From: Mucilaginibacter sp. cycad4
Lineage (GTDB): Bacteria; Bacteroidota; Bacteroidia; Sphingobacteriales; Sphingobacteriaceae
Length of the DNA stretch: 64,000 nt
Assembly: GCF_034263275.1 (NCBI RefSeq)
Contig: NZ_CP139559.1
Coordinates: forward strand, 558,001-622,000
Direction: 5' to 3'
The translations under genes and the position numbers were made by a program. The notes beneath the pieces were generated by a model that saw nothing but the letters and a program-made list of their open reading frames with translations, made no database searches and had not been told where the DNA came from. Positions 1-64,000 of the stretch are shown one piece after another (within the stretch, counting starts at the first letter, position 1; the number at the start of each line of letters is the position of its first letter).

Positions 1-203
1 CAAACATAATTGTAAATGATGTTTGAGGGAAGGAGCAAAGATGACAATTATGGGAGGGGTTTGGGACAGTGGAAGGATAATCAAACTAAATGCGAATGAA
101 CTTACTACTGTCAAAAGGGCCCGATGTTAACCAGCAAGCAAATGTAAACAGATTTGTTTATAATGCAGTTTAAGCTATTTTGATAATATAAAGTTGCTTA
201 ATG

Positions 204-1727
204 TTAAGCTCCTGTCTTTTTTTTGATCCTTAACAAACCATTGGCAGTAGTTGCATAAATGATGCCTTTTGAATCTTGTACTATCTGGTAAATAGTAAAA
301 CCCGGTAACGGCGAATTGTTATTGTGATAATTTTCCCAGCCATTGTTCAGGTCGAACCTGGCAATGCCTGATTCATCGGTACCCAGCCACAAAACATGCT
401 CAAACTTATCATACAACATGGTATTAACATGGTTAGCGGGTATGCCCGAGTTTTTATCGTTATAATGCAGCCAATTGCCATTAAACTTTAATACAGCAAC
501 ACCTTCCTTATCGCTGTCATTTTCGCCAGGCTGTTTATAGCAATCAACAAGTGAGAAGTAAACATTTCCTTTTTCATCCTCCACAGCGCCCGAAATGGTT
601 GCATTTTTTAACGGGGTATTATTGAGGCTGTTAAAAGAGGTGATAACGCTCTTGTCAATCATAATAGTGCCTTTTGACGTACCTATCCAAAGCCGTTTCT
701 GACTATCTACATAGGCAAAAAGTACATTGCTTGAGGGCATTTCAGGCATCGATTTTTTGTTTATCACAACTACTTTATCTTTCCTTTTTACAACAAGGCC
801 GTTTTGGGTTGTAAAAAGCAATTCGCCGTTGCGGCTGTTCAGCACCTGGTTAACCCCGCCTGCTAAAAACTGTTTAAAATCAAACAGCTGCCAGCCGCCG
901 CTGCCGTACATAAATATTTTATTATCGTAATAAACCCATTTATTGTTATCTCTGTCGATAGTTACTTCCTTTATGTTAGCATCTGACGGGAATGGCGAAT
1001 TATATTCATTAACCGGGATAAATGTTGTTCCCTCAAAACGGGTCATCCCTTTTTCGGTAGCATACCATAACAGATCCGATTGATCCATAGCAGCTGATTT
1101 ACTGATGTTATCAACCAGGGGCGAGTTATATTTTGTCCAAACTGTAAAGTCGTAGTTTTTTAATGATGGATTAGCGTAGGTGAAAGTTTTATTGTAAATG
1201 GTTGGGTCGCCGGGAGGTTTCATTTCGGCAAGGTCCAGCCTTTGTACCTGGCCGTAAACGCCGCCGCTTATAAAACGAAAGATCACATTTACAGACGAGG
1301 CTACCGGTTTTCCATCCACTTTGGCCGGTTTCCAGATACAACCGTTCAGGTAGGTGATCAACTCGTTAGTGAGGGCGCTTTTGCTTGCATCGTTATGGCT
1401 AAGTACGCAGCTAAACCCTCTTTCGTCAACCAAAACCTGGAAGGTTATGGAGCCCGTAGCTTCTTTTAGCAGGTAACGGTTATTGATCCTCGCAGAAACA
1501 AAATCAATGGCAAGCTGATCGCAGCTGGCCTTGGGATCGCCGCAATCCATGCAATAATTGGTGATGTTGCACATCTCTACCTTTTGCAAAAAAAGGTTTT
1601 GTGCAAACAAGGTTGATGGTAAAATGAAGATAAACAGGCAGATAAATAAAACTCTGCGGATTTTGGTTGAGGATAACAATGCCAGCATTACGCTTATAAA
1701 TAAAAGAAAGCAAACCCGAAACTCCAA
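204..1727 (-). CDS. TonB C-terminal-like domain fused to a two-component-regulator-type beta-propeller
   Basis: Predicted exported protein of 507 residues. A hydrophobic N-terminus ends in an LFAQ-type signal cleavage site near residue 43. The start is uncertain, since Met14 would also leave a good signal peptide. Residues about 90-152 look like an energy-transducer TonB C-terminal fold (GSITFQVLVDERG, then a CIWKPAKVDGKPV segment). From about 210 onward there are repeated Reg_prop-like blades (LLWYATEKG, RLWIGTSKG, VLWLGTDES, IIYATTANG). Such blades normally form the sensor part of hybrid two-component systems, but here no kinase or transmembrane segment follows. Cysteines cluster near residues 53-69 (C, C, C, C). 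The gene stands alone. A role in ligand binding or envelope sensing is inference. Confidence 0.75.
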   Translation of the reverse strand: MEFRVCFLLFISVMLALLSSTKIRRVLFICLFIFILPSTLFAQNLFLQKVEMCNITNYCMDCGDPKASCDQLAIDFVSARINNRYLLKEATGSITFQVLVDERGFSCVLSHNDASKSALTNELITYLNGCIWKPAKVDGKPVASSVNVIFRFISGGVYGQVQRLDLAEMKPPGDPTIYNKTFTYANPSLKNYDFTVWTKYNSPLVDNISKSAAMDQSDLLWYATEKGMTRFEGTTFIPVNEYNSPFPSDANIKEVTIDRDNNKWVYYDNKIFMYGSGGWQLFDFKQFLAGGVNQVLNSRNGELLFTTQNGLVVKRKDKVVVINKKSMPEMPSSNVLFAYVDSQKRLWIGTSKGTIMIDKSVITSFNSLNNTPLKNATISGAVEDEKGNVYFSLVDCYKQPGENDSDKEGVAVLKFNGNWLHYNDKNSGIPANHVNTMLYDKFEHVLWLGTDESGIARFDLNNGWENYHNNNSPLPGFTIYQIVQDSKGIIYATTANGLLRIKKKTGA

Positions 1728-1906
1728 GCGAATGATAGTTAAATAATGTTAAACAAAGATACAAATCCTAAATGAGGATAGCATGAAGCAGATTGCATTT
1801 GGCTCGCCTGCTATAAAACATTTAAAATATGATATATGTTATTTTAAAACTGATTATCCTGAAGCACGGATTTATTACATTTTAAGCCCTTTAATATTTA
1901 CTTAAT

Positions 1907-2365
1907 ATGAAAGCCGAAAAATCAAAAAGCGCCGAAGCGCAAATGCTGATCCGTAAGCCTGTTGCCGAAGTGTTTAACGCTTTTATCGATCCGTATGTTA
2001 CCACGCAATTCTGGTTTACACAATCAACAGGTAAACTGGAAACCGGAAAGCAGGTTACCTGGTCATGGGAAATGTATGGTGTATCATCGGCAGTGGTTCC
2101 GATAGTTATTAAAGAAAACGAATTGATCACCGTTGAATGGGGATCGCCTGCGACAACTGTTGATTTTAATTTTAAAGCTATGGGCGATGATGCTACCTAT
2201 GTAGAGATTCAGAATTATGGCTTCAATAAAACGGGAGACGAATTAATTGCTGCTATCAAAGATTCGACAGGAGGTTTTACTACGGTTTTAGACGGGTTGA
2301 AGGCCTGGCTGGAGTACGGGATTCATTTAAATTTGATGGGGGATAAATTCCCGAAAGGAAAGTAA
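1907..2365 (+). CDS. SRPBCC / AHSA1-type START-like domain protein
   Basis: Cytoplasmic protein of 152 residues with no signal peptide. The opening (AQMLIRKPVAEVFNAFIDP) and the WSWEMYG and ITVEWGSP strands match the Bet v1-like polyketide cyclase/activator of Hsp90 ATPase (SRPBCC) group. These are small helix-grip folds that bind hydrophobic ligands or partner proteins. The length fits one complete domain. The start ATG follows an AT-rich leader. The ligand cannot be inferred from sequence, and the next gene is separated by about 150 bases and is functionally unrelated. Confidence 0.8.
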   Translation: MKAEKSKSAEAQMLIRKPVAEVFNAFIDPYVTTQFWFTQSTGKLETGKQVTWSWEMYGVSSAVVPIVIKENELITVEWGSPATTVDFNFKAMGDDATYVEIQNYGFNKTGDELIAAIKDSTGGFTTVLDGLKAWLEYGIHLNLMGDKFPKGK

Positions 2366-2518
2366 CCTGGTGAATCGGATTTTTTATAATCAGAAAAACA
2401 AAGATACTTTCGGCAGTTGCACTTTTTAAACCCTTTAAAAGTACGTTCAGGTCCCTTTTTGCCTGTTTCGGGAGTAAATTGATACCGGGCTTATGCCGAT
2501 TAACTATCTTTGAGTAAT

Positions 2519-3568
2519 ATGCCGTCTCCATTACCAATTAAGAGCCTCATCCGGCTTAACTGGCTGCTTGTATCTACTTTTACCGCGATCATATCGCTGT
2601 ATTTTATTTTTTTACTGGACGAAGCGCCGCTATACAAGGTTTTTTATATGGCTATGACCGCGCTGGGGATAAGTTTGGTGGCATTTGTAAATGTCAGGAT
2701 CCTGATCTTATTGGCCCGTAAGTATAGCGCCAGGGGTAAAGTATTCAGGCGGTACCGTTATTTTTTTACTTATACAGCAAGCGCTGCTGCATACGTGATG
2801 CTGGCACCCGCGTTTGATTATATTGAACACAAAAGTAATTTATTCCCTTTCCCGGTTTATCTGATCATATTTCTTGTTTCCGGTATTCTTGTTAATACCG
2901 TGATTGTCCTGCTACAGGACTTCGTGATCCTGCAGGCTGATAAAGCACATGCCGATCTGGAACTATCCCAAATCAAAACAGCACATGCCGAAGCCACAAA
3001 TCTGCTGTTAAAACAGCAGATCCACCCGCACTTCCTGTTTAATGCACTTAATACGCTTAAAGCACTTTACCGGAAAGATCCGTGCGCGGGAGATAATTAT
3101 ATTGTTCACCTGGCTAATTTTTTAAGGGCCTCTGTTTATAATCATGCAGCAAAAACTTCGAGCCTTGCCGATGAACTGGCGCTGTTGCTCGACTACCTGG
3201 AAATGCAAAAGATAAGGTTTGGTTCGGCATTAAACTGTATTATTGACTTACCTGCCGATATTTTGAATGACCGTTATCTGCCATCTTTTTCATTACAGCC
3301 GCTGCTCGAAAACGCAATCAAGCATAATGAGCTAACCCAGCAGTCGCCGCTTATTATCAATATTTTTTGTTCAGAAGACAGGATAGTGGTATCCAATACG
3401 CTTAAAAAGAAAAATCTTAATGTAACTTCAACCTACCATGGGCTGGCCAATCTTGCCGAACGGTATAGCCTGTTATCGGGGGATGAAGTTATTATCAATG
3501 AAAATGCGAATACATTTTCCGTAAGTATCAGATTATTGAATAATGAATATAGCGATCATAGAGGATGA
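2519..3568 (+). CDS. LytS/YehU-type sensor histidine kinase
   Basis: Membrane histidine kinase of the His_kinase (PF06580) type. Four hydrophobic segments occupy roughly the first 140 residues. A short coiled linker follows, then the HPHFLFNALNTLK box with the phospho-accepting His near residue 171, and a HATPase domain with LLENAIKHNE. The frame is open from a TTG at 2510, but the ATG at 2519 three codons on is the more likely start. The stop overlaps the start of the LytTR gene by 26 bases, so the two are co-translated. The signal is unknown. In Bacteroidota such pairs are common and usually control a nearby or small target set. Confidence 0.88.
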   Translation: MPSPLPIKSLIRLNWLLVSTFTAIISLYFIFLLDEAPLYKVFYMAMTALGISLVAFVNVRILILLARKYSARGKVFRRYRYFFTYTASAAAYVMLAPAFDYIEHKSNLFPFPVYLIIFLVSGILVNTVIVLLQDFVILQADKAHADLELSQIKTAHAEATNLLLKQQIHPHFLFNALNTLKALYRKDPCAGDNYIVHLANFLRASVYNHAAKTSSLADELALLLDYLEMQKIRFGSALNCIIDLPADILNDRYLPSFSLQPLLENAIKHNELTQQSPLIINIFCSEDRIVVSNTLKKKNLNVTSTYHGLANLAERYSLLSGDEVIINENANTFSVSIRLLNNEYSDHRG

Positions 3569-4307
3569 ACCGTTAGTTGCCGATGACCTGGAGCTGAGTA
3601 TAACACAGCTTGTCAGTGAACCTGCAACCATTGTACAGCTGCATTCTGTAAAGGAGGCCATTGGCTATTTTACCGGCGGTAATAAAACCGATCTTATATT
3701 CAGTGATATTCAACTGGGGGATGGTTTAAGTTTTGAGATCTTCGCGGCAATTGCTATTGATGTTCCGGTTATTTTTTGCACGGCATATGATGAGTATGCA
3801 CTGGACGCGTTTAAAGCGAACGGAATAGATTATATTTTAAAGCCCTTTACAACACAAACCCTTCAGCAGGCGCTTGAACGTTATGCCCAGTTAAAAAAGG
3901 TATTTCTGACAAAGCAGCCGCCGCAATATGACATGCTATTGGAGCTGTTAGCCAAAAAAGAAACGCCCAGGCCATCATCAGTACTGGTTTATCACCAGGA
4001 TAAGATCATCCCGATAAAATTAGATGATATCGCGTTGATCTATCTTTCAAATGAGGTTACACATTTGCTGACCTTTTCGGGCAAGAAGTTTTATCCTAAC
4101 AAAAACCTGGATGAACTGGAAAGAACATGTGGCAGCTATTTTTTCAGGGCCAATCGCCAATTCTTGGTCAGCAGAAAAGCCATTATTGATGTTTCCAGCT
4201 TTTTCTCCCGTAAATTATCGCTTAACCTCAATATTACTTTCAGCGAAAAAGTTGTGGTAAGCAAAGGCAAAGCTTCTCAATTCCTTGCCTGGCTGGCAAA
4301 AGCCTGA
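3543..4307 (+). CDS. LytTR-family response regulator
   Basis: Cognate regulator of the preceding kinase. The N-terminal receiver domain has the acidic pair (IEDEP), the phospho-acceptor Asp55 in FSDIQL, and the conserved Lys in the ILKPF motif. The C-terminal LytTR DNA-binding domain runs from about residue 148 to 252 (IPIKLDDIALIYLSNEVTHL, FFRANRQFLVS). At 254 residues it is the usual size. It overlaps the kinase gene by 26 bases in a different frame. The target is not evident. The outer-membrane barrel gene just downstream is a possible candidate by position only. Confidence 0.9.
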   Translation: MNIAIIEDEPLVADDLELSITQLVSEPATIVQLHSVKEAIGYFTGGNKTDLIFSDIQLGDGLSFEIFAAIAIDVPVIFCTAYDEYALDAFKANGIDYILKPFTTQTLQQALERYAQLKKVFLTKQPPQYDMLLELLAKKETPRPSSVLVYHQDKIIPIKLDDIALIYLSNEVTHLLTFSGKKFYPNKNLDELERTCGSYFFRANRQFLVSRKAIIDVSSFFSRKLSLNLNITFSEKVVVSKGKASQFLAWLAKA

Positions 4308-4607
4308 TAAATATTTATGAAAGCAAAAAGCAAAATACACAAAGCTAAAAGCCAATGATTTGATTTTTAGCTGGGCATGTTGTATTTATTTATAGACGCT
4401 ATGCAATACCTTACCTCATAATAACGCTATTTTTTTATGCTGCAGCGGTAACGTATTTTTCCAATTATTCCGCTTCCGGCGCTACTTTGCCCGCTTCGGT
4501 TAGCTTTTCCTTTCGCAGGCCGCTTCATAGGTTCACTTTTGCGCTATAAAAAAACAAATGCGCTTTCGGGCCGCAAAAATTTATCTCAAATATTGAAATT
4601 AAAATTT
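4308..4607. other. 300-base noncoding gap
   Basis: AT-rich stretch without a convincing gene. CACTTTTG at 4534-4541 is one base off the Bacteroidota -7 element TAnnTTTG and lies 67 bases before the barrel-gene ATG, so it may be that gene's promoter. No clear -33 element was found. Confidence 0.35.
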
Positions 4608-5201
4608 ATGAAAAAGCTACTCATTATGTTTACTTGTTTAATCCTGGTATCAACTAAAGGTTTCAGCCAGAGCTTAATCCAAAAGGTTGCGTCGCGCCTT
4701 GAATTTGGGCTTAAGGCAGGAGCCAACTATAGCAACTTTACCAATGCCAGTTTCCCTACTGACCCCTTGGTTGGTTTTCACGCAGGTGCTACTGTTGCGT
4801 TTAAGATCACCGATAATTTCCTGATCCAGGAAGAGTTTTTATTCTCTTCGCAAGGTGCAAAAATTAAGGGCGGTTCACTTGGCGATCAAAACCTTAAACT
4901 ATCCTACATTTCGGTCCCTTTTCTGTTAAAATACCGCGGTGACTCAGGTTTTTATATTGAAGCCGGTCCGCAGGTGGGTATGAAAGCTAAAGAAGATGTT
5001 TCAGGATTAAGCGCGGGCGATTTTGCCAAAAAACTTGACCTGGCAGCGGCCGGAGGTGTTGGCTTTCAATCGAAACTGGGCCTTGGTATCGGTGTAAGAT
5101 ATGTTTACGGACTTTCAAAAGTGGGCAACTTTAATATTTCCAGCATCAACAACGATTTTAAAAATAATAACGTTCAGGCCAGTTTATTTTACGTGTTTTA
5201 A
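4608..5201 (+). CDS. PorT-like outer-membrane beta-barrel protein
   Basis: Small outer-membrane barrel of 197 residues. A clean signal peptide (MKKLLIMFTCLILVSTKGFS) starts at the ATG at 4608. The frame is open further upstream to 4539, but that would bury the signal peptide, so 4608 is chosen. The body shows alternating strand patterns typical of PorT-family/OMP_b-brl_2 proteins (GLKAGANYSNF near the start, LSYISVPFLLKYR, FYIEAGPQVG, GIGVRYVYGLS) and ends in an aromatic C-terminal residue (FYVF), as Bam-inserted barrels do. A terminator follows. The substrate or partner is unknown. Confidence 0.85.
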   Translation: MKKLLIMFTCLILVSTKGFSQSLIQKVASRLEFGLKAGANYSNFTNASFPTDPLVGFHAGATVAFKITDNFLIQEEFLFSSQGAKIKGGSLGDQNLKLSYISVPFLLKYRGDSGFYIEAGPQVGMKAKEDVSGLSAGDFAKKLDLAAAGGVGFQSKLGLGIGVRYVYGLSKVGNFNISSINNDFKNNNVQASLFYVF

Positions 5202-5225
5202 GCTATCGGAAGATATTTCGCTTAA

Positions 5226-5256
5226 AAGCCTGGTATTAAAATGCCGGGCTTTTTTT
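5226..5256 (+). terminator. Rho-independent terminator of the barrel gene
   Basis: An 8-bp stem (AAGCCTGG with CCGGGCTT, one G-T pair) with a 10-base loop is followed directly by a run of T. The T run leads without a gap into the -7-like element of the next gene. Confidence 0.75.
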
Positions 5257-5263
5257 ACTTTTG
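5256..5263 (+). promoter_or_regulatory. -7 element TACTTTTG abutting the next start codon
   Basis: A perfect TAnnTTTG match lies only 4 bases before the ATG at 5268. If transcription starts about 4-5 bases after the box, as is usual in Bacteroidota, the mRNA would be leaderless. No good -33 TTTG is visible 19-20 bases upstream, where the terminator hairpin sits. Confidence 0.45.
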
Positions 5264-5267
5264 CATC

Positions 5268-5489
5268 ATGAGCTACGAAGAATTGAGTGAATACTTTAGT
5301 AATGTTACTTTACCCGATGAGTTAAGGTTAGACCGTGCTACAACCCAGCTCCATGTTGCCGATTTTGTTAAGCAACTATTAAAAAATATGAAAAATTATC
5401 CCGATAACTGGAGGCACCAATACCAGTTAATAAGGATCAAAAACGCGCTCGAAAATCCGTATAACGGCCCGGAAATCCCAAGGTTTTAA
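5268..5489 (+). CDS. Small conserved-looking hypothetical protein (possibly DUF6965-like)
   Basis: Acidic 73-residue cytoplasmic protein, MSYEELSEYFSNVTLPDELR at the start. The ATG at 5268 is chosen because the upstream in-frame codons lie in the terminator and promoter of the neighbouring gene. The composition is protein-like (charged helices, a WRHQYQLIRIKNALEN helix near the end), and it resembles small Bacteroidota proteins annotated as DUF6965. That assignment is from memory and tentative. It is convergent with the helicase gene, 9 bases away. Function unknown. Confidence 0.65.
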   Translation: MSYEELSEYFSNVTLPDELRLDRATTQLHVADFVKQLLKNMKNYPDNWRHQYQLIRIKNALENPYNGPEIPRF

Positions 5490-5498
5490 TTTAGTGGC

Positions 5499-7604
5499 TC
5501 AGGAAAACAGGTCATTTTCGCCTAAATAGCTCCGGATCATTTTCAGGATGGGCTCGCCCAGGTCTGTTGCTTTGGCGTCACCAAAACTTTTTAATTGCGA
5601 AAGCTGGTTTAATGATCGCGGCAGTTTTGAAGTGATATCCCGCAGCATATTTTCTGATACCAGCGTATGTTCAGGGATCTTACGCTCAAGACTGGTTTCT
5701 TTGCGCCAGTTCAACAACAGCTTATATAGCTCTGGGTTAACAATTTCCTTTTCTTTTGGCAGGGATTTCGGGTTCCAGTTTTTATACACAGGCTTGTAAC
5801 TTATCCCGGCTTCCTGTACCGATGATAAAACATCCCTGCCCGATGTGGCTATGGGCAGGCGTACAAATGCTGCCGTTTTCGCCTTCAGGTTAACCAGTAA
5901 GTGATTTAAGCTGTCATAAAATTCGGCCGGAGGATTGGTGTTATTAATGGCAATATAGAAACCATTAATAGCCTCTGTAAAAGCATTTAATTTAGGCAGG
6001 AAATAGTTGGCGGCATTTTTTAACCTGCCTATAAACGGTGCATTGTTCCAGATGAGCTGATCATCCGGCAAGGCGGCGAATTCCTTCCGGATAAAACGGT
6101 CGCCGATGTTTTTAATTTCAGTATCCCAGTTGTGGTCTGTTTTGTTAATACTTTCAGATAAGGGGCTATTTTTAACCCCATGGGCCAGCATGATGGTCTT
6201 TAGCTGTTTCCAGGCGCCTGTAAGCATCGAAAAATCAAAGATGTCTTTCATTTCTTCCAGCGCTATTTGCCGGATGGTGCTTTCAAGCAGCTGTTCATCG
6301 GGCATAGAAATGACGGCATTTTGCATAAAACCGATGATTTCGGGGTCGGTCCGGATATTTTCGGGGCGTACCGGTGATTTAAGGAGCATGCCATCAAGCG
6401 CGCGGCAACGGCTTAGCGCAACATACGCCTGCCCGAAGGCAAAGGCGGCATCAACATCAATAACCGCTTTTTCGAATGTTAGCCCCTGGCTTTTGTGTAT
6501 GGTGATAGCCCAGGCCAGCCTCAAGGGGTATTGACTGAACGAACCATTGTTCTGTTCATTTACCTTTTGCTCATCTTCGGCCAGCGCATATTTTACATTT
6601 TGCCAGGTTTCGGGGGTTACCTCGAATTCAGAGCCGTCATCAAGAAAATTCAGACGGATATTGCCCGGGCCCATAGCAACTATACGCCCTGTACGCCCGT
6701 TATAATATTGCTTTTTACCCGAGCTGTCATTTTTAATGAACATTACCTGTGCGCCAACTTTCAATACCAAATCCTCTTCGGCAGGGTAGGCCTCTTTAGG
6801 GAAATCGCCGGTCACGGTGGCTTTAAAAGTGTGGGCTTCGCCATCAAGTTCCAGTAAACGCTGCTGATTAATTTCGTTAACCAGTTGGTTATGGGTTGAT
6901 AGGGTTACGTAATCTTTAAGCCAGTTGGCATTCAGGTTAGGGTTATAATGCGCATTCAGTTTGTTAAGCATTTCGCTGTCTGCATAGCCGTTCCTGATAT
7001 TATTCAGTATCTCAACAAACACCGGGTCTTTTTGGCGGTAAACCTGGGTAAGCTCAAAAGTTAGCACCGGGAATTTTTGAAAAGCGAGGCTATCGAAAAA
7101 ATAGGGGCCTTTGTAAAAGTTTCTGAGTACCGGCCAGTCCTTTTCATAAACCGGGGGCAATTGAAATAAGTCGCCGATCATCAGCAACTGAACCCCGCCG
7201 AAAGGCCTCGCCGATCCTTTAGCCTGGCGCAGTACGGTATCAATATAGTCGAGCGTATCGGCCCGCACCATACTGATCTCATCAATAATGAGGAGGTCGA
7301 GGCATTTTAATATATTTGATTTTTCGAGGCTTACCTGCCTTAACAGCGTGCTGTGGTTGTTATGATCGGTTACCGGTACCTGCGGCCCGAAAGGTACCTG
7401 GAAAAAGGAATGAATGGTTACGCCGCCGGCGTTAATAGCTGCCACTGCGGTAGGAGCTACAACTGCCAGGTTTTTGGTAACGTTTGCCCTGATCCAGCGG
7501 AGAAAAGTGGTTTTACCTGTGCCGGCCTTACCGGTTAAAAATATCGGCCGGTTAGTATTTTTAATAAATTTAAGGACGAGTTCATGAAAAGGCTCCAGCA
7601 CCAT
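5499..7604 (-). CDS. Pif1/RecD-like DNA helicase with C-terminal HRDC domain
   Basis: Cytoplasmic superfamily 1 helicase of 701 residues. The N-terminal Walker A is GKAGTGKTTF (residues 25-34). Motif Ia-like VVAPTAVAAINAGG, Walker B LLIIDEISMV, and the C-terminal motifs TIHKSQGLTF and AYVALSRCR mark the Pif1/RecD2 group, which unwinds DNA 5' to 3' in recombination and replication repair. The last 75 or so residues (LYKLLLNWRKE, LRSITS-like turns, LKSFGDAKATDLG) look like an HRDC domain, an auxiliary nucleic-acid-binding module also found in RecQ. This helicase-HRDC arrangement is frequent in Bacteroidota. It is a single gene, convergent with the small gene at 5268-5489. Confidence 0.9.
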   Translation of the reverse strand: MVLEPFHELVLKFIKNTNRPIFLTGKAGTGKTTFLRWIRANVTKNLAVVAPTAVAAINAGGVTIHSFFQVPFGPQVPVTDHNNHSTLLRQVSLEKSNILKCLDLLIIDEISMVRADTLDYIDTVLRQAKGSARPFGGVQLLMIGDLFQLPPVYEKDWPVLRNFYKGPYFFDSLAFQKFPVLTFELTQVYRQKDPVFVEILNNIRNGYADSEMLNKLNAHYNPNLNANWLKDYVTLSTHNQLVNEINQQRLLELDGEAHTFKATVTGDFPKEAYPAEEDLVLKVGAQVMFIKNDSSGKKQYYNGRTGRIVAMGPGNIRLNFLDDGSEFEVTPETWQNVKYALAEDEQKVNEQNNGSFSQYPLRLAWAITIHKSQGLTFEKAVIDVDAAFAFGQAYVALSRCRALDGMLLKSPVRPENIRTDPEIIGFMQNAVISMPDEQLLESTIRQIALEEMKDIFDFSMLTGAWKQLKTIMLAHGVKNSPLSESINKTDHNWDTEIKNIGDRFIRKEFAALPDDQLIWNNAPFIGRLKNAANYFLPKLNAFTEAINGFYIAINNTNPPAEFYDSLNHLLVNLKAKTAAFVRLPIATSGRDVLSSVQEAGISYKPVYKNWNPKSLPKEKEIVNPELYKLLLNWRKETSLERKIPEHTLVSENMLRDITSKLPRSLNQLSQLKSFGDAKATDLGEPILKMIRSYLGENDLFS

Positions 7605-7876
7605 ACACTTGTTATATATTATCGCTTCCCGGATCAGGAAATTATCTTCAAATTTAATAATTAGGTGCGATAGTGAGGGAAACTGTTTGTCAACATATCA
7701 GAGAGCGACTTCAAATAAAACACACCCAAACGGACAAATTAAGCGCATTCTTTGCCTTCTTTTAAGCGCTTGTTTTTAAAACGGACAACAATTGCAAACT
7801 ATAACAGGCTTCATGCCTGGTATAAACATTTGATTAAAAGTGTGTTAAATTTAATGTGCGAAATTTCAAAAAATAT

Positions 7877-7908
7877 TTTGCCAGCACCTGGCGGAAGTTA
7901 TATATTTG
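7877..7908 (+). promoter_or_regulatory. Promoter of tRNA-Gly
   Basis: TTTG at 7877-7880 and TATATTTG at 7901-7908 are separated by 20 bases. This is a full match to the Bacteroidota sigma-70 consensus (TTTG, 19-20 bp, TAnnTTTG). The tRNA begins 11 bases after the box. Confidence 0.8.
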
Positions 7909-7919
7909 CGGCCACCAAC

Positions 7920-7992
<73 letters not shown>

Positions 7993-7997
7993 CAGAA

Positions 7998-8028
7998 GCC
8001 TTTCCCTGTTCAGGGAGAGGCTTTTTTT
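7998..8028 (+). terminator. Terminator of tRNA-Gly
   Basis: Hairpin GCCTTTCCCT-gttc-AGGGAGAGGC with one internal T-G pair is followed by seven T. It begins 5 bases after the tRNA end. Confidence 0.9.
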
Positions 8029-8095
8029 ATACCTCTTATATTATCGATTCAACCTGGTGTACGAGTAATTTGAAATGCTTAAATGGGGTGATAAA

Positions 8096-8142
8096 TTAAC
8101 CCAAATCAATAGCAGCGTTTTTACTGCTTCCAATTGGGTTAA
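8096..8142. repeat. Nested inverted repeat in a 300-base gene-free stretch
   Basis: The outer arms TTAACCCAA (8096-8104) and TTGGGTTAA (8134-8142) enclose inner arms AGCAG (8111-8115) and CTGCT (8124-8128) around a T-rich loop. No gene is convincing between the tRNA terminator and 8326. The repeat could be a small structured RNA, a protein-binding site or a terminator without a T tract. Confidence 0.35.
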
Positions 8143-8325
8143 AAGCCATTCTGATAAAAGTCTATCTGTAACAATATCAATACAATAAAGATAGATAGTA
8201 AGGGTTGGGCGGGGCAGCGCCATGGCAGGGTTAATTCTTCCCCGGTTCGGGAAAGTTTATATACGCCATTTTACATATCAGCAAATATGAAAGCTGCTTC
8301 GTTGGCGTAATTTTCAGGAGATATT

Positions 8326-8568
8326 TCAGGAAAAAGTTTTGCGGTAACTGTACCAGCGGATAACTTTCAACAGTTCATCTTCTGATATAGTATTGCTGCC
8401 TGTTGGCTGAAAAACCAGTTCTTTATCCAGTATAGTAGCCCGTAATGGTTGTGGCAAGCCCGGACTGCTTTGTGTGTCTGGTTCGAAAACGCAGACGCTA
8501 CTGCCTGAACCGGGAATTAAGATAACGTCGACCCCATCTACGGAGTTCAGTAAATAATTTTGATCCAT
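8326..8568 (-). CDS. Hypothetical 80-residue protein
   Basis: I do not recognise this gene. The frame opens with ATG and reads as a plausible small soluble protein: a hydrophobic core segment VDVILIPGSGSSVCVFEP, a proline-rich turn, then a charged C-terminal helix (EDELLKVIRWYSYRKTF). It lies 44 bases downstream of the VOC gene on the same strand, so the two may be co-transcribed. The short length and absence of a known family keep confidence moderate. Confidence 0.45.
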   Translation of the reverse strand: MDQNYLLNSVDGVDVILIPGSGSSVCVFEPDTQSSPGLPQPLRATILDKELVFQPTGSNTISEDELLKVIRWYSYRKTFS

Positions 8569-8612
8569 GCTGTACCTGTTGCAAAAAGCATACCTGTATA
8601 TCTATTTAGCTA

Positions 8613-8999
8613 TTAGCGGGGGTGACCGAAAAATAAAATATAACCATCAGCGTCTTCCAGCTCAAAGCCGCGCAAACCATCAGGAGTATTCAGTAGCGGT
8701 ACAGTGAAGCTAACACCGCGCGATATAAACTCCGCCGCCAGTGTATCCGGGTCAGGTACACTAACATAAGCATCCCAACGGGCATCCGGGGCTTGCTTGT
8801 AGTTCGGAAGCGGGTCCCCGCCTACAGATTTCAGGAAGATCATCGCCCCATCCCGCTGTACAATTGCAAAAAACGGATCGTGATCCGGCTCCTGGAAAAC
8901 GGTATCAAAACCGAGTTTCTCCCGATAAAAGGATATTGCCGTTGTGACATTACTTACAATGAAGAATGGCGCAATGCCGGCGATGGCTGGCTGGTTCAT
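8613..8999 (-). CDS. VOC superfamily (glyoxalase/bleomycin-resistance fold) protein
   Basis: A 128-residue cytoplasmic protein with two beta-alpha-beta-beta-beta modules. The first is IAPFFIVSNVTTAISFYREK with LGFDTVFQEPDHDPFFAIVQ. The second ends in GLRGFELEDADGYILFFGHP, where the ELEDADGY segment supplies the typical metal-ligand Glu. Family members include glyoxalase I, extradiol dioxygenases and antibiotic-binding proteins; the substrate here is not inferable. The start ATG at 8997-8999 is the only one consistent with the first strand. Confidence 0.85.
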   Translation of the reverse strand: MNQPAIAGIAPFFIVSNVTTAISFYREKLGFDTVFQEPDHDPFFAIVQRDGAMIFLKSVGGDPLPNYKQAPDARWDAYVSVPDPDTLAAEFISRGVSFTVPLLNTPDGLRGFELEDADGYILFFGHPR

Positions 9000-9247
9000 A
9001 CGCTAAAGTATTGAAGCTGTTATATAAAAATATGAAGTAAATAGCGAATTAGCAATAGAAGGAATTTCAGTTTTACGGCGCTTGTCTATTAAAAACAACT
9101 CATAATCGGTTACCTTCCGGCCATCGTCGATTATCCGGCAGCAGCAGAGAAAGCTTAGTTTACGTTCAGTATATTTGTTTAAGGAAGGGGCATTTCTTAT
9201 GACCGCCTTCGGTTAATTATAGCCTGTTTTTCCAATCTACAAACCGC

Positions 9248-10330
9248 ATGAAAAAAGTCTCTCGTAACCAAAGCTTTAAATTTAAAGCTCTAAAATTCGG
9301 CCTGATCAATTTACTTGCTGTAAGCTTTTTATGGATCCTGATAACGTTTACTATAACCCAATGCCAGGCACAGGCTACGGCACCGCGCTCCCTGCTTGCA
9401 CTTTCAAAAAGCGATCATATCCTGGCAATCATTGACCCGGTTACGCTGAAGGTTATTGCGCGGGTGCCGGTAGGTTCCGATCCACATGAGGTTATTGCAT
9501 CGGCTGATGGAAAGATGGCTTATGTTTCGATCTATGGCGGCGGAAGCCTGCACGAGCTTAGCGTGGTTGATCTTATAGCACAAAAGGCCTTACCCGCTAT
9601 TGATACCAGGCCGCTGATGGGGCCGCACGGGTTAACATTTGCCGTTGGTAAGGTGTGGTTTTCTGCAGAGGGAGCCAAAGCCGTTGGCCGCTATGATCCG
9701 GCAACAGGTAAATTTGACTGGGCTATGGGAACCGGCCAGGACAGAACGCATATGATCTATGTAACCGATGACGGGAAGAAGGTTTACACCACAAATGTAA
9801 CCTCGGCAACCGTAAGCTTTTTGGTGGATAGCCTGGTTAAACCTACGGGCCCTCCGGGAGGGTTCGCTCCACCGGCGCGCCGCAACTGGGTACAAACTGT
9901 TATTCCGGTAGCTAAAGGCTCTGAAGGTTTTGATGTTTCGCCCGACGGCCGTGAATTATGGACTGCAGGTGCTGATGAAGGCGCTATTTCAATCATTGAT
10001 ATCGCGGCCAAAAAGGTAACTGCTACAATTGATGCCAAGGTTGTGGGTGCTAACCGGCTTAAGTTTACGCCGGATGGTAAGCGCGTATTGGTTACAAGCC
10101 TCCGCACAGGTGATCTGTTTATTTTCGATGCAGTATCACACCAGGAACTGAAACGCCTGAATACGGGTCACGGCGCGGCGGGTATCCTGATAGATGATGA
10201 CGGATCACGTGCATTTATTGGCTGCACCGGCGATAACTACGTGGCGGTGATCGACCTTAATAAATTAGAAGTGACCGGGCATATTGATATCCGTGGGGCA
10301 GATGGTTTAGCCTGGGCGGTTAGGCGTTAG
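9248..10330 (+). CDS. YncE-family beta-propeller protein, exported
   Basis: 360 residues. The N-terminal hydrophobic segment (about residues 16-38) ends in CQAQA and serves as a signal peptide. The rest is a seven-bladed YVTN/NHL-type propeller: repeated IDPVTLKVIARVPVGSDP, GSEGFDVSPDGRELWTAG, ANRLKFTPDGKRVLVT and HGAAGILIDDDGSRAFIG blades. Relatives (YncE, surface-layer YVTN proteins) bind DNA or small ligands, or act in redox metabolism. No enzyme motif is visible, so the function stays open. The gene stands alone, convergent with the outer-membrane protein gene. Confidence 0.82.
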   Translation: MKKVSRNQSFKFKALKFGLINLLAVSFLWILITFTITQCQAQATAPRSLLALSKSDHILAIIDPVTLKVIARVPVGSDPHEVIASADGKMAYVSIYGGGSLHELSVVDLIAQKALPAIDTRPLMGPHGLTFAVGKVWFSAEGAKAVGRYDPATGKFDWAMGTGQDRTHMIYVTDDGKKVYTTNVTSATVSFLVDSLVKPTGPPGGFAPPARRNWVQTVIPVAKGSEGFDVSPDGRELWTAGADEGAISIIDIAAKKVTATIDAKVVGANRLKFTPDGKRVLVTSLRTGDLFIFDAVSHQELKRLNTGHGAAGILIDDDGSRAFIGCTGDNYVAVIDLNKLEVTGHIDIRGADGLAWAVRR

Positions 10331-10350
10331 TATTGTGGATGGGAATATTC

Positions 10351-10382
10351 CAAAGGTCTCCTGATTTTCCAGGAAACCTTTG
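10351..10382. terminator. Inverted repeat between convergent genes
   Basis: CAAAGGT-c-TCCTG pairs with CAGGA-a-ACCTTTG (13-bp stem with one mismatch) around a 6-base loop. It sits between two convergent genes, so it probably ends both transcripts, although no strong T run follows in either direction. Confidence 0.5.
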
Positions 10383-10415
10383 AATTCAGAAAGGAGTCAA
10401 ATCACAACTATCCTA

Positions 10416-11342
10416 TCAAAACTGGTAACTAACCCCACCCTGAAATATAAATGAGTTTTGGTTATAAGCAACATTGGCTACCCGGTCATTAAGCTTACCA
10501 AATCCTTCAAATGGCACCTTTTGATCCATGTTGAATGTTTCCAGTCTTTGCATAAATGTATGGCCGGCTACCAGGGTGCATTTCCATCTTCTGCCGAGTG
10601 TGAGATCATATAATAAACCGGCGCTGTTTTGTCGTAAATGCAGGTATTGTGGCTGGTCATTGGTATTGAGGCGGTACATGCTTCCGTCAATTGCCATAGT
10701 TACACCCAGCGATTGTGAGTTCGAAAGTCTGCGTTTTAATGATGCTCTTGAGGGTAAAACAGCGGTAAAGTTCCAGTTATCATTAATAGTCCAGTCAAAA
10801 TCAGGCAGGGGCAATAAAAACTGCCCCGAGTAGTTGCGTGTATACACCAATGTAACTCCCCATTTAAAAGATTTGCCTGACCGATACCCCATGCGTACAC
10901 CAAGTGTATACAGGATATCATTGGCTTCGATACTGTGTTTAAAATCTGAACCGGCAGTGGCTAAACCTATAAAGGAAATTGTTTTAGTCCGGGATAGCGA
11001 ATAATTCAGCAATAAAGGAATAGTAACTGAATGAAAGGCACTTTCGCCAATTTTTTCTTCATTTGAGAGGAAAAGGCCCCTGTACCGGAGCCCGGTTTTT
11101 ATTAGAACAGAGTTTACACTGGAAAAATCTTTGTAAACAGGGATGCCGATATCTGCTATTGGCTGCTGCAGCGTTATGGTATTGTTGTTTACTTTAACAG
11201 GGCTAACAATATCAGTTACGCTAACGCCACCAAGAAAGGGTGATGTAGTAAGCAGTTTTTTATGTTTTGCCGTATCCGGGCTTTGGCAATAGGACAGTAC
11301 AGGCAATAAGAGTCCTGCCAGAAGAAAAATGCATTTTTTCAT
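10416..11342 (-). CDS. Outer-membrane beta-barrel protein (DUF6268-like)
   Basis: 308 residues with a signal peptide (MKKCIFLLAGLLLPVLSYCQ) and a body of alternating amphipathic strands (SVTIPLLLNYSLS, WKCTLVAGHTFMQR) ending in FIFQGGVSYQF, a barrel terminus. The pattern is that of Bacteroidota DUF6268 outer-membrane proteins (from memory). It follows the MarR gene by 41 bases on the same strand, so it is probably in its operon and under its control. Transport or resistance functions are possible but not shown. Confidence 0.75.
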   Translation of the reverse strand: MKKCIFLLAGLLLPVLSYCQSPDTAKHKKLLTTSPFLGGVSVTDIVSPVKVNNNTITLQQPIADIGIPVYKDFSSVNSVLIKTGLRYRGLFLSNEEKIGESAFHSVTIPLLLNYSLSRTKTISFIGLATAGSDFKHSIEANDILYTLGVRMGYRSGKSFKWGVTLVYTRNYSGQFLLPLPDFDWTINDNWNFTAVLPSRASLKRRLSNSQSLGVTMAIDGSMYRLNTNDQPQYLHLRQNSAGLLYDLTLGRRWKCTLVAGHTFMQRLETFNMDQKVPFEGFGKLNDRVANVAYNQNSFIFQGGVSYQF

Positions 11343-11383
11343 GTCTGTTAATTTGTTTTAAAGTTTATAGGAGATGGGGTTGA

Positions 11384-11833
11384 TTACATAGGGGTAACTA
11401 TTGAAATTAGTTTTTTCATGAGGTAATCGAGCTGTTTCTTTTCTTCGGCAGTAAATTCTGCCGTTAAAGCAGTATCAAATTTTTCAATAACAATGTCGGC
11501 CTGTACAGAGAGCTTGTGGCCATAGTCTGTTAATTCAACGCGAGTTTTCCGTTTGTCATCAATGTCCTGATCTACCTTTACCATGCCATTTTTAAGCAAG
11601 AAGGCTACTGTTCTGTTAACGGAGGCCTTGTCGCGTTGCAGCTTATAGCATACTTCTTGTTGCGAGGTAGTCCCTGTATAGTACAGGCTAAGTAGAACCT
11701 GTAGTTGATCCATTTCCAGAGGGAGGCCCTGGTCGCGGAAAATTTTATCACATTCCCGGCGCAACCTGTTTGAAACTGCCCCAATTTGGGCGATTAAATA
11801 CGGTGGCAGAGGATTGCCATAATTCCTATCCAT
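11384..11833 (-). CDS. MarR-family transcriptional regulator
   Basis: 149 residues from the ATG at 11831-11833 (MDRNYGNPLPP). The frame stays open to 11932, but that extension runs through a perfect palindrome and AT-rich promoter-like DNA, so it is excluded. The winged-helix core is visible: LEMDQLQVLLSLYY, then TSQQEVCYKLQRDKASVNRT as the recognition region, and the wing KDDKRKTRVELTDYG-type segment (DDKRKTRVELTDYG). MarR proteins usually repress their own operon and are released by small phenolic or oxidant ligands. The neighbouring palindrome fits autorepression. Confidence 0.88.
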   Translation of the reverse strand: MDRNYGNPLPPYLIAQIGAVSNRLRRECDKIFRDQGLPLEMDQLQVLLSLYYTGTTSQQEVCYKLQRDKASVNRTVAFLLKNGMVKVDQDIDDKRKTRVELTDYGHKLSVQADIVIEKFDTALTAEFTAEEKKQLDYLMKKLISIVTPM

Positions 11834-11851
11834 AAGACAAAAGTAGATAAT

Positions 11852-11869
11852 TGGTTGATATATCAACCA
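11852..11869. promoter_or_regulatory. Probable MarR operator
   Basis: A perfect 18-base palindrome, TGGTTGATATATCAACCA, lies 18 bases before the marR start. It contains TTGATATATCAA, close to known MarR-family binding sites. It sits in the divergent gap, so it may also influence the rhamnosidase gene, whose start is 110 bases away. Confidence 0.7.
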
Positions 11870-11979
11870 GTTGTTTTGAAAATAATTTGAATAGTTTATC
11901 AAAGGGGTAAGTAAGGGACAGTTAAGAATCATTTAATTAGCATATTGCTTTGCCAATTGTTTTTACTGTAAACCCAATT

Positions 11980-14900
11980 ATGATAAAAAATCCTGCCTCT
12001 ATAGCCAAATCGGCTGTCCTGATTTTATTACTGTTATTTTCATTTATACAAGTTAACCTATATGCTGCCGCAAAGGGAACCAGGATAGTGAACCTGCAGG
12101 TGGAATATACTGACCATCCTATTGGGATTGATGTTAAACTGCCCCGGTTTAGCTGGCAGATGCTCGCCCCTGAAGGATCGAGAGGCTATAGCCAGGTTGC
12201 TTATCAGATCTCTGTAAAAGATGCACAGGGAAAAGTAGTTTGGAAAAGCTCCAAAATAAAAAGCGGAACGGCCTTGGCTGTGGTTTATGCAGGCTCGCCG
12301 CTAAAAGCCGCGACCCGCTATAGCTGGACGGTAAATGTTTGGGATCAGGCAGGCGGCGTTTCTTCCGCAAACTCCTGGTTCGAAACCGGGCTTATGGACA
12401 CGGAGATGTCGGCCTGGGATGGTGCGCAATGGATAGGAGGAGGGGATAATGACCTGGTGCTTTATGCACATTACCTGCCGCTGTATAACCTGAAATATAA
12501 AGTGGCTATCGCTCCAGGCAGCTCCAGGGCAAGTATAATTTTTGCCGCTAATGACCCACGGTTGATGGATAGTAACAGGAACGTTTTCCAGCTTGCCAAT
12601 AAAAAGAACCAATCATACTTTAAGGTGGAGCTGGATATTTCCGGCCTGGAGCAGGGAGGGAATGCCAGAATCAATGTATATAGGGCCGGGTATTCAGATA
12701 AAGATACCCTGGGTAAAGTATTTAAAAGCTTTCCGGTAAAAACCGACCTGATTGGCAACGGCAATAAGAACAAACAGCACTCCATCCTCATCCATAATGA
12801 ATTTGGTACGCTTACATTTACTGTTGATGATGATAAAACATTTCTTGCCGATGAAAAAAGAGGCACAGCAGTAGCCAGCCCCGTACCGGCAAACCGCGGA
12901 GCGGTGATAACGCTTAACCCGCTGGGCGCGGGGGGAGATGTTGTATCTTATGGAATGTTAGGTGAAATAGGCTTTTCGGCAGACCAGAACCAGAAAGCTG
13001 AATTTTCCGATCTTACTGTGTCAAATATCAGGTCGCCGCGCAACGCTTTATTCAGTGAAAAACCCGAAGAAAATAATTACAGCGGAATTTTTAAAGAAGC
13101 CGCTGCTGCGCCTGCCTCCAGCCTGGTTATAAAAAATGGAAAATATGAAGTAAGTGGTGGAAGTGCCGGGGCATTCATCCTTGCCGATCCCAGCCGAAAT
13201 GCCATGCCGATGTTACGGTCGGTGTTTAGTGCGAATAAAGCTATTTCGAAAGCAAGGCTTTATGTCACTGCAAGGGGGATTTATGAAATTTATTTTAACG
13301 GTAAAAGGATAGGTAACGATTATTACAATCCCGGCCTTACCCAGTATAACAAGACCCAGCTTTATCAAACCTACGATGTAACGGCTATGATAGGCAAAGG
13401 TAAAAATGCTATCGGAGCTATGCTTGGTGAAGGCTGGTGGAGCGGATTGTTAAGCTACGGATCTGTCTGGAACCATTTTGGCGACCGGCAATCTTTATTG
13501 GCGAAACTGGTGATTACTTATGCTGATGGTTCAGAGGAGGTGATCAAAACTAACGACAAAAACTGGAAGTATTTTAACCACGGCCCTGTTGTTTATAGCA
13601 GCCTGGATATGGGCGAGGTTGATGATGCCATGCGTCAAGCAGCAGTTAAAGACTGGAACACGGTAGCCTATGATGATCATACCTGGCAAAAAGCGGAGGA
13701 AGTATCGTTAAAAGGAACAACATATACAGGGGATGACGTTGACTACTTCGGAAAAAAGATTCCTGTTGATTTTGATCATATTTCGATGACCGGGCAGATC
13801 GGAACATCGGCAGGGATCTATAAAACCCTTACCGCAAAAGCAGTGAAGGAAGTTCGAAAAGGCGTTTACGTTTATGATATGGGGCAAAATTTTGTAGGCG
13901 TGCCTAAGATCAGAATCAAAAATGGTATCGCCGGGAAAAAACTAACCCTGCGCTATGCTGAGATCATGTACCCCAACCTGAAAGAGTCTGGTAAAAATGT
14001 AGGCATGATCATGACCGAAAATTACCGTGCAGCATTAAGCCAGGATCTTTATATCATGAAAGATGGTGACCAGGTGATTCAGCCGCATTTTACATCGCAT
14101 GGATATCAGTACATCGAAATTACCGGTATTGATAGCCCATTGCCCCTTAGTGATGTACAGGGACTCGCGATCAGCTCTGTCAAAAAATTGACTGCCGATT
14201 ATGCAACTTCCAATCCGAAGGTGAATAAACTATGGTCAAACCTGACGTGGTCAAACATCGATAACTTCCTCACCATACCAACCGATTGCCCGCAAAGGAA
14301 CGAGCGCATGGGCTGGTCGGGCGATATCAGTATTTTTTCGCGTACGGCAACCTATGTATCCAATGCAGATCAGTTTCTGCGCAGGCATATGCTGGCCATG
14401 CGTGATCTGCAAACGGAGCAGGGACGGTTTACCGATATTGCACCTGTAGGCGGCGGATTTGGCGGTGTGATCTGGGGAAGTGCAGGCATCACCGTAGCCT
14501 GGGAGGCTTACCAGCAATATAATGATGTATCCCTGCTGGCCGAACATTATGAAGCAATGTGCAGGTATATGGATTACATCGACTCAACTATTGATCCTAA
14601 AACCGGCTTCAGTACGGATGGTGTGCTGGGCGACTGGCTTGGGCCACAGTATATGCAGTTGGGCACAGCCTTTCCGGTTACTGCTTACCATGTTTATGAC
14701 CTGGGTATTATGTCAAAGGTTGCTGGTATTTTAGGTAAAAAGGATGATGCCGAGAAATTCAGGAAGAAGTATGATGAGCGAAAAGCTTTCTTCAACAAAA
14801 CATTTGTTAATGCTGATAAAAAGGCAGTAGGCCTTATTGGTGGCGGGATGTTCGGCGAACCGGGCAAGAAGGAGTTTAAAGTTTCGGATACGCAAACGGC

Positions 14901-15621
14901 CTATGCAACAGGTTTGGCACTCGGCGTGTTCAGCGATGAAAACATCAGTTATATGACGAAAAATTTGCAGGCGGCTGTTGAACGCGAGAATAAAGATGAC
15001 CAGGGGATCGTCCGTCCGGCTTATTCGCTCATGACCGGGTTTGTAGGTACAGGCGGGATCAGTAAAGCGCTTTCAGATCATGGGCATTCGGACTTGGCCT
15101 ATAAACTGCTGCAGAATGAGCATTACCCATCATGGCTGTATGCTATTGACCAGGGTGCTACAACCATTTGGGAAAGGCTGAATGGGTACACCGTGGAAAA
15201 TGGCTTTGGCGGAAATAATAGTATGAACTCGTTTAATCACTATTCATTTGGTGCTATTGGCCAGTGGATGCTTGCTTATTCTATCGGCATCCAACGCGAT
15301 GAGCCTGGTTTTAAGAAATTTATTTTGCAGCCCGAGCCCGACCCGACCGGGAAGATGACCTGGGCTAAAGGATCTTATGATTCGCCTTATGGACGGATAA
15401 ACAGCAGCTGGTCGGTAAGCGGTAAAATATTGACCTATAATGCAACTGTTCCGGCTAATACCACAGCTACATTGTTTCTTCCGGCAAGTACTGTTAAAGG
15501 CATAACCGAAGGCGGTAATCCTGCTACAGGTGCAAAGGGTATCAGCTTTATCAGGTTTGAAGGAAACAAAGCAATTTATCGTTTGATGCCGGGAGCTTAC
15601 CGGTTTAAATCAAGCTTATAA
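11980..15621 (+). CDS. GH78 alpha-L-rhamnosidase
   Basis: Exported glycoside hydrolase of about 1213 residues that removes terminal alpha-L-rhamnose from polysaccharides or glycosides. The ATG at 11980 gives a standard signal peptide; a TTG at 11950 extends it without purpose. The domain order is an N-terminal Fn3-like module (LQVEYTDHPIGIDVKLPRFS), an inserted sandwich-like domain at roughly residues 150-370, the rhamnosidase N-terminal module (KARLYVTARGIYEIYFNGKR), the central module, and the (alpha/alpha)6 barrel. The acid motif CPQRNERMGW carries Glu775 and the second candidate catalytic Glu is Glu1065 in TTIWERLNGY; these are the conserved GH78 positions. It is larger than simple GH78 enzymes because of the insert. 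It starts the polysaccharide utilisation locus. Confidence 0.93.
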   Translation: MIKNPASIAKSAVLILLLLFSFIQVNLYAAAKGTRIVNLQVEYTDHPIGIDVKLPRFSWQMLAPEGSRGYSQVAYQISVKDAQGKVVWKSSKIKSGTALAVVYAGSPLKAATRYSWTVNVWDQAGGVSSANSWFETGLMDTEMSAWDGAQWIGGGDNDLVLYAHYLPLYNLKYKVAIAPGSSRASIIFAANDPRLMDSNRNVFQLANKKNQSYFKVELDISGLEQGGNARINVYRAGYSDKDTLGKVFKSFPVKTDLIGNGNKNKQHSILIHNEFGTLTFTVDDDKTFLADEKRGTAVASPVPANRGAVITLNPLGAGGDVVSYGMLGEIGFSADQNQKAEFSDLTVSNIRSPRNALFSEKPEENNYSGIFKEAAAAPASSLVIKNGKYEVSGGSAGAFILADPSRNAMPMLRSVFSANKAISKARLYVTARGIYEIYFNGKRIGNDYYNPGLTQYNKTQLYQTYDVTAMIGKGKNAIGAMLGEGWWSGLLSYGSVWNHFGDRQSLLAKLVITYADGSEEVIKTNDKNWKYFNHGPVVYSSLDMGEVDDAMRQAAVKDWNTVAYDDHTWQKAEEVSLKGTTYTGDDVDYFGKKIPVDFDHISMTGQIGTSAGIYKTLTAKAVKEVRKGVYVYDMGQNFVGVPKIRIKNGIAGKKLTLRYAEIMYPNLKESGKNVGMIMTENYRAALSQDLYIMKDGDQVIQPHFTSHGYQYIEITGIDSPLPLSDVQGLAISSVKKLTADYATSNPKVNKLWSNLTWSNIDNFLTIPTDCPQRNERMGWSGDISIFSRTATYVSNADQFLRRHMLAMRDLQTEQGRFTDIAPVGGGFGGVIWGSAGITVAWEAYQQYNDVSLLAEHYEAMCRYMDYIDSTIDPKTGFSTDGVLGDWLGPQYMQLGTAFPVTAYHVYDLGIMSKVAGILGKKDDAEKFRKKYDERKAFFNKTFVNADKKAVGLIGGGMFGEPGKKEFKVSDTQTAYATGLALGVFSDENISYMTKNLQAAVERENKDDQGIVRPAYSLMTGFVGTGGISKALSDHGHSDLAYKLLQNEHYPSWLYAIDQGATTIWERLNGYTVENGFGGNNSMNSFNHYSFGAIGQWMLAYSIGIQRDEPGFKKFILQPEPDPTGKMTWAKGSYDSPYGRINSSWSVSGKILTYNATVPANTTATLFLPASTVKGITEGGNPATGAKGISFIRFEGNKAIYRLMPGAYRFKSSL

Positions 15622-15637
15622 AGCTGTGCCCGAAGCA

Positions 15638-15697
15638 ATTTTGGAAGTATTGATCGCAATGATGATTGATGAAACCGGGGATCGATACTTCCAAAAT
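15638..15697. terminator. Long inverted repeat between convergent genes
   Basis: 18-bp arms (15638-15655 and 15680-15697, one G-T mismatch, ATTTTGGAAGTAT outermost) are separated by 24 bases, between the rhamnosidase and cupin genes. Its position suggests a bidirectional terminator. Confidence 0.65.
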
Positions 15698-15709
15698 CTA
15701 TAATGAACC

Positions 15710-16120
15710 TTATTTAATTAATGTAACAAGTGGTTTGTCTTTTTCAACAATATAGGTAGCAAGCTCACTCGCTTTGGTGGTCCCCACATTTTTTACCGAA
15801 TGCACGGTTCCGTAAGGAATGAATAAAACATCACCTGCTTTAAGTGTTACCGGTTGTTGGCCTGCTACCTGGTATTCCAGTAACCCATCAAGTACATAAA
15901 TAATTTCTTCGCCGAAATGCGTATGCTGCGGGAACGACATTCCTTTTTCAACATCTACGCGTACCTGTACCATTTCACGGCCGGGAGTACTAAGGTCATG
16001 CCGCTGTAATTCGGTACGCCCTGCTGTGGCTTTTTGAGCCAGCACAGATGAAGGGAGAGTAAAAACTGCAAGGGCAGTAATAATAATGGCAGCAGCCAGC
16101 CTGTTTTTGTTAGTTTTCAT
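15710..16120 (-). CDS. Exported cupin-domain protein
   Basis: 136 residues with a signal peptide (AAAIIITALAVFTLPSSVLA) and one small cupin barrel. Motif 1 is FPQHTHFGEEIIYVLDG and motif 2 is GDVLFIPYGTVHSVKN. The His-x-His, Glu and later His metal ligands are all present, so it should bind a metal ion in the periplasm. Such single cupins occur as dioxygenases, isomerases or sugar-binding proteins. Its place between the rhamnosidase and the sensor suggests a minor role in the locus, but it is transcribed in the opposite direction and may be independent. Confidence 0.8.
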   Translation of the reverse strand: MKTNKNRLAAAIIITALAVFTLPSSVLAQKATAGRTELQRHDLSTPGREMVQVRVDVEKGMSFPQHTHFGEEIIYVLDGLLEYQVAGQQPVTLKAGDVLFIPYGTVHSVKNVGTTKASELATYIVEKDKPLVTLIK

Positions 16121-16331
16121 AGCTTTTAGTTTTTTTTAGTAAAACTACAGCCTCAAACACCCTGTCAGGTAGTGCCAAATCAACGAACCGGACTAAATCA
16201 TCCTTCAGGCAGACATTCACTATCCCGAAATAGCCAGATTTTTTAAACCGGATTTGTTATGCAAATTTACCATGGCATTGCCTTTACGGTTCCTGTAATC
16301 CCCATTCGGGTTGAACAAATAAGATTGATTT

Positions 16332-16359
16332 TTAAATGTGCAATCGATTGCACATTTAA
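16332..16359. promoter_or_regulatory. 28-bp perfect palindromic operator (LacI-type)
   Basis: TTAAATGTGCAATC and its exact reverse complement meet at a central CG. A CG-centred TGCAATCGATTGCA core is typical of LacI/GalR-family operators. It overlaps the presumed -33 region of the sensor-gene promoter. A near copy lies before susC at 23974. No LacI-family gene is present in the window. Confidence 0.75.
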
Positions 16360-16379
16360 TTTTTGTTTATCTATATTTG
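16348..16379 (+). promoter_or_regulatory. Promoter of the hybrid sensor gene
   Basis: TATATTTG at 16372-16379 matches TAnnTTTG fully. A TTG at 16348-16350 stands 21 bases upstream, inside the palindrome. The predicted leader is about 90 bases. Confidence 0.55.
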
Positions 16380-16474
16380 ATTTAACCAATTACCTCGTAT
16401 TGATACTAATAAGCCTTATTAATACGATGGCTGATTTTTTTTATAAAGCCGTGAACCTATAGATATTTAATTTA

Positions 16475-19400
16475 ATGATGCCAAAGACACCTTTAACAGG
16501 CAAAGCGTTAATTTTTTTACTATTCTTATGCTGCAGGTGCTGCATGGTCTTAGCCCAGCGTGATCTCAATTTCACAGCGCTGACCACCAAAGACGGATTG
16601 TCCTCTAACACGGTTAGTGTGATCTGGAAGGACCGCCGGGGATTGATGTGGATCGGGACCAGCGACGGGTTGAATAAATTTGATGGCACAAACTTCACCA
16701 TATATCGTCATGATGCACAGGACTCTACCAGTATACCTGCCAATGAGATTTTGTCAATTTGTGAGGATCATTTAGGGCGTATGTGGGTTGGTACGGGAGG
16801 GGGAGGCCTGGCTTATTATGATCGCCGGCATAATTCGTTCGAATCCCGCCGGGCCAGCGCCGACTGGCCGAACCTTCGTGATATCAGCGCCCGTGCCATA
16901 TGCGAAGACCACATGAACAATTTGTGGGTAGGCAGCTATGGCACCCTCCGGAAAATTGATTTCCGCACAAATAAAATTTTGAAAGTACAGCTGGGAAAGG
17001 TGTCGGATTCTTTCGTGGTTTTAAGTTTGTTTGAGGATAGTAAGCAACGAATGTGGGCGGGAACGAATAACGGGGTTTATGTGTTCGACCTAAAGTCGGG
17101 TAAAAGCTCTTTACTGTCACATGCTGATGCGGATCCGGCAAGTATAAGCGATAACGTAGTAAAGAGCATAACTGAAGATCCGAATGGCAATATGTGGTTT
17201 GGGACTACCCGGGGATTAAACCTGCTTATGCCCGACGGCAAAAGTTTTCGTAGTTTCCGTCATGCCGATAACGATCCTGAAAGTTTGAGCAGTGATGATA
17301 TTTATGTGATTGAACCTGCCGGTGATAATAAACTATGGCTGGGCACAGAGGAGGGTTTAAATATATTTGATCTGTCGGGTTATACCTCGTTTAAAATCGG
17401 ACCAGACATCAGAAAGATTTTTAGCCTGGCCAATAAATCTGTAAAGAGTATTTATATTGATAAAGGCGGAATCTTTTGGTTGGGTACCTACCAGGGAGGT
17501 CTAAACAAATATGATCGCAACCTTCCGCTGTTTAACCTTAAACGAAGCAATGCACTTGATCCCAAAGGTCTTGCTTCACCACTGGTGACTTCTTTTGCCG
17601 AATATAAAACCGACCTTGTTTTTGTTGGTACCGATGGTGGCGGTGTTAACCTGTTTGATCAGAAAACGGGTTTATTTACCCATTACGGCGAGGGAAGCCA
17701 GATGGGACATTTATCTGTGCTTGCTTTGAAGTTGGACAGGCGCGGTAGTTTATGGATGGGAACCTTTCACAAAGGACTTTTCCGGCTTGATCCAATTACG
17801 GGCCTGTTCAAAAAAATTTCAACAGGAGCCGGAGATAACGAAATCAACAATAAAGATATCCGTTGCATTGAGGAAGATTCCCGCGGCCGTATTTGGGTAG
17901 GTACTTTAGGCGGAGGCGTTAACCTTTATAACCCTGAAACCGGCGTGTTTATCAAATACACTAAAAATGCCAGGCATAAGGGCGAAATGCCATTAGCATT
18001 GAACGGTTATATCAGTACCATCTCTGAAAATAAAAATGGTGAAGTATGGGTAGGTTCATTAGGCACGGGGATTGCTGTATTTAATAAGGACCTTGGAAAA
18101 TTCAAGATCTACAACAGGGGCAACAGCAACCTGGCAAATGATGGAGTACTCTGTATGTTTCATGACCGTGCCGGAAATACCTGGGTGGGGACTAATGGAG
18201 GAGGGCTAAGCCTCTTTAACCAGAAGGATGGTAAGTTTATTACCTATACAGACCGGGAGGGATTATCCAGTGGCATTGTTCACAAGATCCTTCAGGATGA
18301 AAACGGTATGTTATGGTTCAGTACAGATCAGGGTATTTACAGCTTTGATCCGGTCAATAAAAAATTCAAAAACTTCACTACTCATAATGGTGTCCAAAAC
18401 AGCCCGTTCATTTCAGGTTCAGGTATGCAATCAACAAGGGGTGAGCTCTTTTTTGGCGGGCAGGACGGCTTTAACTATTTTGATCCAAAGCTTTTACCTA
18501 ATAATCATGCTATTCCTAAAGTCCTTTTAACCGAGCTCAAAGTTTCTAATAGTACCGTTTATCCTGGTGAAAGCTCATCGCTCAAGGAGGATATTTCAAT
18601 TGCGAAAAATATCAGGATGGCTTACGGGCAAAATTTTTCAATCAGTTACGTTGCATTAAATTATACCACTCCCCAGCAAAATAAATATTGCTATAAGCTG
18701 ATCGGGTTTGACAAGGAATGGAACTTTGTCGGCACCTCCAAAACGGCATATTATACCAACATCGATCCCGGGAACTATACTTTTCAGGTTAGGGCCAGCA
18801 ATAACGATGGTACCTGGAACGACCAGGTTAGCACCATTCATATTGAAGTGCAGCCGCCATTATGGCGCACGGTTTACGCATATATCGCCTATGTGCTCAT
18901 CCTATTATGCCTGTTGTTTTATATCAGGCGCCGGGGTATTCAAAAGATAAAGACGCAGTTTTATCTTGAACAGGAAAAAGCGAAGGCAAAACAACTGATA
19001 GAGCAGGAACGCCGGGAATCTGAAAAGCTTCATGAACTTGATTTGCTGAAGATCAAATTCCTGACAAACCTGAGTCATGAGTTTCGTACGCCTATTTCAT
19101 TGATTTTGGCCCCTGCCGATAAATTATTGTCGATACCAATTGATCCAGCCATTTCCGGCCAGGTACATGTGATGAGAAGGAATGCCAGAAGGTTGTTAAA
19201 CCTGGTGAACCAGTTACTTGATTTTCGGAAAATGGAAGAGCAGGAACTAAAGCTGAACCTGGTTCCGGGAGACATTATTGCATTTATCAAAGAAGCGGCA
19301 GACTCGTTCCGGGACCTGTCAGAACGGAAAAAGATCGATTTTCGGTTGAATGCGGAGCCCGAATACCTGTTGGCAGCCTTTGATCATGATAAAATTGAGC

Positions 19401-20632
19401 GAATAATTTTTAACCTGTTGTCGAATGCGTTTAAATTTACCAGCGAGGGCGGGACGGTAGCGCTCAACGTATCCTGCGATGAAAGCAGCGTTGCCGGTGA
19501 AAAATGTTTACTTCGCCTTGAGTTTATTGATAATGGTTCGGGCATTCCTGCCGAAGTTCAGCAAAAGATCTTCGAGCGTTTTTATCAATACGACAATGCG
19601 GTTTCCATCCTTAATCAGGGCAGTGGCATCGGGCTTTCAATAACCCGCGAATTTGTTGAATTGCATGGCGGAACCATCGCTGTAGCAAGTACCCCAGGCA
19701 AAGGAAGTATGTTCACTGTTAACTTACCGGTAACCTCATTGCCGGTTCTGGATGAACCGGAAATACCTTGCATCGATGAACATTCCGAAGAAAACACAGG
19801 ATCCGATTCAGTTGTATCCGAACTGGCGGCGGCCGGCGCTTCTGTCCGGGTTCCGGTTGTTTTGCTGGTGGAAGACAACGAGGAGATGAGGTATTATCTT
19901 AAAGATAACCTGAAAGTGCATTACCAGGTAGTAGAGGCCGCCAATGGGAAAGAAGGCTGGCAAAAAGCACTCTCCTGTCATCCGCAGCTGATTGTCAGTG
20001 ATATCAGTATGCCGGAGATGAACGGCATCGAACTTAGCAAAAAAATTAAGGCCGATAAACGTACTGCTCACATCCCGGTTATCCTGCTAACGGCAATAAC
20101 CGGAGAAGAAGAACAGCTCAAAGGACTGAAAACAGGTGCTAACGATTACCTGACCAAACCGTTTAATTTCGAGATCCTGAATGCCAAAATAAAAAACCTG
20201 TTAATGCTTAACCGCACACTGAAGGATACTTATTCCAAACAGATCCATGTGTGTGGTAATGATGTCGAGATCGAATCAGGTGATGCAAAGTTATTGAATA
20301 ATGTTGTCAGGTATATCGAAGATAAATTAAATGATCCGGAGCTATCAGTGGAGGAGTTGAGCAGGCATGTGGGGATGAGCCGCGGGTCGCTTTATACAAA
20401 ACTGTTAGAGCTTACCGGCCTAACACCGCTTGAATACATCCGGTCGGTTAAATTGGATAAGGCTGTAATTTTACTGGAAAAGAGCGATTATAATGTGGCC
20501 CAGATTGCCTATATGACCGGCTTTGGAACCCCCAGCTGGTTTTCAAACAAGTTTAAGGCTAAATATAACATGCTGCCATCGGAATATCAGCATTCCAAAC
20601 GAAAAGATCGCCAGGTAACACAGGAAGCTTGA
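16475..20632 (+). CDS. Hybrid two-component sensor/regulator (HTCS), AraC output
   Basis: A single-chain two-component system of 1385 residues controlling polysaccharide use. After the signal peptide come some fourteen Reg_prop blades in the periplasm (LMWIGTSDGL, MWVGTGGGGL, WVGSYG and so on), then a Y_Y_Y domain and one membrane helix near residue 810. The kinase has phospho-acceptor His868 in NLSHEFRTP and ATP-binding motifs NLLSNAFKFT, DNGSGIP and GSGIGLSI. A receiver domain with Asp1176 (SDISMPEMNG) and a C-terminal AraC helix-turn-helix domain (LSVEELSRHVGMSRGSLYTK) follow. HTCS proteins bind an oligosaccharide in the propellers and activate nearby SusC/SusD genes. The neighbours are GH115 and the susCD pair, its likely targets. 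Confidence 0.95.
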   Translation: MMPKTPLTGKALIFLLFLCCRCCMVLAQRDLNFTALTTKDGLSSNTVSVIWKDRRGLMWIGTSDGLNKFDGTNFTIYRHDAQDSTSIPANEILSICEDHLGRMWVGTGGGGLAYYDRRHNSFESRRASADWPNLRDISARAICEDHMNNLWVGSYGTLRKIDFRTNKILKVQLGKVSDSFVVLSLFEDSKQRMWAGTNNGVYVFDLKSGKSSLLSHADADPASISDNVVKSITEDPNGNMWFGTTRGLNLLMPDGKSFRSFRHADNDPESLSSDDIYVIEPAGDNKLWLGTEEGLNIFDLSGYTSFKIGPDIRKIFSLANKSVKSIYIDKGGIFWLGTYQGGLNKYDRNLPLFNLKRSNALDPKGLASPLVTSFAEYKTDLVFVGTDGGGVNLFDQKTGLFTHYGEGSQMGHLSVLALKLDRRGSLWMGTFHKGLFRLDPITGLFKKISTGAGDNEINNKDIRCIEEDSRGRIWVGTLGGGVNLYNPETGVFIKYTKNARHKGEMPLALNGYISTISENKNGEVWVGSLGTGIAVFNKDLGKFKIYNRGNSNLANDGVLCMFHDRAGNTWVGTNGGGLSLFNQKDGKFITYTDREGLSSGIVHKILQDENGMLWFSTDQGIYSFDPVNKKFKNFTTHNGVQNSPFISGSGMQSTRGELFFGGQDGFNYFDPKLLPNNHAIPKVLLTELKVSNSTVYPGESSSLKEDISIAKNIRMAYGQNFSISYVALNYTTPQQNKYCYKLIGFDKEWNFVGTSKTAYYTNIDPGNYTFQVRASNNDGTWNDQVSTIHIEVQPPLWRTVYAYIAYVLILLCLLFYIRRRGIQKIKTQFYLEQEKAKAKQLIEQERRESEKLHELDLLKIKFLTNLSHEFRTPISLILAPADKLLSIPIDPAISGQVHVMRRNARRLLNLVNQLLDFRKMEEQELKLNLVPGDIIAFIKEAADSFRDLSERKKIDFRLNAEPEYLLAAFDHDKIERIIFNLLSNAFKFTSEGGTVALNVSCDESSVAGEKCLLRLEFIDNGSGIPAEVQQKIFERFYQYDNAVSILNQGSGIGLSITREFVELHGGTIAVASTPGKGSMFTVNLPVTSLPVLDEPEIPCIDEHSEENTGSDSVVSELAAAGASVRVPVVLLVEDNEEMRYYLKDNLKVHYQVVEAANGKEGWQKALSCHPQLIVSDISMPEMNGIELSKKIKADKRTAHIPVILLTAITGEEEQLKGLKTGANDYLTKPFNFEILNAKIKNLLMLNRTLKDTYSKQIHVCGNDVEIESGDAKLLNNVVRYIEDKLNDPELSVEELSRHVGMSRGSLYTKLLELTGLTPLEYIRSVKLDKAVILLEKSDYNVAQIAYMTGFGTPSWFSNKFKAKYNMLPSEYQHSKRKDRQVTQEA

Positions 20633-20633
20633 T

Positions 20634-20675
20634 AAACTTTGCGGGAGTGACTTTTAAATCGCTCTTGCCAAGTTT
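20634..20675 (+). terminator. Terminator-like hairpin after the HTCS gene
   Basis: AAACTT-t-GCGGGAGTGA pairs with TCGCTCTTGC-c-AAGTTT (one mismatch, three G-T pairs), with an 8-base loop and a T-rich tail. Confidence 0.65.
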
Positions 20676-21032
20676 TATTTAAAAAAAAATAGCACTATTA
20701 AACATTTGTTGCATAACGTTCAACAATCAACAACTCCAAACATTACCCATCACTGTACTTTAGGGCCCAAGTTTCCTGGTGTTTAAAACACACAGGAGAA
20801 GATTTATTCTTAAAACCAATTCCTGAACATGTACAGTAAAATAGTTTTACCGGGTATCATAATGTCAATCATTAGCCTGTTAGCAGCGTATCCATTTTTT
20901 ATCTTCTTTATCCCTTCATATAAGCCGGTTAATAGCTGCCGGCCGGCCTGCGCGGTAGGTTAATGATTCCAATAAGCTCTATATCAATGTGATAAACCGA
21001 GCATGTCTTATTTGTTTATTTATATCATCTCA
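20676..21032 (+). other. Gap before the GH115 gene, with a possible 44-residue membrane peptide
   Basis: A short frame at 20829-20963 would encode a 44-residue hydrophobic peptide (one probable membrane helix, IIMSIISLLAAYPFFIFFI). It has no clear ribosome-binding site, so it is only a candidate. TTG-cat-AACGTT-caa-CAA at 20709-20726 is an imperfect CG-centred palindrome, perhaps another LacI-type site. Nothing else is evident. Confidence 0.2.
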
Positions 21033-23597
21033 ATGAAAAAATTACTTCTTCTGCTGTACAGCCTGTTACCCTGTACCCTTTTTGCACAAATTATTGTTTC
21101 AGATCATAAGGATGCCGGAGCATTTCCGGTGTTTGCCAATGGGCAGGCCGCCACGATCATTTACGATAAGGAAGATGATCCCCTGGTACAGATTGTTGCT
21201 AATTTATTTGCCGGGGATGTTCAGATGGTGAGCGGCCGTAAACCTGTTTTGTCATCGTCAGTCGGCTCGGCAAATAACCTCATCATTATCGGTACCGTTG
21301 GAAAATCCAAACTTCTGCAGCAATTGATCAAGCAAAAAAAGATCGGTGTCGATCAGGTTAAAGGTAAATGGGAAGGTTACCAGGTACAGGTGGTTAAATC
21401 CCCTTTTAAAGGGGTTGATCAGGCATTAATTATTGCCGGTAACGATAAAAGAGGCGCGGCTTATGGTGTTTTTGAATTGTCGGGGCAAATGGGGGTTTCG
21501 CCCTGGTACTGGTGGGCCGATGTACCGGTAAAGCGGAAGGCTGCAATTTATGTACAAGCCAAACAGCCATTTACAGATGCTCCTAAGGTAAAATACCGCG
21601 GTATTTTCATTAATGATGAGGCTCCTGCTTTTTCAAGGTGGACGAAGGAAAAGTTTGGAGGGGTTAACCATTTGGTGTACGAAAAAGTATTTGAGCTGCT
21701 GCTTAGATTAAAAGCGAATTACCTTTGGCCGGCTATGTGGAGCAATGCGTTCAATGATGACGATAAAATGGATCCTGTTCTTGCCGATAAATGGGGTATT
21801 GTAATGGGTACATCGCATCACGAACCTATGCAGCGCGCGCAGCAGGAATGGAAACGGTATGGCCAGGGGCCGTGGGATTATGAAAAGAATGATTCTCTTT
21901 TGCGTAGTTTTTGGCGGCAGGGAATCATTAATATGGGCAAGCATGAAAGCCTGGTTACCATTGGCATGCGTGGGGATGGTGATAAACCCATGACGGAAGG
22001 CACGGCGACCGCGTTACTGGAACGAATTGTTAACGATCAGCGTCAAATTATCCGGGAGGTAACCGGAAAACCTGCATCCCAGACACCGCAGATCTGGGCT
22101 TTGTATAAAGAAGTACAGGATTATTATGACAAGGGCATGAGGGTTCCGGATGATGTAACCCTGCTGCTGTCGGACGATAACTGGGGTAACATCCGCAAAC
22201 TCCCTAAATTAAGTGATAAGCCAAGGAGCGGTGGCTACGGCATCTATTATCACTTTGACTATGTAGGTGACCCGCGTAACTACAAGTGGATCAATACCAA
22301 TAATATTGCCCGGGTGTGGGAACAGATGCACCTGGCCTGGGAGTATAAAGTGAGGCAGGTTTGGGTTGTTAATGTTGGCGATCTCAAACCCATGGAATTT
22401 CCAATCTCTTTCTTTCTTGATTATGCATGGAACCCGACGCGATGGGATGAGGATAATTTAAATACCTATTATACCAAATGGGCCGAAAACCAGTTTGGTG
22501 CCGAACACGCCAAAGAGATCGGCGACATTATGCGGCTTTATGCCAGGTATACAGCAAGGCGAAAACCGGAACTGGTAGATGCCAACACTTACAGTATCCA
22601 AAATTATAATGAGGCGCAAACTGTGGTTAATGAGTTCAATGATCTGCTGGCAAGGGCCGAAAAGGTAAATGCCGAACTATCCCCCGATTATCGCGATGCT
22701 TTTTTTGAACTGGTGCTGCACCCCTTAAAAGCAAATGCTAACCTTCATGAAATGTACCAGGCCGTTGCTTTGAACCGCTGGTATGCCGGCAGGAACGACA
22801 GGCTGGCAAACAGCTATGCTGATAAGGCAAAAGAGTTTTTTAAAAAAGATTCCTTGATTTCGGTACAGTATAACAGGGACCTTGCCGGTGGTAAATGGGA
22901 CCATATGATGGACCAGGTACATATCGGTTACAGGACCTGGAATGATCCGCCTGCTAATAAGATGCCCGAAGTGAAATACGTTGCGGCCAATGCTTCTACC
23001 GAAAATGCAGCGGTATCAACTGGTGTCATTAAAACTGCCGGATCACTGATACCTCCGAAAACAAAGGAGAAAGTGTTTTTTGAACGGGACGGCTATGTTT
23101 CTATAGAAGCAGGGCATTTTAGCAGGGCTGTTAACACAGGTGGCATCAAGTGGAAAGTTATACCGGATATCGGCAGGACGGGCTCCGGGATCAGCTCTTT
23201 TCCGGTTACTGCTGCCACACAACAACCAGGGCTTGATCATCCGCATACAGCATATGACTTTTATACTTATGATAGCGGCAACATCCGGGTAGCGGCATAT
23301 TTTTCACCTACGCTTAATTTTCACAACGAAGAGGAAGGATTGCAATATGCAATTTCTGTTGATGATGAGAAACCTCAGGTTGTTACCATTAACACTTACA
23401 AGGATGTAAACGTTTGGCGGGGATGGGTGGCAAATAACATCATCATCAAAAAATCAGATCACCATATTTTAACCCCTGGAAAACATACGCTAAAATACTG
23501 GATGGTGCAGCCTGGTGTGGTATTACAAAAATTAGTAGTTGACCTGGGCGGCGAAAAACCAAGTTACCTGGGGCCGCCGGAAACATTGAAGAAATAG
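21033..23597 (+). CDS. GH115 alpha-glucuronidase, exported
   Basis: A glycoside hydrolase of about 854 residues. Family 115 removes alpha-1,2-linked (4-O-methyl)glucuronic acid from xylan and related polymers. The ATG at 21033 gives a clean signal peptide (MKKLLLLLYSLLPCTLFAQ); the upstream Met at 21003 is disfavoured. Family features are the N-terminal alpha/beta domain (GNDKRGAAYGVFELSGQMG), the barrel entry KYRGIFINDEAPAF, RLKANYLWPAMWSNAF, the TSHHEPMQRAQ segment and QVWVVNVGDLKPMEFP. The C-terminal part has the GH115 beta-sandwich (VSIEAGHFSRAVN). It lies between the HTCS gene and susCD and is probably controlled by the HTCS. A hairpin follows the stop. Confidence 0.92.
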   Translation: MKKLLLLLYSLLPCTLFAQIIVSDHKDAGAFPVFANGQAATIIYDKEDDPLVQIVANLFAGDVQMVSGRKPVLSSSVGSANNLIIIGTVGKSKLLQQLIKQKKIGVDQVKGKWEGYQVQVVKSPFKGVDQALIIAGNDKRGAAYGVFELSGQMGVSPWYWWADVPVKRKAAIYVQAKQPFTDAPKVKYRGIFINDEAPAFSRWTKEKFGGVNHLVYEKVFELLLRLKANYLWPAMWSNAFNDDDKMDPVLADKWGIVMGTSHHEPMQRAQQEWKRYGQGPWDYEKNDSLLRSFWRQGIINMGKHESLVTIGMRGDGDKPMTEGTATALLERIVNDQRQIIREVTGKPASQTPQIWALYKEVQDYYDKGMRVPDDVTLLLSDDNWGNIRKLPKLSDKPRSGGYGIYYHFDYVGDPRNYKWINTNNIARVWEQMHLAWEYKVRQVWVVNVGDLKPMEFPISFFLDYAWNPTRWDEDNLNTYYTKWAENQFGAEHAKEIGDIMRLYARYTARRKPELVDANTYSIQNYNEAQTVVNEFNDLLARAEKVNAELSPDYRDAFFELVLHPLKANANLHEMYQAVALNRWYAGRNDRLANSYADKAKEFFKKDSLISVQYNRDLAGGKWDHMMDQVHIGYRTWNDPPANKMPEVKYVAANASTENAAVSTGVIKTAGSLIPPKTKEKVFFERDGYVSIEAGHFSRAVNTGGIKWKVIPDIGRTGSGISSFPVTAATQQPGLDHPHTAYDFYTYDSGNIRVAAYFSPTLNFHNEEEGLQYAISVDDEKPQVVTINTYKDVNVWRGWVANNIIIKKSDHHILTPGKHTLKYWMVQPGVVLQKLVVDLGGEKPSYLGPPETLKK

Positions 23598-23606
23598 CCA
23601 TTGATA

Positions 23607-23640
23607 AACAACCCGCTAAGTAACGCGATAGTGGGTTGTT
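23607..23640 (+). terminator. Terminator after the GH115 gene
   Basis: AACAACCCGCTA pairs with TAGTGGGTTGTT (12 bp, one G-T pair) around a 10-base loop, with a TTTATAATTTT tail. From here to 24163 no gene is visible; the stretch holds the operator at 23974 and an AT-rich leader for susC. Confidence 0.65.
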
Positions 23641-23973
23641 TATAATTTTAAGTGAGCAGTTTAACCGAGAGATCTAAAGATTGTTAAAAAGTTTATATGT
23701 TATGTTTCTATGTTATTGAAAATTAGTTTGTTATAGTTTTGATTGCCGCCTTCTGATTTTAACTTTTAATAGCTAAATATGATTTTTTTGAACATTTGCC
23801 CTATGTTTTTTGGTAATATCAACTATCGTGATAAACATCAATTACAGAACTTTACGGTGTTTGTAGATGTCAGGTCGATAGACACACCAATTAAATTTTA
23901 AACCAATTTAATATTTGATCAGGGGATTTCAATAAGTGGTCGTTTAACCATAAAGGAATTTTTACGTTAAAAA

Positions 23974-23989
23974 ATGCAATCGATTGCGT
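23974..23989. promoter_or_regulatory. LacI-type operator before susC
   Basis: ATGCAATCGATTGCGT shares the core GCAATCGATTGC with the 28-bp palindrome before the HTCS gene (14 of 16 positions symmetrical here). It lies 175 bases before the susC ATG. No clear TAnnTTTG box is seen at the corresponding distance. Confidence 0.6.
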
Positions 23990-24163
23990 AGTTATTTCAG
24001 GCTTATTGTACAGCGATTCTGAGAGAAGTTTTAAAAAGAAACCAATATTAAACCAATATAATATGATCAAAAAGCAAACGTAGTCCGGGTGTATGGATGC
24101 AGTTCCCCGCTGCAACTGGTAAAGTACTAATCAATAATTATTAAATCACTATTTCTTGTTGAT

Positions 24164-27100
24164 ATGCAAAAATTTCAACTCATTAAATTTTGGAAAATTA
24201 TCCTGATCATCGTATCGGTTAATTTGTTTTCCTTATCTCTTTTTGCACAAAACATCGCTTTGCATGGCAAGGTGGTTGATGAAAAAGGAGAAGCCATGGT
24301 AGGTGCCACCGTAAAAGTTACGGGTACAACAACTGCCACTACTACAAATATAAGCGGCGACTTTACGCTGAATGTTCCTGCCAATACGCGAAAGATCACC
24401 ATCTCTTTTGTCGGCTATGCTGATTATGAAAAAACAATAGCAGCCGGGTCGGCTAACTTAGGAGTCATCCCGATGGTGAAAAACTCCGGTAACCTCAATG
24501 AGGTGGTAGTAGTAGGATACGGAACTTTAAAGAAACAGGATGTAACCGGAACAATAGCTACTGTTAGCGCCAAAACTTTACAGGAAATTCCCTCGGCCAA
24601 CGTTTTTGAACAAATGAAAGGCCGCGTAGCCGGTTTGGATGTTGTTAATGGAAACAGTGGACCTGCAATTACTATTCGTGGCAGCCGTACAATAAGCAGC
24701 GCCACGGCCGACCAGCCGCTAATTGTGTTAGACGGCCAGCCTTATTATAACTTCATCGAAAACATCAATCCTAATGATATTAAAAGTGTTGATGTATTAA
24801 AGGGCGCCTCGGCAACAGCTATTTATGGGTCACGTGCTTCGGGCGGTGTACTTTTAATTACCACCAACAGGGGGCGTGTAGGGCAAACGGTTACGGCTTA
24901 TGATTCTTATGTAGGTACGAGCAGGCTTGAAGGAAAACTGCAATTACTAAACGGTAAGCAGTTTGCACAGCTCCAGGACGATGCGCTTGCCGGCGCTATA
25001 GCGCAGGGCAGCGGCAGTACTAATCCGAATGCACTGACTACGACAGAACTGCAGGCCTTGAATGAAGGTGTAAGTACCGATTGGGCTAAGCTACTTATTA
25101 AGCCGGCTATGGTTTGGGATCAGAGCTTAAGGGTATCCGGTGGAAGTGAAAGAACACAGTTTACAGTTGGCGCCGGTTACCGTGTAAACACCGCCCTGGA
25201 GCCAAACAACGATACTAAACGTATTTCGTTAAATGCATCTATCGACCATAAGATAAACAAGGTTATCAAATTTGGATTAACCACACTAACCACGCTGCGC
25301 CTGATTAACGCTGGCGGAGGAAATCAACTTGGCAATGCCCGGTATATGAGCCCGTTGACCTACCCTTATAATGCCGACGGATCTTTAAATATTTTGCCGC
25401 AGGTTGGCCAAATTGATGCTACAGCAATAAACCCTTTAATCCCGGGCCGTTCTCCTGATCAGTATTACAATTATACCCGCGGATTTATTAACAATGACAT
25501 TGCTTATGCAGAGATTGCCCCGATTGCTCACTTAAAATATCGCTATACCATCAATTATAACTTTTCCCAATCATTACAGGGAACTTATAATGGTATCAAC
25601 GGGGCCGATATTGTAACTATTGCTAAAACTAACGCAAGTACAACTAACAATTATCAGTACCGCTTAGCCCAGGAGCATTTGCTCACTTATGATAACACCT
25701 TTGGAGAGAAGCATTCCATTAACTTTGTAGCAGGTTTTACCTCAGAATTTCAGCATAATGAAAATTCAAATATCAATGCAACAGGTATCCCGTCTGATGC
25801 CAACCGGAATGCAAACCTTGGTTTGGCAAGTACCATTACTTCGGTAGGCGGTTCATATACCGAGCAGGGCCTGGTATCCTGGGTTGGCCGCCTTAATTAT
25901 GCGTTTGATCAGCGGTATAACCTTACGGCTACTATCCGTTCTGATGCTAACTCGGCACTGTCTCCCGGGCATCAGCGCACTACTTATCCGTCTATAGGCT
26001 TGGGCTGGGTAATCAGTAATGAAAACTTCATGAAACGGTTTGAGTTTATTGATAACCTGAAATTGCGTGCAGGTTATGGTCAAACCTCAACCACAAACAG
26101 TATCGGCCCGTATAACACTTTAGGGCAGCTAAGCTCATCAAAATATCAGTATGGCGGCGTAACCGCCGGCGATGCCCAGGGTGTTCGGGTAACCACATTG
26201 GTTAACCAGGACCTCAGCTGGCAAAGAACCAGTGACTATAATATCGCTTTAGATTTTGCCTTACTGAAAAACCGCCTTACCGGTTCAATTGAGGTTTATA
26301 AACAAAGAACCACGGGCATTATTTTGCCAAACCAGTTACCAATAACCAATGGTGCCTCTTCACAAATTTCAAACCTGGGCACCTCTGCCAACAAAGGCCT
26401 TGAAATTACGCTGAGCAGCCTAAACATTCGTAACCTGGGTGGTTTTTCATGGTCAACCGATTATAACATGGCTTTCAGCCGTGAGCATATTGTTTCCCTG
26501 CCGAATGGTGCAACGCAGAACATTGATGCAGGCGAGTTTGTAGGGCAGCCATTGAGCGTAATTTATGATGTGAAAAAAATTGGTATCTGGCAAGCCGGCG
26601 AAGCTGCACAAGCTGCTGTTTATGGCGCCAAACCCGGCCAGATCAAAATTCAGGACCTCAACAACGATGGAAAAATTAACTTCCAGGATAACCAGGTCAT
26701 CGGTAACTTTCAGCCTCAATATACCTTTGGCTTAACCAACCGGTTTAGTTACAAAAACTTTGACCTAAGCATTGTTATCCAGGGCCGCATGAAGTTTACC
26801 ACCGTTGTGCCATACGTTTCCTCGTCTGACTCCGGCACAAATGGCTGGCAGTTCCTGAACCTGGGGCGACATAATCAACCGGTTATAGATTATTGGACAC
26901 CAACTAACCCTACCGATGCATTTCCTCAGCCAAACGCTCAGAAACAGGGCAGCTATTACTCCACACTGCAATATTATGACGGTTCGTTCATCAGGGCAAA
27001 AAGCATCAATTTAGGCTACAATATTCCGGTTGGAGTAGTCAAAAAGCTGGGCATGACTTCACTGAGGGTGTATGCAAACGTTACTAACCCCTTTGTTATT

Positions 27101-27301
27101 TACGCGCCTATTATGAAACACAGCTTTTCTGTACCCGATCCCGAATCTGTTTATAACCTTGCTCCCGCTTCGGTATCAGCAAGCGGTAATATAGGCGGTT
27201 ACAATCCTAACAATGCAAGCAATTTTCCATACCGCGGCGTAGGGATCAGTGCCGGAGAGCAAACACGTGATTTTATTTTGGGCATTAATGCAAGATTTTA
27301 A
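24164..27301 (+). CDS. SusC/RagA-family TonB-linked outer-membrane transporter
   Basis: A 1045-residue outer-membrane oligosaccharide transporter. A signal peptide (NLFSLSLFAQ) is followed by a carboxypeptidase-regulatory-like domain at about 30-110 (LHGKVVDEKGEAMVGATVKV), the SusC signature NEVVVVGYGTLKKQDVTG, the plug domain with VDVLKGASATAIYGSRASGG, and a 22-strand barrel ending in an aromatic residue (GINARF). No STN domain is present, so it lacks the sigma/FecR signalling arm and fits control by the HTCS. susD follows by 14 bases. The substrate is inferred from neighbouring GH78 and GH115 as a rhamnose- and glucuronate-bearing plant polysaccharide. Confidence 0.95.
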   Translation: MQKFQLIKFWKIILIIVSVNLFSLSLFAQNIALHGKVVDEKGEAMVGATVKVTGTTTATTTNISGDFTLNVPANTRKITISFVGYADYEKTIAAGSANLGVIPMVKNSGNLNEVVVVGYGTLKKQDVTGTIATVSAKTLQEIPSANVFEQMKGRVAGLDVVNGNSGPAITIRGSRTISSATADQPLIVLDGQPYYNFIENINPNDIKSVDVLKGASATAIYGSRASGGVLLITTNRGRVGQTVTAYDSYVGTSRLEGKLQLLNGKQFAQLQDDALAGAIAQGSGSTNPNALTTTELQALNEGVSTDWAKLLIKPAMVWDQSLRVSGGSERTQFTVGAGYRVNTALEPNNDTKRISLNASIDHKINKVIKFGLTTLTTLRLINAGGGNQLGNARYMSPLTYPYNADGSLNILPQVGQIDATAINPLIPGRSPDQYYNYTRGFINNDIAYAEIAPIAHLKYRYTINYNFSQSLQGTYNGINGADIVTIAKTNASTTNNYQYRLAQEHLLTYDNTFGEKHSINFVAGFTSEFQHNENSNINATGIPSDANRNANLGLASTITSVGGSYTEQGLVSWVGRLNYAFDQRYNLTATIRSDANSALSPGHQRTTYPSIGLGWVISNENFMKRFEFIDNLKLRAGYGQTSTTNSIGPYNTLGQLSSSKYQYGGVTAGDAQGVRVTTLVNQDLSWQRTSDYNIALDFALLKNRLTGSIEVYKQRTTGIILPNQLPITNGASSQISNLGTSANKGLEITLSSLNIRNLGGFSWSTDYNMAFSREHIVSLPNGATQNIDAGEFVGQPLSVIYDVKKIGIWQAGEAAQAAVYGAKPGQIKIQDLNNDGKINFQDNQVIGNFQPQYTFGLTNRFSYKNFDLSIVIQGRMKFTTVVPYVSSSDSGTNGWQFLNLGRHNQPVIDYWTPTNPTDAFPQPNAQKQGSYYSTLQYYDGSFIRAKSINLGYNIPVGVVKKLGMTSLRVYANVTNPFVIYAPIMKHSFSVPDPESVYNLAPASVSASGNIGGYNPNNASNFPYRGVGISAGEQTRDFILGINARF

Positions 27302-27315
27302 TTCAGAAAGCAGCT

Positions 27316-29253
27316 ATGAAAATATTTAATAAAACCAGCTTTATTATTGCTGCAGCAGCAGTATTAACGGCCTCAAGCAGCTGTAAAAAGACACTGGTAG
27401 AAACCCCAAGGGCACAGCTTTACCCAAGTTATTTTGGTACGGCAGCAGGCGTTCAGGCAGCGGTTACAGGTGTATACAACGATTTGCGGGGCGCCTTCTC
27501 GGGCGAGGGAATTGTGTTTTTTTATAACGGAACAGATGAAAATATTCCCGGCGGCAGCGCCGGAACTAATCCCCCGATACTAAATTCGTACAATGGGATC
27601 AATTCATCAAATACACCCGATTTAATGGGTTTATATGTAGACATCAATACGTTAAACGGTGTTTTACAGTATGCATCGTCAATTACCGACGCCACTGCCA
27701 GAACACAATATGTTGGCCAGGCAAAGTTTCTTCGGGGCTTCCTGTATTTTTATCTGGTGCAAACCTACGGAGGGCTTACAGCCACGCAGAAAAGCGGGAT
27801 CCCCTTGCATACTACTTTTATCACCAAGGCCACAACAGCTGATGCGCCGGCGCAACTTGCCGACATCTACAACCTCATCATCCAGGATTTTACAGATGCT
27901 GCGGCCGCATTACCCCCTACCATTACCAGTTCAAATCCTTTCTCGGCAGCAGGGGTTGGTAAAACAGCCACGGTTGCGGTTGCAAATGCTTTCCTGGCAA
28001 AAGCTTATCTAACCAGGGGATATACGGAGGCTAAGCAAAGCGGCGACTTTCAAAAAGCGGCCGACCTGACTGCAGCACTGATCAACAATAAAGGCACTTA
28101 CGGTTTGGATTTGTGGCAGGATTATAATGATGTCCATAAACCGGCCAATGATTACGGCAAGGAAAATATGTTTGCTATTGATTATGGTATCACAGATCCT
28201 ACTTATTCCGGCTATACACAACAGGGCTCGGGGGGCTATGGCATCAATCAGCTTTATGTACTGGCACGCTTTAACTATGTTTCAACCGGGATAGATAACA
28301 TTGCCGGAATAGATGCGGTTCCGCAAAAGATGAGTGCGAAAACAGGCATGCTGCGTGACGTTTATGGTGGCCGCCCTTACGTACGCCTTGCGCCCAATGT
28401 GCCTTATACTATGCAGGTGGCCTTTGCCGACCAGGTTCATGATACCCGCTTTGACGCTACCTTTCAAACATTCTGGATCTGCAATACCAAAGCCGCCGCG
28501 GGTACAACCAGCACAGGTGGTTTAAAAGGTGTGCTTACTCCGGCATCCAATGTTTCTTTAACCGCTTACCAGCCGCCGTTAGATGGCGATACGGCTATCC
28601 TGATGACAAGCGAGGACGTCACCATGGCCCGGAGAGATGATTTTAAAGGTTTAATCGTCACCCAAAAACAATACAACAATACAGTTTTTCCGACGGTGAA
28701 AAAGTTTGATGACCCGCTGCGTACAGGGATCCTTGATTTTTCAAGCAGGCCAATTGCTTTAATGCGTTTTTCGGAGGTTTACCTGATGAATGCAGAAGCC
28801 AATTATATGCTGGGCAATACAACTGCAGCTGCAGCTTCCCTGAATACGATCAGGCAGCGGGCGGCTTACCGTACACCGGCCGACGGGCTCTTTATCCCTA
28901 AAAATAAATTCAGGGTAACAGCAGCTACCATGGGCGCGGACAATACCACTAATGCCGCGGCAATGGCTTTAACACCTGCACAGCTGGCCCAGCTTTCTGT
29001 TCCTAATACCACTTCGGGTTCAACGCTTTGTGGTATGGATTTAATTTTAGAGGAGTACAGCCGCGAGCTTTATGGTGACCCCCGCCGCTGGTATGACCTG
29101 GTACGGACACAGCAGTTGGTAAGGCGTGTAAAAATGTATAACGCGCTTGGGGCGCCGAACATCCAGGCTTATCATACGCGCAGGCCAATTCCGCAATCTT
29201 TAATTAATAACGTATTGTCGGGTACTCCATATCCGCAAAACAACGGCTATTAA
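27316..29253 (+). CDS. SusD/RagB-family surface lipoprotein
   Basis: A 645-residue glycan-binding partner of the adjacent SusC. The lipoprotein signal ends in TASSSCKK with the acylated Cys at residue 23. TPR-like helices typical of SusD are visible (AKFLRGFLYFYLVQTYGG near residue 135; FSEVYLMNAEANYMLGN near 490). The C-terminal RagB motif EEYSRELYGDPRRWYDLVRT is intact. It is somewhat longer than the usual 500-600 residues because of inserts around 280-430. It is co-transcribed with susC, and a strong terminator follows. Confidence 0.95.
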   Translation: MKIFNKTSFIIAAAAVLTASSSCKKTLVETPRAQLYPSYFGTAAGVQAAVTGVYNDLRGAFSGEGIVFFYNGTDENIPGGSAGTNPPILNSYNGINSSNTPDLMGLYVDINTLNGVLQYASSITDATARTQYVGQAKFLRGFLYFYLVQTYGGLTATQKSGIPLHTTFITKATTADAPAQLADIYNLIIQDFTDAAAALPPTITSSNPFSAAGVGKTATVAVANAFLAKAYLTRGYTEAKQSGDFQKAADLTAALINNKGTYGLDLWQDYNDVHKPANDYGKENMFAIDYGITDPTYSGYTQQGSGGYGINQLYVLARFNYVSTGIDNIAGIDAVPQKMSAKTGMLRDVYGGRPYVRLAPNVPYTMQVAFADQVHDTRFDATFQTFWICNTKAAAGTTSTGGLKGVLTPASNVSLTAYQPPLDGDTAILMTSEDVTMARRDDFKGLIVTQKQYNNTVFPTVKKFDDPLRTGILDFSSRPIALMRFSEVYLMNAEANYMLGNTTAAAASLNTIRQRAAYRTPADGLFIPKNKFRVTAATMGADNTTNAAAMALTPAQLAQLSVPNTTSGSTLCGMDLILEEYSRELYGDPRRWYDLVRTQQLVRRVKMYNALGAPNIQAYHTRRPIPQSLINNVLSGTPYPQNNGY

Positions 29254-29280
29254 AGATTTCCCCAAAATTACCTCTAATAT

Positions 29281-29323
29281 AAAACTAACGGAGCTGTCAT
29301 TATTTGACAGCTCCGTTAGTTTT
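29281..29323 (+). terminator. Strong terminator of the susCD operon
   Basis: A perfect 19-bp stem (29281-29299 with 29305-29323) closes a 5-base loop. The innermost part is GAGCTGTCA/TGACAGCTC and the outer part AAAACTAACG/CGTTAGTTTT. The A/T flanks make it work in either direction. Confidence 0.92.
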
Positions 29324-29445
29324 AACGGAATATATTATCCACTTGCAGGACCGGTTTTTTGTTTAAATAAGTAAGTAAAAAGGAAAGCCTTTGGCCTTTC
29401 ACCAAGTCAGGGTTTGGGGATGGGGTTATTTTTATAGTAATTTGC

Positions 29446-29733
29446 CTACATATCGATCGACCTTAATTTGGTTGATGGATTAGCCATATTTATCGAAAAA
29501 AGATTTTCAGGCAATATAATGTCCGGGTATTTATCCATTATATAAGCCTTTTGAACGGGAACATCAAATGCCCTGATCACGCGTTGGTTAAATGTTTTTA
29601 CTTTGATAATCTCGTTGTTCGTGCGGAGCAGGATCACCGGTTGCGGCGCTCCGTTTATCTGTACGCTATAATTATAATCTAAGCCCTGGAAATAGATAGT
29701 TGTTTCATAGCCAAATTCATAAACCTCTTTGGC
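29446..29733 (-). pseudogene. Out-of-frame C-terminal part of the membrane protein at 29679-29960
   Basis: In the -1 frame relative to the upstream gene, an open stretch reads AKEVYEFGYETTIYFQG and continues without a stop for 95 codons to 29446. The text is protein-like (soluble, strand-rich, VILLRTNNEIIKVKTFNQR), and the stretch starts well inside the upstream gene, at the site A AAA AAG (29739-29733). Joined there, the product would be 171 residues: two membrane helices plus a soluble C-terminal domain. A GTG at 29635-29637 could serve as an independent start, but it would cut the domain. Either the gene is broken by loss of one A in a six-A run, or translation slips by -1. Confidence 0.6.
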
Positions 29734-29960
29734 TTTTTTGATTTTTTAGTTTTAACGGAAAGGACCAGGTAAAAGATGCCGGCCCAGATTAGCAGTAACG
29801 GTACAAATATTATCCAGCCGCCCATGCTGCCAAAAAAAACAACTAACGGGGCTCCAAAGCAAAGGGTAAACATCAATCCAAAACTGGTATAAAATGGTTT
29901 GGAATAAAAATAAGTAATCCTTCTGCTTACATCATCTGTTATTAACCTTACAGGTACCAT
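29679..29960 (-). CDS. Hypothetical two-helix membrane protein (N-terminal part of a frame-interrupted gene)
   Basis: 93 residues in the zero frame. Two hydrophobic helices, about 27-47 and 48-68 (LMFTLCFGAPLVVFFGSMGG and WIIFVPLLLIWAGIFYLVL), are followed by a Lys-rich tail KTKKSKKPKR. After residue 76 the zero frame gives a short unconvincing end, while the -1 frame continues as a good protein (see 29446-29733). No family recognised. It sits on the strand opposite to susCD and hsp20 and has its own AT-rich upstream region. Confidence 0.55.
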   Translation of the reverse strand: MVPVRLITDDVSRRITYFYSKPFYTSFGLMFTLCFGAPLVVFFGSMGGWIIFVPLLLIWAGIFYLVLSVKTKKSKKPKRFMNLAMKQLSISRA

Positions 29961-30205
29961 GATTTTGTACTTTGTAATTTAACCAAAATAAAATGGTTAT
30001 TGTTTTAGGCCCAAAAGGATGGGTAGATTTCAATTTGCTGCAATTCTACCAATGACATGCTGCAGTGAAAATATCACCCATTACTGCTTTATTTAGCGCG
30101 ACCGTTAAAACGATGGCACATTGAATATTTGTCAGGTCGAACTGAAAAAAATACATTTTTTGTGAAATTTTTTCAGTGATTTCAAGTTGTTTACCCTGCT
30201 GGCAT

Positions 30206-30213
30206 TAGCTTTG
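30206..30213 (+). promoter_or_regulatory. -7 element of the small heat-shock gene
   Basis: TAGCTTTG matches TAnnTTTG fully, 63 bases before the ATG. A TTG at 30187-30189 is the nearest -33 candidate, with short spacing (16 bases). Upstream, ACTGAAAAAAAT (30140-30151) and ATTTTTTCAGT (30168-30178) form an inverted repeat that could bind a regulator. The rest of 29961-30276 holds nothing recognisable. Confidence 0.5.
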
Positions 30214-30276
30214 AACTAAGTGAACCGGTTTAATTAATATAAGTTTTAATCATTAATTTATTAAGGAGGAAGACCT

Positions 30277-30720
30277 ATGACATTGGTTAAATTTAATGCC
30301 GACAAAAAGAATAACAGTTCGTTATTACCATCATTTAATGATGTTTTTGAATCAATCTTCAACGATTCTTTTTTTAATGACCGCCTGGTAGCACGCGTTC
30401 CCGCAGCTAACATCAGCGAAACCGAGGATCATTATCATGTTGAGCTGGCTGCGCCCGGTCTGAAAAAGGAAGATTTTAAGATCAACCTCGACCGCAATGT
30501 GCTGAACATTTCGGTAGAACGTCAAAACGAAAGCAGCGACGTTCAAAAAAATTATAGTAAACGGGAGTATAGTTACAGTTCATTTGTACGTTCGTTTACG
30601 TTACCCGACAGCGCCAATGCCGAAAATATTGAGGCTACTTATACAGACGGCGTCCTGAAGATCGATATTGCTAAACGCGAAGAGGCTAAGGCAATACGCA
30701 GACAAATCGAAATTAAATAA
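30277..30720 (+). CDS. Hsp20/alpha-crystallin small heat-shock protein
   Basis: A 147-residue ATP-independent chaperone that holds unfolding proteins. The N-terminal arm (LLPSFNDVFESIFNDSFFND) is followed by the alpha-crystallin domain at about 40-135: ISETEDHYHVELAAPGLKKEDFKINLDRNVLNIS, with FTLPDSANAENIEATYTDGVLKIDIAK near the end. The C-terminal RQIEIK holds the I-x-I/V anchor. A strong ribosome-binding site (AAGGAGGAAG) precedes the ATG, implying high expression. Its position next to a low-oxygen gene block fits stress induction, but the common operator of that block was not found here. Confidence 0.95.
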   Translation: MTLVKFNADKKNNSSLLPSFNDVFESIFNDSFFNDRLVARVPAANISETEDHYHVELAAPGLKKEDFKINLDRNVLNISVERQNESSDVQKNYSKREYSYSSFVRSFTLPDSANAENIEATYTDGVLKIDIAKREEAKAIRRQIEIK

Positions 30721-30739
30721 GTGGGATAGTTTTTTAATT

Positions 30740-30765
30740 GAGGCTCCTGTTAAAGCAGGAGCCTC
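30740..30765 (+). terminator. Hairpin after hsp20
   Basis: GAGGCTCCTG pairs with CAGGAGCCTC around TTAAAG. The tail is TAATTTA rather than a T run, so attenuation is as likely as full termination. The next ATG follows 12 bases later. Confidence 0.6.
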
Positions 30766-30777
30766 TAATTTATAGCT

Positions 30778-31092
30778 ATGGAACTCGGGTTTTATATTTT
30801 GCTGAGCGTGAGAACACCGGTGGGATTTGATAGTTATGGGCAGTATTTTTTGGGTAATGACCGAAATTTCGCTGAACTGCTTTTTGACAGCTTTAAGGGA
30901 AGGGAACCCTCGGGCCCCGATTTACTGCATATCGACCTGATGGAAACGACGGACGAAATCCCGGTGAAAATCAAGTCGATATCCTGTACACTTGAAGAGT
31001 TAACCTGTAATATCAAATTGATTGTCCGGGGTATCTTCCGGCAGAAGAACCTCACAGAATTTAACGGATATGGACAGGCAACAACGGAATGA
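30778..31092 (+). CDS. Hypothetical 104-residue protein
   Basis: Soluble protein starting MELGFYILLSVRTPVGFDSY. It has mixed strands and helices: FAELLFDSFKG, a LLHIDLMETTDEIPVKIKSI strand pair, then CTLEELTCNIKLIVRGIFRQ. No family recognised. It overlaps the next small gene by 23 bases, indicating translational coupling, and follows the hsp20 hairpin closely, so it may be read through from hsp20. The coding character is supported by the clean start and the coupled neighbour. Confidence 0.6.
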   Translation: MELGFYILLSVRTPVGFDSYGQYFLGNDRNFAELLFDSFKGREPSGPDLLHIDLMETTDEIPVKIKSISCTLEELTCNIKLIVRGIFRQKNLTEFNGYGQATTE

Positions 31093-31273
31093 GATGCTCA
31101 TCGGTTTGCTCATGATAATGGTGTTATTGGCAGAGATGTTTTTATGGTTTACCAGTCCTGGTCATCGCTTGCCTGAAATGCATCAGAAGATATTGCTCAC
31201 TGGTGCGCTGCTTTGGATATCGGGCATTCTTTTTCGCATAAACAAGAGCGATAGCGATGACTGGGCGGTATAA
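31070..31273 (+). CDS. Small two-helix membrane protein
   Basis: 67 residues from the ATG at 31070 (MDRQQRNEMLIGLLMIMVLL). Two hydrophobic helices (about 9-27 and 42-58, the second IILLTGALLWISGILF-like) surround a short loop GHRLPEMHQK. The frame is open upstream to 31022 but lies inside the preceding gene, so the coupled ATG is chosen. Function unknown; probably an inner-membrane accessory protein. Confidence 0.6.
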   Translation: MDRQQRNEMLIGLLMIMVLLAEMFLWFTSPGHRLPEMHQKILLTGALLWISGILFRINKSDSDDWAV

Positions 31274-31764
31274 TTTAAACAGTTGTTCTGCCGTCTTAGC
31301 TTCGTGAAAGCTTATCCCTTTCCTGGTTGAACGCAGTTTTCATATACCAGGTTTTTACGCCCGGTTCACTACTGGAATAGCGGTCCCGAAGCAAGTATAA
31401 TGTTGACGCTGCCCGCAAAAAAAAGAGGCTGTATCATAAATCAAATTGACCGCCCCTGGTGTTGTGTTTACCTATAAATTGAAATTTAGCTGATAATATT
31501 TATACAAAAGGGGGTTAACATATTTTTGTATAAAAATCACTTAGTTATTTGATTATTAATTACATATGTAAATGTTAACCCTAAATTCTGTTAACCCTGT
31601 TAACTCCCCTGGCCCGTCCGGAAATAGCTATACAGATTTGTGATTAAATCCTATTTTAACTATACAAGATTGTTAGTAGGGCCAATCCAACTTAAAACTA
31701 TATGTCGCTTAAGTACCTGAATAATTAATATCTAACTTCGTCCAACTTTTGGGGTGCACTTCAA
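31274..31764. other. 490-base gene-free AT-rich stretch
   Basis: No coding frame, RNA gene or convincing hairpin recognised. The sequence becomes strongly AT-rich from about 31480, next to the 3' end of adhP. Confidence 0.4.
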
Positions 31765-32799
31765 TCAGGGTTTAGCTATCTCAAGTACTATCCGCCCGTC
31801 TACCTTACCATTTTTCAGGTCGGCCAAAACCGTATTGATATCCTCTAACTTTGCGGTGTGTATGGTGGCTTTAACTTTTCCTTCCACGGCAAAATCTATG
31901 GCTTCCTGCAAATCTTTACGGGTACCTACAATTGATCCCCTGATGGTGTAGCGGTTCAGCACGGTTTCAAATATGGGAAGGTCAAAACTACCGGGAGGTA
32001 ACCCATTCAGCGCGATAGTCCCCTTCCTTCTTAACGCAGATATGCCTTGTTTAAATGCTATGAGCGATACAGCGGTAACCAACACCCCATGCATGCCCCC
32101 TGTTTCTTTTTGTAAAAACGTGCCTGGGTCTGTAGTTTTGGCATTAACGGTTAGCTCGGCGCCAAGGCTTTTGGCTAATTCCAGCTTGGTGTCGTCTACA
32201 TCAATAGCCGCAACATGCATGCCCATGGCTTTGGCATATTGTACAGCTAAATGCCCAAGGCCTCCTATGCCGGAAATAGCCACCCATTCACCGGGTTTGG
32301 TTTCTGTTTCTTTCAGGCCTTTGTAAACGGTGACGCCCGCGCAAATAATCGGCGCCATTGCGGTGCAATCCGAGCCTGCCGGGAAATGCCCAACATAACG
32401 GGAATCGGCCACCACATACTCTGCATAACCGCCGTCAACGCTATAACCGCCGTTTTTCTGGTCCTTACATAACGTTTCCCAGCCGGTGATACAGAATTCG
32501 CAGCATCCGCAGGCGCTGTACAACCACGGTACGCCTACAATATCACCTTCCTTCAGGCCTTTAACATCAGGCCCGAGGGCTACTATATAACCAATGGCCT
32601 CGTGGCCGGGGATCAGCGGCATTTTGGGTTTAACCGGCCAGTCGCCGTCTGCTGCGTGCAGGTCGGTATGGCAAACACCACTGGCTATTACTTTAACCAG
32701 TATTTCATACCGGCCCGGCTCCCGTACCGGCATTTCTTCTATTTGCAAAGGCTGGCCAAATTCATGCACTACAGCAGCTTTCATTTTTTTGGGTATCAT
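31765..32799 (-). CDS. adhP: Zinc-dependent alcohol dehydrogenase, AdhP type
   Basis: A 344-residue medium-chain dehydrogenase that interconverts primary alcohols and aldehydes with NAD. The catalytic zinc site is in SGVCHTDLH and GHEAIGYI, and the structural zinc cysteines are in CGCCEFCITGWETLC. The Rossmann fold carries GIGGLGHLAVQYAKAMG. It is close to the AdhP ethanol dehydrogenase type. An operator of the shared A[AG]TGAY-N4-RTCA class lies 71 bases before the start, linking the gene to the low-oxygen set. Ethanol or acetaldehyde turnover during oxygen limitation is inference. Confidence 0.93.
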   Translation of the reverse strand: MIPKKMKAAVVHEFGQPLQIEEMPVREPGRYEILVKVIASGVCHTDLHAADGDWPVKPKMPLIPGHEAIGYIVALGPDVKGLKEGDIVGVPWLYSACGCCEFCITGWETLCKDQKNGGYSVDGGYAEYVVADSRYVGHFPAGSDCTAMAPIICAGVTVYKGLKETETKPGEWVAISGIGGLGHLAVQYAKAMGMHVAAIDVDDTKLELAKSLGAELTVNAKTTDPGTFLQKETGGMHGVLVTAVSLIAFKQGISALRRKGTIALNGLPPGSFDLPIFETVLNRYTIRGSIVGTRKDLQEAIDFAVEGKVKATIHTAKLEDINTVLADLKNGKVDGRIVLEIAKP

Positions 32800-32867
32800 A
32801 TTTTCAATGGCTTATGATTAATAGTTTATTGATTAATACAAAGCTTGCGGAATTTAGCGGCTTAAAT

Positions 32868-32883
32868 AATGATGGAAATCACC
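32868..32883. promoter_or_regulatory. CRP/FNR-type operator before adhP
   Basis: AATGATGGAAATCACC contains TGAT-GGAA-ATCA (32870-32881), 71 bases before the adhP ATG at 32799. It is the least symmetrical member of a set of six. No good -7 box is seen at the 51.5-base distance found in four of the others. Confidence 0.6.
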
Positions 32884-32954
32884 TGCTATTATGATATGGG
32901 ACATTCAATCACTAAACTGCGGGAAGATCTATAAAAGTGCGAATGATAACTACG

Positions 32955-33178
32955 CTATTTTCCATCATAAACAACACCAGATGTTGGCGTTTCTTTTAAT
33001 TCAATTTTAACAAGCCCATTCAATTGCCTGGTTATGCTGTTCCGGATCCATATGGCCAGGTTTTCGGCCGTGGGGTTTCCCAAGCCGGAGACCTCGTTCA
33101 TAATGGTATGATCCAACTGGGCAACTATGGGTTTCACCACGTGTTGATCAGGGCAAAGTCAAGCACCCATCCTTCGGG
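32955..33178 (-). pseudogene. Decayed 6-carboxytetrahydropterin synthase (QueD/PTPS) remnant
   Basis: The last 60 or so residues are clearly the C-terminal half of a 6-pyruvoyl-tetrahydropterin synthase family protein: PIVAQLDHTIMNEVSGLG, then NPTAENLAIWI and KIELKETPTSGVVYDG. Upstream, PEGWVLDFALINT continues the family pattern in another frame, with one base missing at about 33139-33141 (INT-VVKP expected). Before that, stops appear and the N-terminal zinc-binding histidines are absent. So the gene is both frameshifted and truncated. QueD makes the queuosine precursor; a functional copy would have to lie elsewhere. Confidence 0.75.
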
Positions 33179-33313
33179 CTTTATTACTTAGCCTTTAGCA
33201 ATGATTTTCGGAGGTTGCCGGTTCTCTCAAGTTTATAATGCTGCGCAATAGTCTTTCCTTATAGGCTTTTTTGGTTAGATGCTGTTTTATAGGTGTTTAC
33301 AATCAGGTCGATA

Positions 33314-33329
33314 AGTGACCCTCGTCACT
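33314..33329. promoter_or_regulatory. CRP/FNR-type operator before the L,D-transpeptidase-like gene
   Basis: AGTGACCCTCGTCACT is a perfect 6-4-6 inverted repeat. Its core ends 50 bases before the ATG at 33378. The nearest -7-like sequence, AACTTTAC at 33352, would put the site nearer the class II position than the other members of the set. Confidence 0.75.
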
Positions 33330-33377
33330 ATTTTAATACCCGGCACGCTGCAACTTTACATCATCAAAAACGATGTT

Positions 33378-34730
33378 ATGAAAACATTTGAAACCAATAA
33401 AGCTGTCCGTAAAATACCCGTTGTTTTTCTTGTGTTTTTTATAGCGGGTATTACAATTGCTGCAAAGGCCGCCAGGAGCAACACGACCAACCCAAGCAAT
33501 GCCGATACCTCGGTTACTGCCGAGATCAGCAGGCAACTGAACAATAAACAGGGGAACCAGGGGTTATATTTTCCTTTATCAGTCAAACGTTTTTACAAGC
33601 AGCGCGATTCTGCACCCATATGGACGGTGGAGCAAAAAGATCAGAATAAAACCTGGGCCGCAATGCTGCTGATTGATTGTGTATTACAGTTTGGCTTAAG
33701 GCATGAGGACTATCATCCCAAAGAATTACTGTATGCTACACTACATACCATACTTGAACAGCCCGGAAAAATAAGTAACAGGCAAATAGCACGGTTTGAG
33801 CTCATGCTTACCGATGCGATGTTAGCTTTTATCAATAACCTGCATTTTGGTAAGCTAAACCCTTACTACACACCTGCAAAAATTGACGGGGGCGCAGTTA
33901 ACGGTTTCGACACTGCCGGGGTTTTAACAAACGCGCTTACACAGCCTGCGTTTATGGATGCGATAGTAAAGGTGCAGCCCGAAAATAAAGATTACCAGGC
34001 ATTTCAACACCAGTTGTATATGATCAAGGGGGTTTATGATGGCGATTGTTATGAAACGCCTGAGGCTGATGTGCGGAAGATCGCTATCAATATGGAACGG
34101 CTGCGCTGGGCTGAGATCAACGACAGCGCTTATATCCAGATCAATATCCCAACGTACTTATTAAAGCTTGTGCGGGCCGATACCACTTTTAGTTTTAAAG
34201 TAATTGTAGGGAAACCGGCAACGCCGACACCAGCTTTGGCAACCAGCCTTACCAACTTTGCAACGGCGGCGGGCGCAGAGGTGATAAAAGCAAGGTCGAC
34301 TGATAAATTCAGTTCCAATAATTTGTCTTTTAACACGGCCGCGGGCGGGAAACGAAAGGCAGGCTCCATCTATTTCATACCCGGCAACGAAGCAGGGATC
34401 GAATTGCCGGGTGTGCCGGATCAAGGTTTGTTCAGAAAACAGGCAAGGGCCACAAGCAATGGCAGTATCAGGATTGAACGGGGCGAGGAACTGGCAAAAC
34501 TGTTATTAAAGGCAGATGGCAACGAAGCCTTTATAAAACCGATGCATAAAGCCCTGATGAATAATGAAGTTAAGGATTTTGTACTGAATAAGCCGCTGCC
34601 AATCCGGGTCACTTACATTACAGCAGCCATTGTTGACGGGCAGTTGGTTAAATATAACGACATATATAACCTTGACAACCGGGTTGAAAGCCAGCTTTAT
34701 AATATCGAACCAAATAATAAAAAACATTAA
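33378..34730 (+). CDS. YcbB-like L,D-transpeptidase homologue lacking the catalytic Cys
   Basis: A 450-residue exported protein. The ATG at 33378 gives a membrane anchor/signal (VVFLVFFIAGITIAAKA); the frame opens earlier, at 33315, but that start lies on the operator. An L,D-transpeptidase scaffold domain follows (FYKQRDSAPIWT, LQFGLRHEDYHP, MLTDAMLAFINNLHFG), then a YkuD-like domain with FKVIVGKPATPTP. Active family members carry SHGC[IV]R; here the motif is SNGSIR, with Asn361 for His and Ser363 for the catalytic Cys. So it is probably an inactive homologue that binds peptidoglycan or regulates crosslinking. A shared low-oxygen operator stands upstream, and the universal stress gene follows by 28 bases. 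Confidence 0.82.
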   Translation: MKTFETNKAVRKIPVVFLVFFIAGITIAAKAARSNTTNPSNADTSVTAEISRQLNNKQGNQGLYFPLSVKRFYKQRDSAPIWTVEQKDQNKTWAAMLLIDCVLQFGLRHEDYHPKELLYATLHTILEQPGKISNRQIARFELMLTDAMLAFINNLHFGKLNPYYTPAKIDGGAVNGFDTAGVLTNALTQPAFMDAIVKVQPENKDYQAFQHQLYMIKGVYDGDCYETPEADVRKIAINMERLRWAEINDSAYIQINIPTYLLKLVRADTTFSFKVIVGKPATPTPALATSLTNFATAAGAEVIKARSTDKFSSNNLSFNTAAGGKRKAGSIYFIPGNEAGIELPGVPDQGLFRKQARATSNGSIRIERGEELAKLLLKADGNEAFIKPMHKALMNNEVKDFVLNKPLPIRVTYITAAIVDGQLVKYNDIYNLDNRVESQLYNIEPNNKKH

Positions 34731-34758
34731 CCATATCCATTAATCAATCCTTTAAGCC

Positions 34759-35637
34759 ATGAAAACTATTTTAGTACCCACCGATTTTTCGGCGCCTGCA
34801 AAAAACGCGGCGAACTATGCTATAAACCTTGCGCAAAATATCAAAGCAGGCTTGATATTATGCCATGCCATTAAAATACCTTCGGAAACGCCTATGGCAG
34901 CGCAGATAGCCTGGCCTTTAGAAGATTATACCTCGCTCAAAGAAGATGCGGATAAGGAACTGAAGCAACTTTCAATGGCCTTACAACAGGAAACACCTTA
35001 CGCCGAAGCAGGCTCAAACCGGGGTGTTATCACTACCTGCTGCGATGTAGGTGAGGTGATTGATGTAGTAACAGGCAAAATAGATGAGGAAAAGAGTGTA
35101 ATGGTTGTTATGGGCATGTCGGGAGCGGGGGCCATGAGCAGGTTTTTTTTAGGGAGCAATACACAGGATATGATCAGCGATGCTACTTTCCCGGTTTTAC
35201 TGATCCCGTCACAAGTAAAGTATCACCCTGTAAAAAAAATCGCCTTTGCTACCGATTTGAACAGCAGCGATATAGAAATGATCCATTCGGTAGCAAGCCT
35301 GGCACGCTATTTTAATGCAGAGTTATTGATAGCCCACGTTACCGATGAGAAATACGAAACAGGTGATGAAAAACAGGAGGTTGAAGCTTTTTTAAATGAA
35401 GTTACCTGCAAAGCCAACTACCCTAAAATTTATTACAGGCATATTAAAGCTACCGGCATAATGCGCGGGCTCGATTGGCTCAGCGAACACGGAGTGATCG
35501 ATATGCTGGTGATGGTACACCGTAAAGTTAACCCGCTTGAGCGCCTGTTTGGCGTCAGTTATACTAAAAAACTTTCGCATCATATTGAAATACCTCTGCT
35601 GGTACTGCCGGAAGGGCTTCCGTCGCTGCATTTTTAA
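34759..35637 (+). CDS. Tandem universal stress protein (UspA family)
   Basis: 292 residues with two UspA domains. The first runs from MKTILVPTDFSAPAKNAANYA to VMVVMGMSGAG..GSNTQDMI, about residues 1-150. The second runs from VKKIAFATDLNSSDIEMI to the end (VIDMLVMVHRK). The first copy keeps the glycine-rich nucleotide-binding pattern G-M-S-G-(x)n-G-S-N-T; the second is more diverged. Such proteins respond to starvation, redox and oxygen stress. It lies directly after the transpeptidase-like gene, so it shares that gene's CRP/FNR-type operator. Confidence 0.9.
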   Translation: MKTILVPTDFSAPAKNAANYAINLAQNIKAGLILCHAIKIPSETPMAAQIAWPLEDYTSLKEDADKELKQLSMALQQETPYAEAGSNRGVITTCCDVGEVIDVVTGKIDEEKSVMVVMGMSGAGAMSRFFLGSNTQDMISDATFPVLLIPSQVKYHPVKKIAFATDLNSSDIEMIHSVASLARYFNAELLIAHVTDEKYETGDEKQEVEAFLNEVTCKANYPKIYYRHIKATGIMRGLDWLSEHGVIDMLVMVHRKVNPLERLFGVSYTKKLSHHIEIPLLVLPEGLPSLHF

Positions 35638-35708
35638 AAACGGGCGATGGAAGGGGGCTTATGCTATTGTATAGCAACGCATGCTGGCCTTGTTGTTTAG
35701 CTATAAAA

Positions 35709-35724
35709 AATGATATTCATCACT
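35709..35724. promoter_or_regulatory. CRP/FNR-type operator and promoter of ccoI-ccoS
   Basis: AATGATATTCATCACT (core TGAT-ATTC-ATCA at 35711-35722) lies 74 bases before the ccoI ATG. CATTTTTG at 35768-35775 matches TAnnTTTG at five of six fixed positions and starts 51.5 bases from the operator centre, as in three other members of the set. Confidence 0.8.
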
Positions 35725-35795
35725 TTTCCATCCAACAGCTATCATTTTTCAGGTGCCGGATTACAGCCATTTTTGATTTTATAAATAGATCATCA

Positions 35796-38180
35796 ATGGC
35801 TGTAAATATACTTACCCAAACCACCTGTTACCATTGTGGTAACGATTGTGACAAAGATCATTACGTATTGGATGGCAAAGATTTTTGCTGCGCGGGCTGT
35901 AAAGGTGTTTACCAGGTGCTATCCAATAGCGGGCTATGTAACTACTACAGCTATAATGAACATCCCGGCGCAACCCGCAGCCATGTGCAAAAGCGGTTTG
36001 AATACCTTGATGATCCTTCAATCACAGCCGACCTGGTTGATTTTACAGACGAAAACATTACCATATTAACGCTTTATATCCCTTACATCCATTGCAGTTC
36101 ATGTATTTGGCTGCTTGAGCAGTTAAACAGGTTTAACCCCGCCATTTATTACAGCCGGATTGATTTTTTAAAGAAACAGGTAAACCTGCGCTTTAATAAC
36201 AGGGAGATAAGTTTAAGGCAGGTTGTGGAGCTATTGGTTGATATCGGCTATGAGCCGCTTATTAACCTCCAGGATGTTATTAAAAAACAACAAACCGGCA
36301 CAGGCGATAACCTCGTAAAAAAAATAGCCGTAGCGGGATTTTGTTTTGGTAATGTGATGCTGCTCAGTTTTCCCGAGTATTTGGGATTATCGGAATATGA
36401 GCAAACCTTCAGGCATTTTTTTGGCTGGTTAAATGTGGTATTTTCATTGCCGGTTGTTTTTTACAGCGGGAGGGAATATTTTCAATCGGCCTATACAAAC
36501 CTGCGTAATAAAATATTGAATATCGATTTTCCACTGGCACTTGGTATAGCCGTACTTTTCTTGCGCACCCTCGCAGAAGTATTGACGCATACAGGAGCCG
36601 GTTTTGCCGATACGCTTTGCGGGCTGGTGTTCTTTTTACTGGTAGGCAAATTTGTTCAGCGAAAAACGTATTACCATATCTCTTTTGAGCGTGATTACCG
36701 CTCGTTTTTCCCTGTTGCTGTACAGGCTGTTGATAACGCTATTGAAAAGCCGCTGCCCTTATCAGCCCTCAAAGTAGGTCAGCGGATCCGTATTCGCAGT
36801 AATGAGATCATACCGGCCGATGCGATATTGCTGAGTGGCGATGCGCGGATTGATTTTAGCTTTGTTACCGGCGAATCGGTGCCTGTGACAAAGGTTTGGG
36901 GTGAAGTGGTTTATGCCGGCGGCCGGCAAATGGGCGAAGCTATTGAACTGGAGGTAATTAAACCTGTATCACAAAGCTACCTTACCCAATTGTGGAACAA
37001 TGAAGCTTTTAGCCGCAGCCAGGACAACCGGATGCAAACTTTCAACCAAAAGGTAAGCAAGTATTTCACCATTGTTTTACTGGTGATTGCATTGGGTTCA
37101 TTAGTTTTCTGGTTGCCGGCCGATGTTTACCGGGCCTTTTCGGCATTTACAGCTGTGCTGATTGTAGCCTGTCCCTGTGCACTGGCCTTAAGTACACCGT
37201 TCACCATGTCGGCGGCATTGGGCATTTTTGATCGCAATTTCTTCTACCTCAAAAATACCGCTGTTGTTGAACAACTGGCCCGTATCAATGCCATCGTTTT
37301 AGATAAAACCGGCACCATTACTATCGGCGGCGAGAATGGCGTGAGCAATAACGCGCAGCTAAGCAGTTACCAGGAACGGCTGATATACAGTATATGCAGC
37401 AATTCGGCCCATCCTTTAAGTATCCAGATCTGCGATTACCTTCAGGGAGCAGATAAACTCCGGGTAAGTAATTACCGGGAAATAGCCGGAAAGGGGATCA
37501 CAGCCTGGGTTGATGGGCATAATGTTCAAATTGGCAGCCAGCCGTTTTTAACAGGAGGGGTGGATATTGCAAAATCAACCGAAGTACACCTGATGATAGA
37601 CGGACGGTATGCCGGCTATTTCAGTTTTGTTAATAAGTATCGTGAGGGGCTTGAAGATATTACGCGGCTGGCTACGGGGTATAAAATTTACCTGCTATCA
37701 GGCGACCAGGACCGGGAGCGGAACAATTTACTGCCTTATTTTAAGGGGGAGGGATATATGCTGTTTAACCAATCGCCACAGCAAAAGCTCGATTTTATAA
37801 AGGCTTTACAGCTGGCCGGCAAAAAGGTAATGATGATAGGCGACGGCCTGAATGATTCAGGTGCTTTAAAACAAAGTGATTTGGGGATAGCCATTACGGA
37901 TAACGTAAACAATTTTTCGCCCGGCAGCGATGCTATTTTGGATGGGCGCTCACTCAGGTTATTGCCCGCATTTCTTAAATTTTCAAAGGATAGCATTACC
38001 ATTATCCACATCTCGTTTTTTATATCGCTTTGTTATAACTTATTGGGGTTAAGCTATGCGGTAAGCGGCAGGCTTTCACCGCTCATAGCTGCCATATTGA
38101 TGCCATTAAGCACCGCAACCATAATTTCGTTCACCAGCATAGCGACACACCTCGCCGCTAAAAAAAGGAAACTATCATGA
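35796..38180 (+). CDS. ccoI: Copper-transporting P-type ATPase for cbb3 oxidase assembly (CcoI/FixI)
   Basis: A 794-residue inner-membrane copper exporter that loads the cbb3 oxidase. An N-terminal metal-binding zinc-finger-like part has Cys11/14 and Cys31/32/35 (FCCAGCKGVY), followed by an HMA domain with Cys100/Cys103 (HCSSC). Eight membrane helices carry CPC at residues 459-461. Further motifs are TGES, the phosphorylated Asp503 in DKTGT, and GDGLNDSGAL. The ATG at 35796 follows the promoter; upstream codons in frame from 35661 are excluded by it. The stop overlaps ccoS by four bases (ATGA). Confidence 0.95.
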   Translation: MAVNILTQTTCYHCGNDCDKDHYVLDGKDFCCAGCKGVYQVLSNSGLCNYYSYNEHPGATRSHVQKRFEYLDDPSITADLVDFTDENITILTLYIPYIHCSSCIWLLEQLNRFNPAIYYSRIDFLKKQVNLRFNNREISLRQVVELLVDIGYEPLINLQDVIKKQQTGTGDNLVKKIAVAGFCFGNVMLLSFPEYLGLSEYEQTFRHFFGWLNVVFSLPVVFYSGREYFQSAYTNLRNKILNIDFPLALGIAVLFLRTLAEVLTHTGAGFADTLCGLVFFLLVGKFVQRKTYYHISFERDYRSFFPVAVQAVDNAIEKPLPLSALKVGQRIRIRSNEIIPADAILLSGDARIDFSFVTGESVPVTKVWGEVVYAGGRQMGEAIELEVIKPVSQSYLTQLWNNEAFSRSQDNRMQTFNQKVSKYFTIVLLVIALGSLVFWLPADVYRAFSAFTAVLIVACPCALALSTPFTMSAALGIFDRNFFYLKNTAVVEQLARINAIVLDKTGTITIGGENGVSNNAQLSSYQERLIYSICSNSAHPLSIQICDYLQGADKLRVSNYREIAGKGITAWVDGHNVQIGSQPFLTGGVDIAKSTEVHLMIDGRYAGYFSFVNKYREGLEDITRLATGYKIYLLSGDQDRERNNLLPYFKGEGYMLFNQSPQQKLDFIKALQLAGKKVMMIGDGLNDSGALKQSDLGIAITDNVNNFSPGSDAILDGRSLRLLPAFLKFSKDSITIIHISFFISLCYNLLGLSYAVSGRLSPLIAAILMPLSTATIISFTSIATHLAAKKRKLS

Positions 38181-38338
38181 ACATTATTTATTTCCTGATC
38201 GGGTGCAGCGTACTGCTTGCGCTCGTGTTTTTAGGTGCATTTTTCTGGGCCCAGCGCAACGGTCAGCATGATGATCTGTATACCCCATCGGTAAGGATCC
38301 TGCTGGATGATGAACCGGCCGATAAAGATAAAAAATGA
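38177..38338 (+). CDS. ccoS: cbb3-type oxidase assembly protein CcoS
   Basis: A 53-residue single-helix membrane protein needed to insert copper/haem into cbb3 oxidase. MNIIYFLIGCSVLLALVFLG forms the membrane helix and is followed by the family signature GQHDDLYTPSVRIL. Its ATG overlaps the ccoI stop. Its stop codon, TGA at 38336-38338, is also the first half-site of the operator for ccoNO. Confidence 0.93.
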   Translation: MNIIYFLIGCSVLLALVFLGAFFWAQRNGQHDDLYTPSVRILLDDEPADKDKK

Positions 38339-38349
38339 CCAATGTCATT
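38334..38349. promoter_or_regulatory. CRP/FNR-type operator and promoter of the ccoNOQPGH operon
   Basis: AATGACCAATGTCATT is a perfect 6-4-6 inverted repeat. Its core (38336-38347) ends 78 bases before the ccoNO ATG. TACTTTTA at 38393-38400 (five of six TAnnTTTG positions) starts 51.5 bases from the operator centre, which places the operator near -62. Confidence 0.82.
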
Positions 38350-38424
38350 ATTCAGGCAAACCGTCATCATTCTGCCGGCAACGGCCCCTCAATACTTTTA
38401 CACCATCAAATTATTTAATATCAT

Positions 38425-40551
38425 ATGCAGCCCGAAAATTTTTACTATGACAACAAGATCGTCCGGAATTTTGGTATCGCCACGGTGATCTGGGGTATAA
38501 TTGGGATGACCGTAGGCCTCATCGTAGCCATACAATTGTATAGCCCGGGAATGAACATGGGCAACCAATACACCACATTTGGCCGTATCAGGCCCTTACA
38601 CACCAACGCGGTGATCTTTGCTTTTGTGGGTAACGCTATTTTTATGGGTGTTTACTACTCATTACAGCGACTGTTAAAAGCGCGGATGTTTAGCGATGCC
38701 CTTAGTCAAATTCACTTTTGGGGCTGGCAGCTTATTATTGTTTCGGCTGTTATTACGTTGCCCTTAGGTTTAACCACCTCGCATGAGTATGCCGAACTGG
38801 AATGGCCAATTGATATTGCCATTACTGTGATCTGGGTTGTGTTTGGCATTAACATGTTTGGTACGATATTTAAACGCCGCGAACGGCATTTATATGTGGC
38901 CATATGGTTTTACATAGCCACCTTTGTTACCATAGCCGTATTGCATATTGTAAATTCATTTGAGCTGCCGGTATCGGCCTTTAAAAGCTACATGGTATAT
39001 GCAGGCGTACAGGATGCGTTGGTACAATGGTGGTATGGCCATAATGCGGTGGCGTTTTTCCTGACCACACCGTACCTGGGCATGATGTATTACTTTTTAC
39101 CCAAAATGGCCAACAGGCCTATCTACTCCTATAAATTAAGTATCCTGCACTTTTGGGCGCTCATTTTTATTTATATCTGGGCCGGCCCGCACCATTTATT
39201 GTACACCACGCTGCCTGGTTGGGCGCAGTCATTAGGTGTGGCCTTTTCTATTATGCTGTTAGCACCAAGCTGGGGCGGCATGATCAATGGCTTGCTCACC
39301 CTGCGCGGGGCCTGGGATAAGGTTCGTGATGATGTGATCCTGAAGTTTATGGTAGTTGGCCTAACAGCATATGGTATGGCCACTTTTGAAGGCCCCATGC
39401 TTTCATTGAAACAGGTGAATGCCATAGGCCACTTTACCGATTGGATAATTGCCCACGTACACGTTGGCGCTTTGGGTTGGAACGGCTTTTTAACCTTTGC
39501 CATCCTTTACTGGCTTATCCCGCGTATTTATAAAACACAGTTATATTCAAAAAAGATGGCTTCGTTCCATTTTTGGATAGGTACGCTCGGGATCCTGTTT
39601 TATGCCGTGCCAATGTATTGGGCCGGTTTTACCCAGGGTTTAATGCTTAAAGAGTTTACGCCCGAAGGGATCCTGAAATACCCCGCATTTTTAGAAACCA
39701 CCATGCGCATATTGCCTATGCATGTTATGCGGTCTGTAGGCGGTGGATTATACCTGCTGGGCGTTATTGTAATGGCCTACAACCTTTGCCGCACCGCGCT
39801 GCAGGGCAAGCTCGCGGCTAATGAACCTGCCCAGGCCATGCCGCTGCCCGCTTTAAGCAAAACCGGGCACGAAGAAACATGGCACCGGGTATTGGAACGC
39901 CGCCCAATACAAATGATGATAGCCGCATTGCTGGTAATACTGGTAGGTACTTTTATTGAGTTGATGCCAACGCTAACCATATCATCAAATATCCCAACTA
40001 TAGCGGCTGTAAAGCCTTATACTCCGCTTGAGTTGCAGGGGCGTGATATTTATATCAGAGAAGGCTGCTCAAACTGCCATTCGCAAACGGTAAGACCTTT
40101 CCGCTCAGAAACCGAGCGTTATGGCGAATACAGTAAGGCAGGCGAATTTGTGTATGACCACCCCTTTTTATGGGGATCAAAACGTACCGGGCCCGACCTG
40201 GCACGTGAGGGCGGCAAATATGGCAATGCCTGGCACTATAACCACCTGATGGACCCTCGCCTCATGTCGCCGGGGAGTATCATGCCAAACTATGACTGGC
40301 TGTTAACCCAAAATCTTGATACCGCTACCACAGCCGCCAAAATAAAGGCTATGCGTACGCTGGGTGTCCCGTATCCCGAAGGATATGAAAAAATAGCCAA
40401 CAGCGATCTTCGTGAACAGGAAAAAGAAATTGCCGATAACCTGTATAACGATCATATCAAGGTTAAAAACAATAAAGAAATAGTAGCTCTGATAGCCTAC
40501 CTGCAACGTTTGGGTACCGATATCAAGGCGAGCAAAACCGCCGCTAAATAA
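38425..40551 (+). CDS. ccoNO: Fused cbb3 cytochrome c oxidase subunits I and II (CcoN-CcoO)
   Basis: A 708-residue fusion of the catalytic haem-copper subunit and the mono-haem subunit. Residues 1 to about 480 are CcoN with 12 or more helices and the haem/CuB histidines (HTNAVIFAFVGN, WWYGHNAVAFF, WAGPHHLLYT, HVHVGALGWNG). Then comes a linker, a membrane anchor near 495-515 and CcoO with haem motif Cys548-Ser-Asn-Cys551-His552 and VRPF. The oxidase reduces oxygen with high affinity and pumps protons. Bacteroidota often carry this fusion. It is first in the operon ccoNO-ccoQ-ccoP-ccoG-ccoH. Confidence 0.97.
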   Translation: MQPENFYYDNKIVRNFGIATVIWGIIGMTVGLIVAIQLYSPGMNMGNQYTTFGRIRPLHTNAVIFAFVGNAIFMGVYYSLQRLLKARMFSDALSQIHFWGWQLIIVSAVITLPLGLTTSHEYAELEWPIDIAITVIWVVFGINMFGTIFKRRERHLYVAIWFYIATFVTIAVLHIVNSFELPVSAFKSYMVYAGVQDALVQWWYGHNAVAFFLTTPYLGMMYYFLPKMANRPIYSYKLSILHFWALIFIYIWAGPHHLLYTTLPGWAQSLGVAFSIMLLAPSWGGMINGLLTLRGAWDKVRDDVILKFMVVGLTAYGMATFEGPMLSLKQVNAIGHFTDWIIAHVHVGALGWNGFLTFAILYWLIPRIYKTQLYSKKMASFHFWIGTLGILFYAVPMYWAGFTQGLMLKEFTPEGILKYPAFLETTMRILPMHVMRSVGGGLYLLGVIVMAYNLCRTALQGKLAANEPAQAMPLPALSKTGHEETWHRVLERRPIQMMIAALLVILVGTFIELMPTLTISSNIPTIAAVKPYTPLELQGRDIYIREGCSNCHSQTVRPFRSETERYGEYSKAGEFVYDHPFLWGSKRTGPDLAREGGKYGNAWHYNHLMDPRLMSPGSIMPNYDWLLTQNLDTATTAAKIKAMRTLGVPYPEGYEKIANSDLREQEKEIADNLYNDHIKVKNNKEIVALIAYLQRLGTDIKASKTAAK

Positions 40552-40559
40552 CAAAAGCC

Positions 40560-40751
40560 ATGTTTAAGCAATTTACAGAACACATTTCGGGTGCCCAGGG
40601 TTACCTGTTATTTTCTCTGGGGATCTTCCTCGTATTTTTTATTGTGGTAGCTATCCTGCTTTTCAGGCTCAGGAAACAGCATGTAGATCATATGCGTAAT
40701 CTGCCTTTGAAGGATAGTTATGGTGAACCTCTTAATCCTTACAATTTATGA
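40560..40751 (+). CDS. ccoQ: CcoQ-like small subunit of cbb3 oxidase
   Basis: 63 residues with one membrane helix (YLLFSLGIFLVFFIVVAILL) and a short charged tail. Its place between ccoNO and ccoP, with a 4-base overlap into ccoP (ATGA), identifies it as CcoQ, which stabilises the complex. The sequence itself is too short and variable for identification without context. Confidence 0.85.
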   Translation: MFKQFTEHISGAQGYLLFSLGIFLVFFIVVAILLFRLRKQHVDHMRNLPLKDSYGEPLNPYNL

Positions 40752-41656
40752 AATACCGCCGCCTGTTAATTTTACTTGTATTTATGATATTAATACAGCC
40801 GGTAATGGCCGCCGATGATAGCCTGATACCGGGCTATTTGATGAACGAGATAGGGTATGGCGCAATTATAGCCATGCTGGCATTGTTTATTGTAGCTATG
40901 CTGGTATTGCTCCGGGCGCTTAGGGTATTGACAAAAATAACGCTCCGGGCGCAGGGATATACAGAAGAACAGATCATAGCAGAGATGAAACCCGCTAAAA
41001 AGGTTAAAAAGCCTAAAACAGAGGTTTGGAATAAATTGCTGTCGCTAAGGCCGATGTCTGAAGAAAAGGAGCTGATCATAGCGCATGATTATGACGGTAT
41101 CCAGGAGCTTAATAATCCTATTCCCGGCTGGTTCAGCTACCTATTTTATATCACCATTATTTTTGCCGTTGGTTACATCCTCATTTATCATGTATTTGGC
41201 TTAGGACAGTTGCAATATGATGAATACAAAACTGAGATGGCCCGGGCTGATATTGCCAAAAAAGAATACCTGAGCAAGGCCGCTAACCGGGTTGACGAAA
41301 CTACAGTTAAGCTCGTTACCGATCAGGCAGTACTAACTTCGGGGCAGGCAATTTTTAAACAAAGCTGCGTTCCATGCCACGGCGACCATGCACAGGGGGT
41401 AGTTGGCCCCAATCTTACCGATGATTACTGGTTGCACGGAGGTAAGATCAATGATGTGTTTAAAACCATAAAATACGGTGTACAGGCCAAAGGGATGCCC
41501 AACTGGGAGAAACAACTATCACCCAAACAGATCTCGGATGTGGCAAACTACATAAAATCATTGCATGGCAGTAATCCGGCCAATCCTAAAGAACCACAGG
41601 GCGAAAAGGATGCAGATGACATCGCCTCAAAAGGCAAAACGATAGCAAAAATATAA
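40748..41656 (+). CDS. ccoP: cbb3 oxidase subunit III, mono-haem CcoP
   Basis: 302 residues. A signal/anchor, a second helix near 30-50, a third near 130-155 (LFYITIIFAVGYILIYHVFG), then a periplasmic cytochrome c domain with Cys207-Val-Pro-Cys210-His211 and later MPNW supplying the Met ligand. Only one haem motif is present; proteobacterial CcoP has two, so this is the short Bacteroidota form. It carries electrons into the oxidase. The N-terminal half also contains an extra cytoplasmic stretch (about 70-125). Confidence 0.94.
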   Translation: MKYRRLLILLVFMILIQPVMAADDSLIPGYLMNEIGYGAIIAMLALFIVAMLVLLRALRVLTKITLRAQGYTEEQIIAEMKPAKKVKKPKTEVWNKLLSLRPMSEEKELIIAHDYDGIQELNNPIPGWFSYLFYITIIFAVGYILIYHVFGLGQLQYDEYKTEMARADIAKKEYLSKAANRVDETTVKLVTDQAVLTSGQAIFKQSCVPCHGDHAQGVVGPNLTDDYWLHGGKINDVFKTIKYGVQAKGMPNWEKQLSPKQISDVANYIKSLHGSNPANPKEPQGEKDADDIASKGKTIAKI

Positions 41657-41661
41657 CGATC

Positions 41662-43035
41662 ATGGACGGCTTACTGGCGGCAAAAGAAAACGGGAAAAGG
41701 CAGTGGATGTATCCGCTGGTACGTAAAGGCAGGTTTTATAAATGGAGAAGCTGGTTAAGCTATTTTTATCTCATCTTCTTTTTTGCAGGACCGTTTTTAC
41801 GAATCAATGGCCAGCCGTTGTTGCTGCTCAATGTGATAGACCGGCAATTTGTGTTACTGGGACAGGTGTTTTGGCCGCAGGATATTTTTCTGTTCGTGCT
41901 GGCTTCGCTTGTTTTTTTGGTTTGCGTGGTGATATTTACTATTGCTTTCGGTCGCATTTTCTGCGGATGGATCTGCCCGCAAACCATATTTATGGAAATG
42001 GTTTTCAGAAAGATAGAGATCTGGATAGAAGGGGATGCCAATAAGCGTAAAAAGCTTGACGCCGGTGCCTGGACGCGGGAAAAAATCATCAAAAAAACAG
42101 CCAAGCACGCTTTGTTTGTATTGATATCCTTTCTGATCGCTAACACTTTCCTGGCTTATATCATCGGCAGCGAAAGCCTTGTTAAAATTATTGTTGAGCC
42201 TGTTACAGCCCACTGGGTGGGTTTTATCAGTATCTGGGTATTCACTATTGTATTTTACTTGATTTACAGTCAGGTACGTGAACTGGTTTGCACATTGATA
42301 TGCCCTTACGGGCGCTTACAAAGTGTATTAATTGATGAACATACTTTAGTCGTAGCTTATGATGATGTGCGGGGCGAACCAAGAGGCAAGTTAAGCCGTT
42401 ATGCAGACCCCTTTAACCTGAAAGGCGATTGCGTTGATTGCAGCCTGTGTGTTGCTGTTTGTCCTACAGGCATTGATATTCGTAAAGGGACTCAAATTGA
42501 ATGTATCAACTGCACCGCCTGCATAGACGCCTGCGACCAGGTAATGGACAAGATAGGAAAGCCCCGCAGCCTGATTGGCTACTTTTCCGAAAATATGATC
42601 AGGCTGAAAGAAAAGCCATCGTTTACCGGGCGCATGATGGGATATACCGCTGTAATAACCGTGCTGATAGCGGTACTTGGTTATTTTATTTTCAGCCGGA
42701 GCGATATGGATATCACAGTTATGCGCAGTGCGGGGATGCTTTACCAGCAACAGCCGGGCGGCTACGTCAGTAATATTTATAACGCCGAGATCATTAATAA
42801 AACCAATCAGGATAAAGTGATCAGGATAGGGGCGGATGATCCGGCTGTTAAGATCAGTTATATCCAGGCGCCGGGACCGGTTGCAAAAGGCGGATCGGCT
42901 AAAACGGTGTTTTTTGTGATGCTGCCTGCATCAAAGGTACATGCCGCCAAAACTACCATTAAACTGAACCTGTTGCTTGGCGGTAAAGTGGTTCAATCTG
43001 TTAAAACCAATTTTATAGCACCAACAAATGATTAA
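41662..43035 (+). CDS. ccoG: Cytochrome c oxidase accessory protein CcoG (FixG/RdxA)
   Basis: A 457-residue polyferredoxin-like membrane protein needed for oxidase maturation, a cupric reductase in studied species. Helices hold FGRIFCGWICPQTIFMEM and a second CPYGRLQ cysteine. Two [4Fe-4S] motifs follow, CVDCSLCVAVCP and CINCTACIDAC. The C-terminal periplasmic FixG immunoglobulin-like domain begins near 345 (YNAEIINKTNQDK). It starts 5 bases after ccoP and overlaps ccoH by 8 bases. Confidence 0.95.
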   Translation: MDGLLAAKENGKRQWMYPLVRKGRFYKWRSWLSYFYLIFFFAGPFLRINGQPLLLLNVIDRQFVLLGQVFWPQDIFLFVLASLVFLVCVVIFTIAFGRIFCGWICPQTIFMEMVFRKIEIWIEGDANKRKKLDAGAWTREKIIKKTAKHALFVLISFLIANTFLAYIIGSESLVKIIVEPVTAHWVGFISIWVFTIVFYLIYSQVRELVCTLICPYGRLQSVLIDEHTLVVAYDDVRGEPRGKLSRYADPFNLKGDCVDCSLCVAVCPTGIDIRKGTQIECINCTACIDACDQVMDKIGKPRSLIGYFSENMIRLKEKPSFTGRMMGYTAVITVLIAVLGYFIFSRSDMDITVMRSAGMLYQQQPGGYVSNIYNAEIINKTNQDKVIRIGADDPAVKISYIQAPGPVAKGGSAKTVFFVMLPASKVHAAKTTIKLNLLLGGKVVQSVKTNFIAPTND

Positions 43036-43459
43036 ACATATGAACTGGGGGAAAGGGATAGTAATAGGCATGCTGGCTTTTATGAGCTACATTGTAGCTA
43101 TGGGCGTTGCCATGTTCAGGCAGCCCGACGATGTCGATCCGCATTATTACGAAAAAGGGCTTGCGTTTAATGCCGATTACGATAAAGAGAAGCAGGTACT
43201 TAGCGATAAGGCACAGCCATCAATCAGCATTAACAACAATATCCTTTTAGTGAAGTTTGCAGGCCCTTCAAATGGAGCCGTAGATTTAAAACGCCCGGGC
43301 GACGGTAAAATGGACAAGCATATCAACCTGCAAAGCAATGCGGCAGGCAATGTTAATATCCCTCTGACTAATGCAAAGCGTGGCAGGTGGCAGCTTGTTT
43401 TCAATTGGGAAAGCAATGGCAAAAAATATCTGTATACCAAAGAAATATTTATACCATGA
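43028..43459 (+). CDS. ccoH: CcoH/FixH-family oxidase assembly protein
   Basis: 143 residues with an N-terminal membrane helix (GIVIGMLAFMSYIVAMGVAM). The FixH hallmark of a helix followed by DPHYYEKGLAFNADYDKE is present, then a periplasmic domain ending in a WQLVFNW strand. It assists cbb3 assembly or stability together with CcoI, CcoG and CcoS. It overlaps the genes on both sides, so it is tightly coupled within the operon. Confidence 0.92.
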   Translation: MIKHMNWGKGIVIGMLAFMSYIVAMGVAMFRQPDDVDPHYYEKGLAFNADYDKEKQVLSDKAQPSISINNNILLVKFAGPSNGAVDLKRPGDGKMDKHINLQSNAAGNVNIPLTNAKRGRWQLVFNWESNGKKYLYTKEIFIP

Positions 43460-44142
43460 GCACCAGTCAAATCGCTTTTTTTATAGGCTTGTTTGGCAGT
43501 GTTCACTGTATAGGGATGTGCGGCCCGCTCGCCTTCGCTATACCGGTTAACCACAGTAGTTTTTGGCTGTTGTTGTGGGATAAGTTGGTGTATAACCTTG
43601 GGCGTACTATAAGTTATGCAACCCTCGGGTTGATAACCGGGCTCATCGGTAAGCAATTGTGGCTTTCAGGTTTGCAGCAGGGGGTAAGCATCATTAGCGG
43701 GATACTAATTCTGCTGGCTGCTTTTTCGAGATTATGGAAGCTGAAAATTTACAAAGAAAGCAGGAGCGGCTGGCTGTTGAAGCCTTTTAACGCATTGCTC
43801 ACTTATGCGTTGCAGCACCGGGCGGGGCATTTGGTCATAGGATTGTTAAATGGCTTTTTACCCTGCGGTTTTGTTTACCTGGCCCTCATCGGTGCGGTAA
43901 ATACTTCATCAGTGGGTGCTTCTGTACAGTATATGGTTTGGTTTGGTTTGGGCACTCTGCCTTTAATGCTGGCCGTTACTGTGGGCAGCGGATTTATTAA
44001 CCAGGGCATACGCAGAAAGATGAACAGGGTGGTTCCCTATTTTATGCTATGCCTTGGTATTTGGTTTTTGCTGCGCGGGCTCGCTATGAATATCCCTTAT
44101 TTAAGCCCGCCATCGGCCAGCGCAACTGTTATTTGTAAGTAA
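43456..44142 (+). CDS. SafE/DsbD-like membrane protein (sulfite exporter TauE/SafE family, DsbD_2)
   Basis: A 228-residue inner-membrane protein with about six helices. It starts at the ATG that overlaps the ccoH stop (ATGA); the longer frame from 43387 lies inside ccoH. The conserved opening GLFGSVHCIGMCGPLAFA and later LLNGFLPCGFVYLALIG each carry Cys in a helix, as in DsbD_2/CcdA-like proteins. Members next to cco genes probably move copper or reducing equivalents for oxidase assembly. The database name 'sulfite exporter' is likely misleading here. Confidence 0.85.
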   Translation: MSTSQIAFFIGLFGSVHCIGMCGPLAFAIPVNHSSFWLLLWDKLVYNLGRTISYATLGLITGLIGKQLWLSGLQQGVSIISGILILLAAFSRLWKLKIYKESRSGWLLKPFNALLTYALQHRAGHLVIGLLNGFLPCGFVYLALIGAVNTSSVGASVQYMVWFGLGTLPLMLAVTVGSGFINQGIRRKMNRVVPYFMLCLGIWFLLRGLAMNIPYLSPPSASATVICK

Positions 44143-44203
44143 AGCCGGAGGGGCACTGATGAGCCGCCTGTTATTCTAAATAAACAAATATTAAATTAAT
44201 TAT

Positions 44204-45979
44204 ATGCACAGCTTTCATATACCTGTTTTAGGTTTGGGATACTCTGTTGATACACCACTAAAAGTGGCCCGATATGGTATCTCGTCCGTTGTTTCAATTG
44301 TTGATGATGAGCTCATTGAACGTATGCGGCGGTATCATTCAACTCAAGATGGTTTGCCATTTACGCCTATTTTAAAAAGCGGGCCCGACAGCCGGTCAAA
44401 ACGGATAACAGCCTATCTTAATTTATTAAACGAGCTGGTAAATAAGCAGTTTGAAGAACTTAAACAATTGCCGTTTAACCAGGGAATGGACATCGACCGT
44501 TACTTTGACCTGCTGCCCGAAGCTTCGGCTTTAAAACAGGGTTACGACCTGATGAACGATTATCCCGAGGGGGAACGTAAACAGATCTTTCAAAACCTTT
44601 TGCGGGCCAAAATGAGCAAAGGCGCTATTGACGTAAATATCATGGCCAAAGTTGACAAGATGAACTTTGATGCAGAGGGCAATTATACAGGCGATACCCA
44701 TACCGACGCGCTTGCTGCTTTAAAAGGTTTTGCTGAGAGTGACCTGGATTCATCAGTGGTGCTTTCGGCGGGGATGAACCCGAGGCTGTACAGTTACCTG
44801 GAAACTTTTAAGTGTTTTTATCCTGATGGCAATAACGAGCTCCGTAAACGGATCGTTTTAAAGGTGAGCGATTTTCGTTCGGCGCTGATCCAGGCTAAGT
44901 TTTTGGCAAAGAAGGGGCTGTGGGTATCGGAGTTCAGGATTGAATCGGGCCTGAATTGTGGCGGGCACGCTTTTGCTACTGATGGCCTGCTGCTTGGGCC
45001 GATCCTGGAAGAGTTTAAACAGAAAAGGGAAAATATGATGCACGAACTGCTTGCCCTTTATCAACCGGCACTTGCCGAAAGGGGGTTTACAGAGGCCGGT
45101 CCGTCGCAAAAGATCAGCGTACAGGGTGGGATAGGTACCATGCAGGAAGATTTTTTTTTGCGGGAGCATTACCAGATGGATGCCACCGGCTGGGGCAGCC
45201 CTTTTCTGTTGGTACCCGAAGCCACCAATGTTGATGAACATACGCTGCAACAATTGGCCGGTGCCGGGCATGATGATTTTTACGTAAGCTCATCATCGCC
45301 GCTGGGTATCCTGTTCAACAACTTCAGCAAAAGCTCGGGCGAAGAGCAACGACTTAGCAGGATAGCAAATGGCAGGCCGGGCAGCCCCTGCAACAAAAAG
45401 TATTTAGTATCAAATACCGAGTTTACCGAGCATCCCATTTGCACAGCATCACGTGAGTACCAGCATCTGAAAATAAAACAGCTAAAACAAAGTGAGCTGC
45501 CGGCAGATGAAATTCAAAAACAGATAGATGCCGTTACCGAAAAGGTTTGCTTATGTGAAGGGCTCTGTGCATCTGCATATATCAAAAACGATATCCTGAA
45601 GGCCCGGGAAAACAGGGCAGTAACCATTTGCCCGGGGCCAAATATCGCCTTCTTTTCAGGGGTTTATACGCTTGATGATATGGTTAGCCACATTTATGGC
45701 CGCATAAACCTGCTTGAGGCAACAACCCGTCCTAATATGTTTATCAATGAGCTGAACCTCTATATAGATTACCTTAAACAAGACATTTCGGACTATGTAG
45801 CAAACCTTAACGAAAAGAAAGGAAAATACCTGCTCAAATTCAAAGATCAATTACAGCAGGGCATTACATACTACAAACAACTGATCCCGCAAATAAGCAA
45901 CCAAACCCAGGATTACCTGGAGCGGATGCTGAAGGACCTGATCATATCAGAAGAGAAACTCCAATTGCTGAGTATCTAA
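44204..45979 (+). CDS. Conserved-looking 591-residue protein of unknown function with C-terminal cysteines
   Basis: I do not recognise the family. It is soluble, with no signal peptide or membrane helix. The first 40 residues (FHIPVLGLGYSVDTPLKVAR, then YGISSVVSIVDDELIE) look like the opening of an alpha/beta barrel. A middle part has helices and VSEFRIESGLNCGGHAFATDG, SVQGGIGTMQED and WGSPFLLVPEATNVD, suggesting a phosphate- or flavin-binding barrel. Residues about 400-490 carry several Cys (GSPCNKKY, HPICTAS, VCLCEGLC, TICPGPN), possible iron-sulfur ligands. A long helical C-terminus follows. It sits 61 bases after the cco operon and before a shared terminator with hemN, so a redox role in low-oxygen metabolism is inferred. 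Confidence 0.7.
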   Translation: MHSFHIPVLGLGYSVDTPLKVARYGISSVVSIVDDELIERMRRYHSTQDGLPFTPILKSGPDSRSKRITAYLNLLNELVNKQFEELKQLPFNQGMDIDRYFDLLPEASALKQGYDLMNDYPEGERKQIFQNLLRAKMSKGAIDVNIMAKVDKMNFDAEGNYTGDTHTDALAALKGFAESDLDSSVVLSAGMNPRLYSYLETFKCFYPDGNNELRKRIVLKVSDFRSALIQAKFLAKKGLWVSEFRIESGLNCGGHAFATDGLLLGPILEEFKQKRENMMHELLALYQPALAERGFTEAGPSQKISVQGGIGTMQEDFFLREHYQMDATGWGSPFLLVPEATNVDEHTLQQLAGAGHDDFYVSSSSPLGILFNNFSKSSGEEQRLSRIANGRPGSPCNKKYLVSNTEFTEHPICTASREYQHLKIKQLKQSELPADEIQKQIDAVTEKVCLCEGLCASAYIKNDILKARENRAVTICPGPNIAFFSGVYTLDDMVSHIYGRINLLEATTRPNMFINELNLYIDYLKQDISDYVANLNEKKGKYLLKFKDQLQQGITYYKQLIPQISNQTQDYLERMLKDLIISEEKLQLLSI

Positions 45980-46017
45980 AACAAAGAAACCGGGATCGAT
46001 TCCCGGTTTCTTTGTTT
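45979..46017. terminator. Bidirectional terminator between the cco-side operon and hemN
   Basis: A perfect 17-bp stem (45979-45995 with 46001-46017; AAACAAAGAAACCGGGA and its complement) closes a 5-base loop. A-rich and T-rich outer arms serve both directions. Confidence 0.9.
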
Positions 46018-46043
46018 AGCTAATAGTCGGTAATGTCAAAATC

Positions 46044-47411
46044 TTATCCCGTCATGCTGAATAACTGCGTGGCGGGCTTGTCGGCCCACAGGCGGGCATC
46101 AAGCGCCATACATATATTGCGTAAAAAGCGTTTACCCATGGGCGTAACAGTAATACACCATGAGTTTAGCTCAACCAGTCCGTCCTGTTCAAACTGGCGC
46201 ATGCGTTCCAGCCCCTCTAAAAAAGCTTCACTTGTTTCGTTATGCAGGTTCCAGCAGGTTTTGCCGTTACACATGATATTTAAAATATGCCTGCGAATGC
46301 TCAGATCATCTGTTGTAAGCATATGGCCTTTAAATGCCGGTAGCTGGCCGGCGTTAACCAATTGCAGGTATTCTTCAACATTTTTTACATTTTGGGCAAA
46401 GGCATACCAGCTATCGCTTATGGAAGATACGCCCAAGCCAATCATTAATTGGGTGTACTGATGGGTGTAACCCATAAAATTGCGGTGCAGCGTACCGTTT
46501 TGTTCGGCAAGGTAAAGGCTATCCGTAGGCAAGGCAAAATGGTCCATGCCAATTTCATGATAACCCAACGCCGTAAATAATTCGCGTCCGCATTCATACA
46601 AAGCCCTTTTTTCATTGGCATCGGGCAGGTCATTCTCGGTAAAACGGCGCTGGCCGGGTTTTATCCAGGGTACGTGGGCATAACTGTAAAAAGCAATCCT
46701 ATCGGGCATTAATTTCGCCACCTGGGCAATGGTATCCTTTAACCCGTTGAGCGTTTGAAGCGGGAGGCCATAAATCAGATCGAAGTTAACCGATGTATAC
46801 CCGATCCGTCGTGCCTGCTGGGTAACCAGCTTTACCAGTTCAAAACTCTGGATGCGGTTAATGATAAACTGAACCCTGGGGTCAAAATCCTGGATGCCGA
46901 GGCTTATCCTCCTGAAACCAAGATTGTATAAAACCTGTAAATGATCAACAGTTGTATTGGCGGGGTGTGCCTCAAAGCTAAACTCGGCCTGGGGATGGAT
47001 AGTTGATGAATTTAATATACCATTGATCAGTATGGCCAGGTGTTCGGGTTTAAAAAATGTAGGGGTGCCGCCACCAAGGTGTATTTCCCTGATAACGGGT
47101 TTGCTTTCAAATGTATTGAGGTACATGGCCCATTCCATCAAAACAGCTTTAATGTATGGCTCCTCCACCCGGTGGTTTTTGGTGATGCGGGTATTACAAC
47201 CGCAATAGGTGCACAGACTTTCGCAAAATGGCAGGTGGATATATAAGCTAATCCCGTCGCGGTCATTACTCTCCTTAAAAGAAACCGACACCGATTTTCG
47301 CCATTCCTCTTTGTCAAAACTTTCACTGTTCCAGTAGGGTACTGTAGGGTAACTGGTATAACGGGGAGCTGCAACGTTGTATTTATCAATAAGATGCTGG
47401 GGTATTTTCAT
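46044..47411 (-). CDS. hemN: Oxygen-independent coproporphyrinogen III dehydrogenase (HemN)
   Basis: A 455-residue radical-SAM enzyme that converts coproporphyrinogen III to protoporphyrinogen IX without oxygen. The [4Fe-4S] cysteines are Cys63, Cys67 and Cys70 (PFCESLCTYCGCNT). Family segments are RYTSYPTVPYW at the start, EIHLGGGTPTF, RISLGIQDFDPRVQ and the C-terminal LMIGLGVSSISDSWYAFAQN. It supplies haem for the cbb3 oxidase under low oxygen. It lies 6 bases behind the lactate dehydrogenase gene, so the two are one operon under the operator at 48528. Confidence 0.96.
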   Translation of the reverse strand: MKIPQHLIDKYNVAAPRYTSYPTVPYWNSESFDKEEWRKSVSVSFKESNDRDGISLYIHLPFCESLCTYCGCNTRITKNHRVEEPYIKAVLMEWAMYLNTFESKPVIREIHLGGGTPTFFKPEHLAILINGILNSSTIHPQAEFSFEAHPANTTVDHLQVLYNLGFRRISLGIQDFDPRVQFIINRIQSFELVKLVTQQARRIGYTSVNFDLIYGLPLQTLNGLKDTIAQVAKLMPDRIAFYSYAHVPWIKPGQRRFTENDLPDANEKRALYECGRELFTALGYHEIGMDHFALPTDSLYLAEQNGTLHRNFMGYTHQYTQLMIGLGVSSISDSWYAFAQNVKNVEEYLQLVNAGQLPAFKGHMLTTDDLSIRRHILNIMCNGKTCWNLHNETSEAFLEGLERMRQFEQDGLVELNSWCITVTPMGKRFLRNICMALDARLWADKPATQLFSMTG

Positions 47412-47417
47412 AAAATA

Positions 47418-48455
47418 TTAAGTTTTGGTTGTATCAACCGTTGATAGCTCGGCAGTTGCTTTGCAGTTTTTTGAACATACACACGCATTCCCGACGCACT
47501 TATTAGCCTGCCACTGATCAAGGTTTTTTATGGTTTGATTAGCTATTTGCTGCAATGCCTCATTGGTTAAAAATGCCTGGTGCGGGGTAATGAGCACATT
47601 TTTAAAGGTCATCAGTTTTTCCAGCAGCGGGTCCTTATCGGTATCATGTTGATGCTGCTCAAAAAACAGGCCTTTTTCTTTTTCATAAACATCAAGCCCC
47701 AGGTAACCTATTTTACCGGTTTCAAGGGCTTGTAATGCCGCTTCAGTATCAATTAAACCGCCGCGCGACGTATTCAGGAGCATCACGCCGTCTTTCATCA
47801 AAGCAAGGGTATCATCATTGACCATGTGATAGTTTTCGGGGCATAGGGGGGCATGTAATGAAATGATATCGGCCATAGAAAGTAATTGATCCATAGTCAC
47901 TTGTTCAACTCCCGGCAGGTTTGACTTATTAAGCGGATCGTAGCCGATAACGCTGCAGCCAAAGCCGTTAAAGATAGCGGCGACCGCCTGCCCTATATGC
48001 CCCAGGCCAATAATGCCAACTGTTTTTCCGGATAAATTAAAGCCCATAAGGCCGTTCAGCCTGAAGTCGAACAGGTGGCTATGGGCATTTGATTCGGTTA
48101 AATGTCTGTTCAGGGCAAGCGCCATAGCAATAGTATGTTCGGCAATAGCCTGCGGCGAGTATTCGGGTACGTTAGCCAGTTTTATATTGCGCAAAGCTGC
48201 TGTTTCCCTATCTATATGATCTGTACCGACCGACCGGGTAGCAATATATTTAACCCCAAGATCGGCCAGTTGATTGATTACATAGGCAGATACATCGTCG
48301 TTGGTAAAAACAACCACTGCTTCCTTACCTTCGGCATAAACCGCGGTTTCAGAGTTTAGCGGGTTAGATATAAGGGTAATGTCATGTTTTTTTTGATTCG
48401 CCCTGGCCAAAAATTCCTTTTCGAATGCCTTGATACTGTAAGCTACAACTTTCAT
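47418..48455 (-). CDS. ldhA: D-2-hydroxyacid (D-lactate) dehydrogenase with a Cys-rich tail
   Basis: 345 residues from the ATG at 48453-48455 (MKVVAYSIKAFEKEF). An earlier Met at 48479 lies in the promoter. The NAD-binding motif is GIIGLGHIGQAVA. The catalytic Arg is in NTSRGGLID, the Glu lies further on, and the His is in ITPHQAFLT. The pattern fits fermentative LdhA, which reduces pyruvate to D-lactate. The last 20 residues carry C-x4-C-x-C-x3-C (KCVGNACVCSKNC), an unusual possible metal or redox site. Co-transcribed with hemN. Confidence 0.9.
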   Translation of the reverse strand: MKVVAYSIKAFEKEFLARANQKKHDITLISNPLNSETAVYAEGKEAVVVFTNDDVSAYVINQLADLGVKYIATRSVGTDHIDRETAALRNIKLANVPEYSPQAIAEHTIAMALALNRHLTESNAHSHLFDFRLNGLMGFNLSGKTVGIIGLGHIGQAVAAIFNGFGCSVIGYDPLNKSNLPGVEQVTMDQLLSMADIISLHAPLCPENYHMVNDDTLALMKDGVMLLNTSRGGLIDTEAALQALETGKIGYLGLDVYEKEKGLFFEQHQHDTDKDPLLEKLMTFKNVLITPHQAFLTNEALQQIANQTIKNLDQWQANKCVGNACVCSKNCKATAELSTVDTTKT

Positions 48456-48527
48456 CTGTGTGCATTTTATATTAAACAAAACTACACGGATGATACCGGC
48501 AAAACCATGAGCGCGGTCAGTGATAAA

Positions 48528-48543
48528 AATGACCCTTATCAGT
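48528..48543. promoter_or_regulatory. CRP/FNR-type operator and promoter of ldhA-hemN
   Basis: AATGACCCTTATCAGT (core TGAC-CCTT-ATCA at 48530-48541) lies 75 bases before the ldhA ATG. On the minus strand TAGTTTTG at 48484-48477 is a full TAnnTTTG match and starts 51.5 bases from the operator centre. The operator overlaps the stop codon of the response-regulator gene. Confidence 0.82.
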
Positions 48544-49591
48544 TTCTCATCTTTACCAGCTTGTTAAGGTCTGTTATATTGATGGTTGCACCTTTCTTTT
48601 CTATCAGGCCTTCCTCTTTAAAATCAGAAAGCGTGCGGCTTACCGTTTCGGTAGCCATACCGGCCATTGATGCCAGTTCTTCCCTTGATATTTTAAACTC
48701 CTGTTTTTCGCCGTTTTGCTTGTTCAGCCTTACCAATACCTGCGCCAGCCGTTTCCTTACCGAATGATAGGCCAGTTCAATGAGCTGCTCTTCCTTTTCT
48801 TTGATATTGTTTGACAGTAATTTCAAAAACTGCCGGCCAAGGTCAGGATACCGGTCAAGCATGGTTAAAACGGTATCTTTCGGCAGCAGGCATATGGCCG
48901 CGTCCTCGGTTGCTTCGGCTGTTTCGCCATAAGCATCATCAAGCAACAGGGCATGTACGCCGAGGTAGTCATCGGCTTTGTATAAACCGGTCATCAGCTC
49001 CCTGCCGTCTTCGGCCAGTTTAAATGTTTTTATGCTGCCTTCCATCACCAGGTAAATTCCCTGCGGGGTATCGCCATCATAAAATAATACTTGTTTTTTT
49101 CTTATCTGTCTTATTTTCCGACTGGCTATCAGTGTATTTAACTCGGCCGCGCCGTTGCGCGAATTGCTGGCCAAATGCTCTATTTTTTGCAGCGACCTGC
49201 TAAAAAACGCTTGTTGTTTTTCTTTTTTGTTCAGCCTGCTATCAATAGCATTAAGCAATTCTATATCGTCAAAAGGTTTGGTAAGGTAATCATCGGCACC
49301 CATTTCCATTCCTTTTCTAAAGTCCACCCGTTCGGCCTTTGCGGTTAAAAATATAAAGGGGATATTGTCCGTTTCGGGCGATTTACTGAGCATGAACAAT
49401 ACGCCATACCCGTCAAGCTCGGGCATCATGATATCGCACAAAATAAGTTCCGGTTTATGCTTTATAGCGAGGTCGACACCAATTTTGCCATTACCGGCCT
49501 GCAATACCAGGTAGCCGGAAAGCTCCAGTATTTCAGCGGTGCTTTCCCTGATATCTGTATTGTCTTCAATAATGAGGATACTTTTTTTCAT
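48539..49591 (-). CDS. Response regulator with CRP/FNR output domain (receiver fused to FixK-like regulator)
   Basis: 350 residues. The receiver domain (1-120) has phospho-acceptor Asp53 in LCDIMMPELDGYG and the Lys of YLTKPFDD. A helical linker leads to a cyclic-nucleotide-type barrel (about 155-270, LFYDGDTPQGIYLVMEGSIK). The Crp-type helix-turn-helix at about 290-345 has ISREELASMAGMATETVSRT. Its recognition helix keeps the E-x-x-S-R pattern of FNR. No N-terminal cysteine cluster is present, so oxygen is not sensed by an iron-sulfur centre but by the partner kinase. It overlaps the kinase gene by four bases. This regulator is the natural candidate for the A[AG]TGAY-N4-RTCA operators. Confidence 0.93.
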   Translation of the reverse strand: MKKSILIIEDNTDIRESTAEILELSGYLVLQAGNGKIGVDLAIKHKPELILCDIMMPELDGYGVLFMLSKSPETDNIPFIFLTAKAERVDFRKGMEMGADDYLTKPFDDIELLNAIDSRLNKKEKQQAFFSRSLQKIEHLASNSRNGAAELNTLIASRKIRQIRKKQVLFYDGDTPQGIYLVMEGSIKTFKLAEDGRELMTGLYKADDYLGVHALLLDDAYGETAEATEDAAICLLPKDTVLTMLDRYPDLGRQFLKLLSNNIKEKEEQLIELAYHSVRKRLAQVLVRLNKQNGEKQEFKISREELASMAGMATETVSRTLSDFKEEGLIEKKGATINITDLNKLVKMRN

Positions 49592-50775
49592 GATTGCGAA
49601 AATGTGAGCGTGAATGATGTTCCGTAGTTAACTTTGCTTTCAAATTGTACTGTGCCATTGATGAGGCCCACGTAGCGGGCCACTATATTAAGACCGAGGC
49701 CGGTACCCGGGATATTGCCGGTATTGTGTGCCCGGAAAAAGGCTTCAAACAGGTGCTTCTGGTCACTTTCGGGGATGCCTATACCATTGTCCTTAACCAC
49801 AACAACCAGTTGATTGCGGGCCACCTCTGTGTTAAATTCAATAAAGGTATTTTCGCCCGAGTATTTGATGGCGTTGCTGATCAGGTTGATGATGCAATTT
49901 TTTAATAGCGCCGAATCCAATTTAAAAACACTGGTGGTACCGGTATGCTGATAAATGATGTTTTGGTTTTGTTTGGCTACCAGTTGCATTTCTTCGGTTA
50001 TTTCCTCACCAAATTTTACCAGGTTAAATTCGGTAAATAAGGGCTCCACCTTCCCGGCTTCGAGTTTTTCGAGCGACAGGAAATCATTCAGGATACCCGT
50101 AAGGTTACCTACCGACGTTTTTATTTTGGCGATGTGTTTGCTGATGTTAGGGCTGCTAAACTCCTGCGCGTATTTTTCAACAAGAATGGCCGAAAGCTGG
50201 ATACTGCTCAGCGGGGTCCTGAACTCGTGCGAGGCCATTGATACAAAACGGCTTTTCATCTGTCCAAGTTCTTTTTCTTTCTCTAACGACTGGCTAACTT
50301 CCTCTTTAGCCTGCAGCAATTCGGTTACCGAATGTTTTAAAGAAATTGTACGCTCCTCCACCAACTCTTCCAAATGATTGGCATAGTCCTTTAACCTTTC
50401 TTCCGCTTCCTTTTCACGTGTGAGGTCATGGATAAAACCGGTGTAGATCTTTCGGCCTGAAAACTGCACTTCGCTTACCCCCAGGCGGAAAGGGAATATA
50501 GAACCGTTCTTTTTTAACCCCTTAACTTCACGGCCGAAGCCTATAATATGCGGCTTGCCTGTATTTTGATAACGGTTTATATAGCCATCGTGCTGTTCTT
50601 TATCGGGAGGCGGCATTAAAACGGATACATTTTTACCAATTACTTCGCCGGGGCTATATTGAAACAGGTTACATGCTGCCGGATTGATAGACTCAATAAT
50701 TCCGTGGTTGTTTATGGTAATAATGCCGTCTATGGCATTTTCAATAATTGCTTTTAGCAGCGCGGCATTCTCCAT
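49588..50775 (-). CDS. FixL-like haem-PAS sensor histidine kinase
   Basis: A 395-residue cytoplasmic kinase without membrane helices. The PAS domain at about 1-120 matches the FixL oxygen-sensing domain. His62 in EQHDGYINRY corresponds to the haem ligand (His200 of Bradyrhizobium FixL), Arg68 to Arg206, and Arg82 in PHIIGFGRE to Arg220. A coiled coil at about 120-175 joins it to the kinase: His183 in SHEFRTPLSS, NLISNAIKYSGE, DNGIGIP, GTGLGLNI. A haem prosthetic group is inferred from these residues. Overlap with the regulator gene makes a two-gene FixL-FixJ/K unit next to ldhA-hemN and cco. Confidence 0.9.
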   Translation of the reverse strand: MENAALLKAIIENAIDGIITINNHGIIESINPAACNLFQYSPGEVIGKNVSVLMPPPDKEQHDGYINRYQNTGKPHIIGFGREVKGLKKNGSIFPFRLGVSEVQFSGRKIYTGFIHDLTREKEAEERLKDYANHLEELVEERTISLKHSVTELLQAKEEVSQSLEKEKELGQMKSRFVSMASHEFRTPLSSIQLSAILVEKYAQEFSSPNISKHIAKIKTSVGNLTGILNDFLSLEKLEAGKVEPLFTEFNLVKFGEEITEEMQLVAKQNQNIIYQHTGTTSVFKLDSALLKNCIINLISNAIKYSGENTFIEFNTEVARNQLVVVVKDNGIGIPESDQKHLFEAFFRAHNTGNIPGTGLGLNIVARYVGLINGTVQFESKVNYGTSFTLTFSQS

Positions 50776-50828
50776 CAGCGTTCCTTATTTATGACAAAGA
50801 TCACGAATGGATTTAGTGTTCAATATGA

Positions 50829-50878
50829 TACTTCTCACCATAAAAAGTGATCACGATCACTTTTTATGGTGAGAAGTA
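50829..50878. promoter_or_regulatory. 50-bp perfect inverted repeat with CRP/FNR core before the sensor operon
   Basis: Two 24-base arms are exact complements with only AC between them. The inner 16 bases, AGTGATCACGATCACT (50846-50861), fit the shared operator, 73 bases before the kinase ATG. On the minus strand GATCTTTG at 50802-50795 is a -7-like box at the common 51.5-base distance. It probably mediates autoregulation. The extra length could form a long hairpin or cruciform. Confidence 0.82.
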
Positions 50879-51037
50879 AAGTAGCCGGGCCATTAAACAC
50901 GATTGCCGGGACCTTTAAGCTTTAAAAAAGAAGGAAATATGCCGGGCATTTCTCTCGGGCTAAATGTGCCTTTATTGGGAAGGACGGGTAATAAAGCTTA
51001 GATCATAAGTTCTAAGTAACCAGATACCTGAAAAATT

Positions 51038-51071
51038 ATCGCCCCGTAAACGAATTTGTTTACGGGGCGAT
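51038..51071 (-). terminator. Terminator of the left susCD operon
   Basis: A 14-bp stem (ATCGCCCCGTAAAC and complement) with a 6-base loop. On the minus strand it is followed by a run of T. It lies 84 bases after the susD stop. The rest of 50879-51155 shows no gene. Confidence 0.85.
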
Positions 51072-51155
51072 TTAATTTTGACATACTATGTGTTTGTCCG
51101 GAGACCGAAATGAAAAAATGCCATTACCGGAACCGCTGCAAAGAAAGCTTCCTAA

Positions 51156-52706
51156 TTACCATGCACTGTTTTGTTTGAGTACACCATTTGACGAAGTGAC
51201 AAAAGTTTGCGGAAGCGGGAAATGACTGAATTTAGCGTAGTTAAAATTAGTTCTCCCATAAACAGTCCTCAGCAGGTTTTCTGTATAACCGGTGCCTGAA
51301 CTGCCGTTGGGGCCAGCCACTTTGTTATATCTTACCAGGTCGTACCAGCGGTTGAATTCAAGGGCCAGCTCAATCCGGCGTTCATGCCAGATGGCTAACC
51401 TCAATACTGTTTTATCCGTAGTTGTAATTTGTGGAAGGATGCCCGCTCCATCATTTTCGCCTGCTGTAACAGATGCAGCGAATGTTTTATTACCGCGGGC
51501 CCTGAAACGGATCATCTCCAGGTATTTCAGCGCGTCGGATGTATTCCCCAGCTCATTATTGGCTTCAGCGGCTATCAGAATGATATCGGCATATCTGAGA
51601 TACATCGGGTTAACACTCTGAAAGTTAAAGTTACCGCCGTTCCAGTATGAATATGGCCAGATCACTTTTTTATTGGCATAATTGGTTGATGCCGGGAATG
51701 CTACCGGCTGGTTGTTGTTAAAGCCGGGAATGATGTCGGTTTTTGTAAAAATAGTCGCGCTCATTCTTGGATCGCCTTTTTCATAACTGCTAACAAGGTT
51801 AGGTGAGGGGAAGATATCACCATTTGAACCCAGTGAGGGAAGCCCCTGGTATTGAAGGTAAGGTCCGTACTGACGTCCGGCAGACAGGGATGGGTTGTAA
51901 ATAAATCCCCCGGGCATCATATTTTCAGTAGAATACAATTGATCCGGGCTGAACAGGTTGCGATAATTGTTATAAAGGCTGTATTCGCCGCCGTTGATAA
52001 CTGCTTCGGCATATAACTTTGCATTAGCATAATCCTGCTCATAAAGATAAACCTTCGATAAAAGTCCTTGCGCTGTGCCTTTGGTCACCCGGCCAAGGTT
52101 AGCCGTTCCCCATTGGCCCCTTGTTGGTAAGTGATCGATGGCATATTTAAGGTCTGAGATCACCAGTTTAATGATATCCGCATGTGAACTTTTGGGAATA
52201 TTGTATTCAGCAGTTGATACCGGGTCGTGGTCCCGCAGCGGTGCATCTCCAAATACATTGGTCAGGTCGAAGTTATAATAGGCCCTGAAGTATTTGGCCT
52301 GTGCTTCGAATAGCTGCGCCGAATAAGGAGCTTTCAAAGTTGATGTGCGGTCAATTACTACGTTACAGTAGTGGATATTTTCAAAGGCCCGCCCCCAGTA
52401 CCGCTCTATCATGTAGTTATCTGTGAGGTAGCTGTAATCCTGGAACACTTTAAAGTCAGCATTACCGCCCACAATAAAGTCATCCCCGCACATCTCTTTT
52501 GTTGAATACTGGTGTTGCCCTATCCGGAATTCCCTCCAGGCAATGGAACCATAAAGGCGGTTTACCGCCAAACCAAGTGTTGTTGTGTCGGCCGAAAAGG
52601 TTGCGCTTGAAAGCACTCCCAGCGGTTCTTTATCAAGAAAGCTCTTTTTGCAGGAACATGTCACAAAAAGCTCCAAAACAACAATGAATTTTATAATATT
52701 TTTCAT
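51156..52706 (-). CDS. SusD/RagB-family surface lipoprotein
   Basis: 516 residues. The lipobox (LFVTCSCKK, acylated Cys at about residue 19) is followed by SusD helices: KYFRAYYNFDLTNVFGDAPL near 135, ADIILIAAEANNELGNT near 372, then WHERRIELALEFNRWYDLVR near 436. The C-terminal RagB domain is complete. It binds glycan and caps the adjacent SusC, which lies 16 bases upstream. Expression is presumably under the sigma/FecR pair of the same cluster. A terminator lies just beyond. Confidence 0.95.
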   Translation of the reverse strand: MKNIIKFIVVLELFVTCSCKKSFLDKEPLGVLSSATFSADTTTLGLAVNRLYGSIAWREFRIGQHQYSTKEMCGDDFIVGGNADFKVFQDYSYLTDNYMIERYWGRAFENIHYCNVVIDRTSTLKAPYSAQLFEAQAKYFRAYYNFDLTNVFGDAPLRDHDPVSTAEYNIPKSSHADIIKLVISDLKYAIDHLPTRGQWGTANLGRVTKGTAQGLLSKVYLYEQDYANAKLYAEAVINGGEYSLYNNYRNLFSPDQLYSTENMMPGGFIYNPSLSAGRQYGPYLQYQGLPSLGSNGDIFPSPNLVSSYEKGDPRMSATIFTKTDIIPGFNNNQPVAFPASTNYANKKVIWPYSYWNGGNFNFQSVNPMYLRYADIILIAAEANNELGNTSDALKYLEMIRFRARGNKTFAASVTAGENDGAGILPQITTTDKTVLRLAIWHERRIELALEFNRWYDLVRYNKVAGPNGSSGTGYTENLLRTVYGRTNFNYAKFSHFPLPQTFVTSSNGVLKQNSAW

Positions 52707-52722
52707 AACTGTTATTTCTTAT

Positions 52723-55700
52723 TTAAAAAGTTAAGTTTATACCTAATCTGGCGGTGCCTGAAACCGGATATGTCCGGAAATCGTCACCTATAGTTGAAAC
52801 CCCGTAAGCATTTGAAACCTCAGGAGAGAATCCTTTGTACTTGGTTATGTAAAATGGATTGGTGGTGTTAACATACACGCGAAGCCCGGAAATTCCAACC
52901 TTTTTCAATAGCTGTTTGTTGAAAGTATATCCCAGTTCAATGAACCGTGCTTTGATATAAGTGCCGTCGAAAATGTTGAAGTCGGATGATTGCGTTGTTG
53001 AAGTGTTAACAGCATAACGCGGAATGGTGGTATTGATGTGGGTAGGGGTCCATGAATCCAGCCATTCAACATTCAGGTTGGACAGCCCGGAGCTTACAAA
53101 CTGGTTCCTGGTATCATTATAGATCTTACCGCCGAAACTGCCCATCATATCGATGGTGAAGTCAAAGCCTTTGTAATCTGCTGAAAGCGTTAAACCTCCC
53201 ACAAATTTTGCATAGGGCGAACCGATATCTGTTTTGTCATTCGCATCTACAAAACCGTCGCCGTTTACGTCTTTGAACAGCAGGTCGCCCGGCTTTAATC
53301 CCGACCAGTATTGTTTAGTTGGGTTACCTGATTTCGATGCAGCTGCTGCGTTTAACTGATCAATCTGCGCCTGGGTCTGCACAATGCCAAGGGATTGATA
53401 ACCATAAAAGTCACCAATAGGGGCGCCCGCTTTTGACACGTGGGTAGATGGCACCTGGAAATCCGACGTATAAGAAGTTAGGCCCTTAAAGTCCAAAATT
53501 CTGTTCTTATTAGCCGTTCCGGTTACTTTTACACCATATCCAAGCCCGCCGATACGGTCGTTCCAGCTTACTGCCAGTTCCACGCCGCTGTTCCGTACAG
53601 TCCCCGCGTTGGAATATGCAGGGGCGGTACCTGTAGAGCCACCCGGAACAGGCAATATCAATAGCAGGTTTTTGGTGTCCCTGCGATAATAGTCGCCTTC
53701 AAAGCGTAATCTGTTTTTTAGTGTGCCAAATTCGATGCCGGCATCGGTTTGCTGTGAAACTTCCCAGGTAATATTAGGGTTTGATGCGGCTACGATTGTT
53801 GCCATTGGATAGAAAACGCCGTTAAATACACCATCGTAAGTTGTTTCCTGGTTAAGCAAGTTGAAAGTTTGGTAATTGGCGATTTTGTTGCTGCCTATCC
53901 GGCCCCAACTACCGCGCACTTTCAGGTTGCTTATCCACGACACATTTTTCAGGAATTTCTCTTCAGAGGCCCGCCATCCAAGGGCTACCGATGGAAAATA
54001 TCCCCAGCGGTGTCCTTCAGCAAATTTTGATGACCCGTCGCCACGGAATGATGCAGTTAACAGGTACCTGTCCTTATAGCTATAATTAGCTCTGAAAAGA
54101 TAAGAAAGGATAGACTCGCTGGATGGCAACGCGCCAAGTGAACTGATGTTTGAGGGAGGATAAACCTGGATATAACGGTAGTTGGGGTCAGTTGTGGTCA
54201 GCGGCCCGTTTCCGGTTACATCTACCCCGCGAAAATCGGTGTTCTGAGCAGTATAACCTGCTAATAAGTTCAGATGGTGAGCGGCGCCCAACTGTTTGTC
54301 GTAAGTCAGCGTATTCTCCCATAGCCAGGTGGAAACCGTGGTATATCCATTTTCAATACTGGTTAAACTGCTTTGGTTGGCACCCAGGTTGTACGGAGGT
54401 GTATACCTGTTGATATTATTCAAAGTATAATCTACACCATAGCTGCTCCGGAATGTAAGGCCTTTAAATAACTCATAATTCAGGTACCCGTTGCCAACAA
54501 ATTGCAGCGGATGGTTTTGAACATCTTTATGAAGATAAAGCTCGGCAAATGGGTTAACGATGTCCACATCCTGTCCTGATGAAAATGAGCCATCGCTTTT
54601 GTAAACAGGGATCAGGGGCGATATGCGGGTTATTGAATTAATACCCCTGCCTGTATTGGAACCACCATCGCCATTATAATGACTGCTGGCCAATGACAGG
54701 TTATGCCCAAAGGTTAACTTTTTGCTGATCTTGTATTCATTATCAGCGCGTAAAGTTAAACGGTTGTAGTTGGTATATTTCAATACGCCATCTTCATTAT
54801 GATAACTGGCACTGATGTTATAATTGACATTTTCGCTGCCACCGCCTACAGAAAGTTGATAATCACTTACAATTCCGTTCCGTGTTACTTCTTTGGTCCA
54901 GTCGGTTCCGGGGCCTATCTGGCTGATATTATCATAAACCGGTGCTAAGCCTGCATTGGTTTTAAACAGATTGACTAATTGTGCGTATTCCTGGCCGTTG
55001 GCAACATGAAACTTACGTGTCAGGAACTGAAATCCCTGACTTGTTAAAAAATTGATGACCGGTTTGCCAGGCTTTCCTTTTTTAGTAGTTACGAGAATAA
55101 CACCGTTTGCTCCCCGCGATCCATAGATGGCGGTAGCAGAAGCATCCTTTAAAATTTCCATCGAAGCAATATCATTCGGCGCAAGGAAGCTGATATTGGT
55201 CACCATCATACCGTCAACAACGTATAGTGGGGTAGGGTCTCCGTTTGTGCCGAGCCCGCGTATCAATACTGTAGGTGCAGCGCCGGGGCCACCCTGGCTC
55301 AGGATCTGCACGCCAGGTGTTTTTCCCTGCAACGCCTCAGCTGCGTTACTGCCCCCTATTTTGGTTAGGTCAGCGCCTTTTATGCTGGTTACCGCCCCGG
55401 TAAGGTCAGATTTGCGTTGAACACCATAGCCAACTACCACCACTTCGCTAAGCGAATTATCTTTAGCTTTCAGTTTTACGTCGATGACTGCCCGGCTGTC
55501 AACATTAACTTCCTGGGCCTCAAAGCCGGTATAAGTGAATACCAGGTAAACGTTGCCATCCGGGACGTTTAATGAATAATTGCCATTCAGATCTGTTTGG
55601 GTACCTGTGGATGTACCTTTTAGCCGTACAGAAACGCCGGGTAAAGGCTGGCCGTTATCATCCGTTACTTTGCCTTTCACCACAAGAGCGTTTAATTGTG

Positions 55701-56070
55701 CTCCTTTCGGGTAAATAATAACGGTATTGTCTTCACCAAGCTGGTATTTAATGGCAGTGTTACTGGTCAGCAGGTCCATCACCGCGTGGATGGATGCATT
55801 ACTCACCTCAATAGATTTAAGCTTGTCAATGTGCCTGATGGTTTCATCATTGTAAAGAAAATGATAGTCAGACTTTTTTTCGATTTCCCGGAATGCAGTC
55901 TTCAGGCTTACATTTTTCAGGTTAAGATTGATCGCGGTCTGCCCGAAACCCTTGGAATAGGATTGCAGTGTTGAGACAATGATCAGGAAAAGTATAAATT
56001 TTGTCATGAGAAGAACGTTCAAAAGTCGTTCACGCCGCAAATAGCATATGCGGCCTTGATTTTTTTTCAT
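52723..56070 (-). CDS. SusC/RagA-family TonB-linked transporter with STN signalling domain
   Basis: 1115 residues. After a long signal region (LLMTKFILFLIIVSTLQSYS) comes an STN (secretin/TonB short N-terminal) domain at about 45-120 (NLKNVSLKTAFREIEKKSDY). A CarboxypepD_reg-like domain (VKGKVTDDNGQPLPGVSVRL) and the plug follow, with EVVVVGYGVQRKSDLTG and MEILKDASATAIYGSRGANG, then a 22-strand barrel. The STN domain touches the FecR anti-sigma factor when substrate binds, so this transporter regulates its own operon. Order: sigma, FecR, SusC, SusD. Confidence 0.95.
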   Translation of the reverse strand: MKKNQGRICYLRRERLLNVLLMTKFILFLIIVSTLQSYSKGFGQTAINLNLKNVSLKTAFREIEKKSDYHFLYNDETIRHIDKLKSIEVSNASIHAVMDLLTSNTAIKYQLGEDNTVIIYPKGAQLNALVVKGKVTDDNGQPLPGVSVRLKGTSTGTQTDLNGNYSLNVPDGNVYLVFTYTGFEAQEVNVDSRAVIDVKLKAKDNSLSEVVVVGYGVQRKSDLTGAVTSIKGADLTKIGGSNAAEALQGKTPGVQILSQGGPGAAPTVLIRGLGTNGDPTPLYVVDGMMVTNISFLAPNDIASMEILKDASATAIYGSRGANGVILVTTKKGKPGKPVINFLTSQGFQFLTRKFHVANGQEYAQLVNLFKTNAGLAPVYDNISQIGPGTDWTKEVTRNGIVSDYQLSVGGGSENVNYNISASYHNEDGVLKYTNYNRLTLRADNEYKISKKLTFGHNLSLASSHYNGDGGSNTGRGINSITRISPLIPVYKSDGSFSSGQDVDIVNPFAELYLHKDVQNHPLQFVGNGYLNYELFKGLTFRSSYGVDYTLNNINRYTPPYNLGANQSSLTSIENGYTTVSTWLWENTLTYDKQLGAAHHLNLLAGYTAQNTDFRGVDVTGNGPLTTTDPNYRYIQVYPPSNISSLGALPSSESILSYLFRANYSYKDRYLLTASFRGDGSSKFAEGHRWGYFPSVALGWRASEEKFLKNVSWISNLKVRGSWGRIGSNKIANYQTFNLLNQETTYDGVFNGVFYPMATIVAASNPNITWEVSQQTDAGIEFGTLKNRLRFEGDYYRRDTKNLLLILPVPGGSTGTAPAYSNAGTVRNSGVELAVSWNDRIGGLGYGVKVTGTANKNRILDFKGLTSYTSDFQVPSTHVSKAGAPIGDFYGYQSLGIVQTQAQIDQLNAAAASKSGNPTKQYWSGLKPGDLLFKDVNGDGFVDANDKTDIGSPYAKFVGGLTLSADYKGFDFTIDMMGSFGGKIYNDTRNQFVSSGLSNLNVEWLDSWTPTHINTTIPRYAVNTSTTQSSDFNIFDGTYIKARFIELGYTFNKQLLKKVGISGLRVYVNTTNPFYITKYKGFSPEVSNAYGVSTIGDDFRTYPVSGTARLGINLTF

Positions 56071-56212
56071 AATTTAGTATCAAGGGTATTTAACTAATTG
56101 GTTTATTTAAGACGGACTGGTAGTTATTGTACCATTTGACGGGGAATGTTGGAGCATTTCCCGTTCTTTTTTATAGCTGGTCTGTTATTTCATCATACGC
56201 ATGTTTTAAAAT

Positions 56213-57307
56213 TTAATAAATGAATACCTGGTTGTTTATAATTTGATAATTGAAATTGCTTATCAGCTTTAGTTGCTGCAGCGCCTTGTCAAGGGTTATG
56301 TTTTCAAACTTTCCCGTCAGTACCAGTTTTTTCAGGTCCTCCTTTTTAAAAATGATAGTGGTGCTGTATTTTCGCTCCATCATTTTTGCAACATCCTCAA
56401 ATTCCATGGCATCAAAAACAGCTTTGTTTTTGATCCAGATGGCTTCCGACGGTAAAGAATCCTTTTTGTCCTGGTGTATTTCGCTGAGCTCAACTATTGC
56501 TTTGGATGTAGTATCCGACGGCCGGCGACTGAATGCTGATGCACGAGCTGGCTGATTGAATACCGTCAGTTTTTCTGAAGGTTTTAAAATAATTTGCCGG
56601 TCGGGATTTTTCAGTACAGTTAGTTCAATGACACCGCGTATCAAAGCTGCTTCCGAAGTTTTATCACCCGGATAAGATCTGACATTGAACCGGGTACCTA
56701 AAACCCTGATTTTTATAGTCGGCGTCGTCACCACAAACGGATGTGCCGGATCCTTGACAATATCGAAGAAAGCTTCGCCCGCTAAGGTTATCTCCCGGTG
56801 CCTGGCATCAAATGTGTTTTTATATGTAAGCTTGCTGCCTGCATTCAGGATAACCGTACTTCCGTCGGGCAATTGTATGTTTGTCATCCCCCCGGTAGGT
56901 ACCTTGATCTCACAAATCCCGCTTTTATTGTCAGGTAATCTGAAATAAACCAGTACTATGCTGCTGCAAAATAAAACGGCGACGGCCGCTGCTATTAGCA
57001 GATATTTGTACCTGCCGGGATGCGCCGGCTGGTTCGTTTCCGAATTAACAGGTGCTTCGCACTCATCTTCTGCAAAAACAGCAGGCGCGTTATTTAGCTG
57101 GGCCTGCAGTTGTGCCCATTGTTCTTCCTTTGGCTCATTATCGCACTCTTTAGAAGTCGGATATAATCGCCAGAGATGCTCCAGCATAGCAATAGGGTAT
57201 TGGGCCCCGCCATCTTCCTTCAAGATCTGGCCGATCTCTTCCAGCTCTTCCGGAGTTGCTGTATTATTCAGCTTTTTATAAATAAGTATCCAGGTATTGT
57301 TGACCAT
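56213..57307 (-). CDS. FecR-family anti-sigma factor
   Basis: 364 residues with a cytoplasmic N-terminal part (LNNTATPEELEEIGQIL), one membrane helix near 105-125 (YLLIAAAVAVLFCSSIVLVY), and a periplasmic FecR domain (VPTGGMTNIQLPDGSTVILN, LAGEAFFDIVKDPAHPFVV, VLGTRFNVRSY). The C-terminal DUF4974/STN-like domain is at about 290-364 (FDAMEFEDVAKMMERKYS). It holds the sigma factor until SusC signals. It lies between the sigma gene (85-base gap) and susC (142-base gap) on the same strand. Confidence 0.93.
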   Translation of the reverse strand: MVNNTWILIYKKLNNTATPEELEEIGQILKEDGGAQYPIAMLEHLWRLYPTSKECDNEPKEEQWAQLQAQLNNAPAVFAEDECEAPVNSETNQPAHPGRYKYLLIAAAVAVLFCSSIVLVYFRLPDNKSGICEIKVPTGGMTNIQLPDGSTVILNAGSKLTYKNTFDARHREITLAGEAFFDIVKDPAHPFVVTTPTIKIRVLGTRFNVRSYPGDKTSEAALIRGVIELTVLKNPDRQIILKPSEKLTVFNQPARASAFSRRPSDTTSKAIVELSEIHQDKKDSLPSEAIWIKNKAVFDAMEFEDVAKMMERKYSTTIIFKKEDLKKLVLTGKFENITLDKALQQLKLISNFNYQIINNQVFIY

Positions 57308-57392
57308 AAGTGTTTTCTAATCTTATAGACAACCAAAAATTGCCCGGCACGGGGAAGGATGAAAAATATTTTTTAATAAAATGAAAGCGGGG

Positions 57393-57983
57393 TTATTTGG
57401 AGGAAACCTGGGGCGTATTTTTTTTGTAATTCAGGCTTTCCGATAGTTTTTTCAAGGCAATACTCATATGGTATTCGATGGTCCTTACGGATAAATTAAG
57501 AAGCTCGGCAACTTCCTTGTGCGGAAGGCCATCTTCTTTAATCATTTTAAATACCAGCCTGCATTGTGCGGGCAGGTTGTTAACCGCATGTTCGATCAAA
57601 AGCTGGAAATCAGCCACGATCATTTGATCCTCGATATTGAGGGTAACATCTTCAATTTCTGCTTTGATATCGTCGATGTTAAAATGTATTGGGAAGTTTC
57701 TTTGTTTCAGGAAATTCAGCGATTTGTTTTTTACCGCTTTATAGATATAAGAAGTGAAGTCGGTAATGTCTGCCAAAAATTTCCTCCGTGACCAGATCGA
57801 AATAAAGGTATCGTTTACTACCTCTTCAGTAGCTTCGGCAGATCGCACATAAAAGGAGGCGAGATTATATAATTTCTTATAGTATTGAAAATACAGCATT
57901 TTGAAAGCCTGCTGGTCATCCTCAAAAACTATTTTCTGTAGTAAGTCCTGAATATTGGTTTCGTTCATACTTAATCTTAACAT
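57393..57983 (-). CDS. ECF RNA polymerase sigma factor
   Basis: 196 residues. The sigma-2 region has FKMLYFQYYKKLYNLASFYV and EEVVNDTFISIWSRRKF; the sigma-4 region has LPAQCRLVFKMIKEDGLPHK, EVAELLNLSVRTIEYHMSIA. It is the Bacteroidota FecI/ECF type acting with FecR on SusC/SusD genes. The start may instead be the internal Met at 57968 (MNETN); neither has a strong ribosome-binding site. It is transcribed away from the second sigma gene at 58665. Confidence 0.92.
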   Translation of the reverse strand: MLRLSMNETNIQDLLQKIVFEDDQQAFKMLYFQYYKKLYNLASFYVRSAEATEEVVNDTFISIWSRRKFLADITDFTSYIYKAVKNKSLNFLKQRNFPIHFNIDDIKAEIEDVTLNIEDQMIVADFQLLIEHAVNNLPAQCRLVFKMIKEDGLPHKEVAELLNLSVRTIEYHMSIALKKLSESLNYKKNTPQVSSK

Positions 57984-58664
57984 GTTCGGATATATCCCGA
58001 ACAGAAATGCACAACATTATAATTGGTTATTGTATTGGTCTTGACGGAACCGGACTTGTGATTATTGAATAAGACAGGAGAGTGAGACTTTTATACTCAA
58101 AATTTTTAAAAGGATTTTAGCAAAGCCATCGGAATATTCTTAGCGCACCCATACGGGGGATGCCCGGAGGTATCCGGTATATTGATTATTAAATGCCGGA
58201 AAGTGGTCTTTTAATGGAGACGGTTCATTTGGTTATCCGGGATATTTTCTGTTGTAACAAATCAGGGACATCAATTTGCGTTGATTTTATATCAAGACGC
58301 ATTCAGAATGGTTCAAAAAATCTGCTTGATCCCGGGATTTTTGAACAACAAAAAAGCAATTAGTGTCTTTTAATTAATTTCCTCATTTTTAAATACTTAT
58401 AACGGGAGATTAGCAGGGCGCATTTATGGCTTCCTGATGATTGTGGAGCGAATTCTGAATCTATATTTAGATAAAAAACTAAAATTCAGAAAATTGTGTT
58501 TGGTAAAATAATTATTACATTTGAAAACCAGTTATAACATAGTCTCTAAGCCGGATTAATTATAGTTTTATTGATTAAAAATTTCATAGGTATTCCTTAC
58601 TTAAATGTGCTCATTGAAAGCAGTTTGTTTTTCGGATTACGCTAATATAGTTAACTAAGATAGA
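57984..58664. promoter_or_regulatory. 681-base divergent promoter region, with a promoter at 58494-58523
   Basis: No gene is visible. TTG at 58494-58496 and TACATTTG at 58516-58523 are spaced by 19 bases and form a good promoter for the right-hand sigma gene, 141 bases before its ATG. The left-hand sigma promoter was not identified with confidence. The unusual length leaves room for an unseen small RNA. Confidence 0.55.
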
Positions 58665-59261
58665 ATGCTAATACAGTTAGATGAGGGTGAATTATTAAAC
58701 CGGCTCTCAAAAGGAGACCGAAAGGCTTTTACTGTATTGTATAACAGGAATATTAATAATTTATACCGCTATATTTATCTGATCTGCAGATCAGCCGGGT
58801 TAACTGAAGAGATTGTTCAATGTGTTTTTATAAAGATATGGGAGCGCAGGGAGTCGTTGGTAAATGTTGTTTCTTTTCAATCTTACGTTTATCGTTCTGC
58901 CAAAAATCTTTTATTGGATCAGATCAAAAAAAGTAAAACCGAGGCGAAAGTGCTGGTTATAGTCCAGCCCACTTCCGAAGAGAGCTCTGAGCGCTCGGAT
59001 GCAAAGATAAATTACAAAGATTTTTACCTGATGGCACAGGATGCGATCAATATGCTTCCTGAAAAAAGGAGGCAGATTGTGGAGCTCCGTACTAAAGATG
59101 AGCTCTCTTTGGATGAAATTGCTGAAAAACTGTCTATTTCTAAAGCCACCGTAAAAAAACAATTATACAGCGGTATGGACTTTGTACGAAAACATATGCT
59201 TGCCCATGGCGAGCTTACCGTCGGGGTGCTTCTTATTGGCGCCTGGAAGCATTTATTTTAA
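58665..59261 (+). CDS. ECF RNA polymerase sigma factor
   Basis: 198 residues. Sigma-2: FTVLYNRNINNLYRYIYLIC and EEIVQCVFIKIWERRESL. Sigma-4: LPEKRRQIVELRTKDELSLD, EIAEKLSISKATVKKQLYSG. The last 20 residues are hydrophobic (GELTVGVLLIGAWKHLF), a tail seen in other Bacteroidota ECF factors that may sit at the membrane. It differs clearly from the left-hand sigma factor, so the two modules are not recent duplicates. FecR follows after 95 bases. Confidence 0.92.
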   Translation: MLIQLDEGELLNRLSKGDRKAFTVLYNRNINNLYRYIYLICRSAGLTEEIVQCVFIKIWERRESLVNVVSFQSYVYRSAKNLLLDQIKKSKTEAKVLVIVQPTSEESSERSDAKINYKDFYLMAQDAINMLPEKRRQIVELRTKDELSLDEIAEKLSISKATVKKQLYSGMDFVRKHMLAHGELTVGVLLIGAWKHLF

Positions 59262-59356
59262 ACCTGATCCGGGAATCCCCACTCTTACCGGCGATTATTT
59301 AAAAAATATTTTTTTTCGCGTCATCCTTTATTTCTCCCCGGTCGTCTTACACATAT

Positions 59357-60544
59357 ATGGACGAAAAAGCACGGAATAATTTCCTTGAAAAATTTTCTGA
59401 GAACCGGCATACGGAACAGGAGCACGAGCTTTTTATAAAATGGCTTGAATCACTTCCGGATGAAGAGGTAGAAGTTTTGTTGGAGCAGTATGGCGATTTT
59501 TTTAAAAACCTTCCTGCCCGGGAGCCTGCTAATCACCCCGAACTGTTTGCTAAAATTGAAGCAAGGCTTGGAGCTGTGGAAAATGAAGATTACCGGGATC
59601 ATAGCATTCGGCCTAAAACTTCATTTAAAAAGCTTACTGCTATCGCAGCTACCATCTTATTGTTCATTGCCATTGGGGTAGTATTCAGAAATAGCCTGGT
59701 TAAACAACAAATCGCCGCAAATAATACCAGCCGGAATAGGATAGCCCCGGGCGGAAATAAGGCAATACTTACGCTGGCCGACGGCTCTCAGATTGTACTT
59801 GAAAGTGCCAAAAAAGGAGTTTTGGCTAATCAGCAAAATAGCATAATTAACAAAACAGCCGATGGAAAGTTAGTATATGATGCCTCTCAAAAGCGGCAGA
59901 ATGGTACGGAACTATCCGGCTACAATACTATATCTACGCCAAACGGCGGGCAATACCAGGTTGTTTTGCCCGATGGTACCAAAGTTTGGTTAAATGCGGC
60001 TTCTTCTCTTAAGTTTCCGGTTGCCTTTACAGGTAAAGAACGGAATGTTGAATTATCAGGGGAAGGTTATTTTGAAGTTGCAAAAAATAAGGCCATGCCT
60101 TTCAGGGTAACAGTAAATCATTCAACAGTTGAAGTATTGGGCACCCACTTTAATATTATGGGTTATGCCGATGAAAAATCAACTAACACAACGCTGCTGG
60201 AAGGCTCTGTAAAAATAGTTTCCGGAAATAAGCAAAAGCTTATAGTCCCCGGCGAACAGGCCCGTGTAAATGGCGAAATAGAGGTGGCCAAAGTGAATGC
60301 GGCGCAGGCCGTGGAATGGAAGAACGGAAATTTCAATTTTGCACATGAAAGTATTGAAACTATTATGCGTAAGGTGGCCCGCTGGTATAATGTAAGTGTA
60401 CAATACCAGGGCACTATAACACATGAGGGCTTTGTAGGGACGGTGCCGCGTTCTGAAAATATAACCGAAGTTTTAAACGCGCTTGAATTAACAGGATTAG
60501 TACACTTTAAAATTATTGAGAGGAGGGTTATAGTTATGCCATAA
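59357..60544 (+). CDS. FecR-family anti-sigma factor
   Basis: 395 residues: a cytoplasmic N-terminal part (HTEQEHELFIKWLESLPDEE), a membrane helix at about 93-112 (LTAIAATILLFIAIGVVF), the FecR domain (NTISTPNGGQYQVVLPDGTK, WLNAASSLKFPVAF, VLGTHFNIMGYADE), and a C-terminal DUF4974 domain (HESIETIMRKVARWYNVSVQ). Its role matches that of the left-hand FecR. An inserted stretch near 120-190 (VLESAKKGVLANQQNS) precedes the FecR core, as is common in this longer subtype. Confidence 0.93.
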   Translation: MDEKARNNFLEKFSENRHTEQEHELFIKWLESLPDEEVEVLLEQYGDFFKNLPAREPANHPELFAKIEARLGAVENEDYRDHSIRPKTSFKKLTAIAATILLFIAIGVVFRNSLVKQQIAANNTSRNRIAPGGNKAILTLADGSQIVLESAKKGVLANQQNSIINKTADGKLVYDASQKRQNGTELSGYNTISTPNGGQYQVVLPDGTKVWLNAASSLKFPVAFTGKERNVELSGEGYFEVAKNKAMPFRVTVNHSTVEVLGTHFNIMGYADEKSTNTTLLEGSVKIVSGNKQKLIVPGEQARVNGEIEVAKVNAAQAVEWKNGNFNFAHESIETIMRKVARWYNVSVQYQGTITHEGFVGTVPRSENITEVLNALELTGLVHFKIIERRVIVMP

Positions 60545-60674
60545 ATCTACTCATGGTATAAACTTAAAATGAAACCGGAAGTGCAGCGAACACTCCCGGC
60601 TGATGTTTGAGTTTATAACCGATATATTATTGATCCACAACGATAAACCAATTAAACCCAAACATTTCAAAGAT

Positions 60675-63600
60675 ATGAAATTTTATGCTCTTACCGGGTG
60701 TAGGCACTCTGCCTATATCCATAAATTTCTGTTGGTGATGAAACTTACCATCGTTTTATTGATCACAGCTTTTGTCCAGGTATCATTTGCAGGTCATGCG
60801 CAAAATATCACATTCTCAGGTAAAAATGCCCCTATTGTACAGGTATTTAATGAAATCCAAAATCAAACAGGTTATACCTTTCTTTATACTGATGAAATGC
60901 TTAACGGATCGAATCCGGTAAGTGTAGATTTTAAACATACCCCGCTAACCGAGGTGCTGAAAGCCTGTTTCCTTAATCAGCCGTTAACTTATACAATAAA
61001 AAATAAGCTTATTGTAGTACAGCGTAAATTGCCTGAGCCGGAACCGGCGATGGTGCAGGCAATAGTTGTAAAAGGTAAGGTTACCGATGAGAAGGGTGAA
61101 CCGCTTCCCGGTGTTACGGTGACGCTTAAGGGAAAGGTCATTAATACAGTAACGGATGTCTATGGCGCTTATACCATTACCATACCTTCGGGCGAGACCA
61201 ATGCGTCACTCGTATTCAGTTTCGTTGGATTTGATTCACGGGAAGTGGTTGTAGGTAGCCAGTCTATCATTAATGTTAAGCTCATAGTAACAGATAATAA
61301 GCTGAATGAGATAGTAGTGGTTGGCTATGGTACCCAAAAAAGGGCTACGCTAACCGGTTCGGTAGCAACGGTTAATGCCAAAGCATTTGAAGATAAGGGG
61401 AGCCTGGCCAATCCATTCCAGGCCTTGCAGGGGCAGGTACCGGGAGTGCTGATCACAAGAGGTTCTGCAGCTCCCGGCAACGAGGGATGGAATATTAATA
61501 TTAGGGGTGCATCTTCCATAAACCCTACAGATGCCTTAGTGGTAATTGATGGGGTTGCTGCCATTGGCGTTCGGTCACTGGATGCTATAAATCCCAATGA
61601 TATTGAAAGTATGTCGTTCCTGAAAGATGCGTCGGCTGCTATTTACGGAGCAAGGGCCGCAGGCGGGGTAGTACTGATCACTACTAAAAAAGCCAAAAGC
61701 GGTAAAACTGTAGTACAATATGATGGCTCTTTTTCGAGCAAAATTGTAGGGCTTCAGCCACATTTAATGAACGTGGAACAATGGGCCAACGGCGTCATAA
61801 CAGCCAGGAGAAATGATGGGTTTGACGATAGCGATGTTTGGATCAAGTATGGTAAGCTGGCTTTGGCCAATTTGAATAATTATATAGATATCAAAACTTA
61901 TGGCAGTAACCCCTTACCAAACTTTAGTGATGTAAATGATTATGTGTTTTTTAACAACAGCTGGACTAATGTTTTATGGGGAACTGCCAACTCTACTCAA
62001 AATAACTTAAGTGTTGCCGGCCGTACCGACAAGGCAGGTTATCGTATTTCTTTAGGGTACATGGACGATGGAAGTATCCTGCGCTGGGGGAATAATTCCA
62101 ACAAACGATATAACGTACGTTTGGCTAATGACTTCCTTATCGGCAGCAAAGTAAAAATCGAATCAAATATAGCCTATGACCGGAATGACGTTTTAACACC
62201 CACGCTGATCAACAACGTACTCGGGCAATATGCTCAGCCTGGTATGCCCATATCAACCATTAACGGCGGGCCATATGCCTGGGGCGGTCAGCTTAACCCC
62301 AATTGGCAGGCCAAATTGGGCGGGGATAACCGTTTAACCAAAGCAAATGTTTATATCAATGAAAAAGTCAATTATGACATTTTAAAAAGCCTAAAGTTTG
62401 TTGCCACCCTGGGCTATAACACAAACAATGCAAACCGTTATACACAACAAAATTCAATTCAGTGGTATAATTATTTAGGCACGGTGCCTGGTGTTACCAA
62501 CCCTACTCAGGATGCAGCCTATTTTAAACGTGCAAACCTTGGCGAAGATTACTATAATGCCAATGCTTATTTCGAATATAAAAACACCTTCAACACTGAT
62601 CATTCAGTGAGCGTTACCGCAGGCAGCCAGTACGAACGCGATGAATATGATTATTTTGATGCTACTGTGTTGAACCCGGTTTCACAGGATATTAAAACAT
62701 TAACAGGTATTGGTAACCAAACCAATAGCGAGGCAAAAAATCATTATGCCATAGGCTCGGCATTCAGCAGGGTAAATTATGCCTATAAACAGAAGTATCT
62801 GCTCGAAGCCAATTTCAGATATGATGGGTCTTCCAAATTTGCTGAAGAAGACAGGTGGAAGGCTTTTTACGGTTTTTCTGCGGGTTGGAGGATTAGCCAG
62901 GAAAACTTCATGAAGGGGGTTACTTTCTTTAATGATTTAAAGTTGAGGGCATCCTACGGAGTTGTAGGTAATCAAAGCGGGATTGGTTTATATGATTACA
63001 TTCAGCAATTGGTTTTAACTAAAACAGGCACCGTAACCAGCAATAACCCGGTCCTTGGTTCGGGACAGGCCGTAACCGTTGGCCCAACAAATAGCCTGGT
63101 GAGTTTGAACAGGACATGGGAGCGCATCAGAAACAGCAACATTGCGCTCGATTTCTCGATACTGAACAGTCGTTTAACCGGTACAGCCGAGTATTTTATA
63201 AAAGATAACAGTAATATGCTTTTACCGCAAACCTATCCCTCAATTTTGGGAGCACAGGCCCCTGCGGCAAATATAGGCCACCTGAAAACCAATGGCTGGG
63301 AAGTTAGCTTAACCTGGGCCGATAAGATTGGGGAAGTCAGGTACAACGTTGGTGGTAATATCAGCTATAACAAAAACAAACTGATCAACATAAACGGGGC
63401 CACAACTATTTACGGCGGCTACAATGCTGCAACGCAGGGATACCCTATTGGTTCGGTGTTTGGTTTGGAATATGCAGGCCGCATCCAGACACAGGAGCAG
63501 GCAGATGCTGCAACTAAATTAATTGCCGGCTCTGACATCCCGGGCGGATCCTATACAACTCACATCGGGGATAACTCTTATAAAGATCTAAATGGCGATG

Positions 63601-64000
63601 GCAAAATAACCAGCGCCGATTATAAGTATTTAGGTACCGATGATCCGAGGTATTCTTATTCTTTCAATGCAGGGGTACAATGGAAAGGCTTTGATGTATC
63701 TGTAATTTTTCAGGGCGTAGGCAGCAGGACCATCTTCCGCAATGGCGATGTATGGCGCGTACCCTTTAGCGCTGTTTACCTGAATACTACCAATCAGTCA
63801 GTAAACAATAACTGGACACCAGAAAATACCGGCGCTTACTATCCTAAATACTCAACTAACGGTACTGTCAACTCCTATAACTATCAACCCTCTTCATGGT
63901 CGGTTGAAAATGGTGCTTACCTGCGTTTAAAAAATGCGGTAATAGGTTATACGTTACCTCAAAAACTGATTTCTGCAACCAATTTTATATCAAAACTGCG
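60675..64000 (+). CDS. SusC/RagA-family TonB-linked transporter with STN domain (3' end outside the window)
   Basis: Open from the ATG at 60675 to the window end (1108 codons, no stop). The signal region (VLLITAFVQVSFAGHAQ) is preceded by an extended N-terminus (MKFYALTGCRHSAYIHKFLL). An STN domain (ITFSGKNAPIVQVFNEIQNQ), a CarboxypepD_reg-like domain (VKGKVTDEKGEPLPGVTVTL), the SusC signature NEIVVVGYGTQKRATLTG and the plug motif ESMSFLKDASAAIYGARAAG follow, then barrel strands. By comparison with the other two SusC proteins, only the last barrel strands are missing. A susD gene is expected just beyond the window. Confidence 0.93.
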   Translation, partial: MKFYALTGCRHSAYIHKFLLVMKLTIVLLITAFVQVSFAGHAQNITFSGKNAPIVQVFNEIQNQTGYTFLYTDEMLNGSNPVSVDFKHTPLTEVLKACFLNQPLTYTIKNKLIVVQRKLPEPEPAMVQAIVVKGKVTDEKGEPLPGVTVTLKGKVINTVTDVYGAYTITIPSGETNASLVFSFVGFDSREVVVGSQSIINVKLIVTDNKLNEIVVVGYGTQKRATLTGSVATVNAKAFEDKGSLANPFQALQGQVPGVLITRGSAAPGNEGWNINIRGASSINPTDALVVIDGVAAIGVRSLDAINPNDIESMSFLKDASAAIYGARAAGGVVLITTKKAKSGKTVVQYDGSFSSKIVGLQPHLMNVEQWANGVITARRNDGFDDSDVWIKYGKLALANLNNYIDIKTYGSNPLPNFSDVNDYVFFNNSWTNVLWGTANSTQNNLSVAGRTDKAGYRISLGYMDDGSILRWGNNSNKRYNVRLANDFLIGSKVKIESNIAYDRNDVLTPTLINNVLGQYAQPGMPISTINGGPYAWGGQLNPNWQAKLGGDNRLTKANVYINEKVNYDILKSLKFVATLGYNTNNANRYTQQNSIQWYNYLGTVPGVTNPTQDAAYFKRANLGEDYYNANAYFEYKNTFNTDHSVSVTAGSQYERDEYDYFDATVLNPVSQDIKTLTGIGNQTNSEAKNHYAIGSAFSRVNYAYKQKYLLEANFRYDGSSKFAEEDRWKAFYGFSAGWRISQENFMKGVTFFNDLKLRASYGVVGNQSGIGLYDYIQQLVLTKTGTVTSNNPVLGSGQAVTVGPTNSLVSLNRTWERIRNSNIALDFSILNSRLTGTAEYFIKDNSNMLLPQTYPSILGAQAPAANIGHLKTNGWEVSLTWADKIGEVRYNVGGNISYNKNKLININGATTIYGGYNAATQGYPIGSVFGLEYAGRIQTQEQADAATKLIAGSDIPGGSYTTHIGDNSYKDLNGDGKITSADYKYLGTDDPRYSYSFNAGVQWKGFDVSVIFQGVGSRTIFRNGDVWRVPFSAVYLNTTNQSVNNNWTPENTGAYYPKYSTNGTVNSYNYQPSSWSVENGAYLRLKNAVIGYTLPQKLISATNFISKL

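Follow-up and report, generated by a model that had tools for sequence, protein, structure and literature searches.

Respiration at low oxygen and fermentation in a soil-type bacterium appear to be under one repeated operator

This soil-type bacterium appears to activate genes of low-oxygen respiration and fermentation through one repeated site. The best explanation is probably a small and clustered low-oxygen regulon, run by a FixL-like kinase and a receiver-FNR fusion on promoters with two operator slots. At sequence level this is supported by the operators and their conservation, the two-slot ruler of the promoters, the FixL-type PAS heme contacts, the phosphorylation residues and an FNR-like helix. 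The low-oxygen reading, already proposed in the initial annotation, fits both the FixL-type heme PAS of the kinase and the gene content. The window is the whole 64-kb stretch of DNA that was analysed, and the proposed targets and regulators within it are:

31765..32799, minus strand: adhP, of the zinc alcohol dehydrogenase type, target
33378..35637, plus strand: genes of a Scaffold-domain protein (transpeptidase in the initial annotation) and universal stress proteins, targets
35796..38180, plus strand: ccoI, P-type ATPase with a metal-binding domain, target
38425..40551, plus strand: ccoNO fusion, cbb3 oxidase, target
46044..47411, minus strand: radical SAM gene behind ldhA (named hemN initially), target
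47418..48455, minus strand: ldhA (initial name), D-2-hydroxyacid dehydrogenase by Pfam, target
48539..49591, minus strand: receiver + cNMP-binding + HTH_Crp_2 fusion, helix TETVSR, proposed reader of the operators
49588..50775, minus strand: histidine kinase with a FixL-type heme PAS, overlapping the regulator gene by 4 bases

Downstream of ccoNO lie ccoP, ccoG, ccoH and a DsbD-like gene. The small gene after ccoI carries the name ccoS from the initial annotation.

All six operator cores that had been claimed initially are present at the coordinates given for them, and judged by their sequence and recurrence they are considered genuine and conserved. Their positions, together with the -7 boxes (letters matched to TAnnTTTG in brackets) and the contents of the opposite slot, are as follows:

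32868..32883, minus strand: adhP operator, near slot (~-41.5); box AAGCTTTG (5/6) at 32839-32846; opposite-slot half-site at 32890-32905
33314..33329, plus strand: transpeptidase/usp operator, near slot; box CAACTTTA, weak (4/6), at 33351-33358; opposite-slot half-site at 33292-33307
35709..35724, plus strand: ccoI operator, far slot (~-63.5); box CATTTTTG (5/6) at 35768-35775; near-slot half-site TATCAT at 35731-35746
38334..38349, plus strand: ccoNO(P)GH operator, far slot; box TACTTTTA (5/6) at 38393-38400; near-slot half-site CATCAT at 38356-38371
48528..48543, minus strand: ldhA-hemN operator, reaching into the 3′ end of the regulator gene; box TAGTTTTG, perfect (6/6), at 48477-48484; near slot with a degenerate site, ACTGACCGCGCTCATG, at 48506-48521
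50846..50861, minus strand: operator of the sensor-regulator operon, far slot; box GATCTTTG (5/6) at 50795-50802; near slot with a degenerate site, GGTGAGAAGTATCATA, at 50824-50839
50829..50878, no strand: perfect palindrome of 50 bp centred on the sensor operator, with arms of 23 and a central 4

The window holds 11 strand-hits of the core against a shuffle mean of 0.76 per 64 kb, so that the initial chance rate of one core per 16 kb was an overestimate. A seventh core is found at 35849 within the coding region of ccoI, and a second TGAYN4RTCA, at 50792, shares bases with the sensor operon's -7 box. Of 357 intergenic operators counted, the sensor operator has the longest palindrome arm. When a model was built from the relatives with the window left out, it recovered all six sites in the 64 kb, the sole extra match being a weak shadow of the sensor operator in its near slot.

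In the loci of 80 named relatives plus the window, the extended site RTGAY-N4-RTCAY occurs 209 times in intergenic DNA and 51 times in called ORFs, compared with 0 and 23, respectively, for the mirrored control motif. The operators precede matching genes across genera, in support of the initial view of one operator and one regulon: the site is located before ldhA in 28/28 orthologs, ccoNO in 19/20, the sensor kinase in 46/69 and adhP in 3/17. The low adhP count speaks against this reading, as do 23 of 67 kinase promoters in which the 130 bp upstream of the start lack an exact site. Eight of the 67 carry operator pairs 65-66 bp apart; such a second operator close to the kinase start is only a lead towards negative autoregulation.

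The genome-wide motif scan that had been suggested as a check gave 122 strand-hits of the bare core against 83 of the reversed control, a 1.5-fold excess. The bare core is thus weakly discriminating genome-wide, and it is the clustering, the intergenic placement and the geometry that bear the weight, in agreement with the initial reasoning. Allowing at most one mismatch, the 7.11 Mb contain 10 places of the far-slot and 6 of the near-slot type. Scans with two mismatches remain at background (92 vs. 84 and 61 vs. 76, totals near or below control), hence members beyond the island are mostly unprovable and a large genome-wide regulon is unsupported. One outlying place, at 481270, is supported by relatives, as it belongs to a 121-aa membrane protein 58% identical (E 6e-46) to a member of cluster 2, which comprises 10 promoters in 10 loci.

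Measured from the operator centre, the start codon lies 76 bases away for adhP, 56 for the transpeptidase, 79 for ccoI, 83 for ccoNO, 80 for ldhA and 78 for the sensor; the core-to-start distances reported before agree within ~2 bases by their own convention. Recomputation confirmed the 51.5-base offset of the box from the operator centre for ccoI, ccoNO, ldhA and sensor, and the class I position near -62 assigned to them is correct for these four promoters. Of the fixed promoter geometry claimed initially, the spacing ruler exists, but it has two slots 22 bp apart, and the boxes at 29.5 in the adhP and transpeptidase promoters had been missed. Four window promoters use the far slot and two the near slot, where one of the boxes is weak; in each of the six, the opposite slot retains a TCA half-site. 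At random intergenic positions of the window, a box at either slot is expected with a frequency of 0.021 at >=5/6 letters and of 0.136 at >=4/6.

The same ruler is seen at larger scale. TAnnTTTG starts 51.5 bases from the operator centre in 66 of 267 promoters and 29.5 bases in 43, the mean being 2.9 per offset. In the relatives alone, 104 of 263 promoters have a box at one slot or the other, against a background that averages 4.7 and peaks at 10. Tandem operators at 22-bp spacing were counted in 31 pairs. A single fixed spacing was dropped in favour of two slots on the basis of the offset counts, the 22-bp pairs and the window promoters. The operator stands at fixed distances from the box, as in class I/II-type promoters, with the transpeptidase box matching at just 4/6. 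From this sequence evidence, the ruler with its two slots is regarded as real. Flavobacterial spacing of transcription starts, borrowed from other organisms as given in PMC9723704, would place the slots near -63.5 and -41.5.

The PAS domain of the kinase matches FixL chains with E 8e-34, and its transmitter consists of HisKA and HATPase_c. Among 71 kinases (that of the window and 70 from relatives, filtered by length and identity), the phospho-His is kept in all 71, the proximal heme His in 68 and the distal Arg in 71. By its PAS, heme-contact residues and transmitter, the kinase is FixL-like, with predicted heme and oxygen binding.

The partner regulator has Response_reg at residues 5-116 followed by cNMP_binding and HTH_Crp_2. 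FixJ has a LuxR-type output domain, and the regulator is not a FixJ, since its output is not of the LuxR/GerE type. Neither is it a stand-alone FixK/FNR, as it carries the receiver, nor an Fe-S oxygen-sensing FNR, as the N-terminal cysteine cluster is absent and Cys52 and Cys234 are its sole cysteines. The recognition helix has E, S and R at the E209/S212/R213 positions of FNR, and these residues and the phospho-Asp are kept in 81/81 regulators (80 relatives and the window, filtered by length). In a quick-method tree of CRP halves (68 rows), the 22 fusions sampled form one clade with support of 100 near the Cys-rich FNRs, on long branches.

The rhizobial FixL-FixJ-FixK cascade, described for example in PMC7888657 and PMC6710368, comprises a kinase that senses oxygen through a heme PAS, a receiver protein, and an activator of the CRP/FNR type for the cbb3 genes. 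The window shares the heme-PAS kinase, the receiver and the CRP/FNR-type regulator of cbb3 genes, and differs in that the receiver is joined to the CRP/FNR effector without the LuxR-type output domain of FixJ. The two-step relay from FixJ to FixK would thereby be reduced to one protein, and by its domains the fusion beside the FixL-like kinase is predicted to be FixJ and FixK combined.

Proteobacterial FNR and ANR share the helix E, S and R, the TGAY-N4-RTCA operator, activator slots at about -41.5 and -62, and similar target genes, namely cbb3, hemN, usp, adh and ldh. In contrast, the fusion has no N-terminal Fe-S cysteines, sensing having moved to the kinase, and the flank base is A/G instead of the T of the proteobacterial TTGAT. 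In Escherichia coli, CRP promoters of classes I, II and III likewise have activator slots near -62 and -41, single or tandem; the present promoters differ in their Bacteroidota TAnnTTTG -7 box and in the 22-bp pitch measured here.

The proposed sequence of events begins with the kinase, whose FixL-type heme PAS would detect oxygen, the presumed signal. When oxygen drops, it would phosphorylate the receiver of the FNR/CRP-type DNA-binding protein, and the phosphorylated dimer may then bind (A/G)TGAY-N4-RTCA(Y) at one or both slots, ~63.5 and ~41.5 bases before the start and 22 bp apart. Binding is assumed to depend on phosphorylation and to activate rather than repress, recruiting RNA polymerase to the TAnnTTTG promoter. 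The cbb3 oxidase, its P-type ATPase, lactate and alcohol dehydrogenases, hemN and stress proteins would be switched on, as would the sensor-regulator operon by its own product. The fusion is the likely reader of the operators.

The identity of the reader was weighed against two alternatives of equal and low probability. The first sees the site as a generic Bacteroidota FNR box for any FNR-type protein, the link to FixL and the receiver-CRP being partly a coincidence of neighbourhood. Among cbb3-bearing genomes, those with the fusion and without a stand-alone FNR have the operator <=700 bases before ccoNO in 24 of 25 examined, in favour of the fusion; those without the fusion have it <=400 bases before ccoNO in 35 of 40, with a box at a slot in 28/40. 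The latter count does not support an operator confined to receiver-CRP genomes, and the operator alone does not identify its reader. The generic box also agrees with the helix TE[TS]xIR in 26 of 27 readable stand-alone FNR-like proteins among the best 30 hits, and with a CRP-type match <=9 kb from ccoNO in 19 of the 40 fusion-less genomes. On the other hand, none of the four HTH_Crp_2 proteins passing the cut-off in the whole genome is a TETxIR FNR, the kinase-regulator operon is itself preceded by the operator in the 46/69 relatives given above, and fusion and stand-alone FNR substitute for each other, all of which make this alternative improbable.

The second, that another CRP/FNR protein of the genome reads the operators and the local one shares or competes for them, is similarly doubtful. 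The receiver-CRP had been named the only such regulator, which describes the window, whereas the genome outside it has a second FixL-like/receiver-CRP pair and two CRP-type proteins. The paralogous pair (receiver-CRP at 447.6 kb) is 77% identical in the kinase and 62% in the regulator, with the identical TETVSR helix, and speaks for such sharing. The two Cys4 proteins, at 459302 and 5462966, have different helices (YETVFR or YESLFR), and their close relatives (E <=1e-50) occur in 7 of 295 genomes of the class, so they are unlikely general readers of a class-wide operator. Sites arising by chance or as a repeat without regulatory role, for which the 1.5-fold excess of the bare core might speak, are ruled out for practical purposes by the 11 hits against 0.76, the 209 intergenic sites against 0, the fixed spacing to TAnnTTTG and the 31 tandem pairs.

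In cbb3-bearing Bacteroidia without the favoured receiver-FNR fusion, a stand-alone Cys-rich FNR is usual, and in genomes that have it ccoNO is preceded by the same operator core with the same promoter ruler. This FNR is ~236 aa long with the helix TE[TS]xIR and no receiver, usually has N-terminal Cys (commonly C-X2-C and then a third Cys), and largely takes the place of the fusion in other genomes. With its cut-off set by hand at E <=1e-52, where fusions start appearing in the match list, 76 and 47 of 167 genomes have one regulator alone, 28 both and 16 neither. The exclusion has p 1.7e-9 over the 167 genomes, 6.5e-6 over 100 genera and 0.07 over 45 families, and since it weakens at family level, shared ancestry accounts for part of it. 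The frequency of G before TGA is 0.32 in FixL/fusion loci, 0.03 in FNR-only genomes and 0.11 in fusion-only genomes, a trend clear between loci and weak class-wide, which is thus no proof of the reader. On balance, we lean towards many replacements between stand-alone FNR and FixL/receiver-FNR in cbb3-bearing Bacteroidia, with operator and promoter ruler kept.

To our knowledge, little is known of the control of low-oxygen respiration in Bacteroidota, and a search of titles and abstract openings, mostly outside subscription journals, returned no description of a receiver-FNR/FixL system in this phylum. The promoter code can now be read for Bacteroidota as two slots, 22 bp apart, set against TAnnTTTG, and the system offers a likely heme sensor with a shortened FixL-FixJ-FixK relay. 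Because regulators of unlike sensing chemistry share the operators, regulator replacement becomes directly testable. If true, the sensing module would have been swapped, direct in the Cys-rich FNR and indirect through the heme FixL, while the cis-regulatory code was retained.

The six operators of the window, each found by motif scan at the coordinate that the initial annotation had assigned to it, and the two regulatory genes are the following:

32868, operator of adhP
33314, operator of the transpeptidase/usp operon
35709, operator of ccoI
38334, operator of ccoNO
48528, operator of ldhA-hemN
50846, operator of the sensor operon
48539-49591, minus strand, receiver-CRP/FNR fusion regulator
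49588-50775, minus strand, FixL-type heme-PAS sensor kinase

The pattern ARTGAY-N4-RTCA gave 11 strand-hits in the 64 kb, against 0.76 on average and at most 4 in 100 shuffles. A seventh core match lies in the interior of ccoI, and the -7 box of the sensor operon shares bases with a TGAYN4RTCA at 50792. When the scan was extended over the whole genome (a single contig of 7.11 Mb), as the initial annotation had proposed, over-representation of the core was weak (122 strand-hits vs 83 for the reversed pattern). The full palindrome occurred at 14 sites vs 8 for the control, with 4 of the 14 inside the window.

A perfect palindrome of 50 bp (50829-50878; arms of 23 and a central 4) is centred on the sensor operator; none of the other 356 intergenic operators in the tally has one as long. 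Its folding energy as RNA is -35.1 kcal/mol (z -9). Between a susD-like gene and the sensor operon, at 51038-51071, lies a strong hairpin resembling a bidirectional terminator.

The operators stand at two distances from the Bacteroidota -7 element TAnnTTTG (the box). From 286 oriented promoters, 267 remained after removal of near-copies (263 from relatives and 4 from the window). A box with at least 5/6 letters started 51 bases past the operator centre in 66 of them and 29 bases past it in 43, over a background mean of 2.9 per offset. In the relatives alone, a box occupied either position in 104/263 promoters, and the 95 other offset pairs averaged 4.7 and never exceeded 10. Intergenic operator pairs were spaced by 22 bp in 31 cases, the next commonest spacings being 65 and 66 (five each). 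Because 51 minus 22 equals 29, these are two operator slots, far and near, of one promoter. A study of Flavobacterium psychrophilum places the box at -12 to -5 (PMC9723704), which would centre the slots near -63.5 and -41.5.

The fixed geometry initially proposed holds for the four window promoters on the far slot; a single distance does not, as two promoters use the near slot. All six carry TCA at the matching right-half place of the other slot, a feature that played no part in picking the sites, either originally or here. A matrix derived from the relatives alone, used together with a box rule (5/6, or 4/6 if the operator score exceeded 12), recovered from the 64 kb the six sites and one weak shadow in the sensor promoter's near slot (50831). 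The same scan made three finds in 13 other 20-kb genome stretches, 10 of which had been chosen for holding a full palindrome.

The closest named relatives of the regulator are from Mucilaginibacter species (81% and 79% identity). The loci compared were the best 80 of 574 confirmed regulator relatives, i.e., a near sample. In these and the window, RTGAYN4RTCAY was found 209 times in intergenic regions and 51 times within called genes, vs 0 and 23 for the mirrored control. Coding sequence is overcounted here, since ORFs were begun at the first possible start codon; operators 33314 and 35709 themselves sit within such ORFs.

Operators (TGAYN4RTCA 20-200 bases upstream, relatives only) and boxes at 51 / 29 bases, by gene
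ldhA: 28/28 orthologs; boxes 26 / 1
ccoNO: 19/20; boxes 18 / 0
sensor kinase: 46/69; boxes 19 / 1
usp: 31/52; boxes 3 / 12
transpeptidase: 8/10
hsp20: 4/5
ccoI: 1/2
unannotated 591-aa gene (window 44204-45979): 15/20
adhP: only 3/17; boxes 4 / 2, mixed
hemN, frequently after ldhA: only 3/41

Slot choice tends to go with gene identity. Operon-internal genes rarely have an operator of their own (ccoP 1/18, ccoG 3/32, DsbD-like 2/31, regulator gene 5/79). The 591-aa protein has no Pfam match, and no operator was detected before the window's own copy. In 8/67 sensor promoters (e.g., loci L058, L079, L082, L101, and L109, about 8785) a second operator lies close to the start codon, 65-66 bp downstream from the first one, and could serve negative autoregulation.

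With at most one mismatch, operator and far-slot box coincide at 10 genome places (4 in the window) and operator and near-slot box at 6 (1 in the window), the transpeptidase site being reached only with two mismatches. From these counts the predicted regulon looks like a local island with few outliers. One outlier, at 481270 (L279), is an operator with a far-slot box upstream of a 121-aa membrane protein; members of this protein's family carry the operator at 10 loci of relatives, and a relative of this protein had no Pfam match. In relatives, operator and box promoters also precede a set of fermentation and stress genes, which includes acetate kinase, phosphoketolase, BON-domain, pyridoxamine-oxidase-like, and P-type ATPase genes and in which several targets are supported by one or two promoters each.

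The kinase PAS domain matches the FixL heme-PAS structures 8js5 (E 8e-34) and 1dp6 (E 1e-32). Of the window kinase and 70 relatives, 68/71 have a His where the heme-binding His aligns, and 71/71 have Arg at the distal Arg position. The regulator, whose gene shares a 4-base overlap with that of the kinase, consists of receiver, cNMP-binding, and HTH_Crp_2 domains. All 81 of 81 regulators keep the phospho-Asp as well as E, S, and R in the helix, and the window regulator has two cysteines only (52 and 234).

The operator is not confined to genomes with the fusion. Among 295 genomes of the class, 143 have a fusion relative (E 1e-40 or better) and 167 have ccoNO (E 1e-90 or better). In 80 of these 167, chosen by hand and largely among the top entries for ccoNO, TGAYN4RTCA occurs within 400 bases before ccoNO in 35/40 genomes without and 37/40 with the fusion (RTGAYN4RTCAY, 16/40 and 18/40; site plus a box in one of the slots, 28/40 and 34/40). 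The operator is therefore older than the fusion or wider in its occurrence. Among the best 30 CRP-type loci of the 40 fusion-less genomes, 26 of 27 readable helices are TE[TS]xIR, usually in proteins with N-terminal cysteines. In 19 of these 40 genomes, a CRP-type match lies within 9 kb of ccoNO.

Counting the stand-alone Cys-rich FNR-like protein at E at most 1e-52, the 167 ccoNO genomes comprise 76 with the fusion only, 47 with FNR only, 28 with both, and 16 with neither, at least three of the last (G162, G221, and G247) having a stand-alone-length match slightly below the cut. The mutual exclusion is supported over genera (p 6.5e-6) and not clear over families (p 0.07). The operator was present within 700 bases before ccoNO in 24/25 fusion-only, 15/15 both, 32/35 FNR-only, and 3/5 neither genomes.

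This genome encodes two other CRP-type proteins (L150 and L151) with the N-terminus C-X4-C-X2-C-X2-C, which are possibly direct oxygen or redox sensors; their type has close relatives in 7/295 genomes, four of them in the same genus. Another pair of FixL-like kinase and receiver-CRP (L156:7592-9819; genome 447.6-449.8 kb) is 77% (kinase) and 62% (regulator) identical to the window pair and is a possible partner. The regulator gene of this second pair has an operator-like core, at 447581, overlapping its 3′ end, just as the window regulator gene has the ldhA operator there.

Most likely, the FixL-like sensor and the receiver-FNR fusion control the island through a two-slot Bacteroidota promoter; we infer the steps of binding, signal, and direction. 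The system would work like FixL-FixJ-FixK, with a regulator that by definition fits neither FixJ nor FixK.
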